Shown here one piece after another: positions 1 to 64,000 of a DNA stretch of 64,000 nucleotides (position 1 is the stretch's first letter; every line of letters begins with the position of its first letter). Below the pieces are notes generated by a model. It searched no databases, was not told the DNA's origin, and saw nothing but the letters and a program-made list of their open reading frames with translations. A program made the position numbers and the translations under genes. The stretch comes from Arachis hypogaea. Its lineage: Eukaryota > Streptophyta > Magnoliopsida > Fabales > Fabaceae. Location: assembly GCF_003086295.3 (NCBI RefSeq), contig NC_092051.1, forward strand, positions 80,236,445 through 80,300,444, read 5' to 3'.

Positions 1-2391
1 AAGTCTAATGGTGTTCATCCTGACGCCTATAGACTGCTCTTATTTCCATTCTCACTCAGGGATAAGGCAGCCAAGTGGCTAGAATCCTTCCCAAGGGAAA
101 GCTTGACAACTTGGGAAGACGTGGTGAACAAATTCTTAGCAAGATTTTACCCTCCTCAAAGAATCAATAGGCTGAGAGCTGAGGTCCAAACCTTCAGGCA
201 ACAAGATGGTGAGACTCTATATGAGGCATGGGAGAGGTTTAAGGACCTGACAAGGAGGTGTCCACCTGACATGTTCAACAAATGGGTGCAGCTGCACATT
301 TTCTATAAAGGGCTCTCTTATGAGTCAAAGAAGGCCGTAGACCATTCATCCGGAGGATCTTTGAACAAGAAGAAAACCATTGAGGAGGCTATAGATGTCA
401 TTGAAATAGTAGCAGAGAACGACTACTTCTATGCTTCCGAAAGAGGGAACACAAGAGGAGTAATGGAGCTAAACAATGTAGATGCTCTGTTGGCCCAAAA
501 CAAGCTCATTACCCAGCAGCTGGCTAACCTCACCAAGAAGATGGAGAGAAACCAAGTAGCAGCAATCTCCACTTCATCAACAACCCACGAAGGAGTGAAT
601 GAAGAAGCAGAGGGTAGTCAGGAGCAAGCCAACTACATTGGGAATTCACCTAGGCAGAACCATGATCCATATTCCAAGAATTACAACCCTGGATAGAGGA
701 ATCACCCAAACTTTGGGTGGGGAAATCAACAAGACCAAAGCCTTGATCAAAGGCGCCCAAATCCAAACAATGCAGCCCACCAACACTTCACCTCTAGACC
801 ATATCAACATCCCAATAACAACACCTCTCCACATTCGTATCAAGGCCAAAACAACCCTCCTCAGCCTGACTTATCATCACTTAATGAAAGAATTTCAAGG
901 ATTGAAAATCTACTTGAAGGCATATGCAAGGATATCCAAGACAACAAGGTGTTCAAGGAGGAAGTGCGAGCCAGTTTCAAGAACCAGGGAGACACAATCA
1001 AGAGGTTGGAATCTCAAGTAGGATATCTCTCTGAGCAAATTCCCAAACCCACAGATGGATTCCCAAGTGACACAGAGAAGAATCCTAGAGGTGAAACAAA
1101 GAAAGTAAGATGGGAAGATTGCAAGATGGTCACTATAAGTGATAAAGAGATTGAGGACAAGCCAATTAAGCTGTCAGAACAACCTGAAGATACCTCAACA
1201 GAGAAGGAGGGAAAAGAATACCAAGAACCAGAAATATCGAAACAGGAGCTGCTGAGACTCTATGCACCTTTCCCCCAGCTACTCAATGGTGCTGTGGAGA
1301 AGAGAATATACTCAAGATTTCTGGACTTGTTTGCATCTCTGCATATGAACATACCATTCATCAATATTATCCAACGAATGCCTGCATTCATCAAGTACAT
1401 GAAGGAGCTACTTCCTAGGAAAAGCTCACTCAAGGGAGGCCAAACTATAGTGATGAACAAGGAGTGCAGTGCCCTCATTCAACCACAGTTGCCTACGAAA
1501 AGAAAAGATCTAGGGAGTTTTCATGTCCCCTGTGCCATAGGAGAAACAATGTTTGATAGAGCACTTTGCGATTTGGGAGCAAGCATCAACTTAATGCCCT
1601 TAGCCCTGGTGAAGAGACTACAGATCAATGAGATATTGCCCACAGATGTGGTCATCAGGCTGGCTGACAAAACTCAAAAACAAGCAATAGGAATGGTGGA
1701 AAATGTGTTGTTAAAGGTGGGGAAATACTTTCTTCCCACAGACTTTATCATCTTGGACATGGAAGAGAGTCACACTCACCCAATCATATTGGGAAGACCA
1801 TTCCTAGCTACAGCCAGAGCACTCATAGATGTGGAGTGAGGAGAGCTAATATTGAGGATCCATGATGAGCAACTCAGCTTCAATGTCTTCAAACTTTCCC
1901 AAGAAGCTGACCAAGAAAATAAAGAACCAAGCAATGATCATACTGAGATGCTGACAGAGGAAACAAGCACTGATGCACCACCAACACATCCTAAAACCCC
2001 ATTGCATGAGGAACAAGGCAAATAGCAATTGTCACAGCTCAAGGAGAAGCTGGAGGAACCTAAACCACCAGAGGCATGTGAACACAACAACAAAATTCCC
2101 TTAGAAGAAGTCACCAAGAGCAAGGCAACATCAAAAGGGACAAAGAAGAAGGTACCAAGGGGGTGGAGGAACAAGAAGATCCCTACGGAAGACTTCTCTC
2201 CAGGAGATAAAGTGATCTCAGCTTACTTCCCAGATATCCCCCCTAATGTCCCCACTGTACCATCTCCGTTACCTAAGGTCTTCACTATTAACAGAGTCCT
2301 CTGCTTGGAACATGTAGAGATCATTGATACAACCAATGGATATAAGTCCAAGGCAAGAGGGGAGGACTTGAAGCATTATCAACCTCCCTGA
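1..2391 (+). pseudogene. gag-protease polyprotein of element A, with integrase C-terminal remnant (partial, three stops)
   Basis: One continuous frame from base 1 to the stop at 2389-2391, broken only by in-frame stops at 694-696 (TAG), 1837-1839 (TGA) and 2023-2025 (TAG). The sister copy in D is open at all three positions. The N-terminal third is a Retrotrans_gag-type capsid domain (LFPFSLRDKAAKW, then FFARFYPPQ-like and ETLYEAWERFKDL motifs). A Q/N-rich linker follows, then a retroviral-type aspartic protease with CDLGASINLMP near 1567-1600 and an ILGRPFLATA flap-side motif near 1789-1815. The last 60 or so residues (about 2190-2391) contain F-SPGDKV and GEDLKHY motifs like the end of Athila integrase. 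No CCHC zinc knuckle is obvious. Gag would package the RNA and the protease would mature it in cytoplasmic particles; this copy is inactive. Confidence 0.88.
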
Positions 2392-2432
2392 TGAAGAAGA
2401 AACGTCAAGCTAGTGACGCTAAAGAAGCGCTT

Positions 2433-2450
2433 CATGGGAGGCAACCCATG
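2433..2450 (+). ncRNA. Post-stop hairpin H1 (element A)
   Basis: Perfect 6-bp hairpin CATGGG-AGGCAA-CCCATG, 42 nt after the gag-protease stop, preceded by AAAGAAGCGCTT. The same loop with different, still paired, stems occurs after the gag/pol stop of every other Athila-like element here. Structure is seen; function is unknown. Confidence 0.75.
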
Positions 2451-3232
2451 TTTTATTAGCTTTTACTAGTGAATAAGTCAATATTCATAAATTCCAACCC
2501 AAACTTGGTGAAGTCCTTATATTGCAGTATATAGTGAAGAACAAGTTTGGTGTTCAAAGCGTACCAAGAAAGCATGAATGCAACAGAGAGCATTCTAGTC
2601 TTGGAGCTTTGAACAGAACTTTTCATCACAATGCTTCAAACTAAGTTTGGTGTCACCCCATGGTGCCACCAAAATGCATAAAGGGATACACAGTTAGTTA
2701 GTTAGTTGGAGTTCATGAATAAACAATCTAATTTTTTTCTCTTTATTATTTTAGCTGTAAAAATCTAAATTGATTTTTTTTATGATATTTCTTACTTTTC
2801 TTATTTGATCTTTATAGGGAAAGAAAGGAGCATTGAAAGAGATTGATTGGACAATTTAATGGGAAAGGATTCGGCCACTTCATGAAGAGGGCACTACACA
2901 CGTGCCTCAAGGGGGAATGCATTGGGAATGGTTGCCATGCAACATTGGAGGAAGAACAAACTTGGGAAGCGAACCAACTCTAACATAAAGTTGAGAATCC
3001 TCGTGCTTACTCTATACACAACCCCATCCGTTCATCATACACCAACCCCATCAATCCACACCTTTCATCTCTTCATCACTTCTCTATATAAGTGAATCAA
3101 ATCCACACCCTCTCCACATTCGAAATTCATACCCCTTGCACTTCACTTTCCAGCAACCCACTCTTCAACTTCCCACTCTCTAAATCCCACATCTCTTCCC
3201 TTCACTACACCCATTTTGCTTTAACTTGATTC
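2451..3232 (+). other. Spacer between gag-protease and ORF2 of element A
   Basis: Noncoding, about 780 bp. It holds two exact AAGTTTGGTGT words (2543 and 2643), a T-rich stretch near 2730-2800, a C-rich pyrimidine leader (about 3000-3230) and a TATA-like word at 3085. No pol sequence and no CpG palindrome array is present, unlike the same place in B, E and F. Confidence 0.7.
3085..3092 (+). promoter_or_regulatory. Candidate internal TATA box upstream of ORF2 (element A)
   Basis: TATATAAG about 140 bp before the ORF2 ATG at 3233, followed by a CA/CT-rich leader typical of plant transcription starts. The same word stands at the same place in D (53599), and B has TATATAAA at 36128. Promoter activity is an inference. 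Confidence 0.45.
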
Positions 3233-4729
3233 ATGGCATCATCAAGCTCCAAGAGGCAGAAGAGGAAGGAACCAACGGAGAACATTCCCTTCGACGAGAA
3301 GAGATTCAAGACTGCCTTCCATGAACGAGAATTTGAGCGGATAAAGCTCAAAAAGATACTGCCATAGTTAACCTTCCAAATCAATGAAGACGAATGCCCA
3401 CAGATTCGGGAGAAGATTGAAGAAAGAGGGTGGCAATTGCTCACCAATCCAGAGGGAAAGATCAATGCAAACCTCATCAAAGAGTTCTACGCAAATGTGG
3501 TCAGAGAAGACAAAACCAGAGCCCCAACCTTCAAAAGCTATGTAAGGGGAAAGGAGGTAGACTTCAGTCCAAATGCTATAATAAGAACTCTTCACCTGAA
3601 ATCACCACACTTTGATGAGCCTAGCTATCATACAAGGATAAGTAAAAGCCAAGACAATGATGAGCTCACTAAGATAGTGACTGACATATGTGTTATAGCA
3701 GCAGACTGGGAGAGGTATGGAGATGGGAGACCCCGGTTCATCAAGAGGGGAGACCTTAGCCCAGAAGCCAAGGGGTGGTTTGAACTCGTGAGGAGGTCTA
3801 TTCTCCCAGCTGCTAATAATTCAGAGGTAAATATTAATTGAGCAACTATGGTACATTGCCTAGTACAAGGTGGAGAAATCAACGGGCATGAACTTATAGC
3901 TGAGGGAATTCAAGATTCAGCTGAGAAGCTTGAATCAGGTGCCAGGCTTTGGTACCCCAGCACCATTCTCCGATTGTGCACAAAGGCCAAAGTAGTTTTT
4001 GAGGATAGTAATCCAGACTGGGTTAACCCAGGGAGGCTAATGATAACCCAGCGTATGACCTATACCACACCTGCTCAGCAACAAAGAAGGCCACAAATAG
4101 GGAAACTAAAAGCAAAGGAAGCAGCTCACCAAGAGGAGTCTCATCAGGAAGAATATCAACAGGGAGAGCATCCTTACCCAGCCGATTTGAATATGAATCA
4201 CCTTCTAAGAGCTATTGAAGACTTGGGGGTGAGACATATGGAAGGACAAGAGCAAATATTGAACTGGATGAGTCAACAAGAAGAGTGGAAGAAACAACAA
4301 ATAGAGCAGCAACAAGAATAATACTCCCAGCTCACTCAAACCATCCACTAAGTTACTGAGAGGCAAGAACGTCAAGATAAGCATTTGCAGGAACTCAATC
4401 AGCGACAACTAGCCCAGATGAAAGCATTCAATGAGTTCACTGTACTTAATGAAGGACGACAACTACATCGGGAGGAGTTCAACATCAACACTCAAGCCAA
4501 GTTGAACTACATGTCCAGTAATATGCATCAGCTACACTATGCCATCCCTACATATGATGAGGTCCAAAAAGATTTTGTAGAACAAGAAGAGAGGAAAGTG
4601 AAACAGCAAAAGGAGACACTCAAGAAGAAGATGGAAAATGGTGGTTTCTGGAAGAAGCTTCTTGGAAAAGGCAAGGGAAGTGGGAGCACAAGCAATCAAG
4701 AAGGAGAGCATGGACATCCACAAGAGTAA
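3233..4729 (+). pseudogene. ORF2 of element A: extra sense-strand gene of unknown function (four stops)
   Basis: A single frame from ATG 3233 to the stop at 4727-4729, broken by in-frame stops at 3365, 3839, 4319 and 4349. Most match sense codons in the D copy through C-to-T changes (for example CGA to TGA at 3839). The protein has a short basic N-terminus (SSSSKRQKRK), then a conserved core with EFYANVVR, VRGKEVDFSPN, GWFELVRRSILP and VHCLVQGGEI motifs. A long Q/E-rich C-terminus is predicted coiled coil. The core resembles proteins labelled 'putative plant transposon protein' in legume annotations, which is a name and not a known function. No signal peptide, membrane segment or catalytic motif is recognised, so an envelope role is not supported. 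Confidence 0.75.
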
Positions 4730-5786
4730 AAGGTGGTGGAGTTCCTTCTTTGGTCCATATTTTTCTATGCTTTAAATAAGGAAGATCTTGTATGAAGTAG
4801 AACTTGCTTCCATGTTAGTTTAAACCTTTTTGAATTCTGTTTTTTTAGTTTGTGTGTTGAAGAGTTCTCTGTGTGCTGATCTTTATGTTACTGCACCATT
4901 CCTTTACTTACTCGTATGCTCGTCCCTTTTGAATCAAATGAAAAGAGAATGATTGTTTTCAAAAGACCAGAGAAGAGTTCATACTAGGGAGTAAATCCAT
5001 GAGTTTGTGGTATGGTCATAAGTTAGCTAAGTTGGTTCAACCACAAGGTGGGAAGACAACTATCTGTCATGAATACTATGCTTGAGACACACCCCATAAG
5101 ACTAGCTAAGTAAGAAGATCCTAATAAGAAAAAGGGAAAGAATAATCAAGGTTAAGGAATAAAAGAAAAAGAGTAAGCAATAAGGGTAGGCACCAATGGT
5201 TTTAAATCTTGAGGCATGTGTCTGTGGTGTTCCTGTGTGAGGGATCTACTTGGATGAATAAGCTCTTACGGGTGCCTTATCACTTCGTAACTTGGGTTAA
5301 CTAACTCGGGATTATCAGCTAAAAGTCCACTATCAAGAGTAACCCTCACCACAGAACATTTAGTAACCCAAAGAGGTGTTGGACACCAAGGCCTCAAGTA
5401 AAGAAAATGAATAAACTATATGCCTGTGGTGTGTATGTATGGGGGAGAGACTTGAGCAAGTAAGTCCTTAGGGGTGCTTCAACACCTAGCACCTTGAACC
5501 AACTGGTTCGGGAGTGTTGGCTGAAAGCTTATTTTAAAGAGTTGCCCCTTTACAGAATACTTAGCCTAAGAACACAAATAAGCCCTGAAATAACAACAAA
5601 ACAATCAATAAATAAAAGTTTCATGGGATGCAATCACAGTGAGTATTCTAGGATATGATAAAGGTCTGAAAGCCAGGAATGAACCTAAGTTGCTATGCAT
5701 GAAACCACCATAAAACCAGGGACATTACTTCCACAAGAATGACTCATTTCTCTTGGCATCCCATTCATCATTCTCTTGCTCTAGTA
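4730..5786 (+). other. 3' noncoding region of element A
   Basis: About 1.05 kb without a coding signal. It contains two diverged direct copies of a block built on CTGTGGTGT (5222-5244 and 5423-5446), each followed by a TAAG(C/T)-CTTA-GGGTG stretch. Equivalent paired blocks occur in B, F and D. Confidence 0.6.
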
Positions 5787-5806
5787 CTTGCTTAGGGACA
5801 AGCAAG
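5787..5806 (+). ncRNA. Pre-PPT hairpin H2 (element A)
   Basis: Arms CTTGCTT and AAGCAAG around loop AGGGAC, immediately upstream of the PPT-like word and the 3' LTR. The same fold with compensating stem changes is found in the other families of this window. Confidence 0.75.
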
Positions 5807-5810
5807 CTTT

Positions 5811-5823
5811 AAGTTTGGTGTTG
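5811..5823 (+). promoter_or_regulatory. PPT position of element A
   Basis: AAGTTTGGTGTTG abuts the first TG of the 3' LTR, which is where the plus-strand primer of reverse transcription lies. It is only moderately purine-rich for a polypurine tract. Confidence 0.6.
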
Positions 5824-6150
5824 TGATGCCAGGGCATTTTGGCCAGTTTCACTGACCTTTTCTTTACTGTTTTAGGGTAGTTTCATGCATTTTCTTAGGA
5901 AATAAGCTAGGTTTGGATAGATATTCACTTACACCTGGATTCAAGCATACATTGTGCATTTTACATGATTTCATGAGGATTTTGCATGAATTTAGTGACA
6001 AATTGTATGCTGCATTACCCATGACTTGGACTAGAACTTTGATGCACTCTATTGCTTGATTTCAGGACCAAAGGAAGCAAGGAATGGGAGGTAACTTGCA
6101 AAGTTAATGAGAAAAGTGACTGCAAATAACGCTCTCGAAGCCATCATTAC

Positions 6151-7080
6151 CCACGTTAAGAGTCACGTTAACTAAGTTAACGTGAACTCTAATGTGAAGA
6201 AGGGAATTTGAGCCAACGTTAGTGACACTTAACATTATCATTAACGTTGGCCAATGCTCATAAGTGGCCACGTTAGAGTCCACGTTAACTTAGTTAACGT
6301 GGCCTCTAACGTTAAATGGGGAAAGGAGGCAAACATTAGTGACATTCAACATTGTCACTAACGTTGGCCTAAGTGCACAATGCCACGTTAACTCTCACGT
6401 TAACTTGATTAACGTGGGAGCTAACGTGAAGAGGCAAGGGTGGTCGACAACGTTAGTGACACCCAACATTGTCACTAACGTTGGAAGCAACCACACAACC
6501 CCAAGGAGCCACGTTAACTTAGTTAACGTGGAGGCTAACGTGAAAGAAGAAGGTGATGGCCAACGTTAGTGACACTCAACATTGTCACTAACGTTGGAAG
6601 GAGCCACACAAGCCACTATGAACCACGTTATCTCCCACGTTAACTTAGTTAACGTGGAAGCTAACGTGGATGAGTAAATAATGAACTAACATTAGTGACA
6701 CTCAACATTGTCACTAACGTTGGGGATGGCTAAGCATGGCCACGTTAAAGAGCCATGTTAACTAAGTTAACGTGGGCTCTAACGTGAGACATGGGGGCAC
6801 ATTGGAACGTTAGTAACAATGTTGAGTGTCACTAACGTTCTCGAAGGATGGCAAGCTCACGTTAAATAGCCACGTTAACTAAATTAACGTGGGCTCTAAC
6901 GTAGGAAAAAGGGGGGCTTTTCAATGTTATTGGGAAAGTTGAGTCCCAATAACGTGTGCGAAGGACCTAGAGGCAACGTTAGTGGCAACGTTTGTGCCAC
7001 TAACGTTGAGGTTAACGTGGCTTTCACTTAGGAACGTTAGTGAGAAAGTTGATTGTCACTAACGTTCTCGAATTCATATT
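6151..7080 (+). repeat. Array of two alternating long palindromes in the LTR
   Basis: Two words alternate with a pitch of roughly 115-125 bp. Word P has arms CCACGTTAACT and AGTTAACGTGG around one base. Word Q has arms AACGTTAGTGACA and TGTCACTAACGTT around an 8-base loop. Every copy can form a hairpin and carries ACGT cores. The loop of Q reads CTCAACAT in the left part and its reverse complement from about 6800 on, so the array contains an inversion. Confidence 0.9.
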
Positions 7081-7244
7081 TTCACTAAACGTTAACACCC
7101 CTAACGTCCTTAGCTAAAGTCTCTGCCCACTTTACACTTTCTCTCTGCAAGTAAAGCCAAGCCCAAATGAAGAAGAGAACTGCTTCAAACTCAAGATCCA
7201 AAGGCCCAAGACTTGAAGAGCCAACTAGAGGATGAGAAGAGTAG

Positions 7245-7253
7245 TATATATAG
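7245..7253 (+). promoter_or_regulatory. TATA box of the A-family LTR
   Basis: TATATATAG just downstream of the palindrome array. The copy at 57650 is intact, while LTR 47674-49828 has lost this segment. Confidence 0.6.
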
Positions 7254-8187
7254 GAGTAGCTTTGAATTTATTTGGGAGTCCCAGGAGTTGAAAAATAGCA
7301 TAGAACTACTTCCTGTATTTTACTTTGTTTGCTGTTCTAGTTTTCATCATGTATTCTCCATCTTTGTTTTCATTTTCTAGAGCTATGAACAACTAAACCC
7401 CTTTCATTGGGTTAAGGAGCTCTGTTGTAATTTGATGGATCAATACTAGTTTTCATTATTCTTCTTCTATCTTTTCTCTTGATTTTACTTGAAAGCTTTC
7501 GATCTTCATCCAATTGGATAGTGATCTTGGAAAAGAAACTATTCATACTTGGATCTCTTCTGAACCTTGGAAGAGGAATGAATAGATCAAGCTAGAAATA
7601 TTTTCTCATGTTGGACCAAATTGGGTTTGGATGGATATGTGACTATAATCCTCTCAATACTTGATTTGGGAAATGCATGTGGTATAATCAGTGACCATAC
7701 TTCATCTCTTCTCATGAGCAATTGACCAAGGAATTGGCTATTGATTAAGATTTGAGAGATTGAATTACAAGAAATTGTAATTCAATCACTTAAGATTGCC
7801 AAGGAGATCAATGAGTGCATTGATTGAGGAAGAGATGAAAATGAGATTGATCCGGAGAATGCAACATCTCCTAAGCCCAATGAACTCCCCATTTCTGATC
7901 TTACCCATTCTCTTTAATTTCTGTCATTTACATTTATGAGCAATTCCCCCATTCCCAATTAAGATTCTGCAATTTACTTTCTACCATTTACTTTCCCGCC
8001 ATTTAATTTTCTGCAATTCTCAACTCAATTTCTGATTCGCTCAACTAGAACATTCCTCTGAATAAAGTTGCTTGATCAATCAATCCTTGTGGGATTCGAC
8101 CTCACTCTATTGTGAGTTTTTACTTGACGACAAATTCGGTACACTTGTCGAAGGAAATTTGTTATGAGACAAGTTTTCCGTGCATCA

Positions 8188-11100
8188 AAACCATTTCTCT
8201 TTATCATTCGGATTCAAACCTTATAAATTCACCAAACTTCTGCAAAGTAATCCTTTATTTCAAGCTTAAAACATAATTCTTTTCATATTGAATCAATCTC
8301 AAGATATAGCTTCTTTCTTAAATAATTTAATTTTGAAACATAGACCTTTCTTTGGTAAATCAAATTTAAAATAGAGTAATTCCTTTCTTAACTAAATAAA
8401 ACATAAATAATATCATTTTCCAAATCCAAGTCTGGTAAAATAACTTCTCAAATAAAACCTCATATTTTATCAAAATTCGGCAGCACCTCCCCTAAAACTC
8501 GGACTTAGTCACCCTTACGGGTTCCTTCTTTCTCAACAAATCACCAGCCCTTTTATCAGTAGTTCTCATAACAACAAAATCTCAATAATCATTTCATCAT
8601 AAACCAGTTTAACGATCAACATTCTAACATGAATTAAAATCAGAGTTTTCATAAACCATTCTTTAAAAGTAAATCAATCCAGCTTCGAAAATTCATAACT
8701 AATATTCCAAACACCATCCTTTCACATTTCCAATTATTTTTAAAGTTATTTAGTTATTAGCAAAGTTACCAATTTATTCAAAAGATCATACTTTAAGAAA
8801 ATACTTTAGTAATCAACCTTCAATCCTTTAACCGTTCTCAAAATCAACTCTGGTTAACCTTAAATTAACAATAACAACCAACTCAACATAATCAACTAAA
8901 ATCTGAATTTCCATGAAATAATCAGAAGGCAGTCACAATTAAACCATTATCACAACAATTCCAAACCGAGCACAAGCTTGAATCAGTTCAACACTCAGTA
9001 CAATATTATCCAGTCAAATTAACATATCCTGTAACCAATAATTTCTCAAACAAGCTTGCAACATTATCCACCATCATCAATTACATTTCAATTTCACAAC
9101 TAAATCAAGAAATCAGCATAACCAGGAATTCGAATAATTAGTCACTTTCAAACAATTCAATCATGGCTCACAAATCACAATTCACAGCCTCAAATCAAAA
9201 TCAGTTTTAATACCACACCAATCTTACTCCCACAACTTCATTCCAAACTTAATTCCACCAAACACTTTCTCATAAGAAAACCATACATTCACAGCAACAA
9301 TCCAAACTCAATTCATCAATTATTCATTCGACAGCTTTTCAATAATTAGCTCAGCATTTTTCAATTTAATAAATTACACTAAATTAATCATTATTCACAA
9401 CAGCATCTAATTTCAGACAGCTCAGAATAATCATAACAACCAACCAATTTCAAATGCATTTCAAGTCATTCACGTCGATTAAGAAATTCTTAACCATTGT
9501 TAACCATTTGCACTAATCTAAATAACTTTGTAGGCATTCTAAATTAAAAACGTTAAATCCCCTACCTCATTGTCGCAACTTGCGGGAATCAATAAACAGA
9601 GCAGCTCCATCAACGGCGTCTTGTACCACAGCGACCCAGGCAGCGGCATTAACTGAACAGCAGCTCCGATGGTGGTTCCAGTAGCCACAAAATGGTTCTC
9701 AGCGACAACAATAACTACTTGCAGCAGCAGTTTCTTCTGTCAATAGCTCCTTCCCTGGCAAGCTTCAATGGTGACAGTGGCAGCGTCCTCCTCCAAACTT
9801 GATGGTGGTAGAACAGAGCAAGAACAGCAGCAGCGCTCTTAAACCCAACAAACAGCAGCGATAGTGGCATTTTCCCAAATTCTAAAAACTAGAAGCAGAG
9901 GCAGAATTGGCGAGCCCTCCTCCTCTAGCGACGGCTTAGTGAGATGCGGCAGCAGCAGCAGAGTGCAACAACGGCGGCAGAAATGTGACACAACTCTTCT
10001 CATTGCGTTCTCTTCTCTTTGAAGACCATGCTCACAACCGCGACATTGACAGTTCCCTCGACGGCGACCAGACGTGACGGGACTAGAAACCGCAAGGCAG
10101 TTCAATGGTAATGGAGGCATGACGAAGGCACAGCGGTGTTACCTTTCACGCACGAGCTCTCTCCTCTTCGTGGTGGTTCTCAGGCGACAGAACGGGCTTC
10201 AGGGAAGGCAGAACGGCGACTGGGCAGTGACGAACGGCGTGGCCTCGATGACGACGCTCCTCGCTGCTCCACAAACAGCGACAAAGACGGCGGTAGTGGT
10301 GACGGTATCTCCCTCATCTCCGTCTCGGGCTTCCCTCAACAACGCGTGGATGACGGCGGTAGCTCCATGGAACGGTGGTGACGGCGCAGCAAGGCGCGAC
10401 GGCGACTGCGACTGCGACGGTGGCGAGCACTAGCCGTAGCGCTGTCCCTTCCTCTCTGATTCCCTTTTCTCTTCTTTGATTCCCATCTTCCCCTGTTTCC
10501 GTTCCCCCCTCCTTTTCTTGCTGTGAGGTTTCCGTGGGTGAGGGATGGGGTCTCTAGGGTTAGGGTTTCCAATTTGGGAAATTAGGGTTTCTGATTCAAT
10601 TTGGGAATTTAGGTTTAGGAATTAGGGATTTTATAAAAGAATATGGATAAAAATGAATAGATATTTTGATAAAATTGGAGGGTAGAGAAATTTTAAAATC
10701 AAATGTACTCTATTAAAAATATTTAGGAACATTATTTATCATCATATTGCTAAGTTCAATCAATTATTTCTAATTTAATATATAAAATAAATATATTAAT
10801 CACATTTTTATAAAATATGGTTTAGCTCAATATTAGTTATTCAAATTAAATGATATAACTTTTCATTTTTTTCTATTACCAAAACTTTAATTTCAATTTA
10901 TAAGATAACTAACTATAGTAAAAATTGTACATACATATTAATTAACTTAAACTTAAGGTATTTATAAATATCAATCTATTCATTTTTAATAAAATAATTT
11001 CTAGGAGTTCAAATTAATAACATAATTCATTCAAAATAGAATTTATTTAAATTAAATTATACAATTCTTCTTATTTTTTAATTATCAAAATTATAATTTC

Positions 11101-11280
11101 AATTATACCAAATATCTAATAAAGATCATATAAAAATTTAATTAATTTAAACTTCAATTATCATGAAACTACATTTAATTACCTTTAGTAAAATAATTTT
11201 TCTTAAAATAAAATTATCAACAAATAAGATAAATCACAAACAACTAATTATTTTAATTTTCAAAAACTAGGGTTGTTACA
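8188..11280 (-). mobile_element. Minus-strand LTR-like segment (solo or 5' LTR, left part not seen)
   Basis: Read on the minus strand, the segment starts TGTAACAACCC at 11280. It is AT-rich for about 640 bp, has a TATA-like TTTTATAAAA (10629-10638), then a leader with AAACCCTAACCCTAG-like words, a GC-rich tract with CGCCGTCGC-type words (about 9570-10560) and a long AT-rich tail. That is the U3-R-U5 order of legume chromovirus LTRs. The right flank is the ORF2 tail of element G, so this LTR inserted there. The left end abuts element A, and no duplication can be checked. Open frames in the GC-rich part (9839-10572) have biased low-complexity composition and are not called genes. Confidence 0.55.
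10629..10638 (-). promoter_or_regulatory. Candidate TATA box on the minus strand
   Basis: TTTTATAAAA about 640 bp inside the LTR-like segment, upstream (minus sense) of the CCCTAA-rich leader. Position fits a U3/R border. Confidence 0.4.
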
Positions 11281-11282
11281 AG

Positions 11283-11447
11283 ATGTTCCTTCAGATCCTT
11301 CATAGGTTCGACCGGCAAGACCGGCGGATGGAGCAAATGGAGCGCCGTAACAAGCGCCGATACAACTATCTAAAGGAACTCATTGTTGGTACTCACCCAC
11401 CTCCGAAACAGAAGGACACCCGGACTCCCTTTCACCTAGTAGCATAG
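11283..11447 (+). pseudogene. ORF2 C-terminal fragment of element G
   Basis: Fifty-four sense codons ending at TAG 11445-11447. The segment MERRNKRR followed by YNYLKELI matches the C-terminal end of E's ORF2 (RERRNKRR before the B insertion, then a YLKELI stretch after it). It runs past the point where E stops and ends in a short proline/threonine-rich tail. The upstream part was separated by the LTR ending at 11280. Strongly basic and predicted helical; function unknown. Confidence 0.7.
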
Positions 11448-11509
11448 GGAGCCATGGCGAGCCAGATAGCGGAGGTAATGCTTCCAGCCCTACCTTGTTC
11501 CTTACTTAT

Positions 11510-11547
11510 GGCACGGAGGACCGTGCCAAGCCTTAAGTGTGGGGAGG
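11510..11547 (+). ncRNA. H2 hairpin plus PPT-like word after ORF2 (element G)
   Basis: GGCACGG-AGGA-CCGTGCC (11510-11527), then seven bases, then AAGTGTGGGGAGG (11535-11547). The word is identical to the true PPT of element E at 41976, yet here it sits about 1.35 kb before the expected LTR, directly after ORF2. Confidence 0.75.
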
Positions 11548-12893
11548 TCAGTCCCTAACTTCTAGAGATAATCTCTCTCTCTTAACACCAACATTTTATT
11601 TTTCTTTTGTTAGATAGGATAGATTGCATGGTAATAACTGCTTGCATGTATGTTTTGCTTGGTTGAAGTAATGAGTTTCTTTTCAAGACCCTATTTTATA
11701 GTATTTCTCTAAGTTAAATTAAAATTTGTGTTAAACTTGTTTGAAGATTGTAATTTGGAACATGGTTTATAGCTAAGAACACACAACCTGTGAGATTTTG
11801 AGCTTAATTGTATGGTTACATCATTTAACCATAAAATTTTATTCTTATGTGTTTTCTTCTCTATGATTGCAATCTTTATTTTGTTCCATTCTATATGTCC
11901 ATTTTTTAGTGTATTTGCATGCTTACATATGATTGAGGCCATCATTTGTTATTATCCCACTTACCCTAAATAGCCTACCGTTTCAAATACCTTTGTTTGC
12001 CACTTTGAGCCTTTTAATTCCCATTTGTTCTTTATATTACCACATCACTAGCCTTAAGCGAAAAAACAATTAATTACCTGATTTGAATCTTTAGTTAGCT
12101 TAAGATAGTGTGTTAACTAAGTGTGGGGAATTGTGGGAACTTGGGTTAATGGGAATGTGTTGTGTTTTTACTTTATTTGAATAGTGAAAATTTGGGTGCT
12201 TACTCATGTGAAACCAGAAAAAAACCATATGCATTGATATGTTATGTTTTCATTCTTGTTTGAACAAAAAAAAAGAGAAAAGAAAAGAAAAAAAATAAAT
12301 GAATATGGGATAAAACCACCCCAATGCTAAGTTCAATAAAAGATCAATGCATATGTGATGGAATTAAAAATTGATACATGAGTATGTGATTCAAAAGTGG
12401 GATTTTTGGGTAGCTAAGCATGATTTTGGAGTTATATAGAGTGTGTGTGTGTGTTAGGTGAGAACTTAGGTTAGTCAAAGATTCATATTATAGCTCACTT
12501 GGCCATACATATATCCTCACCCTTACGTTAGCCCCATTACAACCTTGAAAAGATCTCATGATGTTTGCATTTGTACACTAAATATTTGTTGATTTGTTAG
12601 ATGAAGAACAAAGTTTTAGAAAGCATGACTAGAGAAGATTAGAGTGGATTAACCCTAGACACTTGAGCGATTAGAGTGCATATACACTTCCAGTGGGGGT
12701 TCAATGCTTGATTCTATGTTCCCTGCATTCATGAGCTCTCTTCTTACAAGTTTACTTGTCTTTTATTGTGTGATTTGAATTAGTGAAATCTGATTTATGT
12801 TTGTCTTGCAGAACTTGTTTACTTTTAACCAAGTAGCTAAAAAATTCTTAGCATATAGTTGCATTCATATATACATAGGTTGTGTTGCATGAG

Positions 12894-14439
12894 TGATGAG
12901 CGGATAATTTATACGCTTTTTGGCATTGTTTTTAAGTAGTTTTCAGCATGTTTTAATTACTTTTGAGTATATTTTTATTTGTTTTTATTCAAAATTCACA
13001 TTTCTGGACTTTACTATGAGTTTGTGTGTTTTTCTGTGATTTTAGATATTTTCTGGCTGAAATTGAGGGACCTGAGCAAAATCTAATTCAGAGGCTGAAA
13101 AAGGACTGCAGATGCTGTTGGATTCTGACCTCCCTGCACTCGAAATAGATTTTCTGGAGCTACCGAAACCCAAATGGCGCGCTCTCAATTGCGTTGGAAA
13201 GTAGACATCCAGAGCTTTCCAGAAATATATAATAGTTCACACTTTGCTCAAACATAAATGACGTAAACTGGCGTTTAACGCCAGTTCCATGTTCCATTCT
13301 GGCGTTAAACGCCAGAAACAGGTTACAAGTTGGAGTTAAACGCCCAAACCAAGTTACAACCTGGCGTTTAACTCCAGAAACAGCCTAGGCATGTGTAAAG
13401 CTCAAGTCTCAGCCCTAGCACACACCAAGTGGGTCTCAGAAGTGGATTTCTACACTATCTATCGTAGTTTACTCATTTTCTGTAAACCTAGGTCACTAGT
13501 TAGTATTTAAACAACTTTTAGAGATTTATTTTGCATCTCATGACATTTTCACGTTTTACATTGTATCTCTACAACATGAGTCTCTAAACTCCATGATTGG
13601 GGGTGAGGAGCTCTGCTGTGTCTCGATGAATTAATGCAATTACTTCTGTTTTCTATTCAAACACGCTTGTTTCTATTCTAAGATATTCACTCATACTTAA
13701 CCATGATGAATGTGATGATCCGTGACATTCATCACCATTCTCAACCTTTGAACGCGTGCCTAACAACCACTTCCGTTCTACCTTAGATTGAGTGTATATC
13801 TCTTAGCCTCTCGGTTCATGATCAGAGTCTTCGTGGTATAGGCTAGGACTATTGACTGCCATTCCCGAGATCTGGAAAGTCTAAACCTTGTCTTTGGTAT
13901 TCTGAGTAAGATCTGGGATGGAATGACTGTGACGAGCTTCAAACTCACGAGTGCTGGGCATAGTGACAGATGCAAAAGGATCAATGGATCCTATTCCAAC
14001 ATGAGTGAGAACCGACAGATGATTAGCCGTGCAGTGACAGCGCATTTGGACCATTTTCACTGAGAGGACGGATGGTAGCCATTGACAACGGTGATCCACC
14101 AACATACAACTTGCCATGGAAGGAGCCCTGCATGTGTGAAGAAGAAGACAGTAGGAAAGCAGGGATTCGGAAGACAGAGCATCTCCAAAACCTCAATCTG
14201 TTCTCCATTACTGCATAACAAGTAACTTTTATTTCATGTTATTAAATTTTCATAAATAAAAGTAATTTTTATTATTAATCTCCTGACGAAGATTTACAAG
14301 ATAACCATAGATTGCTTCAAGCCAACAATCTCCGTGGGATTGACCCTTACTCACGTAAGGTATTACTTGGACGACCCAGTGCACTTGCTGGTTAGTTGTG
14401 TGGAGTTGTGAAAAGTGTGAATCACAATTTTGTGCACCA
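12894..14439 (+). repeat. 5' LTR of element F (1546 bp)
   Basis: Starts TGATGAGCGG and ends GTGCACCA. Contains the palindrome array at 13267-13385, a TATTTAAA word at 13504-13511 and the U5 block GGGATTGACC followed by hairpin CCTTAC-TCAC-GTAAGG (14345-14360). Confidence 0.92.
13267..13385 (+). repeat. TGGCGTTTAACGCCA palindrome array in F LTR
   Basis: About four inverted-repeat words of the GGCGTTTAACGCC type, evenly spaced at about 30 bp. The same word family recurs in F's own internal region at 18460-18765. Confidence 0.85.
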
Positions 14440-14445
14440 AGTTTT

Positions 14446-14462
14446 TGGCACTGTTGCTGGGG
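14446..14462 (+). promoter_or_regulatory. Primer-binding site of F (tRNA-Asp type, three mismatches)
   Basis: TGGCACTGTTGCTGGGG. It differs at three positions from TGGCGCCGTTGCCGGGG, the complement of the plant tRNA-Asp 3' end. All three are G/A or C/T changes. Confidence 0.85.
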
Positions 14463-15540
14463 ATTGTTCGAGTTTGGACAACTGACGATTTATTCTGTTG
14501 CTTAGATTAGGAAAAACTTTTCTTTTTGGTTTAGAGTCTTCTATTATTGTTTTTGGTTAAAATTTTAAAATCCTTATTTTATTTTTCTAAATTATTTTCG
14601 AAAATTTTTAAAATCCAATAACTTCATGAGTTTAGTTTCATATTTTAAGTTTGGTGTCAATTGCATGTTTTTATTTTCCTTTAAATTTTCGAATTTTTGT
14701 TCATTGTTCTTTCTTGATCTTCAAGTTGTTCTTGCTATTTTTCTTGTTTGATCTTTAGTTTTTCCTGTTGTGTGTCTTTTCTTGTTTTTCTTGTGCATTT
14801 TCAAATTATCAGTATTCAAAAAATTTTATACATTAAATACCTTTTTTTTAAAACACGTTAAATTTATAGCTCAGTTGGCTAGAGCGTTGTGCTTATGTTC
14901 TTGGTAATTGGGTATCTTCCTTTTAAAATTTTTTCAAAAATAATTTTTCTTTGATTAAATCTTGTATCAAACTTTTAAGTTTGGTGTTCTTTTTATGTTC
15001 TTGAGTCTTTGAATTTTATTCTTGTTGTTCTTGTGAGTCTTCAAGGTGTTCTTGAGTCTCCTTTGTATTTTGATCTTAAAATCTTTAAGTTTGGTGTTCC
15101 TTGGTGTTTTCCCTCCAAAATTTTCGAAAAACAAGGAGAATTAGATCTAAAAATTTTGAGTCTGCTGTCATTTTATTGTTTTTCTCTTTCCTCATTAAAT
15201 TCAAAAATAGTTTTTCTCTTTATTTTAAAATTGAATTTTCGAAAATTACTTTTAAAACTTCAGATTTTTATTTTAAAAATCAAATCTTTTCAAAACTCAA
15301 AATCTTTTTTCAAAAATTATATCCAAAGTTTTTCAAATCTTCTTAATTAAGCAATTATTTTCATTTTCAAATTTATTCTTTCTCTTGGTTTTCGAATTTT
15401 ACATTTTAATTCCTAAATATTTTATTTTATTTTATCTTATTATTTTAATTATCTTAATAATTTGGTTTGTCATATTTAAATAAAATAAAAACAAAAATAT
15501 ATTTTCTCTGCAATTCATATCAATTCCAATTTTATCCATC
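14463..15540 (+). other. Leader of element F
   Basis: T-rich noncoding leader between PBS and gag, with three AAGTTTGGTGT words (14647, 14977, 15087), three TTTTCGAAAA palindromes and a tRNA-like fragment at 14867. Low-complexity TTCAAAATC runs fill 15180-15350. Confidence 0.7.
14867..14894 (+). other. tRNA-derived 5' half fragment in F leader
   Basis: TAGCTCAGTTGG at 14867-14878 is a perfect tRNA D-arm/box A. The homology to plant tRNA-Ile (AAU) runs on through AGAGCG and TGTGCT. No T-arm, box B or acceptor partner follows, so it is not an intact tRNA gene. Confidence 0.55.
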
Positions 15541-16025
15541 ATGGATCTAAGTGGAAATGAACAGTCCAGAAGGACTCTGGAGTCATATGCTAATCTCACT
15601 ACTACTGCATATGGGAGTAGTATATGTATACCTCCCATCAAAGCAGGCAATTTTGAGCTAAATCCTCAGCTCATTGTCATGGTGCAGCAAAACTGCTAGT
15701 ATTCTGGTCTTCCACAGGAAGAACCTAATGAGTTTCTGGCGCAGTTCTTGCAAATTGCTGACACAGTGTGTGACAAGGGGTAGATCAGGATGTATACAGG
15801 CTATTACTGTTTCCGTTTCCTGTAAAAGATCAAGCTAAGAGGTGGTTAAATAACCAACCCACAGCAATCATAAGAACATAGAAACAGTTATCAGACAAAT
15901 TCCTGAATCAATATTTCCCTCCAAAAAGGATGACACAGCTAAGGCTGGACATCCAAGGCTTTAAACAAGAGGATAATGAATCCCTTTATAATGCCTGAGA
16001 GAGGTACAGAGGAATGCTAAGGAAA
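15541..16025 (+). pseudogene. gag remnant of element F
   Basis: ATG 15541 begins an Athila-like gag related to that of B (an NFELxPQL motif followed by QQNC, then LLLFPF). It carries stops at 15697 and 15781 and at least one frameshift near 15780, then continues to WLNNQPT and a PPKRMTQLRLDIQ-like segment. At about 16020 it is joined directly to reverse transcriptase sequence; the rest of gag, the protease and the N-terminal part of RT are gone. Dead copy. Confidence 0.75.
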
Positions 16026-18235
16026 CAGCATTCACATGTCCTTTTGGAGTGTTTGCCTACAGAAGGATGCCTTTCGGTCTGTGCAATGCACCTGCAACCT
16101 TTCAGAGGTGCATACTCTCTATCTTCTCTGATAAAATTTCTAGAAGTCTTCATGGATGACTTTTCAGTATTTGGAGACTCATTCAGCTCCTGCCTTGACC
16201 ATTTAGCACTTGTTCTGAAAAGATGCCAAGAGACCAACCTGGTTTTAAACAGGGAAAAATGTCACTTTATGGTGACTGAAGGAATTGTCCTTGGGCATAA
16301 AATTTCAAATAAGGGAATAGAAGTGGATCAAGTTAAAGTGGAAGTGATTGAAAAACTACCACCACCTGCCAATGTTAAGGCAATTAGAAGCTTTCTGGGG
16401 CATGCAGAATTCTATAGGAGGTTTATAAAGGATTTTTCAAAAATTGCAAAACTTCTGAGCAATCTGCTAGTTGCTGACACGCCCTTTGTGTTTGACACAG
16501 AGTGTCTGCAGGCGTTTGAAACCCTGAAAGCTAAGCTGGTCACAGCACCAGTTATTTCTGCACTAGACTGGACATTACCGTTCGAACTAATGTGTGATGC
16601 CAGTGACCATGCCATTGGTGCAGTACTGGGACAGAGGCATAACAAGCTTCTGCATGTCATTTATTATGCTAGCCGCATTTTAAATGATGCCCAGAAAAAT
16701 TACACAACCACAGAAAAAGAATTACTTGCAGTGGTTTATGCCATTGACAAGTTTAGATCATACTTAGTAAGATCCAAAGTGATTGTGTACACTGACCATG
16801 CTGCTCTTAAATATCTACTCACAAAGAAGGATTCAAAACACAGGCTCATAAGATGGGTGTTGCTTCTGCAAGAGTTTGATATAGAAATAAGAGACAGAAA
16901 AGGGACAGAGAACCAAGTGGCTGATCATCTGTCCCGGATAGAACCAATAGAAGGGGCATTTCCCCCCTCTATTGAGATCTCTGAAACCTTTTCGGATGAC
17001 CAATTATTTACCATTCAGGAAACACCATGGTTTGCAGACATTGCAAACTATAAAGCTACAAGATTCATATCCAAGGAGTACAGCAGGCAACAAAAGAAAA
17101 AATTAATTATTGATGCAAAGTACTACTTGTGGGATGAACCCTATCTCTTTAAGAGATGTGCAGACGGAATAATCCGTAGGTGTGTACCTGGAGGAGAAGC
17201 ACAGAAGATCTTATGGCATTGCCATGGAGGCCATTTCGGAGGTGAGCAAACAGCCACCAAGGTCCTCCAATGTGGCTTCTACTGGCCTACCCTCTATAGA
17301 GATTCCCGAGAGTTTGTACGTAACTGGGACAGTTGCCAGAGAGCTGGTAATCTGCCTCATGGTTACGCCATGCCTCAACAAGGAATCTTGGAGATTGAGT
17401 TGTTTGATGTATGGGGTATTGACTTCATGGGGCCTTTCCCACCATCATATTCAAACACTTATATTCTGGTGGCAGTAAACTATGTATCCAAATGGGTAGA
17501 GGTCGTTTCCATACCCACTAATGATACTAAGACAGTACTGATGTTTCTCCAGAAACATATCTTCAGCAGGTTTGGTGTCCCTAGAGCACTTATCAATGAT
17601 GGGGCACTCACTTCTGCAACAAATAGCTTTACTCTGCTATGGTCCGGTATAGAATTAGCCACAAGGTGGAAACTCCATATCATCCACAGACAAATGGGCA
17701 AGCTGAAGTCTCTAATAGAGAACTAAAAAGAATCTTAAAATGGACTGTAAGTACCCGTAGAAAGGATTGGGCGAGAAGCTTGGATGATGCTCTGTGGGCT
17801 TACAGAACAGCATTCAAGACTCATATAGGGACCTCTTCATATAAGCTTGTGTATGGTAAGGCCTGTCATCTGCCCGTGGAACTAGAGCATAAGGCCTACT
17901 GGGCAACCAAATTCCTAAACTTTGATGCCAAATTAGCTAGAGAAAAAAGATTGCCCCAGTTGAATGAGCTAGAGGAATTCAGACTTACTGCTTTCAAAAA
18001 TGCCAAGCTGTCATCTAGAGTCTTTGAACTAGGACAAATGGTTCTACTGTTTAACTCTAGGCTCAGGCTATTCCCCGGGAAACTGAAATCCCGGTGGAGG
18101 GGACCATATATGATTACAAGTGTGTTACCATATGGCTGTGTGGAGCTTTAAGACATTGATTCTAATAAGAAGTTCATTGTTAATGGACAGAGAATCAAGC
18201 ATTATCTTGAAGGCAATATTGAGCAAGAGTGCTAA
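16026..18235 (+). pseudogene. pol remnant of element F: RT (C-terminal part), RNase H, integrase
   Basis: Begins mid-RT at a FTCPFG and [15 protein letters not shown] stretch (16030-16110). After a one-base shift it reads [12 protein letters not shown] (RT metal-binding motif), then RNase H ([51 protein letters not shown]). Next is the integrase zinc region (CHGGHFG, later WDSCQRAG, so the first Cys of the CxxC pair is Trp), the catalytic [13 protein letters not shown] and [11 protein letters not shown], and the Athila-type C-terminus ending NGQRIKHY. Breaks: shift near 16125, shift near 17635-17640, stop at 18149-18151 replacing Glu. The enzymes would copy and integrate the RNA; this copy cannot encode all of them. 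Confidence 0.88.
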
Positions 18236-18294
18236 AGGCTGAGGCTAGATTAAAAGCTCAGCAAGGTCCAGCTAAAGACAATAAAGAAGCACTT

Positions 18295-18312
18295 GCTGGG
18301 AGGCAACCCAGC
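18295..18312 (+). ncRNA. Post-stop hairpin H1 (element F)
   Basis: GCTGGG-AGGCAA-CCCAGC, 60 nt after the pol stop and preceded by AAAGAAGCACTT. Same loop as in A, B and D, different stem. Confidence 0.75.
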
Positions 18313-18459
18313 CATTAGCAAAACTTTTTTTTCTTTTCTTCTATTTATTTTTAATTATACAAGTTTAATATAAATAATCTTCAAGGTAAAGAATCAATTG
18401 CATAAGTTCACAGGGTTACAGAAGGATTCAGAGTACAAAACAGGGAAAAGGAGCTCACT

Positions 18460-18765
18460 GGCAAGAAAACGCCAGTAATAGGTACAATTGGGCATTAAAC
18501 GCCCAAAAGAAGCATCTACTGGGCGTTTAACGCCAGTAATGATACCTTTCTGGGCGTTAAAAACCAGAATGGGTACCATTCTAGGCATTTAACGCCATAC
18601 TTGCAGCATCCTGGGCGTTCAGAAAAATGCCCAGTGACGAAAGATTTCTAGTGTTTAACGCCAGCCAGAAGCAACAGCTGGGCGTTAAATGCCCATAAAA
18701 GGCTACAGATGGGCGTTAAACGCCCAAAACAAGCAGCAGTTGTGCGTTTAACGCCAGGATTGTGG
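18460..18765 (+). repeat. Internal array of GGCGTTTAACGCC palindromes (element F)
   Basis: About ten degenerate palindromes starting near 18460, 18489, 18519, 18550, 18581, 18611, 18648, 18678, 18709 and 18740, nearly all 30-31 bp apart. Same word as in F's LTR, but in the opposite half of the element, between pol and ORF2. Confidence 0.88.
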
Positions 18766-19242
18766 AGGGGAGGAAGTTTTTGTTCCCAACTTGATTTTTT
18801 TTTCAAAATTTCATATTTCCATCCATTTTTCTTGCATAGACATGTTCTCATACTTTTATTTTTCAAACTCTTTTCCAAAAATATTAAACATATCTTAATC
18901 CTAAAATTAAATCTTTCTCAATTCTTCTTCAACCTCTTTTCAAATCTTTTTCAAAACAAATCTATCTTTTTCAAATCTTTTCAACTCATCAATATCTTTT
19001 TCAAATCTTCACTATAACCTTCAAAAAACAAATCTATCTTTTTCAAATATCTTTCATATCTTTTCAATTTTAAATTACATCTTTTTTCTATCATACTTAT
19101 CTTTTACAAATCACATGTTATATCATATCTTTTTCAAAAATTTTCGAAAACCCACCCCCTTCCCTTTAAATCCTCGTTCGGCCTCCCTCTTCTCCTCCAC
19201 AATTCGAACTTGGCTCCCCTATCTCCCTCTCTTTTCCTTTCT

Positions 19243-19278
19243 TTTGCTTGAGGACAAGCAAACCTCTAAGTTTGGTGT
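19243..19278 (+). ncRNA. H2 hairpin plus AAGTTTGGTGT upstream of ORF2 (element F)
   Basis: TTTGCTTG-AGGA-CAAGCAAA (19243-19262), five bases, then AAGTTTGGTGT (19268-19278), 40 nt before the ORF2 ATG. It copies the arrangement found before F's 3' LTR (45348-45383). Confidence 0.75.
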
Positions 19279-19317
19279 GTTTATCCGTGATCACTAAGCC
19301 AATACGCACCAAGATCA

Positions 19318-19696
19318 TGTCTCCTAAGGGAAAACAAACCACCTCAAGAGTCAAGAAAGAGAATATTCCAAAACCACTTTGGAATCAAGGGAAGTTCTTA
19401 ACCAAAGAACATTCAGACCATTACTACAAAATAATGGGTCTAAGGTCAGTGATCCCAGAAATTAAATTCGATCTGAAAGAAGACGAATATCCGGAGATCC
19501 AAGAGCAAATTCGAAATAGGAGCGGGGAAATCCTAGCTAATCCTGAGACAAAGGTGGGAAGAAACATGGTTAAGGAATTCTATTCTAATCTGTGGCAGAC
19601 AGACAGGCAGAGAATAGCTGGAACCGCATTTTATGACTATTGAACTCTGGTCAGAGGGAAGATTGTTCACCTCCACCCTGACAAAATAAGAGAGAT
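19318..19696 (+). pseudogene. ORF2 of element F, N-terminal half (interrupted by element E)
   Basis: ATG 19318 follows the H2 hairpin. About 108 codons are open to TGA 19641-19643, where the family has Trp (TGG). The frame then runs to the insertion point of E at 19696/19697. The basic N-terminus is followed by the conserved DHYYKIMGLRSVIPEI, YPEIQEQI and MVKEFYSN motifs shared with ORF2 of A, B and D. The remainder lies at 43479-44232. Function unknown. Confidence 0.78.
19692..19696 (+). other. Target-site duplication of element E, left copy
   Basis: GAGAT directly before the 5' LTR. The right copy is 43479-43483. Confidence 0.9.
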
Positions 19697-21185
19697 TGAT
19701 AAACCACTATTTTATGGTTTATATTGTGTTTAATTATGTGGTTTTATCATGATCTTTACCCACTTATTCATTAAATAAGCATGCATTTATAATTCCTTCC
19801 TAAAGTTATTGCATGATTGAAAACTTGCTTCCTAGAGACTTTTAATTATGTATTTTATTTCTCCTTTATTCCATTCGATGCCGTGATCCGTGTGTTAAGT
19901 GTTTCAGGCTTTATAGGGCATGAATGAGTTAGAGATTGGAAAGGAAGCTTGCAAAAAATGGAAAGAACACAAGAAATTGAGGAGATGACTAGCAAGAAGC
20001 GACGCAGCCGCATAGATGACGCGACCGCGTGGAAGAGAGGAAATCGCAATGACGCGGCCGCATGGATGACGCGACCGCGCGAATTGGAAACTGCACAAGT
20101 GACGCGGAGGCGTGGACGACGCGCCCGCATGGCAAAGCGAAACGCCGAATGACGCGTCCGCCTGAATGACGCGTCCGCGTGACATGCGCGATCTGCATAA
20201 TCTGCAGAATCGCTGGGGGTGATTTTGGGCCTTATTTTGACCCAGTTTTTGGCCCAGAAAAGCATACTAGAGCCAGAGAACATGCAGAAACCAACAACAA
20301 CATTCATTCTGCATAGTTTTAGTTTTTAGATCAAGTTTTTCTCTCCTCTAGGTTTTCTCTCTACACATTCATAGTTTTTAGGATTTGTTATTTTCATTGT
20401 TTTTGCATTGGGATATTGAGAAGAGTTATTGCCTCATCAAGACTTTGACATTCTAGTTCGTTCTCTTTACTTGTCTCTTACTCTTCCATGTTTCTTAATT
20501 TACTTAATTTCACTATTGGATTATTTTAGCATTTATTAATACAAGAATTACTTTTATTTGTAATTAATCTTTTGATCATTATTTATCATGTCTTTCTGTA
20601 ATTCCCTTTCTTATGTTATGAATTTTACATTTACAATGAGCGAGTAGTTCCCTAACTTGATGGGGAGTTGATTGAAAGGAACCCTTGAGTTGGGATGCTC
20701 AAGAGAAAGATTGTAATTGGGTTTATTGTTGGATTGCTCTCTAGTCACTAACACCAATCCTCCCAAGAGCGGATTGGAACTTGTGGATAGAAACAGCATT
20801 CCAATTTGTTTAACTTTCCCTTACTTAGTAAGGGACAACTAAACATAATAACCCTCAATTGTCAATTAATCTTGAGAGTACTCCAACAAGAATAGGGCTT
20901 CCAGCTAATCAACTCCCAGTCAAGGCTTTTATTTAAATTTATATAAATTCTCTAATTTAATTTTCTGCCATTCAACTCAAACCTTTTGAAAACATCTGAT
21001 TAATAAAATAACACACTTTTCTACAACTTATTAGGAGACGACCTAGGATTCATACTCCCAGTATTTTAATTTTAATTTCTGTGACACCCTTCTAAATTGA
21101 TAAGCGGATTTCTGGTTGGTTGAGAACTATACTTGCAACGCATATTTTATAATCATTCTTAACTCGCCAATTTCCGCCCACATCA
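19697..21185 (+). repeat. 5' LTR of element E (1489 bp)
   Basis: Starts TGATAAACCACT and ends CCCACATCA. Contains paired GACGCGACCGCGT-type words (20001-20182) and, near the end, AGACGACC with hairpin ATACT-CCC-AGTAT (21052-21064). Confidence 0.93.
20001..20182 (+). repeat. Paired CpG-rich palindromes in E LTR
   Basis: Eight words of the GACGCGNCCGCGT type grouped as four pairs with 16-18 bp between word starts. The words are rich in CGCG and contrast with the AT-rich surroundings. The same pairs occur internally at 26974-27505. Apparent open frames on both strands here are products of the repeat. Confidence 0.85.
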
Positions 21186-21189
21186 ATTT

Positions 21190-21206
21190 TGGCGCCGTTG
21201 CTGGGG
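21190..21206 (+). promoter_or_regulatory. Primer-binding site of E (tRNA-Asp type)
   Basis: TGGCGCCGTTGCTGGGG, one mismatch from the complement of the plant tRNA-Asp 3' end, four bases after the LTR. Confidence 0.9.
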
Positions 21207-21299
21207 AGTTGCAATAGAGTGCTAAAGTTATCGATTGGATTTTATTTATTTGCATTTTATTTTATTTTACTACTATGAGCTGCTTGTTTCTTTCGTTGG

Positions 21300-23063
21300 A
21301 TGACTCACTCGCTTCCTGACCCAAGCTTGCTAGTATTCGATCCTGAGATTGAAAGAACTATTTCACGAATAAGGCAAGGACGGCGTCGGTTAGTTCTCTC
21401 TGAGGGCGGATCTGAAACGTCACTTGAGAAAGAAACCAGCCCCCGTTCTACTGATTTGGTTATTTTATGTGCAGGTAACATGGCAGCAGCTAGGAGAGTT
21501 ACTATCCAGGAGGCTGGAGCCTCTGATTTTACAATGCAACCATTTCAAGTGCATCACCCAGCGGTGGCTACAGACTTTGAAATAAAGACCGTACTGCTCA
21601 ATTTGGTGCCCAAGTTTCATGGCTTACCAGCTCAAGAGCCTATCAAGCACCTGAGAGATTTTCAGGCAGCCTGTTCTACTGTCAGGCGTGATGGTGCAGA
21701 TAAAACTTTAATTTTGCTGAAAGCTTTCCCGTTTTCTCTTAAGGGGAAGGCAAGAAAGTGGTACTACACCCAACCAGCAGCAATTGTATCCAACTGGGAT
21801 ACACTGAGAAGAGAATTCTTGGAAAAGTTCTTTCTAGCTGAAGATACTGATAAACTGAGGAAAGATATTTCCATGATTGTTCAGGATGATTCTGAAACTC
21901 TCTATGAGTACTGGGAGCGCTTCAATAATCATCTAGAAGCTTGCCCCTACCATATGATTGACAAGATAGTGTTACTCGGTTATGTCACACAGGGCATGAG
22001 GCCCCAAGATAAGACCACATTGGAAAGTGCTAGCAATGGGTCTATGAAAAAGTACAAGACCACTGATGAGGCATGGCAATTGATCAGTGACTTAGCTGAA
22101 TCTACTAGGAATCACAGGCAGAAACAAGGCCGTGCAAAAGCCGTTGCAGAAGTATCCTCTAGCAGAGAGACTGTTGCTTTAACTCAGAGTATCTGTGAAA
22201 TGACCAACTTGTTGAAGCAGATGCAATTGAATCAACAACAAGTTCAGCAAGCTCAACCTTCTCCAGCACAGCAAAACCAACAGTTAGTCCAACAAAGAGT
22301 TTGTGGAATCTGTGCTGATTATAGCCATTATAATGATGAATGTCCGCAGCTCCAACAGGAAGACAACACCGTGACAGCCACTCATAACTTCTATAACCGC
22401 CCCAACCAAGGTTACAATCAAGGTGGCAACTACAGCCATGGATGGCAGGACAATTCTAACCAGAATTGGAGGGACAACAACAACAGAGGAGGCAGAGATA
22501 ATCAGGGATATCAGAGGTGGAATAATAACAACAATAGGCAGCAGAATCAGAATCAGCCTTACAGAGCACCTCACCTAAGGCAATCCCAAGGACCACAGAA
22601 TAGCCAAAAGCAGACCTCTCAAATTACCTATCCTTCTTCATCTGCCAATGATGACTTACTACAATCTATTGATCGGAGACAGCAGACCATGGAGAATAAC
22701 ATTAATGCCACTCTAAATGGTCTGAACGCTACTTTACAAGCTCTTGTCTCACAGAATGGTTCAATGAATAACTCCAATAATCAACTTTTGAGCTCCAGTG
22801 GAATTCCCTCTCAACCATTACCTAATCCCAAGGGTGGTATTAATGCCATCACCCTAAGGTCCGGAACCACACTGCAGGAGAGGAACCAGGAGGAGCCAAG
22901 CTCACCAGAACACGCCTCAGCTGAAGAGGTAGTGGAAATAGAAGATGTTGAAGAGGAAGAGGACATACAGGACATGGCTGAAGAAGAAGAAGTGCAACCA
23001 CAAGAGGAAGCATCAAAAGGCGCAGACACTGCAGAAGACACCACTCCTATTCCATTTCCATAA
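21300..23063 (+). CDS. Gag protein of element E (587 aa)
   Basis: Open from ATG 21300, 94 nt after the PBS. A Retrotrans_gag-type domain (residues about 100-270) has AFPFSLKGKARKWYYT, WDTLRREFLEKFF and ETLYEYWERFNNHLEACP. A zinc knuckle follows at about residue 341, C-G-I-C-A-D-Y-S-H-Y-N-D-E-C (CX2CX4HX4C). Then come an N/Q/G-rich tract and an acidic tail. Gag would form the particle and bind RNA. The stop at 23061-23063 is probably secondary, because the same frame continues directly into the protease. It is the best-preserved coding region of the element. Confidence 0.88.
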   Translation: MTHSLPDPSLLVFDPEIERTISRIRQGRRRLVLSEGGSETSLEKETSPRSTDLVILCAGNMAAARRVTIQEAGASDFTMQPFQVHHPAVATDFEIKTVLLNLVPKFHGLPAQEPIKHLRDFQAACSTVRRDGADKTLILLKAFPFSLKGKARKWYYTQPAAIVSNWDTLRREFLEKFFLAEDTDKLRKDISMIVQDDSETLYEYWERFNNHLEACPYHMIDKIVLLGYVTQGMRPQDKTTLESASNGSMKKYKTTDEAWQLISDLAESTRNHRQKQGRAKAVAEVSSSRETVALTQSICEMTNLLKQMQLNQQQVQQAQPSPAQQNQQLVQQRVCGICADYSHYNDECPQLQQEDNTVTATHNFYNRPNQGYNQGGNYSHGWQDNSNQNWRDNNNRGGRDNQGYQRWNNNNNRQQNQNQPYRAPHLRQSQGPQNSQKQTSQITYPSSSANDDLLQSIDRRQQTMENNINATLNGLNATLQALVSQNGSMNNSNNQLLSSSGIPSQPLPNPKGGINAITLRSGTTLQERNQEEPSSPEHASAEEVVEIEDVEEEEDIQDMAEEEEVQPQEEASKGADTAEDTTPIPFP

Positions 23064-23693
23064 CTTGCAAGGAAGCCCAGGAAGCAGCTGGAACCTGATC
23101 CAAAAATGGTAGAGATATTCAAAAAGGTTGAGGTAACTGTTCCTCTATTTGATGTTATTCAACAGGTACCTAAGTATGCAAAGTTTCTAAAAGATTTATG
23201 TATACATAAAGACAAAATTAATGAATTAGAAACTATTCCTTTAGGAAGTTCCATATCTGCTTTAATGGAAGGTTTACCTGAAAAGTGTAGTGACCCAGGT
23301 CCTTGTATAGTTAATTGTACTATTGGTGGTGTGATAATTTCTGACTGCATGTGTGATTTAGGAGCATGTGTGAGTATAATGCCTTTGTCTATATATGATG
23401 TTTTGAGGCTCCCTCCCTTAAAAAGGTCGGCAGTTCGTTTTGTGTTAGCAGATAAAAGCATTATTACAGTGGTTGGAGTTGCTGAAGATGTATTAGTGGG
23501 CATTAAGGGACTCACGTTTCCCACTGATTTTTATATCCTGGAAATGCCCCAAAATGACTCAGACAAGCCATCATCAATCCTATTCGGAAGACCATTCCTG
23601 AAGACCTCAAAGTTTAAATTAGATGCTTTTTCAGGAACATACTCTTTTGAAATAGATGGCCGAGTAGTGATCTTCAATCTGAATGAGTTATGA
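23064..23693 (+). CDS. Aspartic protease segment of element E
   Basis: Same frame as gag, separated only by the TAA at 23061. A conserved KMVEIFKKVEVTVPL linker leads to the retropepsin-like core CDLGACVSIMPLS (catalytic Asp in DLGA, near 23355). FPTDFYILEMP and ILFGRPFLKTSKFKLD follow. No start codon is expected, since the protease is normally made as a gag fusion. It ends at TGA 23691-23693, which overlaps the ATG of the next frame as ATGA. It would process the polyprotein in the particle. Confidence 0.85.
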   Translation, partial: LARKPRKQLEPDPKMVEIFKKVEVTVPLFDVIQQVPKYAKFLKDLCIHKDKINELETIPLGSSISALMEGLPEKCSDPGPCIVNCTIGGVIISDCMCDLGACVSIMPLSIYDVLRLPPLKRSAVRFVLADKSIITVVGVAEDVLVGIKGLTFPTDFYILEMPQNDSDKPSSILFGRPFLKTSKFKLDAFSGTYSFEIDGRVVIFNLNEL

Positions 23694-26600
23694 AGCATCC
23701 TCCGGAGGATCATTCTATCCTCCAGTGTGACATTATAGATGAAACCATGGCTGAAGTTCACCAGGAGGAATTTGAAGAGAATCACATAGGACAAGGCCCA
23801 AGTGTGGGGACATTCTCAGAGGACAATGACAGTGCCTTACCACTGTTACCAGCTCCAGACAAACCAGAGCCTGAGCATGATCAGAAGTTAGAATTAAAAC
23901 CCCTTCCTCCATACCTCAAATATGCTTACCTTGAAGACGGGCAGAAGTTTCCGGTTATCATTGCAAGGGAACTCACTTCTCAACAGGAAGAGCAGCTACT
24001 TGGTGTGCTGAGGAGGCACAAGAAGGCAATCGGTTGGAGTTTGGCAGACATAGTAGGCATCAATCCTCAAGTCTGTGAGCATAGGATATTTTTAGAAGAG
24101 GGAGCAAGACCTGTCCATCAACCCCAGAGAAGACTGAACCCCACTATCCTAGAGGTTGTCAAAAAGGAAGTGACCAGACTACTAGAGGCAGATATCATCT
24201 ATCCCATCTCAGACAGTTAATGGGTAAGTCCAGTACAAGTGGTGCCAAAGAAGTCTGGAGTCACTACAGTGAAGAATGAGCATGGAGAGCTCATAGCAAC
24301 CAGAGTTCTGAATGCCTGAAGGGTCTGCATTGACTATAGACGCCTCAACCAAGCCACCCGTAAGGATCACTATCCTCTTCCATTCATTGATCAAATGCTG
24401 GATCACCTGTCAGGTAAATCACATCATTATTTTCTAAATGGTTACACAGGTTATTTCCAGATTCATATAGCTCATGAGGATTAGGAAAAGACCACTTTTA
24501 CATGTCCTTTTGGGACTTATGCTTACAAGAGAATGCCCTTTGGCTTGTGCAATGCACCAGCTACTTTTCAGAGGTGCATGATGAGTCTTTTATCTAATCT
24601 TATTGAGGACTGTATGGAGGTTTTTATGGATGATTTTAGTGTTTATGGCGATTCCTTTAGCCTTTGCTTAGACGGATTATCTAGAGTATTAGATAGATGT
24701 GTCAGTACAAACCTGGTATTAAATTTTGAAAAATGTCACTTTATGGTTAAACAAGGGATTGTACTAGGACGTGTTGTGTCTAACACTGGCATTTCTGTAG
24801 ATCCAGCAAAGGTGGATGTTATTTCTAGTTTACCTTACCCCTCTTCTGTGAGGGATGTCTGTTCTTTCCTTGGCCATGCAGGTTTTTACAGGAGGTTCAT
24901 TAAGGACTTCAGTAAGGTAGCACTTCCCTTATCCAGGCTACTGTACAAAGATATTGAGTTCGAGTTCAGTGAAAATTGCAAACAAGCGTTTGATAAGCTG
25001 AAGACCGCACTGACTCAAGCTCCAATTGTGAGAGGACCAGACTGGAGCCAACCATTTGAAATAATGTGTGATGCTTCCAACCATGCCGTAGGAGCAGCAC
25101 TGGCTCAGCGTGAAGGTAAGGATCCTTTTGTTATTGCTTATGCGTCTAAAACTTTAGATGCCGCTCAGTCGAATTACACTACTACTGAGAAAGAGCTTCT
25201 TGCTATTGTTTTTGCTATGGATAAATTCCGAGCCTATTTACTTGGTACTAAAGTAGTAGTGTATTCAGACCACGCAGCTCTAAAGTATTTATTAGCTAAA
25301 AAGGAGTCCAAACCAACGCTTATACATTGGATACTGCTATTACAATAATTTGATTTGGAAATTAAGGACAGGAGTGGTAACCAGAATTTAGTGGCAGACC
25401 ACTTGAGTTGCCTTGAACATATTACAGATGACTCTACTCCTATAGCTGATAATTTCCCATTTGATAACCTGCAAGCAGTATCTGAGATAGTCCCTTGGTA
25501 TGCACCTGTAGCTAATTATCTAGTTAGCCGCACTTTTCCTCCACACTTTTCTAAGCATCAAAGAGACAAGCTGAAAAGCGAGTCTAAATATTATATATGG
25601 GATGACCCATATTTATGAAGATGTGGCACTGACCAGGTAATTAGACGGTGTGTGCCTCAATCAGAAATCTAGTCCATCTTAGAGTCCTGTCACTCATCTG
25701 AGAGTGGAGGACATTTTGGCCCTCAAAGAACTGCTAGAAAAATCTTAGACTGTAGATTCTGGTGGCCTACTCTTTTTAAGGACGCTGCTGAATTTTGTAG
25801 ATCTTGTTTTCCATGCCAGAAATTTGGTAATATATCCAGGATGGATGAGATGCCTCAACAGATTATGCTTTTCTGTCAAATTTTTGATGTTTTAGGCATT
25901 GACTTCATGGGTCCATTTCTAAATTCTAATGGTTATTTCTATATATTGTTAGCTGTGGATTACGTTTCCAAATGGGTGGAAGCAATTCCTACCCGCAATG
26001 ATGATGCTAACACTGTTGTTTCCTTTGTGAGAAACCATATTATTTGTCGCTTTGGATCACCACGAGCAATCGTGAGTGATCAAGGAACCCATTTTTGTAA
26101 CAGGAGACTAACGGGACTAATGAAGAAGCATGGGATAATTCATAAAGTTGCAACAGCCTACCATCCTCAGACTAATGGGCAAGCCGAGGTGTCAAATAGA
26201 GAGATAAAGCGTATCTTGCAGAAGATAGTCAAACCTCATAGAAGAGACTGAAGCACCAGGCTACAAGATGCACTCTAGGCATACAGAACAGCATACAAAA
26301 CACCCATTGGGATGACTCCTTTCCGCTTAGTTTATGGAAAAGCTTGTCATCTCCCTGTTGAAGTTGAGCACAAAGCCTTCTGGGCAGTAAAGGAATGCAA
26401 CATGGGAATTGAAAAAGCCGGAGCTGAAAGGAAGTTACAACTGCAGGAACTGGAGAGCCTTCGCCTAGAAGCTTATAAGAACTCAAGACTATACAAGGAG
26501 AAGATGAAGGCTGTACATGATCAGCACATCAAGAGGAAAGAGTTCCAACCTGGGGACTTAGTCCTCCTTTATAAATCTCAACTGAGGCTCATGCCAGGCA

Positions 26601-26800
26601 AGTTGAGATCAAGATGGGAAGGTCCATACAGAGTAGAGAAGGCCGAACCGTACGGAGTTTATCACCTAAGCCATCCTTCAAGCTCTGAACTTATCAAAGT
26701 TAATGGACATCGTTTAAAGCTGTACCATGGTGAGAAGCTGAAGAAAAACAAGGAGCTCGAGATCTTTCTCTTGGAAGATCCCCACATAGCCGAAGACTGA
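23690..26800 (+). pseudogene. pol of element E: RT, RNase H, integrase (eight stops, no frameshift)
   Basis: One frame from ATG 23690 to stop 26798-26800, broken by stops at 24218, 24317, 24482, 25346, 25616, 25670, 26249 and 26276. [56 protein letters not shown]. RNase [51 protein letters not shown]. Integrase: CHSSESGGHFG, then CFPCQKFGN (intact HHCC pattern), then [16 protein letters not shown] and [13 protein letters not shown] (DDE), and C-terminus [14 protein letters not shown] and VNGHRLKLY. Most stops replace codons expected to be CAA/CAG or TGG, so C-to-T or G-to-A changes explain nearly all. Copying and integration would need this product. Confidence 0.9.
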
Positions 26801-26843
26801 GCTAGTGGAGCATCCAACTTACGGACGTTAAAGCAAAGTGCTA

Positions 26844-26861
26844 GGTGGGAGACAACCCACC
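26844..26861 (+). ncRNA. Post-stop hairpin H1 (element E)
   Basis: GGTGGG-AGACAA-CCCACC, 43 nt after the pol stop, preceded by AGCA-AAG-TGCT. One loop base differs from the AGGCAA of other families, and the stem differs but pairs fully. Confidence 0.75.
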
Positions 26862-26973
26862 ATGGTATGATCGTTCTATTCCCTATTTTTTTATTTTTTT
26901 ATTCAATAACTCTTCTCTTCATTAGTACATCTCGTGTATCTACATTTCCATACTTTTATTTAAAAAAAAATTC

Positions 26974-27505
26974 ACGCGACGCGACCGCCTTATTGACGCA
27001 TCCGCGTCGTAGGTGTGGGAGAGAATAATAAATTGAATAGAGAGTCACGCGAAAGCGTGGCTGGAGGCGTGCCAATGGCACAAATCGTCCCACGCGACCG
27101 CGTCGCCAACGTTACCACGTCATATGGGAATAATGGCCTCCCACGCGACCGCGTGCCCCACGCGGCCGCGTAACCAGGATTTCGACGTCAAAGTGGTGCA
27201 CACCCGAAAGTTGTGCTAGAGTGGTGCTGGACTGGCGCTGGACGCGCAGTCCCTCTCACGCGATCGCGTGCCCCACGTGTCTGTGTCGTATCCCAATAAT
27301 TGCCCACTCACGCGATCGCATGCCCCATGCAATCGCGTCACCCAAAATTTGGCATTTAATGATTTTGAACAGAGAGCTGTGCGAGTGCGCGGCTGCCTTC
27401 GCGCCAATGGCATAAAACGGGTCACGCGACCGCGTGACCGACGCGACCGCGTCATTCAGTTTAAGCGCAAGTCGCACGATCGCGTGCTCCACGCGACCGC
27501 ATCGC
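26974..27505 (+). repeat. Internal array of CACGCGACCGCGT palindromes (element E)
   Basis: About 14 CpG-rich words, several in pairs about 15-18 bp apart (27142/27159, 27309/27327, 27423/27440, 27475/27490). Same vocabulary as E's LTR array, placed between pol and ORF2. Overlapping open frames on both strands here are by-products of the repeat. Confidence 0.85.
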
Positions 27506-28329
27506 TTGCGCCGCACAGTTTTCCTAATTTGCCAATTATCATATCTTTTTCTCCCCAAATCCTATTTTCTCTTTTCCCTCCTTATTTCTTCTCCCTTCCT
27601 TCCTCCCTTCTTCCTTCTTTCTCACTTTTTACTCTCTCTCACCCTATTAACAAGGTTCTTCTTGTTCTCCTTCCCTCCTTACTTTTCTATTATTCTTCTT
27701 ATTTTTATATGTTATCTTCTTTTCTTTTCTTTTTACTTTCATTACTCATATCTTCCTTTTCTTCCTTTCTTTTTCCTTTTTACTTGGTGTTATAAATTTA
27801 TTTGAGTCATTGTTTTTCATTATATGCTTGTGGATTGTTGTAAATTTGTTTGACAATTATATATTGCTTTTTAAGGGATTACTTGCATGTTTAAATTCTT
27901 ATTTTCAAGAGCTTCTTCTACATGCATGCTATGTGTTTGTGAAAAAGCCCATATGGCATTATGAACTTCTTTACATTTTTCTACTCTAATATTCAATGCT
28001 TTCTTTTCACAAATTCCCTTTACTATTTTATTCATTGAATTTAATTGTCAATATAAACGTGATGGTTAGTTACGAGTGATAACATATTTTAATTGGACAC
28101 TGAATGCTTGATCTATGCTACTCATGCCTTTGCCTGCATGCCAATAAACCCCCTTGCATTTATTTGTCCCCATATGCACTTGCTATATTTCCATTGATGA
28201 CTTTTTCCATGTGGTCATAACCATGAGTTAACGTCATTCTTCTTTATTGTGCATTGATTATCACTTACACCACCCTCTTCCTTGCTCTACCCCTGTAAAT
28301 TTAATTTACTTTCTCTTTCCTTTTTCAGG
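27506..28329 (+). other. Pyrimidine-rich spacer upstream of E ORF2
   Basis: Long CT-rich tract (27545-27785), then ordinary AT-rich sequence to the ORF2 ATG. No H2 hairpin, AAGTTTGGTGT or clear TATA box was found, unlike the spacers of B and F. Confidence 0.6.
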
Positions 28330-29414
28330 ATGGCCACCAAGAAAGGAAAGGAGAAAGTTGCCCCCAAACAACCAGCAAGAAGAGGTACAAAAAAAGCATT
28401 AGTAGCAGAACCCTCTTCAACTGCGGTAAAGCCCTCAACAAAGAAGATTAAGAGGATCATAAAGGTTGATGATAAAGAAAGAGCCTTCCCAGCAAAGGAC
28501 ACTACGCGATTCCCCAATTGCTACTGTGAGCAGATGTTCCCCATCCTGGCAGAAAGGAGTTACAACAACGAATACCTTCTTCTCCTCCCAAACCATATTG
28601 CTACATTTGTTGAGCCGCAGATTACACGAAGACAATGGGATTTCCTACAGAGACAGCCAAGGCAGGTCAATCTTTCTTGGGTAGTCGAGTTCTACTCCAA
28701 CTTTCACCTACCAACCCTGCAGTCTGTCTATGTCCGTCAGAAGCAAGTCCCCATTACTGAAGAAGCCATTCAAAAAGCTCTAGGTCTTCCCCCTGTTCCA
28801 GAAGGATTGGACGCCTTTAAAGAAGCCGCACTCAAGCGCCAGATGTACCAATTTGACTGGGATGCCGTTCTTAGAGTTATCACACTACCTGGCAGCAGAT
28901 GGATCTACGGATACCATCGTACCCGCCCTAAGGGAATTTCGGCTTCAGCACTTACCTTAGAGGCTCGCGTATGGGCACAGATTATGACCCATTACGTCTT
29001 TCCGAGCACTCACGAGTCCTCCTTCACTGCGGACATGGCCGTTCTACTATGGTGCATCCTTACAGACCAACCTCTGAATCTACCAAGACATATCTGGAAT
29101 GCCATGGGACACGTACAAATCACTGGCGACTTACCTTTTCCAGCCCTGGTATCAGATCTTGTCTCAGCCGCCAGAGTCTCCTACAGAGCTGGGGACACCA
29201 AAGCCATGCTTCCCCGGGATGATCAGTATGTCCCTAACGGGAAGTACCTTAGACTTCCAGCAGCCACTATCAGCCAGCCTACTGAACCTGTTGAAGATAT
29301 TCCTTCTTCAACACCACAAGCACCCACTACTGATCAACTGCTCCATCAGATACTTGAAAAGTTGGATCGGCATGAACAGAAAGCTAAGATGAGAGAGCGC
29401 CGTAACAAGCGCCG
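28330..29414 (+). pseudogene. ORF2 of element E, split by element B near its 3' end
   Basis: ATG 28330 (MATKKGKEK) opens a basic N-terminus followed by a folded-looking core: LAERSYNNEYLL, RQWDFLQRQP, VNLSWVVEFYSNF, VPITEEAIQKALGLP, then ARVWAQIMTHYVFPSTHES and ADMAVLLWCILTDQPLNLP. It ends in a helical, basic KAKMRERRNKRR tail. Uninterrupted for 361 codons to the B insertion; the last codons and stop lie after B, at 40367-40400. It is a more distant member of the ORF2 group of A, B, D and F (shared VEFYSN and FxxT-like positions). No enzyme motif recognised. Role unknown. Confidence 0.8.
29410..29414 (+). other. Target-site duplication of element B, left copy
   Basis: CGCCG directly before the 5' LTR. 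The right copy is 40362-40366. Confidence 0.93.
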
Positions 29415-30014
29415 TGATGAGCGGATAATTTATACGCTTTTTGGCATTGTTTTTAGTATGTTTTTAGTAGGATCTAGTTACTTTTAGGGATGTTTTCATT
29501 AGTTTTTATGTTAAATTCACATTTCTGGACTTTACTATGAGTTTGTGTGTTTTTCTGTGATTTCAGGTATTTTCTGGCTGAAATTGAGGGACTTGAGCAG
29601 AAATCAGATTCAGAGGTTGAAGAAGGACTGCTGATGCTGTTGGATTCTGACCTCCCTGCACTCAAAGTGGATTTTCTGGAGCTACAGAACTCGAAATGGC
29701 ACGTTTCCAATTGCGTTGGAAAGTAGCCATCCAGGGCTTTCCAGAAATATATAATAGTTCATACTTTGGCCAAGAATAGATGACGTAAACTGGCGTTCAA
29801 CGCCAGCCTTCTGCCCAAATCTGGCGTCCAGCGCCAGAAAAGGATCCAAAACCAGAGTTGAACGCCCAAACTGGCACAGAAACTGGCGTTCAACTCCACA
29901 AATAGCCTCTGCACGTGCTACACTTAAGCTCAGCCCAAACACACACCAAGTGGGCCCAGGAAGTGGATTTATGCATCAATTACTCACTCATGTAAACCCT
30001 AGTGACTAGTTTAT

Positions 30015-30022
30015 TATAAATA
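30015..30022 (+). promoter_or_regulatory. TATA box of B 5' LTR
   Basis: TATAAATA followed by GG, downstream of the palindrome array. The identical word in the 3' LTR is at 39211-39218. Confidence 0.65.
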
Positions 30023-31012
30023 GGACCTCTTACTATTGTATTAGACGTCTTTTTGACCATCTTTGGATTACCTTATGATCCTTTGATCATGTTTTAGGGG
30101 GCTGGCCATCTCGGCCATGCCTGGACTTTCACTTATGTATTTTTAACGGTAGAGTTTCTACACTCCATAGATTAATGTTTGGAGCTCTGCTGTTCCTCAA
30201 AGATTAATGCAAAGTACTACTGTTTTCTATTCAATTCTTCTTATTTTGCTTCTAAGATATCCATTCGCACCCAAGAACGTGATGAAGGTGATGATTATGT
30301 GTGACGCTCATCATCCTTCTCCCTTATGAACGCGTGCCTGACAAACACTTCCGTTCTACATGAATTAAGCTAGAATGAATATCTCTTAGATCTCCTAACC
30401 AGAATCTTCGTGGCGTAAGCTAGAATGATGGCGGCATTCAAGAGAATCCGGAAGGTCTAAACCTTGTCTGTGGTATTCCGAGTAGGATTCAATGATTGAA
30501 TGACTGTGATGAGCTCCTAACTCGCGATTGCAGGGCGTTAGTGACAGACGCAAAAGGATAGTAAATCCTATTCCAGCATGATCGAGAACCGACAGATGAA
30601 TAGCCGTGCCGTGACAGGGTGCGTGAGCATATTATTCACTGAGAGGATAAGATGAAGCCATTGACAAGGGTGATGCCTCCAGACGATTAGCCGTGCCGTG
30701 ACAGGGCATTGGATCATTTTCCCGAGAGATGACCGAAAGTAGCCATTGACAGTGGTGATGTATCACATAAAGCCAGCCATGGAAAGGAGTAAGACTGATT
30801 GGATGAAGATAGCAGGAAAGCAGAGGTTCAGAGGAACGAAAAGCATCTCCATTCGCTTATCTGAAATTACTACCAATGAATTACATAAGTATCTCTATCC
30901 CTATTTTATTATATAATATTCGAAAACACCATTATCACTTTATATCTGCCTGACTGATATTTACAAGGTGACCATAGCTTGCTTCATACCAACAATCTCT
31001 GTGGGATTCGAC

Positions 31013-31028
31013 CCTTACTCACGTAAGG
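31013..31028 (+). ncRNA. U5 hairpin after GGGATTCGACC (element B)
   Basis: CCTTAC-TCAC-GTAAGG directly after a GATTCGAC word. Counterparts: 14345-14360 (F), 40209-40224 (B 3' LTR), 8101-8116 (A, different stem and loop) and 21052-21064 (E, different stem). Confidence 0.6.
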
Positions 31029-31171
31029 TATTACTTGGACGACCCAGTGCACTTGCTGGTTAGTTGTATCGAAGTTGTGACAATCATGAATTAAGATCAG
31101 AGCACCAAGCTTTGGAGCCATTACCAGGATTTGTTCGAGCCTGGAGATCACAATTTCATGCACCAAGTTTT

Positions 31172-31188
31172 TGGCGCCGTTGCCGGGG
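31172..31188 (+). promoter_or_regulatory. Primer-binding site of B (exact tRNA-Asp match)
   Basis: TGGCGCCGTTGCCGGGG, perfect complement of the 3' end of plant tRNA-Asp, six bases after the LTR. Confidence 0.93.
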
Positions 31189-33068
31189 ATTGTTTGAGTT
31201 TGGACAACTGACGGCTCATCTTGTTGCTCAGATTAGGTAATTTTCTTTTTATTTTATTTTCTTTTCAAAAATTTTTCAAAAATATTTCTAAAATTTTCTC
31301 ATCTGTTTTCGAAAAAAAATAAAAATGTTTTCAAAAATTTTATTCAAGATTTTTAAGAATGAATTCTAGTGTTTCATGAAGCATGTTGAAGCCTGGCTGG
31401 CTGTAAAGCCATGTCTAAATTCTTTTGGACTGAGGCTTCAACTAATAACTTCAATGCATGTAATTCCATATATCACAGCTTGGCTGGCCATTGGCCATGT
31501 CTAGTGTTTTGGACTGGAGCTTTCATTGAAAGCTTGGCTGGCTAGTGAGCCATGTCTAATTCCTGGACTAAAGCTTTAGACTAACATGGCAAGATTCCTG
31601 GAATTCATATTAAAAATTTTGGAATCCTTATTTTTTCTTTTAAATTTTCGAAAAATATAAATAAAAATCCAAAAAAATTAGAAAATCATAAAAATCAAAA
31701 ATATTTTCTGTTTCTTGTTTGAGTCTTGAGTCACATTATAAGTTTGGTGTCACTTGCATATGCATCTTGCATTTTTTGAAAATATCATGCATTCATAGTG
31801 TTCTTCATGATCTTCAAGTTGTTCTTGGTAAGTCTTCTTGTTTGATCTTGATGATTTTTTGTTTTGTGTCTTTTCATGTTTATCATATGCATTCTTGAAT
31901 TCTTAGTGTCTAAGCATTAAAGAATTCTAAGTTTGGTGTCTTGCATGTTTTCTTTGCATTAAAAATTTTTCAAAAATATGTTCTTGGTGTTCATCATGAC
32001 ATTCAAAGTGTTCTTGGTGTTCATCTTGACATTCATAGCATTCTTGCATGCATTCATTGTTTTGATCTAAAAATTTCATGCATTGCATAATTTTCATGTT
32101 TTTCATAAAAATTTCAAAAATAAAAAAAATATCTTTCCTTTTTTCTCTCATCAAATTCGAAAATTTGGATTGACTTATTCAAAAATTTTTAAAATCAAAT
32201 TGTTTCTCATGAGTCAAATCAAATTTTCAATTTGAAAATCTTATCTTTTTCAAAATCTTTTTCAAAAATCAAATCTTTTTCAAAATTCTTAGCTATTTTC
32301 GAAAATTCCAAAAATATTTTTCAAAAATCTTTTTCTTATTTTTATACCAAATTTTCGAAAATAACATAGTCAATTAATGTTTTGATTCAAAAATTTGAAG
32401 TTTGTTACTTGCTTGTTAAGAAAGATTCAAACTTTAAGTTCTAGAATCATATCTTGTGATTTCTTGTGAATCAAGTCATTAATTGAGATTTTAAAAATCA
32501 AATCTTTTTCAAAAACTAATTTCTATCATATCTTTTCAAAAATATCTTCTTATCTTATCTTTTTCAAAAATATCTTTTCAAAATATCTTTCCTAACCTCC
32601 TAACTTCCTATCTTTTCAAAATTTGTTTCAACTAACTAACTAACTTTTTGTTTGTTTCTTAACTTTTTCAAAACCACCTAACTAATTCTCTCTTTCTAAA
32701 TTTTCGAAAATATCTCCCCCTTTTTAAAAAATTTCTTTTTAATTAACTAATTATTTTTATTTTTATTTTTGATTTCAAAAATTTTCGAAAAAAATACTAA
32801 ACATTTTTCAAAAACTATTTTCAAAAATCACTAACTCTTTTTTAAAATAATTTTCGAAAATTTCCTCCTTCTCTCTCATCTTATTCTATTTATTTATTCA
32901 TCTCCTAACATCTCATCTCACCTCTCTTCCATCCTCACAGATGTGTTTCTTCCATTATATTACATTCTTTGTCTCCCTCTTTTCTTCCACTCACAAAGGG
33001 ATCCCTATACTATGGTATAAAGGATCTCTATTATTATTATTATTTTTCTGTGCCTTCTTCTTTGTCAT
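31189..33068 (+). other. Leader of element B
   Basis: About 1.9 kb of T-rich noncoding sequence. It contains the three RNA repeats, two AAGTTTGGTGT words (31740, 31929), seven exact TTTTCGAAAA palindromes and long TTTTTCAAAAATC low-complexity runs. No gene was found. Confidence 0.7.
31391..31575 (+). ncRNA. Three two-stem RNA repeats in B leader
   Basis: Units at 31391-31436, 31478-31521 and 31529-31575 share GGCTGGC, GCCATGTCTA and TGGACT. Each has an inner stem-loop: GGCT-GTAA-AGCC, GGCC-ATT-GGCC, GGCT-AGTG-AGCC. An outer stem joins the GCCT/AGCT-type start to the AGGC/AGCT-type end. They lie about 200 nt after the PBS, where packaging or dimer signals usually sit. Confidence 0.65.
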
Positions 33069-33855
33069 ATGAGCAGGAGCAAGGATAAGAACATTCTTGT
33101 GGAAGCAGATCCAGAACCTGAAAGGACTCTGAAGAAAAAATTAAGAGAAGCTAAAATACAACAATCCAGAGATAACCTTTCAGAAATTTTCGAACAGGCA
33201 GAGGAGATGGCAGCCGAAAATAATAATAATGTAAGGAAGATGCTTGGTGACTTTACTGCATCTAATTCCAATTTACATGGAAGAAGCATCTCCATTCCTG
33301 CCATTGGAGCAAACAACTTTGAGCTGAAACCTCAATTAGTTTCTCTGATGCAGCAGAACTGCAAGTTTCATGGACTTTCATCTGAAGATCCTTTTCAGTT
33401 CTTAACTGAATTCTTGCAGATATGTGATACTGTAAAGACTAATGGAGTAGATCCTAGTCTACAGGCTCATGCTTTTCCCTTTTGCGGTAAGAGACAGAGC
33501 TAGATTATGGTTGGATTCTCAACCCAAAGACAGCCTGAACTCTTGGGATAAGCTGGTCACGGCTTTCTTTGCCAAGTACTTTCCTCCTCAAAAGCTGAGC
33601 AAGCTTAGAGCTGATGTTCAAACCATCAGGCAGAAAGAAGGTGAATCCCTCTATGAAGCTTGGGAAAGATACAAACAGTTGACCAAAAAGTGTCCTTCTG
33701 ACATGCTTTCAGAATGGACCATCCTGGATATATTCTATGATGGTCTGTCTGAGTTATCTAAGATGTCACTGGACACTTCTGCAGGTGGATCCATTCACCT
33801 AAAGAAAACGCCTGCAGAAGCTCAAGAACTCATTGACATGGTTGCTAATAACTAG
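33069..33855 (+). pseudogene. Gag N-terminal part of element B (frameshift and stop)
   Basis: ATG 33069 (MSRSKDKN) starts a gag related to those of A, D and F, with an NNFELKPQLVSLMQQNC motif. A one-base shift near 33460-33485 breaks the frame. The second frame carries ARLWLDSQP, LVTAFFAKYFPPQ and ESLYEAWERYKQL, then ends at TAG 33853-33855, where the same frame simply resumes at 33859. The stop fits a CAG-to-TAG change. Despite the young LTRs the gene is already broken. Confidence 0.85.
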
Positions 33856-33858
33856 TTC

Positions 33859-35394
33859 ATGTACACTTCTGAAAGGAATCCTGTGAATAATGGGACGCCT
33901 ATGAAGAAGGGAGTTCTTGAAGTTGATACTCTGAATGCCATATTGGCTCAGAATAAAATATTGACTCAGCAAGTCAATATGATTTCTCAGAGTCTGCATG
34001 GAATGCAAGCTGCATCCAATAGTACTCAAGAGGCATCTTCTGAAGAAGAAGCCTATGATCCTGAGAACCCTGCAATAGCAGAGGTGAATTACTTAGGTGA
34101 ACCTTATGGAAACACCTATAACTCAACATGGAGAAATCATCCAAATTTCTCATGGAAGGATCAAAAGCCTCAACAAGGCTTTAATAATGGTGGAAGAAAC
34201 AGGTTTAGCAATAGCAAGCCTTTTCCATCATCAACTCAGCAACAGACAGAGAACTCTGAACAAAATACTTCTAATTTAGCAAATCTAGTCTCTGATCTAT
34301 CTAAGGCCACTGTAAGTTTCATGAATGAAACAAGGTCTTCCATTAGAAATCTGGAAGCACAAGTGGGCCAGCTGAGTAAAAGGATCACTGAAATCCCTCC
34401 TAGTACTCTCCCAAGCAATACAGAAGAGAACCCAAAAGGAGAGTGCAAGGCCATTGACATAAGCGCCATGGCCGAACCTGTGAGGAGAGGAAAGGACGTG
34501 AATCCCAAGGAGGAAGACCTCTTGGGATGTCCAGTGATCAATAAGGAGCTTCCCTCTGGGGAACCAAAGGACTCTGAGGCTCATCTAGAGACCATAGAGC
34601 TTCCATTGAACCTCCTTATGCCCTTCATGAGCTCTGATGAATATTTCTCTTCAGAAGAGAACGAGGATGTTACTGAAGAGCAACTTGCCAAATTTCTTGG
34701 TGTAATCATGAAGCTGAATGCCAAATTATTTGGCATTGATACTTGGGAAGTTGAACCTCCCTTGTTCATCAATGAACTAAGTGATCTGGATCAACTGACA
34801 TTACCTCAGAAGAGACAGGATCCTGGAAAGTTCATAATACCTTGTACCATAGGCACCATGATCTTTAAGGCTCTGTGTGACCTTGGTTCAGGAATAAACC
34901 TCATGCCCCTCTCTGTAATAGAGAAACTGGGAATCTATGGGGTGCAAGCTGCTAAAATCTCACTAGAGATGGCAGACAGCTCAAGAAAACAGGCTTATGG
35001 ACAAGTAGAAGATGTATTAGTAAAGGTTGAGGGCCTTTACATACCTACTGATTTCATAGTCCTGGATACTGGAAAGGAAGAGGATGAATCCATCATCCTA
35101 GGAAGACCTTTCCTGGCCACAGCAAGAACTGTGATTGATGTTGACAGAGGTGAAATAGTCCTTCAATGGAATGAGAACTCCCTTGTATTCAAAACTCAAG
35201 GATCTCCCTCTGCAACCATGGAGAGGAAGCTTGAAAAGCTTCTCTCAAAGCAGAGTCAACCAGAGCCCCCACAGTCAAACTCTAAGTTTGGTGTTGGGAG
35301 GCCACAACCAAACTCTAAGTTTGGTGTTGAACTCCCATATCCAAACTCTAAGTTTGGTGTTGGAGAGTCTCAACAAAGCTCTGCACATCTGTGA
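33859..35394 (+). CDS. Gag C-terminal part and aspartic protease of element B (511 codons)
   Basis: Open from the codons after the stop at 33853. A helical NNILxQNKILTQQV-type segment and a Q/N-rich linker lead to the retropepsin core CDLGSGINLMPLS (near 34875; family consensus is DLGAS), then FIVLDTGK and ILGRPFLATARTVID. It ends in three 11-residue repeats containing PNSKFGV (33-bp DNA units at 35284, 35317 and 35350). No integrase remnant is seen, unlike A and D. No pol follows. Confidence 0.85.
   Translation: MYTSERNPVNNGTPMKKGVLEVDTLNAILAQNKILTQQVNMISQSLHGMQAASNSTQEASSEEEAYDPENPAIAEVNYLGEPYGNTYNSTWRNHPNFSWKDQKPQQGFNNGGRNRFSNSKPFPSSTQQQTENSEQNTSNLANLVSDLSKATVSFMNETRSSIRNLEAQVGQLSKRITEIPPSTLPSNTEENPKGECKAIDISAMAEPVRRGKDVNPKEEDLLGCPVINKELPSGEPKDSEAHLETIELPLNLLMPFMSSDEYFSSEENEDVTEEQLAKFLGVIMKLNAKLFGIDTWEVEPPLFINELSDLDQLTLPQKRQDPGKFIIPCTIGTMIFKALCDLGSGINLMPLSVIEKLGIYGVQAAKISLEMADSSRKQAYGQVEDVLVKVEGLYIPTDFIVLDTGKEEDESIILGRPFLATARTVIDVDRGEIVLQWNENSLVFKTQGSPSATMERKLEKLLSKQSQPEPPQSNSKFGVGRPQPNSKFGVELPYPNSKFGVGESQQSSAHL
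35274..35372 (+). repeat. 33-bp tandem repeat x3 at gag-protease 3' end
   Basis: Period exactly 33 bp, each unit containing AACTCTAAGTTTGGTGTT, which encodes NSKFGV. The coding repeat thus contains the same word as the PPT position. Confidence 0.88.
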
Positions 35395-35432
35395 GGCTCC
35401 ATGAGAGCCCACTGTCAAGCTATTGACATTAA

Positions 35433-35450
35433 AGAAGCGCTTGTTGGGAG
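35433..35450 (+). ncRNA. Post-stop hairpin H1 (element B)
   Basis: TTGGG-AGGCAA-CCCAA plus a closing G-T pair, 38 nt after the gag-protease stop, preceded by AAAGAAGCGCTT. Confidence 0.75.
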
Positions 35451-35598
35451 GCAACCCAATGTTTATCTAATTCTTATTTTTATTATTTTTCATGTTTTTT
35501 TTAGGTTCATGATCATGTGGAGTCACAAAATAAATATAAAAATTGAAAACGGAATCAAAAATAGCAGAAGAAAAATCACACCCTGGAGGAGCATCTGT

Positions 35599-35770
35599 CT
35601 GGCGTTCAAACGCCAGAACAGAGCATAGTTCTGGCGCTGAACGCCCAGAATGGGAGCATCCTGGTGCTAAACGCCCAGAACAAGCATGGTTCTGGCGTTC
35701 AACGCCAGAAATGGCAGCAAAGGGCGTTGAACGCCCAAAATGGGCACCAACCTGGCGCTGAACGCCCAGA
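35599..35770 (+). repeat. Internal array of CTGGCGTTCAACGCCAG palindromes (element B)
   Basis: Six words starting at 35599, 35631, 35661, 35692, 35722 and 35752, spacing 30-32 bp. Same vocabulary as B's LTR array. Confidence 0.88.
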
Positions 35771-36127
35771 GTTGTGTGCAAGGGCATTTTACATGCCTAA
35801 ATTGGTGCAGGGATGTAAATGCCTTGACACCTCAGGATCTGTGGACCCCACAGGATCATCTCAGGATCTGTAGACCCCACAGGATCCCCACCTACCTCCA
35901 CTCACTTCTTCTCACCACTCTCTTTCACACAACCCCATAAACACTCTTCCCTAAAAACCCCTCACCAATCACCTCCATCCCTCTTTCCCACTAAACCTTC
36001 ACCACTCACATCCACCCACTCTTCCCAATAAACCTACCTCATAAACTCCACCTACCTTCAAAATTCAAAACCAATTTCCCACCCAAACCCACCCATATGG
36101 CCGAACCTTTACCCCCCCTCCCTTCCC

Positions 36128-36135
36128 TATATAAA
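36128..36135 (+). promoter_or_regulatory. Candidate internal TATA box upstream of ORF2 (element B)
   Basis: TATATAAA about 195 bp before the ORF2 ATG, followed by a CA/CT-rich leader. Same arrangement as in A and D. Confidence 0.5.
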
Positions 36136-36253
36136 GACCTCCATTCTTCATCAAATTCACACAACACACCCCTCTACACTCTCCTTGGCCGAAACCACAT
36201 CTCCCTCTCCCTCTCCATATTTCTTCTTCTTCTTCTTCTTCTATTCTTTTGTT

Positions 36254-36290
36254 TATTGCTCGAGGGCGAGCAATATTCTAAGTTTGGTGT
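36254..36290 (+). ncRNA. H2 hairpin plus AAGTTTGGTGT upstream of ORF2 (element B)
   Basis: Nine-bp arms TATTGCTCG and CGAGCAATA around AGGG, then AAGTTTGGTGT (36280-36290), 39 nt before the ATG. Relative to the 3' copy at 38573 one T-A pair has become C-G on both sides. Confidence 0.78.
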
Positions 36291-36328
36291 GGTAAAAGTA
36301 TAGTTTTTTTGTTTTTCCATTACCATTG

Positions 36329-37477
36329 ATGGCATCTAAGATCGGAGAATCCTCTAGAAGAGGGAAAGGGAAGTCAAAAGCTTCCACATCCGAGTCATGG
36401 GAGATGGAAAGGTTCATCTCCAAAGCCCATCAAGACCACTTCTATGATGTTGTGGCCAAGAAGAAGGTGATCCCTGAGGTCCCTTTTAAACTCAAAAGAA
36501 ATGAGTATCCGGAGATCCGACATGAAATTCAAAGAAGAGGTTGGGAAGTTCTAACAAATCCCATCCAACAAGTCGGCATCCTAATGGTTCAAGAATTCTA
36601 TGCCAATGCATGGATCACCAAGAACCATGATCAAAGTAAGAACCCGGATCCAAAGAACTATGTTACAATGGTTCGGGGGAAATACTTAGATTTTAGTCCG
36701 GAAAATGTGAGGTTGGCGTTCAACTTACCATACATGGAAGAGAACGCACGCCCCTACACAAGGAGAGTCAACTTTGATCAAAGGTTGGACCAAGTCCTTA
36801 TGGACATATGTGTAGAAGGAGCTCAATGGAAGATTGACTCCAAAGGCAAGCCGGTTCAACTAAGAAGATTGGACCTCAAGCCTATAGCTAGAGGATGGTT
36901 GGAGTTTATTCAATGCTCAATCATTCCCACTAGCAACCGGTCTGAAGTTACTATAGACCGGGCCATCATGATCCATAGCATCATGATTGGAGAAGAGGTG
37001 GAAGTTCATGAGATTATACCTCAAGAACTCTACAAGGTGGCTGACAAGTCCTCCACCATGGCAAGGTTAGCCTTTCCTCACCTCATTTGCCACCTATGCA
37101 ATTCAGCTGGAATTGACATAGAGGGAGATATCCTCATTAAAGAGGACAAGCCCATCACTAAGAAAAAGATGGAGCAAGCAAGAGAGCCCAATCATGGAGC
37201 TCAAGAGGCGCAAGAAGCTCATTTCCATGAGATCCCGGAGATGCCTCAAATGCACTTTCCTCCACAAAATTATTGGGAGCAAATCAACACCTCCCTAGGA
37301 GAATTGAGTTCCAATATGGGACAACTAAGGGTGGAACATCAAGAGCACTCCATCATGCTTCATGAAATAAGAGAAGATCAAAAAGCAATGAGGGAAGAGC
37401 AACAAAGACAAGGAAGAGACATAGAAGAGCTCAAGGACATCATTGGTTCCTCAAGAAGGAAACGCCACCATCACTAA
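36329..37477 (+). CDS. ORF2 of element B: intact extra gene of unknown function (382 aa)
   Basis: The only complete ORF2 in the window. The ATG at 36329 is the first in the transcript after the candidate TATA and H2 hairpin. Serine/lysine-rich N-terminus; conserved core HQDHFYDVVAKKKVIPEV, EYPEIRHEIQRRGWEVL, MVQEFYANAW, VRGKYLDFSPENVRLAFNLP; second block ARGWLEFIQCSIIPTSNRSEVTIDRA (two stretches), VHEIIPQELY, FPHLICHLCNSAGID. The C-terminus (about 300-382) is a Q/E-rich coiled coil ending in SSRRKRHHH. No signal peptide or membrane segment. Matches the 'putative plant transposon protein' group in name only. Its survival in an element whose gag is broken is notable. Confidence 0.82.
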   Translation: MASKIGESSRRGKGKSKASTSESWEMERFISKAHQDHFYDVVAKKKVIPEVPFKLKRNEYPEIRHEIQRRGWEVLTNPIQQVGILMVQEFYANAWITKNHDQSKNPDPKNYVTMVRGKYLDFSPENVRLAFNLPYMEENARPYTRRVNFDQRLDQVLMDICVEGAQWKIDSKGKPVQLRRLDLKPIARGWLEFIQCSIIPTSNRSEVTIDRAIMIHSIMIGEEVEVHEIIPQELYKVADKSSTMARLAFPHLICHLCNSAGIDIEGDILIKEDKPITKKKMEQAREPNHGAQEAQEAHFHEIPEMPQMHFPPQNYWEQINTSLGELSSNMGQLRVEHQEHSIMLHEIREDQKAMREEQQRQGRDIEELKDIIGSSRRKRHHH

Positions 37478-38572
37478 GGTGGATTCATTCCTTGTTCTTG
37501 CTTTCTCTGTTTTTCGTTTTCTATGTTATGTGCCTATCTATGTTTGTGTCTTCACTACATGATCATTAGTAGTTAGTAACTTTGTCTTAAAGATATGAAT
37601 GTCCTATGAATCCATCACCTCTCTTAAATGAAAAATGTTTTAATTCAAAAGAACAAGAAGTACATGAGTTTCGAATTTATCCTTGAACTTAGCTTAATTA
37701 TATTAATGTGGTGACAATGCTTCTTGTTTTCTGAATGTATGCTTGAACAGTGCATATGTCTTTTGAAGTTGTTGTTTAAGAATGTTAAATATGTTGGCTC
37801 TTGAAAGAATGATGACTAGGAGACATGTTATTTGATAATCTGAAAAATCATAAAAATGATTCTTGAAGCAAGAAAAAGCAGCAAAGAACAAAGCTTGCAG
37901 AAAAAAAGAAAAAAAAAAAAGGGGGCGAAAAAAAATAGAAAAAAAATATATAGAAAGAAAAAGAAAAAGCAAGCAGAAAAAGCCAATAACCCTTAAAACC
38001 AAAAGGCAAGGGCAAATAAAAAGGATCCCAAGGCTTTGAGCATCAGTGGATAGGAGGGCCTAAAGGAATAAAATCCTGGTCTAAGCGGCTAAACCAAGCT
38101 GTCCCTAACCATGTGCTTGTGGCGTGTAGGTGTCAAGTGAAAACTTGAGACTGAGCGGTTAAAGTCAAGGTCCAAAGCAAAAAAAGAGTGTGCTTAAGAA
38201 CCCTGGACACCTCTAATTGGGGACTTTAGCAAAGCTGAGTCACAATCTGAAAAGGTTCACCCAATTATGTGTCTGTGGCATTTATGTATCCGGTGGTAAC
38301 ACTGGAAAACAAAGTGCTTAGGGCCACGGCCAAGACTCATAAAGAAGCTGTGTTCAAGAATCATCATACTGAACTAGGAGAATCAATAACACTATCTGAA
38401 TTCTGAGTTCCTATAGATGTCAATCATTCTGAACCTCAATGGATAAAGTGAGATGCCAAAACAATTCAAGAGGCAAAAAGCTATAAGTCCTGCTCATATG
38501 ATTGAAGCTCTATTTCATTGATAGTTTGGAATTTATAGTATATTCTCTTCTTTTTATCCTACCTGATTTTTA
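37478..38572 (+). other. 3' noncoding region of element B
   Basis: About 1.1 kb with no gene. It has an A-rich run at 37900-37980 and paired CTTGTGGCGT / CTGTGGCATT blocks at 38115 and 38272. The same order is found in F at 44233-45347. Confidence 0.65.
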
Positions 38573-38610
38573 GTTGCTTGGGGACAAGCAACAATTTAAG
38601 TTTGGTGTTG
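38573..38610 (+). ncRNA. H2 hairpin and PPT position of element B
   Basis: GTTGCTTG-GGGA-CAAGCAAC (38573-38592), five bases, AAGTTTGGTGTTG (38598-38610), then the 3' LTR. Confidence 0.8.
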
Positions 38611-40361
38611 TGATGAGCGGATAATTTATACGCTTTTTGGCATTGTTTTTAGTATGTTTTTAGTAGGATCTAGTTACTTTTAGGGATGTTTTCATTAGTT
38701 TTTATGTTAAATTCACATTTCTGGACTTTACTATGAGTTTGTGTGTTTTTCTATGATTTCAGGTATTTTCTGGCTGAAATTGAGGGACTTGAGCAGAAAT
38801 CAGATTCAGAGGTTGAAGAAGGACTGCTGATGCTGTTGGATTCTGACCTCCCTGCACTCAAAGTGGATTTTCTGGAGCTACAGAACTCGAAATGGCGCGC
38901 TTCCAATTGCGTTGGAAAGTAGACATCCAGGGCTTTCCAGAAATATATAATAGTCCATACTTTGGCCAAGAATAGACGACGTAAACTGGCGTTCAACGCC
39001 AGCCTTCTGCCCAAATCTGGCGTCCAGCGCCAGAAAAGGATCCAAAACCAGAGTTGAACGCCCAAACTGGCACAGAAACTGGCGTTCAACTCCACAAATA
39101 TCCTCTGCACGTGCTACACTTAAGCTCAGCCCAAACACACACCAAGTGGGCCCAGGAAGTGGATTTATGCATCAATTACTCACTCATGTAAACCCTAGTG
39201 ACTAGTTTATTATAAATAGGACCTCTTACAATTGTATTAGATGTCTTTTTGACCATCTTTGGATTACCTTATGATCCTTTGATCACGTTTTAGGGGGCTG
39301 GCCATCTCGGCCATGCCTGGACCTTCACTTATGTATTTTTAACGGTAGAGTTTCTACACTCCATAGATTAAGGTGTGGAGCTCTGCTGTTCCTCAAAGAT
39401 TAATGCAAAGTACTACTGTTTTCTATTCAATTCTTCTTATTTCGCTTCTAAGATATCCATTCGCACCCAAGAACGTGATGAAGGTGATGATTATGTGTGA
39501 CGCTCATCATCCTTCTCCCTTATGAACGCGTGCCTGACAAACACTTCCGTTCTACATGAATTAAGCTAGAATGAATATCTCTTAGATCTCCTAACCAGAA
39601 TCTTCGTGGCGTAAGCTAGAATGATGGCGGCATTCAAGAGAATCCGGAAGGTCTAAACCTTGTCTGTGGTATTCCGAGTAGGATTCAATGATTGAATGAC
39701 TGTGACGAGCTCCTAACTCGCGATTGCAGGGCGTTAGTGACAGACGCAAAAGGATAGTAAATCCTATTCCAGCATGATCGAGAACCGACAGATGAATAGC
39801 CGTGCCGTGACAGGGTGCATGAGCATATTATTCACTGAGAGGATAAGATGAAGCCATTGACAAGGGTGATGCCTCCAGACGATTAGCCGTGCCGTGACAG
39901 GGCATTGGATCATTTTCCCGAGAGATGACCGAAAGTAGCCATTGATAGTGGTGATGTATCACATAAAGCCAGCCATGGAAAGGAGTAAGACTGATTGGAT
40001 GAAGATAGCAGGAAAGCAGAGGTTCAGAGGAACGAAAAGCATCTCCATTCGCTTATCTGAAATTCCTACCAATGAATTACATAAGTATCTCTATCCCTAT
40101 TTTATTATATAATATTCGAAAACACCATTATCACTTTATATCTGCCTGACTGAGATTTACAAGGTGACCATAGCTTGGTTCATACCAACAATCTCCGTGG
40201 GATTCGACCCTTACTCACGTAAGGTATTACTTGGACGACCCAGTGCACTTGCTGGTTAGTTGTATCGAAGTTGTGATAATCATGAATTAAGATCAGAGCA
40301 CCAAGCTTTGGAGCCATTACCAGGATTTGTTCGAGCCTGGAGATCACAATTTCGTGCACCA
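38611..40361 (+). repeat. 3' LTR of element B (1751 bp)
   Basis: Same length and ends as the 5' LTR, with about 23 substitutions between them by hand count and no length change. Confidence 0.94.
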
Positions 40362-40366
40362 CGCCG

Positions 40367-40400
40367 ATTCACATACCTCAAGGAGCTGATCATGGGATAA
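40367..40400 (+). pseudogene. ORF2 of element E, last codons after element B
   Basis: The sequence after the right target-site copy continues E's ORF2 with a YLKELI motif and TAA at 40398-40400. Element G has the equivalent segment uninterrupted. Confidence 0.8.
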
Positions 40401-41952
40401 TTCAAGGATTCAGATACCCCGGACTCCACTTCCTTTACCAGCACAGGGAGCCACGATGGCCCCGACGATAGAGATACTGCTACCAACCCACCTTTGTTCT
40501 TGACAGATGGCACCGAGGATGATGCAAAGCCTTAAGTGTGGGGAGGTCGGTCAGTACCTGACTTTCGGAGGTAATTTCTCTTCCCTAGCACCAATAAATT
40601 AGGATATTTAGTTAGATTTTTCTTTTGTAGAATAGGATAAATTGCATAGTAATAGATTAGTTGCATGCATGTTCTGCTTGATTGAAAAGACAATAAGTTT
40701 CTTCTAAGACCCTATCTTTGGAATAAAATTTCACTAATTTTAATTAAAACTTTTATGTTAAATTTGCTTGAAGTTGTATTTGGAACATGATTTTTGAGCT
40801 AAAGAACACACAACCTGTGAGATTTGAGCCTTTATGAATGGTTACATTATTTAACCATAATTATTTTATTCTTGTGTGTTTACTTCTCTATGATTGTAAT
40901 CTATATTTTGTTTCATCCTATATGTCCAATGTTTATTATATTTATATGTTTGCATATGATTGAGGTCATTATTTGTTTAGCTTACTTATCCAAATTAAGC
41001 CTACCCTTTCAATTACCTTTGTTAGCCACTTTGAGCCTTTAAATCCCATTTGTTCTATATTTTACCACATTACTAGCCTTAAGCGAAAAAACAATTATAT
41101 ATCCCAGATTGAATCTTTGGTTAGCTTAAGATAGAATTGTGTGTATTATTTAAGTATGGGAAATTGTGGAAGCAAAAGATAATAAGGGAATGTGTCATGA
41201 TAATATACTAGGAATTTGGATACCTACTCATGAGAAACTGTAAGAATTAAAAATCTATGTGCATTGATAAGCTATGTTTATGTTTATGTTTATGTTGAAA
41301 AAAAATTCAAAAAAATAAATAAGGGGACAAAATTACCCCAATGTTAAATTAAGAATTCAAATGTCAATGCATGTATGATAAAACTAAAATAAAAGGTTGA
41401 AACATGAGTATGGAATGTGAAAGGAAATTTCTGGGTAGCTAGGTATGAATTTTAAAAGTTATATAGAATATATATAGGTTATGTTAAAGCTTGGGTTAAT
41501 TAAAGATTCAATTTATAAGCTTACTTAGCCATATATATATCCTTACCCTCACCTTGGCCCCATTACAACCTTGAAAAGACATCATGATGTTTGCATTGGT
41601 GTATTAAATGTTGTTGATTGGTTAGGAGAAGAACAAAAACTAGAAAGCATGATTAGAGAAGGATAGAGTAATTACCCTATACAGTAAAGTGACTGGAGTG
41701 TACATACACGTCAGTGAAGGTTCAATGCTTGAAATATTATGTTCCCTGCTTTCATGAGCTATCTTCTTGCATTTTTATCTGCTCTTGCTTTATAAGAATT
41801 GGGTTAGTGGAATTTGATTTGTAATTGTTTTGAAGAGCTTATTTACTTTAGATCAAGTGGACAAGAATCATATAGTTGCATTCGCATATATAGGCTGCAT
41901 TGCATTGCATGGGTTTTACGTTCTTACTCATTCATTTTATCTCCTTCAACTA
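40401..41952 (+). other. 3' noncoding region of element E
   Basis: Colinear with 11448-12893 of G. It holds AAGTGTGGGGAGG at 40533-40545, preceded by a decayed hairpin (40509-40526) that is perfect in G. No gene was found. Confidence 0.65.
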
Positions 41953-41989
41953 AGCATGAGGACATGCTAATGTTTAAGTGTGGGGAGGT
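41953..41989 (+). promoter_or_regulatory. H2 hairpin and polypurine tract of element E
   Basis: AGCATG-AGGA-CATGCT (41953-41968), then AAGTGTGGGGAGG (41976-41988), one T, then the 3' LTR. Here the PPT is truly purine-rich. Confidence 0.82.
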
Positions 41990-43478
41990 TGATAAACCAC
42001 TATTTTATGGTTTATATTGTGTTTAATTATGTGGTTTTATGATGATCGTTACCCACTTATTCATTAAATAAGCATGCATTTATAATTCCTTCCTAAAGTT
42101 ATTGCATGATTGAAAACTTGCTTCCTAGAGACTTTTAATTATGTATTTTATTTCTCCTTTCTTCCATTCGATGCCGTGATCCGTGTGTTAAGTGTTTCAG
42201 GCTTTATAGGGCATGAATGAGTTAGAGATTGGAAAGGAAGCTTGCAAAAAATGGAAAGAACACAAGAAATTGAGGAGATGACTAGCAAGAAGCGACGCAG
42301 CCGCATAGATGACGCGACCGCGTGGAAGAGAGGAAATCGCAATGACGCGGCCGCATGGATGACGCGACCGCGCGAATTGGAAATTGCACAAGTGATGCGG
42401 AGGCGTGGACGACGCGCCCGCATGCAAAGCGAAACGCCGAATGACGCGTCCGCATGAATGACGCGTCCGCGTGACATGCGCGATTTGCATAATCTGCAGA
42501 ATCGCTGGGGGCGATTTTGGGCCTTATTTTGACCCAGTTTTTGGCCCAGAAAAGCAGACTAGAGCCAGAGAACATGCAAAAACCAACAACAATATTCATT
42601 CCGCATAGTTTTAGTTTTTAGATCTAGTTTTCCTCTCCTCTAGGTTTTCTCTCTACACATTCATAGTTTTTAGGATTTGTTATTTTCATTGTTTTTGCAT
42701 TGGGATATTGAGAAGAGTTATTGCCTCATCAAGACTTCGACATTCTAGTTCGTTCTCTTTACTTGTCTCTTACTCTTCCATGTTCCTTAATTTACTTAAT
42801 TTCACTATTGGATTATTTTAGCATTTATTAATACAAGAATTACTTTTATTTTTAATTATTCTTTTGATCATTATTTATCATGTCTTTCTTTAATTCCCTT
42901 TCTTATGTTATGAATTTTACATTTACAATGAGCGAGTAGTTCCCTAACTTGATGGGGAGTTGATTGAGAGGAACCCTTGAGTTGGGATGCTCAAGAGAAA
43001 GATTGTAATTAGGTTTATTGTTGAATTGCTCTCTAGTCACTAACACCAATCCTCCTAAGAGCGGATTGGAACTTGTGGATAGAAACATCATTCCAACTTG
43101 TTTAACTTTCCCTTACTTAGTAAGGGACAACTAAACATAATAACCCTCAATTGTCAATTAATCATGAGAGTACTCTAACAAGAATAGGGCTTCCAACTAA
43201 TCAACTCCCAGTCAAGGCTTTTATTTAAATTTATATAAATTCTCTAATTTAATTTTATGCCATTCAACTCAAACCTCTTTGAAAACATCTGATTAATAAA
43301 ATAGCACACTTTTCTGCAACTCGTTGGAACATGACCTGGGATTCATACTCCCAGTATTTTAATTTTAATTTCTGTGACACCCTTCTAAATTGATAAGTGA
43401 ATTTCTGGTTGGTTGAGAACTATACTTGCAACGCATATTTTATAATCATTCTTAACTCACCAATTTCCGCCACCATCA
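41990..43478 (+). repeat. 3' LTR of element E (1489 bp)
   Basis: Same length and ends as 19697-21185, with compensating one-base indels. Followed by TSD GAGAT at 43479-43483. Confidence 0.93.
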
Positions 43479-44232
43479 GAGATCTTTAAGCTGCCTCAAC
43501 TGCAAGATGACCCAGACTCCTTTAATAGGAGAATGATGAGACCAAATCAGAGCTTGGACAAAATTCTAGAGGACATATGCCTCCCTGGAGCCAAATGGAC
43601 AACCAACACAGGGTGTCCCAAACTAACTCAAGAGAGGAGATCTCAAACCAGTCGCCAGAGCTTGGCTGGACTTCGTTGGGCACTCTATACTGCCCACTAG
43701 CAACCGCTCTGAAGTCACCATAAGAAGAGCAGTGATGATTCATTGCATTATGCTGGAAAAAGAAGTGGAAGTTCATCAGTTGATTTCTTGTGAGCTTTAC
43801 AAAATTGCAAACAAGAACTCCAAAGATGCCAAATTGGCCTATCCAAGCTTAATCTCTCTGTTATGTAAAGATGCTGGGGTAAAAATGGGAGTAGATGAGT
43901 ATATCTCAGTTGAGCAACCAATCACCAAAAAGTCAATGGAAGGACAAGTGCAGGACGACCCCATCAAGAGGAGAGCACAGGAGTTCCTCCCGGAAATTCC
44001 TCAATTTGAATACTGGGGGTGCCTAGAAACATCTATCACTAAGTTACAAGAAGCTATGGATCAACTGAAGGAAGAACAGCAAAATCAAAACAGCATGCTC
44101 TGCAAACTGCTTAGGGAACAAGAAGAGCAAGGGCATAAACTAAAGGAACTAAAGCGCCAGAAGCTATCTCTTGAAGGACCAAGCACTCCACAGGCTAAAG
44201 AGGCATCTACCTTCCAAAATAAAGGTTGTTGA
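43479..44232 (+). pseudogene. ORF2 of element F, C-terminal half (after element E)
   Basis: Resumes F's ORF2 directly after E. An early part (LPQLQDDPDSFNRRM, LDKILEDICLPGAKW) is followed by a one-base insertion near 43631-43637. The frame is then open to TGA 44230-44232, with VHQLISCELYKIANKN, YPSLISLLCKDAGV and a Q/E-rich coiled-coil tail (EEQQNQNSMLCKLLREQEEQ). Same organisation as ORF2 of B. Dead copy. Confidence 0.78.
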
Positions 44233-45347
44233 GTCCTAACTCTGTAATAACCTTTTATCTATTTTAAAAGTACATGAGTATTAGAATTAGAGTCATTTGT
44301 CTTTATGTCTTTAATTTCCTTTCTTTTATTATTAATTGTTTGCTTTTTAGGCCTATTTTAGATTATTTCTATTAAATAATAAATAAAGATTATAGTCTAT
44401 GCCTTAAAGTTATGAATGTCCTATGAATCCATTACCTTTCGTAAATGAAAAATGTTTTAATTACAAAAGAATAAGAAGTACATGATTTCGAATTCATCCT
44501 TGAAATTAGTTTAATTATTTTGATATGGTGACAATACTTTTTATTTTCTGAATGAATGTTTGAACAGTGCATATGTCTTTTGAATTTGCTGTTTATGAAT
44601 GTTAAAATTATTGGCTCTTGAAAGAATGATGAAAAAGGAGAAATGTTATTTGATAATCTGAAAAATCATAAAAATGATTCTTGAAGCAAGAAAAAGCAGT
44701 GAAGAACAAAGCTTGCAAAAAAAAAAAAAAGAGAGAGAAGAGCAAAAGCAAGCAGAAAATTCCAATAGCCCTTAAAATCAAAAGGCAAGGGTAATAAAAA
44801 GGATCCAAGGCTTTGAGCATTAATGGATAGGAGGGCCCGAAGGAATAAAATCCTGGCCTAAGCGGCTAAACCAAGCTGTCCCTAACCATGTGCTTGTGGC
44901 GTGAAGGTGTCAAGTAAAAAGCTTGAGACTGAGCAGTTAAAGTCGAGGTCCAAAGCAAAAAGATTGTGCTTAAGAACTCTGAACACCTCTAATTGGGGAC
45001 TTTAGCAAAGCTGAGTCACAATCTGAAAATGTTCACCCAGTTATGTGTCTGTGGCATTTATGTATCCGGTGGAAATATTGGAAAACAAAGTGCTTAGGGC
45101 CACGGCCAAGACTCATAAAGTAGCTGTGTTCAAGAATCAACATACTGAACTAGGAGATTCAATAATACTATCTAAATTCTGAGTTCCTATAGATGCCAGT
45201 CATTCTGAGCTTCAAAAGATAAAGTGAGATGCCAAAACTGTTCAGAGGCAAAAAGCTACTAGTCCCGCCCATTTAATTAGAACTAAGTTTCATTGATATT
45301 TTGGACTTTATAGTATATTTTCTTATTTTTATTCTATTTGATTTTCA
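44233..45347 (+). other. 3' noncoding region of element F
   Basis: Colinear with 37478-38572 of B, including an A-rich run near 44718 and the CTTGTGGCGT / CTGTGGCATT blocks at 44892 and 45049. No gene was found. Confidence 0.65.
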
Positions 45348-45385
45348 GTTGCTTGGGGACAAGCAACAATTTAAGTTTGGTGTTG
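45348..45385 (+). ncRNA. H2 hairpin and PPT position of element F
   Basis: GTTGCTTG-GGGA-CAAGCAAC (45348-45367), then AAGTTTGGTGTTG (45373-45385), then the 3' LTR. Confidence 0.78.
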
Positions 45386-46489
45386 TGACGAGCGGATAAT
45401 TTATATGCTTTTTGGCATTATTTTTAAGTAGTTTTCAGCATGTTTTAATTACTTTTGAGTATATTTTTATTAGTTTTTATTCAAAATTCACATTTCTAGA
45501 CTTTACTATGAGTTTGTGTGTTTTTCTGTGATTTCAGGTATTTTCTGGCTGAAATTGAGGGACCTGAGCAAAATCTGATTCAGAGGCTGAAAAAGGACTG
45601 CAGATGCTGTTGGATTCTGACCTCCCTGCACTCGAAATAGATTTTCCGGAGCTACAGAAACCCAAATGGCGCGCCCTTAATTGCGTTGGAAAGTAGACAT
45701 CCAGAGATAAACTACGTAAAATGGTGTTTAACCCCAATTCTATGTTCCATTCTGGCATTAAACGCCAGAAACAGGTTACAAGTTGGAGTTAAACGCCCAA
45801 ACCAAGTTACAACCTGGCGTTTAACTTCAGAAACAGCCTAGGCACATGTAAAGCTCAAGTCTCAGCCCTAGCACACACCAAGTGGGCCCCGGAAGTGGAT
45901 TTCTGCACTATCTATCGTAGTTTACTCATTTTCTGTAAACGTAGGTCACTAGTTAGTATTTAAACAACTTTTAGAGATTTATTTTGCATCTCATGACATT
46001 TTCACGTTTTACATTGTATCTCTATGGCATGAGTCTCTAAACTCCAGGATTGGGGGTGAGGAGCTCTGCTGTGTCTCGATGAATTAATGCAATTACTTCT
46101 GTTTTTTATTCATACATGCTTGTTTCTATTCTAAGATATTCACTCATACTTAACCGTGATGAATGTAATGATCCGTGACACTCATCACCATTCTCAACCT
46201 ATGAATGTGTGCCTGACAACCACTTCCGTTCTACCTTAGATTGAGTGTATATCTCTTAGCCTCTCGGTTCATGATCAGAGTCTTCGTGGTATAGGCTAGG
46301 ACTATTGACGGCCATTCCTGAGATCCGAAAAGTCTAAACCTTGTCTGTGGTATTTCGAGTAGGATCTGGGATGGAATGACTATGACGAGCTTCAAACTCA
46401 CGAGTGCTGGGCGTAATGACAGACACAAAAGGATCAATGGATCCTATTCCAACATGAGTAAGAACTGACTGATGATTAGTCGTGCGGTG
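45386..46489 (+). repeat. 3' LTR of element F (left 1104 bp, cut by complex D)
   Basis: Matches 12894-14037, with a deletion of about 42 bp near 45706 and many substitutions. It stops in mid-LTR (ATTAGTCGTGCGGTG) where the D LTR begins. The missing 400 bp are not found to the right of D. Confidence 0.88.
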
Positions 46490-46594
46490 TGATGCCAGGG
46501 CATTTTGGCCAGTTTCACTGACCTTTTCTTTACTATTTTTCGGGTAGTTTCATGCATTTTCTTAGGAAATAAGCTAGTTTTGGGTAGATATTCA
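46490..46594 (+). repeat. LTR head fragment (complex D, first LTR)
   Basis: First 105 bp of the A-family LTR, joined near 46594-46596 to the 3' noncoding region (cf. 55262). All of the rest of the LTR, gag and ORF2 is missing. Confidence 0.85.
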
Positions 46595-47673
46595 TTTTGG
46601 TCCATCTTTTTCTATGCTTTAAATAAGGAAGATCTTGTATGAAATAGAACTTGCTTCCATGTTAGTTTAAACCTTTTTGAATTCTTTTTTTTTAGTTTGT
46701 GTGATGAAGAGGTCTCTGTGTGCTGGTCTTTATGTTACTGCACCATTTCTTTACTTACTTGTATGCTTGTCCCTTTTGAATCAAATGAAAAGAGAATGAG
46801 TGAGTTTTAAAAAGACCAGAGAAGAGTTCATACTAGGGAATAAATCCATGAGTTTGTGGTATGGTCATAAGTTAGCTAAGTTGGTTCAACCACAAGGTGG
46901 AAAGACAACTATCGGTCATGAATACTATGCCTGAGACACACCCCATGAGACTAGCTAAGTAAGAAGATCCTAATAAGAAAAAGGGAAAGAACAATCAAGG
47001 TTGAGGAATAAAAGAAAAAGAGTAAGCAATAAGGCCAGGCACCAATAGTTTTAAATCTTGAGGCATGTGTTTGTGGTGTTCCTGTGTGAGGGATCTACTT
47101 GGATGAATAAGCTCTTAGGAGTGCCTTATCACTTGGTAACTTGGGTTAACTAACTCGGGATTATCAGCTGAAAGTCCACTATCAAGAGTAACCCTCACCA
47201 CAGAACATTTAGTAACCCAAAGAGGTGCTGGACACCAAGGCCTCAAGTAAAGAAAAAGAATAAACTATATGCCTGTGGTGTGCATGTATGGGGGAGAGAC
47301 TTGAGCAAGTAAGTCCTTAGAGGTGTCTCAACACCTAGCACCTTGAACCAACTGGTTCGGGAGTGTTGGTTGAAAGCTTATCTTAAAGAGTTGCCCCCTT
47401 ATAGAACACTTAGCCTGAAGGACACCAATAAGCCCTGAAATGACAATAAAAGGATCAATGAATAAAAGTATCATGGGATGTAAGCAAAGTGAGTATTGTA
47501 GGGCATGATAAAAGTCTGAAAGCCAGGAATGAATCTAAGTTGCTATGCATGAAACCACCATAAAATCAGTGACATGACTTCCACAAGAATGACTCATTTC
47601 TCTTGGCATTTCATTCATCATTCTCTTGTTCCAGTACTTGCTTAGGGACAAGCAAGCTTTAAGTTTGGTGTTG
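46595..47673 (+). other. 3' noncoding remnant, H2 hairpin and PPT position (complex D, left unit)
   Basis: Colinear with 55260-56340. The hairpin CTTGCTT/AAGCAAG lies at 47637-47656 and AAGTTTGGTGTTG at 47661-47673. No gene was found. Confidence 0.8.
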
Positions 47674-49828
47674 TGATGCCAGGGCATTTTGGCCAGTTTC
47701 ACTGACCTTTTCTTTACTATTTTTAGGGTAGTTTCATGCATTTTCTTAGGAAATAAGCTAGTTTTGGGTAGATATTCACTTACACCTGGATTCAATCATA
47801 CATTGTGCATTTTACATGATTTCATGAGGATTTTGCATGAATTTAGTGACAAATTGTATGCTGCATTACCCATGACTTGGACTAGAACTTTGATGCACTC
47901 TATTGTTTGATTTCAGGACCAAAGGAAGCAAGGAATGGGAGGTAACTTGCAAAGTTAATGAGAAAAGTGACTGCCAATAACGCTCTCGAAGCCATCATTA
48001 CCCACGTTAAGAGTCACGTTAACTAAGTTAACGTGAACTCTAATGTGAAAAAGGGAATTTGGGCCAACGTTAGTGACACTTAACATTCTCACTAACATTG
48101 GCCAATGCTCACAAGTGGACACGTTAGAGTCCACGTTAACTTAGTTGACGTGGCCTTTAACGTTAAAAAGGGGAACTGAAGCAAACGTTAGTGACATTCA
48201 ACATTGTCACTAACGTTTGCCTAAGTGCACAATGCCACGTTAACGCCCACGTTAACTTAGTTAACGTGGAGGCTAACGTGTAAGAAGAAGGTGATGGCCA
48301 ACGTTAGTGACACTTAACATTGTCACTAACGTTAGAAGGAGCCACACAAGCCACTATGAGCCACGTTAACTCCCACGTTAACTTAGTTAACGTGGAAGCT
48401 AACGTGGATGAGTAAATAATGAGCTAACATTAGTGACACTCAACATTGTCACTAACGTTGGGGATGGCTAAGCATGGCCACGTTATAGAGCCACGTTAAC
48501 TAAGTTAACGTGGACTCTAACGTAAGACATGGGGGCACATTGGAACGTTAGTGACAATGTTGAGTGTCACTAACGTTCTCGAAGGATGGCAAGCCCACGT
48601 TAAAGAGCCACGTTAACTAAGTTAACGTGGGCTCTAACGTAGGAGCAATGGGGGCATTTCAACATTATTGGGAAAGTTAAGCCCCAATAACGTGTGCGAA
48701 GGACCTAGAGGCAATGTTAGTGGCAACGTTTGTGCCACTAACATTAAAGTTAACGTGGCTTTTACTTAGGAACGTTAGTGAGAAAGTTGATTGTCACTAA
48801 CGTTCTCGAACTCATATTTTCACTAAACGTTAACACCCCTAACGCCCTGAGCTCAAGTCTCTGCCCACTTCACACTTTCTCTCTACAAGTAAAGCCAAGT
48901 CCAAATGAAGAAAAGAACTGCTTCAAACTCAAGAAAATAGCATAGAACTACTTCTTGTATTTACTTTCTCTGCACTTCTAGTTTTCATTATGTATTCTCC
49001 ATCTTTGTTTTCGTTTTCCAGAGCTATGAACAACTAAACCCCTTTCATTGGGTTAGGGAGCTCTGTTGTAATTTGATGGATCAATACTAGTTTTCATTAT
49101 TCTTCTTCTATCTTTTCTCTTGATTTTACTTGAAAGCTTTCGATCTTCATCCAATTGGGTAGTTATCTTGGAAAAGAAACTATTCATACTTGGATCTCTT
49201 CGGAACCTTGGAAGAGGAATGAAGAGATCAAGCTAGAAATGCTTTCTCATGCTGGACCAAATTGGGTTTGGATGGATATGTGACTATAATCCTCTCAATG
49301 CTTGATTTGGGAAATGCATGTGGTATAATCAGTGACCATACTTCATCTCTTCTTATGAGCAATTTACCAAGGAATTGGCTATTGATCAAGATTTGAGAGA
49401 TTGAATTACAAGAAATTGTAATTCAATCACTTAAGATTGCCAAGGAGATCAATGAGTGCATTGATTGAGGAAGAGATGTAAATGAGATTGATCTGGAGAA
49501 TGCAACATCTCCTAAGCCCAATGAACTCCCCATTTCTAATCTTATTCATTCTCTTTAATTTCTGTCATTTACATTTATGAGCAATTCCCCCATTCCCATT
49601 TAAGATTCCGCAATTTACTTTCTGCCATTTACTTTCCCGCCATTTAATTTTCTGCAATTCTCAAGTTAATTCCTGATTAGCTCAACTAGAACATTCCTCT
49701 AATTAAAGTTGCTTGATCAATCAATCCTTGTGGGATTCGACCTCACTCTATTGTGAGTTTTTACTTGACGACAAATTCGGTACACTTGCCGAAGGAAATT
49801 TGTTATGAGACAAGTTTTCCGTGCATCA
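47674..49828 (+). repeat. Middle LTR of complex D (2155 bp)
   Basis: TGATGCCAGG...GTGCATCA. Compared with 5824-8187 it lacks a palindrome unit near 48240 and about 96 bp at 48930-48934, which carried the TATA box. Palindrome array 48001-48805; U5 hairpin 49742-49757. Confidence 0.92.
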
Positions 49829-49834
49829 AGTTTA

Positions 49835-49851
49835 TGGCGCCGTTGCCGGGG
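49835..49851 (+). promoter_or_regulatory. Primer-binding site of complex D (exact tRNA-Asp match)
   Basis: TGGCGCCGTTGCCGGGG, six bases after the middle LTR. Confidence 0.93.
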
Positions 49852-50100
49852 ATTGATTGTGCATCAACAATGATTAGATTGGAGGATAACTAGATTGAGC
49901 ATTTTATTTTTTGTTTGATTTAAATTTCTGTTTGAGTTATTTACTTCCTGTTTTAGTTAATTTCTTCCCTTACCTCTACTTTTCCTGTTTTATTCGCACT
50001 AACCCACTAACTGTTTGATATATTGCATCACTCACACTAACAGTAATTCTGGCAGATATACTTTCTGCACCTATTCTCTTTGCTTGTACTTGTTGGTTGT

Positions 50101-52923
50101 ATGACAGGGAGAAGAAGCGGGGCTTCAACTTCCTTTGATTCTGAACCTGATAGAACCTTCCTTAGACTAAGGAGGGAGGCAAGAGACAAATGTGTAGTTG
50201 GTGCTGAAAAAGAGGAGGAACACTTTGAGGAATACTTTGAACCAAACATGGAAGAAAACATGGAAAACCATCATGAAGAAGAGGCTCACAACCATGGCAG
50301 AAGAGGTCGAGCAAATCATGCTGGGGAGGATAGAAGAGTTTTAGGCTCCTACATCAACCCAAACCTGGGAAACTGAGGGAGTAGCATTCAAAAGCCAACC
50401 ATCCATGCCAACAATTTTGAACTGAAGCCACAGCTCATCACCCTTGTGCAGAACAACTGTTCGTTCGGAGGAAGTGTCCAAGAGGACCCAAATCAACATT
50501 TAACCACCTTCCTGAGAATATGTGACACAGTGAAGTCTAATGGTGTTTATCCTGACGCCTATAGACTGCTCTTATTTCCATTCTCACTCAAGGATAAGGC
50601 AGCCAAGTGGATGGAAACTTTCCCAAGGGAAAGCTTGACAACTTGGGAAGATGTGGTGAACAAATTCTTAGCAAGACTTTACCATCCTCAACGAATCAAT
50701 AGGTTGAGAGTTGAGGTCCAAACCTTCAGGCAACAAGATGGTGAGACTCTATATGAGGCATGGGAGAGGTTTAAGGACCTGACAAGGAGGTGTCCACCTG
50801 ACATGTTCAACGAATGGGTGCAGCTGCACATTTTCTATGAAGGGCTCTCTTATGAGTCAAAGAAGGAACATAGACCATTCACCGGAGGATCTTTGAACAA
50901 GAAGAAAACCATTGAGGAAGCTATAGATGTTATTGAAACAGTAGCAGAGAACGACTACTTCTATGCTTCCGAAAGAGGGAACACAAGAGGAGTAATGGAG
51001 CTAAACAATGTAGATGCTCTGTTGGCCCAAAACAAGCTCATTACCCAACAGCTGGCTGACCTCACCAAGAAGATGGAGAGGAACCAAGTGGCAGCAATCT
51101 CCACTTCATCAACAACCCAAGAAGGAGTGAATGAAGAGGCAGATGGTAGCCAGGAGCAAGCCAACTACATCGGGAATTCACCTAGGCAGAACCATGATCC
51201 ATACTCCAAGACTTACAACCCTGGATGGAGGAATCACCCAAACTTTGGGTGGGGAAATCAACAAGACCAAAGCCTTGATCAAAGACGCCCAAATCCAAAC
51301 AATGCAGCTCACCAACACTTCACATCTAGACCATATCAACATCCCAATAACAACACCTCTCCACATTCATATCAAGGCCAGAACAACCCTCCTCAACCAG
51401 ACCTATCATCATTTGATGAAAGAATCTCAAGGATTGAAAATCTACTTGAAGGCATATGCAAGGATATCCAGGACAGTAAAGCATTCAAGGAGGAAGTGCG
51501 AGCCAGTTTCAAGAATCAGGGAGACACAATCAAGAGGTTAGAATCTCAAGTAGGATATCTCTCTGAGCAAATTCCCAAACCCACAGATGGATTTCCAAGT
51601 GACACAGAGAAGAATCCGAGAGGTGAAATAAAGAAAGTAAGATGGGAAGATTACAAGATGGTCACTATAAGTGATAAGGAGACTGAGGACAAGCCAAGCA
51701 AGCTGTCAGAACAACCTGAAGATACCTCAGCAGAGAAGGAGGAAAAAGAATACCAGGAATCAGAAATATCAAAACAGGAGCTGCTGAGACTCTATGCACC
51801 TTTTCCCCAGCTGCTCAATGGTGCTGTGGAAAAGAGAATATACTCAAGATTTCTAGACTTGTTTGCATCTCTGCATGTGAACATACCATTCATCAAGATT
51901 ATCCAACAAATGCCTGCATTCATCAAGTACATGAAGGAGCTGCTTCCTAGGAAAATCTCACTCAAGGGAGGCCAAACTATAGTGATGAACAAGGAGTGCA
52001 GTGCCCTCATTCAACCGTAGTTGCCTACGAAAAGAAAAGATCCAGGGAGTTTTTATGTCCCCTGTGCCATAGGAGAAACAATGTTTGATAGAGCACTATG
52101 CGATTTGGGAGCGAGCATCAACTTAATGCCCTTAGCCCTGGTGAAGAGACTGCAGATCAATGAGATATTGCCCACAGATGTGGTCATCAGGCTGGCTGAC
52201 AAAACTCAAAAACAAGCAATAGGAGTGGTGGAAAATGTGTTGTTAAAGGTGGGGAAATACTTTCTTCCCACAGACTTTGTCATCTTGGACATGGAAGAGA
52301 ATCACACTCACCCAATCATATTGGGAAGACCATTCCTAGCTACAGCCAGAGCACTCATAGATGTGGAGCGAGGGGAGCTAATATTGAGGATCCATGATGA
52401 GCAACTCAGCTTCAATGTCTTCAAACTCTCCCAAGAAGCTGACCAAGAAAATAAAGAACCAAGCAATGATCATACTGAGATGCTGACAGAGGAAACAAGC
52501 ACTGATTCACTACCAACACATCCTAAAACCCCATTGCATGAGGAACAAGGCAAACAACCATTGTCACAGCTCAAGGAGAAGCTGGAGGAACCTAAACCAC
52601 CAGAGGCATGTGAATACAACAACAAAATTCCCTTAGAAGAAGTTACCAAGAGCAAGGCAACATCAAAAGGGACAAAGAAGAAGGTACCAAGGGGGTGGAG
52701 GAACAAGAAGATCCCTACGGAAAACTTCTCTCCAGGAGATAAAGTGATCTCAGCTTACTTCCCAGATATCCCCCCTAGTCTCCCCACTGTACCATCTCAG
52801 TTACCTAAGGTCTTCACTATTAACAGAGTCCTCTCCTTGGAACATGTAGAGATCATTGATACAACCAATGGATATAAGTCCAAGGCAAGAGGGGAGGACT
52901 TGAAGCATTATCAACCTCCCTGA
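50101..52923 (+). pseudogene. gag-protease with integrase C-terminal remnant (complex D, two stops)
   Basis: Start chosen at ATG 50101 (MTGRRSG), which aligns with MSRSKD of B; an in-frame ATG at 50080 is possible. One frame of about 940 codons is interrupted only at TGA 50374-50376 and TAG 52018-52020. Acidic N-terminus (EEEHFEEYFEPNMEEN), gag core (LLLFPFSLKDKAAKW, ETLYEAWERFKDL), helical Q-rich linker, then PR core CDLGASINLMP near 52099 and ILGRPFLATA. The basic C-terminal tail has FSPGDKVISAYFP and GEDLKHYQPP, like the integrase end. The stop at 52018 is CAG in copy A. Best-preserved copy of this gene. Confidence 0.88.
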
Positions 52924-52964
52924 TGAAGAAGAAATGTCAAGCTAGTGACGCTAAAGAAGCGCTT

Positions 52965-52982
52965 CATGGGAGGCAACCCATG
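52965..52982 (+). ncRNA. Post-stop hairpin H1 (complex D)
   Basis: CATGGG-AGGCAA-CCCATG, identical to copy A, 41 nt after the stop. Confidence 0.75.
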
Positions 52983-53746
52983 TTTTATTAGATTTTACTA
53001 TTGAATAAGTCAATATTCATAAATTCCAACCCAAACTTGGTGAACTCCTTATTGTGCAGTATATAGTGAGGAACAAGTTTGGTGTTCAAAGCAAACCAAG
53101 ATGCATGCTAGTCTTGGGAGCTTTGAACAAAACTTTTCATCACAATGCTTCAAACTAAGTTTGGTGTCACCCCATGGTGCCACCAAAATGCATAAAGGGA
53201 TACACACTTAGTTAGTTGGTTGGAGTTCATGAATAAACAATCTATTTTTTTCTCTTTATTATTTTAGCCGAAAAAATCTAAATTGATTTTTTTTTTATGA
53301 TATTTCTTACTTTTCTTATTTGATCTTTATAGGAAAAGGAAAGGAGCATTGAAAGAGATTGATTGGACAATTTAATGGGAAAGGATTCGGCCACTTCATG
53401 AAGAGGGCACTACACACGTGCCTCAAGGGGAAATGCATGGGGAATGGTTGCCATGCAACATTGGAGGAAGAACAAACTTGGAAAGTGAACTAACTCCATC
53501 ATAAAGTTGAGAATCCTCGTGCTTACTCCATACACAACCCCATCCGTTCATCATACCAACCCCATCAATCCACACCTTTCATCTCTTCATCACTACTCTA
53601 TATAAGTGAATCAAATCCACACCCTCTCCACATTCGAAATTCATACCCCTTGCACTTCACTTTCCAGCGACCCACTCTTCAACTTCCCACTCTCTAAATC
53701 CCACATCTCTTCCCTTCACTACACCCATTTTGCTTTAACTTGATTC
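52983..53746 (+). other. Spacer between gag-protease and ORF2 (complex D)
   Basis: Noncoding. It holds AAGTTTGGTGT at 53075 and 53157, a T-rich tract at 53283-53330 and TATATAAG at 53599-53606, followed by a C-rich leader. Confidence 0.7.
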
Positions 53747-55242
53747 ATGGCATCATCAAGCTCCAAGAGGCAGAAGAGGAAGGAACCAACGGAGAACATT
53801 CCCTTCGACGAAAAGAGATTCAAGACTGCCTTCCATGAATGAGAATTTGAGCGGATAAAGCTCAAAAAGATACTGCCAGAGTTAACCTTCCAAATCAATG
53901 AAGATGAATGCCCACAGATTCGGGAGAAGATTGAAGAAAGAGGGTGGCAATTGCTCACCAATCCAGAGGGGAAGATCAATGCAAACCTCATCAAAGAGTT
54001 CTACGCAAATGTGGTCAGAGATGACAAAACCAGAGCCCCAACCTTCAAAAGCTATGTAAGGGGAAAGGAGGTAGACTTTAGTCCAAATGCTATAATAAGA
54101 ACTCTTCACCTGAAATCACAACACTTTGATGAGCCTAGCTATCATACAAGGATAAGTAAAAACCAAGACAATGATGAGCTCACTGAGATAGTGACTGACA
54201 TATGTGTAATAGCAGCGGACTGGGAGAGGTATGGGGATGGGAAACCCCGGTTCATCAAGAGGGGAGACCTTAGCCCAGAAGCCAAGGGGTGGTTTGAACT
54301 CGTGAGGAGGTCTATTCTCCCAACTGCTAATAATTCAGAGGTAAATATTAATCGAGCAACTATGGTACATTGCCTAGTACAAGGTGGAGAAATCAACGTG
54401 CATGAACTTATAGCTGAGGGAATTCAAGATTCAGATGAGAAGCTTGAATCAGGTGCCAGGCTTTGGTACCCCAGCACCATTCTCCGATTGTGCACAAAGG
54501 CCAAAGTAGTTTTTGAGGATAGTAATCCAGACTGGGTTAACCTAGGGAGGCTAATGACAACCCAGCGTATGGCCTATACCACACCTGCTCAGCAACAAAG
54601 AAGGCCACAAATAGGGAAACTAAAAGCAAAGGAAGCAGCTCACCAAGAGGAGTCTCATCAGGAAGAATATCAACAGGGAGAGCATCCTTACCCAGCCGAT
54701 TTGAATATGAATCACCTTCTCAGAGCCATTGAAGACTTGAGGTGAGACATATAGAAGGACAAGAGCAAATATTGAACTGGATGAGTCAACAAGAAGAGTG
54801 GAAGAAACAAAAAATGGAGCAGCAACAAGAACAATACTCCCAGCTCACTCAAACCATCAACCAAGCTACCGAGAGGCAAGATCGTCAAGATAAGCATTTG
54901 CAGGAACTCAATCAGCGACAACTAGCCCAGATGAAAGCATTCAATGAGTTCACTTTACTTAATGAAGGACGACAACTACAGCGGGAGGAGTTCAACATCA
55001 ACACTCAAGCCAAGTTGAACTACATGTCCAGTAATATGCATCAGCTACACTATGCCATCCCTACATATGATGAGGTCCAAAATGATTTTGTAGAACAAGA
55101 AGAGAGGAAAGTGAAACAGCAAAAGGAGACACTCAAGAAGAAGATGGAAGATGGTGGTTTCTGGAAGAAGCTTCTTGGAAAAGGCAAGGGAAGTGGGAGA
55201 ACAAGCAATCAAGAAGGAGAGCATGGACATCCACAAGAGTAA
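53747..55242 (+). pseudogene. ORF2 of complex D (one stop, one frameshift)
   Basis: ATG 53747. TGA at 53840-53842 replaces CGA of copy A. The frame is then open through the conserved core (EFYANVVR, VRGKEVDFSPN, GWFELVRRSILP, VHCLVQGGEI) to a one-G deletion near 54738 (GACTTGAGG versus GACTTGGGGG in A). The coiled-coil C-terminus continues in the next frame to TAA 55240-55242 (QILNWMSQQEEW, LNQRQLAQMKAFNEFT). Damage is at different places from copy A, so the two decayed independently. Confidence 0.78.
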
Positions 55243-56303
55243 AAGGTGGTGGAGTTCCTTCTTTGGTCCATCTTTTTCTATGCTTTAAATAAGGAAGATC
55301 TTGTATGAAATAGAACTTGCTTCCATGTTAGTTTAAATCTTTTTGAATTCTTTTTTTTTTAGTTTGGGTGATGAAGAGGTCTCTGTGTGCTGGTCTTTAT
55401 GTTACTGCACCATTTCTTTACTTACTTGTATGCTTGTTCCTTTTGAATCAAATGAAAAGAGAATGAGTGAGTTTTAAAAAGACCAGAGAAGAGTTCATAC
55501 TAGGGAGTAAATCCATGAGTTTGTGGTATGGTCATAAGTTAGCTAACTTGGTTCAACCACAAGGTGGGAAGACAACTATCTGTCATGAATACTATGCTTG
55601 AGACACACCCCATGAGACTAGCTAAGTAAGAAGATCCTAATAAGAAAAAGGGAAAGAACAATCAAGGTTGAGGAATAAAAGAAAAAGAGTAAGCAATAAG
55701 GCCATGCACTAATAGTTTTAAATCTTGAGGCATGTGTCTGTGGTGTTCCTGTGTGAGGGATCTACTTGGATGAATAAGCTCTTAGGAGTGCCTTATCACT
55801 TGGTAACTTGGGTTAACTAACTCGGGATTATCAGCTGAAAGTCCACTATCAAGAGTAACCCTCACCACAGAACATTTAGTAACCCAAAGAGGTGCTGGAC
55901 ACCAAGGCCTCAAGTAAAGAAAAAGAATAAACTATATGCCTATGGTGTGCATGTATGGGGGAGAGACTTGAGCAAATAAGTCCTTAAGGGTGTCTCAACA
56001 CCTAGCACCTTGAATCAATTGGTTCGGGAGTGTTGGCTGAAAGCTTATCTTAAAGAGTTGCCCCCTTACAGAATACTTAGCCTGAAGGACACCAATAATC
56101 CCTGAAATGACAATAAAAGGATCAATGAATAAAAGTCTCATGGGATGTAAGCAAAGTGAGTATTGTAGGGCATGATAAAGGTCTGAAAGCCAGGAATGAA
56201 CCTAAGTTGCTATGCATGAAACCACCATAAAATCAGTGACATGACTTCCACAAGAATGACTCATTTCTCTTGGCATTTCATTCATCATTCTCTTGTTCCA
56301 GTA
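55243..56303 (+). other. 3' noncoding region (complex D, right unit)
   Basis: Colinear with 4730-5786, including paired CTGTGGTGT and CTATGGTGT blocks at 55738 and 55940. No gene was found. Confidence 0.65.
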
Positions 56304-56340
56304 CTTGCTTAGGGACAAGCAAGCTTTAAGTTTGGTGTTG
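56304..56340 (+). ncRNA. H2 hairpin and PPT position (complex D, right unit)
   Basis: Arms CTTGCTT/AAGCAAG around AGGGAC (56304-56323), then AAGTTTGGTGTTG (56328-56340). Confidence 0.75.
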
Positions 56341-58360
56341 TGATGCCAGGGCATTTTGGCCAGTTTCACTGACCTTTTCTTTACTATTTTTAGGGTAGTT
56401 TCATGTATTTTCTTAGGAAATAAGCTAGTTTTGGGTAGATATTCACTTACACCTGGATTCAAGCATACATTGTGCATTTTACATGATTTCATGAGGATTT
56501 TGCATGAATTTAGTGACAAATTGTATGCTGCATTACCCATGACTTGGACTAGAACTTTGATGCACTCTATTGTTTGATTTCAGGACCAAAGGAAGCAAGG
56601 AATGGGAGGTAACTTGCAAAGTTAATGAGAAAAGTGACTGCCAATAACGCTCTCGAAGCCATCATTACCCACGTTAAGAGTCACGTTAACTAAGTTAACG
56701 TGAACTCTAATGTGAAGAAGGGAATTTGGGCCAACGTTAGTGACACTTAACAATCTCACTAACGTTGGCCAATGCTCACAAGTGGCCACGTTAGAGTCCA
56801 CGTTAACTTAGTTAACGTGGCCTCTAACGTTAAAAAGGGGAAAGGAAGCAAACGTTAGTGACATTTAACATTGTCACTAACGTTTGCCTAAGTGCACAAT
56901 GCCACGTTAACTCCCACGTTAACTTAGTTAACGTGGAGGCTAATGTGAGAGAAGAAGGTGATGGCCAACGTTAGTGACACTTAACATTGTCACTAACGTT
57001 GGAAGGAGCCACACAAGCCACTATGAGCCACGTTAACTCCCACGTTAACTTAGTTAACGTGGAAGCTAACGTGGATGAGTAAATAATGAGCCAACATTAG
57101 TGACACTCAACATTGTCACTAACGTTGGGGATGGCTAAGCATGGCCACGTTATAGAGCCACGTTAACTAAGTTAACGTGCACTCTATCGTGAGACATGGG
57201 GGCACATTGGAACGTTAGTGACAATGTTGAGTGTCACTAACGTTCTCGAAGGATGGCAAGCCCACGTTAAAGAGCCACGTTAACTAAGTTAACGTGGGCT
57301 CTAACGTAGGAGCAATGGGGGCTTTTCAACGTTATTGGGAAAGTTAAGCCCCAATAACGTGTGCGAAGGACCTAGAGGCAACGTTAGTGGCAACGTTTGT
57401 GCCACTAACGTTGAAGTTAACGTGGCTTTTACTTAGGAACGTTGGTGAGAAAGTTGATTGTCACTAACGTTCTCGAACTCATATTTTTACTAAACGTTAA
57501 CACCCCTAACGCCCTGAGCTCAAGTCTCTGCCCACTTCACACTTTCTCTCTGCAAGTAAAGCCAAGCCCAAATGAAGAAAAGAACTGCTTCAAACTCAAG
57601 ATCCAAAGGCCCAAGACTTGAAGAGCCAACTAGAAGATGAGAAGAGTAGTATATATAGGAGTAGCTTTGAATTATTTTAGAGAGTTTCGGGAGTTAGAAA
57701 ATAGCATAGAACTACTTCTTGTATTTACTTTCTCTGCACTTCTAGTTTTCATTATGTATTCTCCATCTTTGTTTTCATTTTCCAGAGCTATGAATAACTA
57801 AACCCCTTTCATTGGGTTAGGGAGCTCTGTTGTAATTTGATGGATCAATACTAGTTTTCATTATTCTTCTTCTATCTTTTCTCTTGATTTTACTTGAAAG
57901 CTTTCGATCTTCATCCAATTGGGTAGTTATCTTGGAAAAGAAACTATTCATACTTGGATCTCTTCGGAACCTTGGAAGAGGAATGAAGAGATCAAGCTAG
58001 AAATACTTTCTCATGCTGGACCAAATTGGGTTTGCATGGATATGTGACTATAATCCTCTCAATGCTTGATTTGGGAAATGCATGTGGTATAATCAGTGAC
58101 CATACTTCATCTCTTCTCATGAGCAATTGAGCAAGGAATTGGCTATTGATCAAGATTTAAGAGATTGAATTACAAGACATTGTAATTCAATCACTTAAGA
58201 TTGCCAAGGAGATCAATGAGTGCATTGATTGAGGAAGAGATGTAAATGAGATTGATCCGGAGAATGCAACATCTCCTAAGCCCAATGAACTCCCCATTTC
58301 TGATCTTACCCATTCTCTTTAATTTCTGTCATTTACATTTATGAGCAATTCCCCCATTCC
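56341..58360 (+). repeat. Third LTR of complex D (truncated on the right)
   Basis: First 2020 bp of the A-family LTR, with palindrome array 56669-57480 and TATA 57650-57658. It breaks at CCCCCATTCC and continues as an unrelated LTR, so its U5 is missing. Confidence 0.9.
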
Positions 58361-59386
58361 TAGAAGCCCAGAAATGCAGACTAGAGCCAAGGACAAGCAG
58401 ATACTCAACACACATTCACTTTACACAATCTTAGTTTTAGTTTTGAATCTTAGAGAGAAAACTACTACTTCCTCTAAAGTTCTTCACATTCATAGATTTC
58501 TAGTTTTATGCTTTTGGATTGGATAATGAGAAGAGTTACTACCTCCATTTGAAGTCTCTATCATTACAGTTTGCTTTCTTATTTCCTTACTCTCTTAATT
58601 TCCATTCAGTTTGTTTAGAGTTACGTATGGATATCTTTGATTTTGGAAAGTATTAATGCAAGAGTTATTTTTACATTTAATTTCATTATTTGTTTGAGTA
58701 TCATCTTCCCTTAATTTATTATTTCAAAAATAGCTTTTACTAAATTAATTTTAATTACCATGTCTCCTTTCTACTCCCTTTACATGTTTGCGAAAATGGC
58801 ATCCATGTCAATGGAGTAGGCTCCCAACTTGACTTTGGAGTTGATTAATAGGAGACTTTTAAGTTGGAATACTCAAGTGTTAATTTGTAATTGAAAGTTG
58901 TTGACTGACTCTCTAGTCACTAATGCTAATCCTTCCATAGGAGAGAATTAGGACTTGTGAATCAGAGTCGGTTCAGTTACTTGACTTTCCTTTATTCCGT
59001 AAGGGATAACTAAGTAGAAACAACAACCTGTTACTATTACACTTGGGAAAATTTAACAAGGATAAAACTTCCGATTAATCTTCTCCTAGTCAAGACTTTT
59101 TATTTTAATTACATAAAAGCTCTCGTTAATTTCCATTGCTTTAATTTATAATCATTTATTTTTTCATTCTCCAACTCTAAAATTTCTCAGAAAATTCCTG
59201 ACCAATAAATTGCACTCTTTTGTCAACTTGTTGGGAGACGACCTGGGAATTCTACTCCCAGTATTTTATTCTTAAATTGTGACAACTCTTTTTAAATTGA
59301 TAAGCGGAATTTTTGTGGGTTAAGAACTGTACTCGCAACGCTGTTTTTCTTATAAATTCTTAATCGGCAATTTTTCGCCCGTCACA
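58361..59386 (+). repeat. 3' part of an E-like LTR
   Basis: Diverged but colinear with 20245-21185 (CAGACTAGAGCCA, GAGAAGAGTTA, AGACGACCTGGGAATTC with TACT-CCC-AGTA). It ends GCCCGTCA and is not followed by a plus-strand PBS. It could be the lost 3' LTR of G or another old copy; the divergence makes the first unlikely. Confidence 0.65.
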
Positions 59387-59434
59387 GATTCACAATATTC
59401 ACAATAACCAATAATAAGGCAAACATATGCAATT

Positions 59435-59451
59435 CCCCAGCAACGGCACCA
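59435..59451 (-). promoter_or_regulatory. Minus-strand primer-binding site (tRNA-Asp type)
   Basis: Reverse complement reads TGGTGCCGTTGCTGGGG, two mismatches to the tRNA-Asp complement. It lies six bases inside a minus-strand LTR ending at 59458. Confidence 0.8.
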
Positions 59452-59457
59452 AAAACT

Positions 59458-60500
59458 TGACGGAGGAAAATCGTCGGTAAAGAATTTTTCAATAAAATGG
59501 TGTTGCAAGTATAGTTCTAAACCGATTATTAAACCTCAATCAACATTTAATTTGTTTGTCACTTAAGCAAACCCAATAAAAATCGAAGTATTTAAACCTC
59601 GGGTCGTCTCTCAAAGGAATTACAGGGAAGTGTACTTACTAATGGTTATGGAAAAATGTTTTTGGGGTTTTTGAATTAAGAGACAAGAAAGTAAATTGGC
59701 AAGAAAATAAAGTAATAACTAAGAAAGCTCTTAGCAAGGAAAGAGAATTAGAAGTCCTATCCTCATTATCGTCATCAATTGTGATGGTAAATGTAAATTG
59801 CCTTCACTTAGTTAACCTCCAACCAATGAAGAAAAGTCAAGTGCATACAATCAACTTGAGTTCACAAGTCCTAGTCAACTCGTAGTGAAAGACTAGATTT
59901 AGTGAAGTTCATGCTAACTGGCAATCTTCAATTACCAATCAACAAGAGACTTTGGCAATTCAAGAGTCTCCTAATTACTCAATCCAGACCAAGAACACAA
60001 AAATCTATTTTAAAATTCAACCAAGCATTTTATCAAAATAAAATCATAGAAAAGTAACAAGAAATAGTAAAATATAAGATTAACAACTGCAAGGAACCAA
60101 TAACCAACAATTAAAGAAGAAGCAATAAACATGAAATACTTCAAATTTCATTAAAAGGGAATTAAATCTAACAAGAAGAATTCACAAACTAAATTGAAAA
60201 ATTAAATAAATCAACAAGATAAGATAAACTAAGATGCTAGAATAATAAAAGGTAGAAGAGAAACTAAATTAAAGCAAGATGGAAATCTAAATTTTTGAAG
60301 AAATAAAACTAAAAGAAACCCTAAAACCTAGAGAGAGGAGAGAGCCTCTCTATCTAGAATTCTATATCTAAACCTAATGTGTGAATAAATGAATGATTCA
60401 ATGAAGAAAGAAGAAGAAGAAGAAGAAGAAGAAGAAGAAGCTAAGCAAAAGCATAACAGAAAGTTCGCATCTCACTCGCATAACTAAACGTAAAGCAAGA
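59458..60500 (-). repeat. Minus-strand LTR of an E-like element (right boundary approximate)
   Basis: Minus-strand end TTTTCCTCCGTCA adjoins the PBS. Further in, AGACGACCCGAGG and GAACTATACTTGCAACACC match the U5 of E. The body contains AAACCCTAAAACC-like leader sequence near 60320 and a GAA microsatellite. The start of the LTR was not identified. Confidence 0.6.
60409..60440 (+). repeat. GAA microsatellite
   Basis: About ten uninterrupted AAG units. Confidence 0.9.
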
Positions 60501-60517
60501 TCGTAGGGAAGCTAAAA

Positions 60518-60580
60518 CATATATATATATATCAGAGTTCCAAAATTACAGATATCACACACACACACACACACACACAC
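60518..60580 (+). repeat. AT and CA dinucleotide microsatellites
   Basis: A short (AT) run near 60519-60531 and about 12 CA units at 60556-60580, followed by further AT/AC runs. Confidence 0.9.
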
Positions 60581-61799
60581 TTATATATATACACACAAAG
60601 GTATCTCAAAGCACAAAGTAAACACCTGCTTTTTGTTATAAACCTCTAAGAGGGACAAAATGTAAAATATATAAGGCGGAGAATCTATATCCATATATAT
60701 ACATAATCAAAATAGAAAACACCAAAAGTGTAGTTGTTCCCTTCTAAAAAGGGCTCCAAACACCTCTATGAGGTGCCTTTCGACCTGCATCTGAAAAATA
60801 GCAGAAATATGTATGGAATAAGAACCGAGGATTCTCAGTATAATAATGGTATCCGCATAATTAATATACAGGGTCCTGGAAAGTCAGAGACATTCCTAGA
60901 ACTTCGTTTACTCATTAATTAACTTAAAATTAAAATTAGTTCTAAACCAGAAGTTTGGTAATCTAACTACGGGATTCCTAGCTCTAAGTTAATTCTTCGT
61001 CTTCTTCTCCCTCAAACCTCCTAAACATCAATGGAACAACCCTCATCACTCCTCCACTATATGAGGGGTCTATCAAAAACATACACAAACAAGCCAAACA
61101 AAGAAAGCACAGGTAGAATTCAGATACTGTAATTAAGCAAGTAGTAGATAAACATGGCAAAATAATTAGGCAAACCAAAACAAATACACACTCAAACAAA
61201 ACATTCAAATGTGTATGATGTATGCCTGTTCTACGGTTGTTGAGCTCAACTGTCGGTTATACAGCCAATCCGACATGTTCTGGTAGCTAACTATTGGACA
61301 GTCCCTCTGTGCGCACATCCCCAAGCTTAATAATAGCCATGGAAAAAATCCCAAGCTTATCCATGGGGGAGACAATCACCCCAAGCTCAAATTTATGTAT
61401 ATATGCATGTCCATGGAGGAACTCGGGGAGTTAAAGTGTCCGGTCACATCTTGTGATAGATGGTCAACAATTTGTCTCAATATGTATAAGCCACATAGAT
61501 ATTTAATTTATTATTTCTCAATGTCAACATCATCATCAATTTATATTTCATTTCATCTCAAATTCATCATCATTATCAATCACATATGATGTATCCTTCA
61601 TCAGTTCCTCACTTTAACAATTTCAACCATTCACTTCTCAACCGCCTTCTCAATCTTCTATCTAACTCATTCAATACATTCAGTCTTGTTCTAAAGCTTA
61701 AAAACCTTGCTAACGGAACCTAAACAGGTGTTAAAGAGGTTTGGAGAGTTAGAAGAATGGTTTAAAATTTAAAAACACACTTTTCATAAAAGTAGGGGT

Positions 61800-62035
61800 T
61801 CCGCATATGCATGCCATATTTTGCGTACGCAGAAATTTAAAATTTTCCATGTATGTGACACTTGTTGGCGTACACGAGACCCTTGGGCAGGGAATCATCG
61901 CCATGTTACGTGGTTCTGCTTGCGCACGCGGCTTGTAATTTTTCCCATTTCATGTACGCATACCATTCCCGCGTACACGAGATGTCTAGGCAAAGCCTAA
62001 GATCCGCGTCATGGGCATGTTCGCATACGCAAGCC
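61800..62035 (-). repeat. GCGTACGC-type palindromes in the chromovirus LTR
   Basis: Words such as GCGTACGC, GCGCACGC, CATACGCAAGC and GCGTACACGAG recur about every 30-50 bp in otherwise AT-rich DNA, echoing the CpG arrays of the other LTRs. Confidence 0.55.
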
Positions 62036-63176
62036 CATCAGAAGTGGCAAAAGCTGCTAAGTTCCAAAAGAACCAGTTTTACACACCAAACTTCAAATGT
62101 GCATAACTTTTTCATTAGAAATCATTTTTAGTCCGTTCTTTGAACGTTTAAATTCCACGAACCGAATTTTATTCGGAAACAAAGTTTTGGCCCGTCAAAG
62201 TTAGTCAAAATTCAGCTTTTACCAAAAACTCCAAATCACAAGTTTTCCAAAACTTTAAATTCATATCCAACATGTCACAACCCAAAACATCCCCTTATGT
62301 CTCAAACCATATTCTCATGCTTTTCAAATCACTTCACAACATACCAACACTTAAAACCACACAATCTAACATTTTATTCATACAATCTCACCAAACCAAC
62401 ACTAAACATTAACACTTCATATCAAATACATATATCATATCTACTTCCAAATCCCCATTCACAATCCACATCAATTTACACAATCATTTTCTATTTCCAC
62501 AAACCATGAATAATTCACATAATCCAGCTTATCCTACGGTCAACTAGCCTAAGTTTTCACATGAAATTATACATTAACTATGAGAAACCAAAACCATACC
62601 TTGGTCAATTCCTCCCTAAGGTTGGAACACCTCAAAATTCCCTCTTTACTCAAGTTCCAAATCTCCAATTTCTCACCAAACAAAATGTCAGCTTCCAAGG
62701 CTCAAATCAATCCTCTAACATCCACCAATTAATTCCAAATGATACAATTTTAATGTAATACCACAAAATTAACTATAATCAATCATAGGGTTACCAAATT
62801 TCAATAATTCACAAGGGTTTAACAATTTCTTACCCCTCCGATGGATTAATTGGACAAAACCCAACAATTCCCACAAGCTAACTTGATCCTAAAATATGAG
62901 AACATCACAAATCACAATGCCTATAACCTAATATTTTGAAATTACAAGGAGGAAAGGCTGGGTGAGAAAATGTAAATTTCTTACCACTTTGCCTAAATGA
63001 TTTCAAAGACCTCAACGCGGTGGTCGCATGGCCGCAAACGGTGCGGCGATCAGAGCTCCAGATTGAGAGATATGATGGATTGAATATTGGATGGGGTTAG
63101 GGTTCTTCTTCTTTTATCTTCCCCTAAGCTTGAGCGTGTTTCCCTTTAATTTTGGGGAAGAAAGGCTAAGCTCTTT

Positions 63177-63184
63177 TATTTATA
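63177..63184 (-). promoter_or_regulatory. TATA box of the chromovirus LTR
   Basis: TATAAATA on the minus strand, about 200 bp inside the LTR and next to GGGCCCAAGACCACCA, a usual legume Tekay arrangement. Confidence 0.6.
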
Positions 63185-63386
63185 TGGTGGTCTTGGGCCC
63201 AGTTTGGGCTCGGTCCAACCGGTTTGGCCCATTGGCCCAGTTTTGAGCCAAAATCTTTAAAATTAGTGTCAAAAGTGGTATTTTAAATATTTCTGCCTCT
63301 CTAGATTATAAAAAATTAATTTCTTAATTTCTTTGAATATTATTTAATTTATTAGCTAATTATTCATTAATTTTCTGGAGTTTACA

Positions 63387-63424
63387 TCCTACCTTCCTAA
63401 TTAAGAATTTTGTCCCCAAAATTC
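63387..63424 (-). ncRNA. H2-type hairpin and polypurine tract of the chromovirus
   Basis: Minus strand: GAATTTTG-GGGA-CAAAATTC (63424-63405), then AGGAAGGTAGGA (63399-63388) right before the LTR. Same layout as H2 of the Athila-like elements. Confidence 0.75.
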
Positions 63425-63427
63425 ATA

Positions 63428-64000
63428 TCAGTTACCTGAAAACAAGTGTGGATAGTTGTTTCTCATCTCTGACTCAGGTTCCCAGGTATGTTCCTCAATC
63501 CCAACTCGACTCCAAGCCACCTTTACTAGCGAAACTTCTTTTCCGCGCAACCGCTTAATACTAGTATCCTCAATTTGGACCAAAGTTACTTGAAGCGTCA
63601 GATCCTCTCTCTATTGAATTGATTCAGGTTCTAGAATGTGGCTGGCATCAGAAGTGTATTTCTGAAGCTGTGAAATGTGAAATACGTCGTGCAAGTTTGA
63701 AAGATGCGGTGGTAGGGCTACCCAAACACCACTGGCCCAATTCTTTTTAGAATCTGAAATGGACCGATATAACGAGGACTTAGTTTCTTTATCTTAATCG
63801 CCCTACCCACTCCTGTTGTTGGAGTAACCCTTAAGAATACATGATCTCTTTCATCAAATTCTTACGGTTTCTATCTCTGATCGGCATAGCTTTTCTGGCG
63901 ACTCTGAGAAATAAGCATTCTATTGCGGACTCTCTTAATTTGTTTGGTGGTCTCAGCTACTAACTTAGATCCCAGTAAACTTGACTCTCCAACTTCATAC
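63428..64000 (-). pseudogene. Integrase C-terminus and chromodomain of a Tekay/Del-like chromovirus (partial)
   Basis: Read from 64000 leftwards: YEVGESSLLGSKLVAETT, MLISQSRQKSYADQR, DHVFLRVTP, LSPRYIGPFQILKRIGP (the GPF-type integrase C-terminal module). After a one-base shift near 63735 come LPPHLSNLHDVFHISQL, then a chromodomain-like end with LRGKEVSLVKVAW and HTWEPESEM, stopping at 63428-63430. Other breaks are two stops near 63865-63875 and one near 63613. The integrase joins cDNA to the chromosome and the chromodomain steers it to heterochromatin. The rest of pol lies beyond the window. Inactive copy. Confidence 0.88.

Follow-up and report, generated by a model that had tools for sequence, protein, structure and literature searches.

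That one polypurine tract (PPT) is chosen to prime the plus strand is usually put down to the purine tract itself. In Ty3, the plus-strand primer of a Ty3/gypsy element lies upstream of U3 (PMC11381356, PMC5371799). Lentiviruses, foamy viruses and Ty1 have a central PPT that serves as an internal second plus-strand start, located in foamy virus at the end of pol (PMC6669543, PMC2829016), and the foamy virus PARM contains stem-loops with purine-rich elements near the PPT (PMC6669543). In Sireviruses the terminal PPT is associated with a structured repeat, and many extra PPT copies are present (PMC2829016). Among env-like Ty3/gypsy elements, Athila4 and Calypso have an additional PPT in the linker that separates pol from the 3′ LTR (Wright and Voytas 2002, cited in PMC2829016), and this arrangement matches the internal modules described below.

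We analyzed 64,000 nt of Arachis hypogaea DNA (the window), in which an initial annotation had placed a covarying hairpin just before the PPT of every Athila-like family, a label taken over from that annotation. The proteins closest to those of the window come from Arachis. The hairpin looks like a real RNA signal beside the PPT. An upstream hairpin of this kind was not found in the literature we searched on retrotransposon PPTs, and the motif letters searched as text returned only noise among the matches listed.

Hairpin-PPT modules and their host elements

The host elements and the modules are as follows.

12894..46485, + strand: element D, interrupted by B; 5′ LTR starting at 12894, PBS-like sequence at 14446, 3′ LTR from 45386
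16014-17726: RT-RNase H-integrase ORF of D; the post-pol frame of D is probably split by B
19697..43478, + strand: element B, interrupted by C; GAGAT target duplication, LTRs of 96.9% identity at 19697-21185 and 41990-43478
21300-23063, 24533-25348 and ATG at 28330: gag, RT/RNase H and Transposase_32 ORF of B
29415..40361, + strand: element C, inserted in B; CGCCG target duplication, LTRs of 98.7% identity at 29415-31165 and 38611-40361
36326..37477, + strand: post-pol ORF of C, Pfam PF20167 Transposase_32, in env-like position
5787..5821, + strand: family A copy 1; hairpin 5787-5806, spacer, PPT core 5811-5821, then LTR-like sequence (TGTGATGCC)
11509..11547, + strand: internal module of family E (B-like); 8-bp hairpin 11509-11528, set in the final codons of a decayed frame with TAA in the spacer, PPT-like AAGTGTGGGGAGG from 11535
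19243..19278, + strand: internal module of family D; 8-bp hairpin 19243-19262, PPT-like 19268-19278, no LTR after it
36254..36290, + strand: internal module of family C; 9-bp hairpin 36254-36275, PPT-like 36280-36290
38573..38610, + strand: terminal module of family C; 8-bp hairpin 38573-38592, PPT AAGTTTGGTGTTG 38598-38610, LTR from 38611 (stem end +18 nt)
40508..40546, + strand: internal module of family B, degenerate; 6/8 pairs (one G.U), PPT-like from 40534
41951..41989, + strand: terminal module of family B; 6-bp core 41953-41968 (8-bp frame 41951-41970), PPT from 41976, LTR from 41990 (19 nt past the 8-bp frame)
45348..45385, + strand: terminal module of family D; hairpin 45348-45367, PPT 45373-45385, LTR from 45386 (18 nt)
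47637..47671, + strand: family A copy 2; hairpin 47637-47656, PPT core 47661-47671, then LTR-like sequence
56304..56338, + strand: family A copy 3; hairpin 56304-56323, PPT core 56328-56338, then LTR-like sequence

The elements are Ty3/gypsy LTR retrotransposons, as given by their pol order and by the paired LTRs with 5-bp target duplications in B and C. Domains in the 16014-17726 ORF run RVT_1, RT_RNaseH, Integrase_H2C2 and rve (rve below the curated cut-off), and a distant plant relative, L241, likewise has RT and RNase H before integrase. As in the Athila/Calypso lineage, an extra ORF, env-like by position, lies between pol and the 3′ LTR: A, B and C have Transposase_32 (PF20167) ORFs above the cut-off, and the piece of D at 43732-44232 matches PF20167 below it. 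No RT was found in the two ORFs of at least 150 aa in C. By eye, the 3′ LTR of D gives way to A-LTR-like sequence near 46486, and its BLAST match to the 5′ LTR extends to 46521. Putative PBS sites of the TGGCGCCGTTGC type lie at 21190, 31172 and 49835, 4-6 nt past LTR ends; in the Calypso group the PBS offset is 5 bp and the tRNA is tRNA-Asp (PMC1142308).

At all nine sites listed by the initial annotation a stem closes a purine-rich loop, and AAGTTTGGTGT or AAGTGTGGGGAGG comes within the next 4-7 nt. Six of them adjoin an LTR start (5787, 38573, 41953, 45348, 47637, 56304), but those at 11510, 19243 and 36254 belong to PPT copies inside the element, which either precede the post-pol ORF or coincide with its end. 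Nor are the nine independent, since 5787, 47637 and 56304 belong to one family and the hairpins at 38573 and 45348 are the same 20 nt, leaving six distinct hairpins. A tenth homologous site had been missed (40508-40527, with AAGTGTGGGGAGG at 40534), and it is the decayed copy in B. The statement that the hairpin precedes the PPT in every family holds for the four with an LTR-adjacent PPT in the window (A, B, C and D), but internal PPT copies carry the same module.

On the + strand of the window, a perfect stem of at least 6 bp lies just upstream of 9 of the 24 exact AAGTKTGGKG words and is absent from 15, against a background of 2.7% of all positions. Hairpins with a stem of at least 6 bp and a 4-nt RGGR loop number six on the whole + strand, every one at a listed site; in 100 block shuffles the mean was 0.29 and no shuffle had more than 2. 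The three family-A sites fall outside these six, with a loop of 6 nt or an A.C pair beneath a 4-nt loop. AAGTTTGGTGT occurs on the + strand of the window at 12 further places, none with a perfect stem of at least 6 bp, and of these only the one at 31929 reaches 7/8 pairs when G.U is allowed and mismatches are counted. An Rfam search of the window at gathering scores returned nothing at the hairpin sites; its only matches were three snoR71 on the - strand elsewhere.

Pairing, covariation and loop conservation

The two PPT words occur 36,047 and 64,407 times in the 2.56-Gb genome, together about 100,000 occurrences. We drew 100 distinct sites from one chromosome by PPT word alone, and at 94 of them at least 7/8 positions were paired, G.U counted (71/73 LTR-adjacent PPTs and 23/27 other sites). 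The same rule applied to 176,600 other positions in the first 60 loci, on both strands, was passed by 3.1%, and by 0.044% with an RGGR loop in addition. The loop was not used in choosing sites, yet it was RGGR in 92 of the 94 paired ones (AGGA 66, GGGA 26, AAGA 2). In the 71 paired LTR-adjacent sites the distance from stem end to LTR was 17 nt (2), 18 nt (55) or 19 nt (14). Another PPT word with more purines, TTTAAGTTTGGGGGAG, has a single genomic occurrence, compared with 68 occurrences of the pattern read backwards, and no hairpin was found at this sole site, which pairs at 5/8 positions.

Covariation was measured by counting structure pairs, with shuffle and slide controls, over 35 distinct hairpins. 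Of 280 cells, 90.4% were paired, both sides had changed in 101, and the covariation score was 0.872 compared with 0.270 after shuffling and at most 0.188 after sliding. Pair 3-18 illustrates this, being GC in 14 hairpins, AU in 11, UA in 10 and broken in none. Two other measures were not above shuffles in this set (double-change pairs 7 vs 7.4; further pair types 19 vs 19.1). The compensating changes on both arms reported earlier are real and, together with the constant loop and the pairing of sampled sites, make selection on structure well supported.

That structure had been placed in RNA or in the RNA-DNA hybrid. Single-stranded RNA stands, but the hairpin cannot fold within the hybrid, and it must act as single-stranded RNA, before or during copying. 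G.T pairs outnumber A.C pairs 15 to 5, which hints weakly at plus-sense RNA. In RNAfold predictions of 89-nt pieces, the hairpin was in the minimum-energy fold in 5/9 (z from +0.42 to -2.87); because of this the thermodynamic case alone is weak, and the argument rests on covariation and placement.

Three other candidates were dropped. RNA folds had suggested that the upstream pyrimidine tract (pyrimidine fraction 0.63-0.93) pairs with the PPT, but duplex energies at the nine sites were no better than for shuffled arms (fractions 0.19-0.94). Local conservation between C and D does not stand out around the hairpin, since other 41-nt windows are equally 100% identical. A sequence-specific DNA-binding palindrome does not fit half-sites that vary by family (GCTTG, GCATG, GCACC, GCACG, GCATC, ACATTG).

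Beyond the window, placement in other plant genera was examined in one further element, L241/L242, in which a related hairpin has a different stem and, at the L241 site, an adjoining LTR was not demonstrable. In IMG/VR, searched for relatives, the pattern matches listed look like chance hits, and protein queries gave none. The phage collection yielded no match, and plasmids only matches of about 30% identity.

A possible role in plus-strand priming

The hairpin is present, covaries, keeps its loop and a stem-to-LTR distance of 17-19 nt, and is repeated, with the rest of the module, inside the element; the order is pyrimidine-rich leader, hairpin, 4-6 nt spacer, PPT and LTR. Most likely, judging from sequence, it serves plus-strand priming with the PPT, and we tentatively give a little under even chances to the 7-8 bp stem with its purine RGGR loop being part of a plus-strand priming module of these Ty3/gypsy elements. 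During minus-strand copying, RT would meet the foot of the folded hairpin right after the PPT. A stall there, or a protein on the RGGR loop, could promote RNase H cleavage where PPT and U3 meet, and the hairpin would mark its own PPT as primer over similar 11-mers in other parts of the element. The internal copy might provide a second plus-strand start in central-PPT fashion. The primer of C, D and A, AAGTTTGGTGTTG, is not pure polypurine; because C is young (98.7% identical LTRs, intact target duplication) despite this impure tract, something beyond purine content may mark it.

We speculate further, and consider it possible but doubtful, that the hairpin licenses the primer: from its fixed distance to the LTR start it would stall or dock RT so that the PPT/U3 cut is exact, AAGTTTGGTGTTG becomes usable and identical 11-mers lacking a hairpin are ignored, with the internal module acting as a central plus-strand origin, in some families within the last post-pol codons. 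The polymerase and RNase H sites of HIV-1 RT are 17-18 bp apart, which the hairpin spacing fits. In Ty3 RT this distance is about 13 bp (PMC5371799), a poorer fit to the foot of the stem. Also against priming are the internal copy in B, which is broken though the B insertion is fairly recent (LTRs 96.9%), and the TTTAAGTTTGGGGGAG site with its lack of a hairpin.

Somewhat less probable again, and drawn by analogy, is a binding site for Gag nucleocapsid or Pol, acting in packaging or enzyme activation, to which the PPT neighbourhood would be incidental. The proposed contact is a purine loop with two G's, like the foamy-virus PR-activating RNA motif; the HIV SL3 loop is a comparable purine-loop protein contact. 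A loop that stays constant while stems vary is what such a site predicts, although in alignment A5 the fixed G10 and G11 are partly built in, because its genome rows were anchored on RGGR. B gag has a CCHC knuckle at 22302 and L241 one at 1173, and in foamy virus PR-RT is bound by purine-rich stem-loop elements near the central PPT (PMC6669543). The tight distance to the LTR is left unaccounted for, however. A and C keep the hairpin although no RT was found in their ORFs of at least 150 aa, which we count as neutral because the proteins could be used in trans.

Two further explanations appear improbable, to about the same degree. Switching of the template from one arm to the other, in DNA synthesis or in reverse transcription (quasi-palindrome correction), could keep a palindrome perfect without selection. 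Such switching is able to generate hairpins in RNA and preserve them, with changes that compensate each other (PMC8794818); in yeast, quasi-palindrome mutations are promoted by RNA-DNA hybrids (PMC3820800), and reverse transcription traverses the site each cycle. Template switching explains neither why 6/6 perfect + strand RGGR hairpins in the window lie at PPT modules nor the kept loop and LTR distance. Alternatively, the internal copy would code for the C-terminal residues of the post-pol protein (..T/I-E-D-x-A..) or modulate its splicing or translation, with the terminal copy as a duplicate. The internal hairpin does form the last codons in B/E-type elements, L267 has 287 open codons upstream ending STEDRAKF-stop, the internal modules of C and D lie 38 nt upstream of an ATG of the post-pol frame (36329, of the Transposase_32 ORF, and 19317), and a purine-rich element regulates env splicing in foamy virus (PMC6669543). 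Terminal copies, however, lie at least 1.06 kb beyond the last post-pol ORF listed. Codon changes in coding copies keep pairing (ACC..GGT, ATC..GAT, ACG..CGT), therefore pairing rather than protein seems to set the letters. The frame runs past a hairpin that is still paired in L264, L275, L280 and L282; L283 is also read through, and its hairpin is not paired.

Comparison with known elements

A hairpin at 94 of 100 sampled sites and at a fixed distance suggests that RNA structure shares in primer choice, and it offers a handle for annotating LTR borders. Were it a docking site for Gag or Pol, packaging or assembly would have a signal where none was expected.

Published accounts of Ty3 place the PPT itself in a weakly supported paired region, and they mention no upstream hairpin and identify no central PPT (PMC11381356, PMC5371799). 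The accounts of central PPTs in PMC6669543 and PMC2829016 likewise describe no such upstream hairpin. The foamy virus PARM, compared by its description, requires both its A and B elements and lies at the 3′ end of pol (PMC6669543). The second PPT of Athila4 and Calypso is reported without mention of a hairpin in the account of PMC2829016. In Sireviruses, which are Ty1/copia, the PPT is in the loop, the right arm is within the LTR and upstream PPTs lack the repeat, according to PMC2829016. In the Ty3/gypsy elements of the window, by contrast, the whole hairpin, both arms included, is upstream of the PPT, and the internal copies have it too.

Nested elements and the hairpins within them

Self-comparison, target duplications and Pfam matches show that the window is made up of nested Ty3/gypsy elements, whose closest proteins among the matches listed are from Arachis. 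We refer to the families, called Athila-like in the initial annotation, as A to E. Three copies of the A family surround a nest of D, B and C, and a further fragment stands beside it:

29415 to 40361: element C, inside B; target duplication CGCCG, LTR identity 98.7%
19697 to 43478: element B, inside D; target duplication GAGAT, LTR identity 96.9%
12894 (start): element D, containing B
11419 to 12890: element E, a B-like fragment

The A element at 50446 to 56338 has gag, protease and Transposase_32 ORFs, and C (31166 to 38610) has protease (a weak match) and Transposase_32 ORFs. Among ORFs of at least 150 aa neither contained a match to reverse transcriptase (RT), and both are probably non-autonomous. 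Family A (1 to 8188 and 46522 to 58360) looks like a series of tandem internal-LTR units with common LTRs, interrupted by the D/B/C nest; by eye, a chimeric junction at 46486 to 46595 passes from the D 3′ LTR through about 110 nt of an A-family LTR start into A internal sequence. The post-pol ORF of B (ATG at 28330) begins directly after the splice-acceptor-like TTTCCTTTTTCAG/G (28290 to 28345). Rfam snoR71 matches, barely over the gathering score, lie on the minus strand at 169 to 272, 21852 to 21959 and 50701 to 50804, opposite to the elements and at or near gag regions, and this Rfam family may include retroelement-derived sequence.

Direct reading of the sequence found a stem, a purine-rich loop and a AAGTTTGGTGT or AAGTGTGGGGAGG tract at all nine coordinates claimed in the initial annotation (5787, 11510, 19243, 36254, 38573, 41953, 45348, 47637 and 56304). 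A scan of the plus strand for perfect hairpins (stem of at least 6, loop of 3 to 7) returned 16 whose loop contains GGA or GGG, and the nine listed sites are all among the 16. When a four-letter RGGR loop was required, six plus-strand hairpins were left, every one at a listed site, whereas 100 block shuffles averaged 0.29 and never exceeded 2. The minus strand has one such hairpin. Exact AAGTKTGGKG words on the plus strand (n = 24) had a stem of at least 6 at 2 to 9 nt upstream in nine cases and lacked one in 15, where 2.7% of all positions would have such a stem. The hairpin was said to precede the polypurine tract (PPT) that primes the plus strand; an LTR start adjoins at six of the nine sites, but the other three (11510, 19243 and 36254) are internal.

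Pairing and covariation in a genome sample

In the genome of 2,557,474,382 bases to which the window belongs, the PPT words TTAAGTGTGGGGAGG and TAAGTTTGGTGTTGTG occur 36,047 and 64,407 times, and the same patterns read backwards 5 and 4 times. The more purine-rich word TTTAAGTTTGGGGGAG has a single occurrence (68 backwards), where such a hairpin is absent. Sites were drawn by PPT word alone, as the first 30 loci per word and 20 of 70 further listed places per word, the latter picked by position with their letters still unseen. This convenience sample is confined to the leading 18 Mb of a single contig, and 100 distinct sites were left once repeat views were removed. The second word, TAAGTTTGGTGTTGTG, takes in the first LTR letters and so favours terminal sites; hairpin letters are in neither word.

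Under a rule of at least seven of eight pairs, G.U counted, 71 of the 73 sites that run into an LTR start were paired, as were 23 of the 27 without one. The six sites that miss this rule are two decayed ones (L278, L283), two with no LTR start after them that resemble the C ORF repeat at 35284 to 35350 (L302, L307), one with a 3-nt loop and most of its stem retained (L312), and one that has lost its 5′ arm (L313). Applied to 176,600 other positions on both strands of the first 60 loci, the same rule found at least seven pairs in 3.1% and, when an RGGR loop was also required, in 0.044%; by Watson-Crick pairs alone, at seven offsets, the figure was 0.97% of 59,130 positions, a set that still contained the sites. 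The 94 paired sites were selected on pairing, without regard to the loop, and their loops were AGGA (66), GGGA (26) and AAGA (2). Anchoring on RGGR at a fixed offset with pairing ignored, where 19 ambiguous cases were decided by the next letter, placed 80 of 87 site views (five of them, by our reading, repeat views), and 78 of these 80 had seven or eight pairs.

Among eight distinct hairpins, of which six are from window sites, one is a decayed B copy and one belongs to a distant plant relative (L241), 90.6% of 64 cells were paired, with a covariation score of 0.893 versus 0.246 shuffled. A set of 35, of which 30 came from the genome sample and the remainder from the window and L241, had 90.4% of 280 cells paired; it excludes sites without an RGGR loop and the misaligned L312 row, which was dropped before counting. 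The compensating changes on both arms described in the initial annotation are borne out by this set, in which both sides had changed in 101 of the 280 cells, though its rows are related by descent and such counts are not independent events, and the score was 0.872 versus 0.270 after shuffling and no more than 0.188 after sliding. Two other measures were no higher than in shuffles of the 35 hairpins (double-change pairs, 7 versus 7.4; further pair types, 19 versus 19.1). How often the stem has changed is more fairly judged from the stem classes, which are GCTTG, GCTCG, GCATG, GCACCG, GCACGG, GCATCG and ACATTG. Pair 3-18 of the 8-bp frame was GC in 14 rows, AU in 11 and UA in 10, with zero breaks, and breaks were commonest in outer pairs 1 and 2. 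The excess of G.T over A.C (15 versus 5) is a weak sign of plus-sense RNA. The invariant loop of this alignment is not independent evidence, and we used the loop tally from pairing alone instead.

Internal copies and distant relatives

In C the internal module lies 38 nt upstream of the ATG of the post-pol ORF, which is Pfam PF20167 Transposase_32. The D module also stands 38 nt upstream of an ATG, in a frame that has one stop and is then interrupted by B; a later piece of D matches PF20167 below the cut-off, and we take the frame to be the same Transposase_32 ORF as in C. The internal hairpin of E and that of B (40508) each make up the final codons of a reading frame whose TAA falls within the spacer. 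The B copy is a tenth, decayed site, about 1.4 kb upstream of the B terminal module. Among the 100 places listed, the B-type PPT word forms same-strand doublets, with 34 neighbours within 4 kb, 31 of them spaced 1,403 to 1,788 bp.

A single search through contigs of bacterial genomes with the pol protein of D turned up L241 (NZ_QPKJ02000021.1) and L242 (NZ_JABGCL010000066.1) at 59% protein identity. The two are 99.6% identical, in assemblies of two different bacteria, and are plant retroelement contamination of those assemblies. Among the best 120 matches listed for the L241 protein, the closest reached 79%, full-cover matches from Citrus and Rhododendron 72 to 73%, and the closest from Arachis 71% over 44%. 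Each contig has one plus-strand RGGR hairpin, ACATTG-AGGA-CAATGT, 7 nt upstream of AAGTTGGGGGG; in a search with a model of six window hairpins, that of L241 came right behind those of the nine window sites at a weak 13.7 bits (E 1.4), and with E as high as 10 allowed, the decayed B copy was still missed. A second PPT-like word in L241, at 6241 after the pol stop, is without a hairpin. The search of viral contigs turned up no relatives.

Spacing to the LTR and possible functions

At 71 terminal sites the distance from stem end to LTR, by the 8-bp convention, was 17 nt in 2, 18 nt in 55 and 19 nt in 14. We infer a hairpin-directed halt and cut, in which RT would halt at the stem foot and the RNase H site, 17 to 18 bp behind the halted RT, would fall on the PPT/U3 border. 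In HIV-1 RT the RNase H site is 17 to 18 bp behind the polymerase. For Ty3 RT the corresponding distance is about 13 bp according to a passage in PMC5371799, which would fit a stem-foot halt less well.

Pyrimidines make up six-thirteenths of the primer in families A, C and D. The AAGTTTGGTGT 11-mer has 20 copies on both strands of the window versus 0.09 expected, and 12 on the plus strand are without a perfect stem (2543, 2643, 14647, 14977, 15087, 31740, 31929, 35284, 35317, 35350, 53075 and 53157). These hairpin-free copies are located downstream of the primer-binding site (C and D), in the C ORF repeat, and between the A protease and Transposase_32 ORFs. Because the primer is so rich in pyrimidine and hairpin-free copies are abundant, a second mark on the true primer is attractive. 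A 33-bp tandem repeat, which is read as KFGV, contains the copies at 35284 to 35350.

The strongest rival to a halt of RT is that the hairpin serves as a docking site for Gag or Pol, which would agree with the kept purine loop and with a likeness to the foamy-virus PARM as presented in part of PMC6669543. Neutral template switching could have made the compensating changes (PMC8794818, PMC3820800); however, it leaves the loop, the placement and the distance unexplained. A coding origin of the pattern fits poorly, since the terminal copies are situated beyond the ORFs and the amino acids of the coding copies change in step with the pairing.

As for novelty, we recognised no description of this hairpin among the matches listed in the literature searched, which had most subscription papers outside its reach. 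An extra PPT is already known, because a passage in PMC2829016, which cites Wright and Voytas 2002, gives Athila4 and Calypso one extra PPT in the linker.
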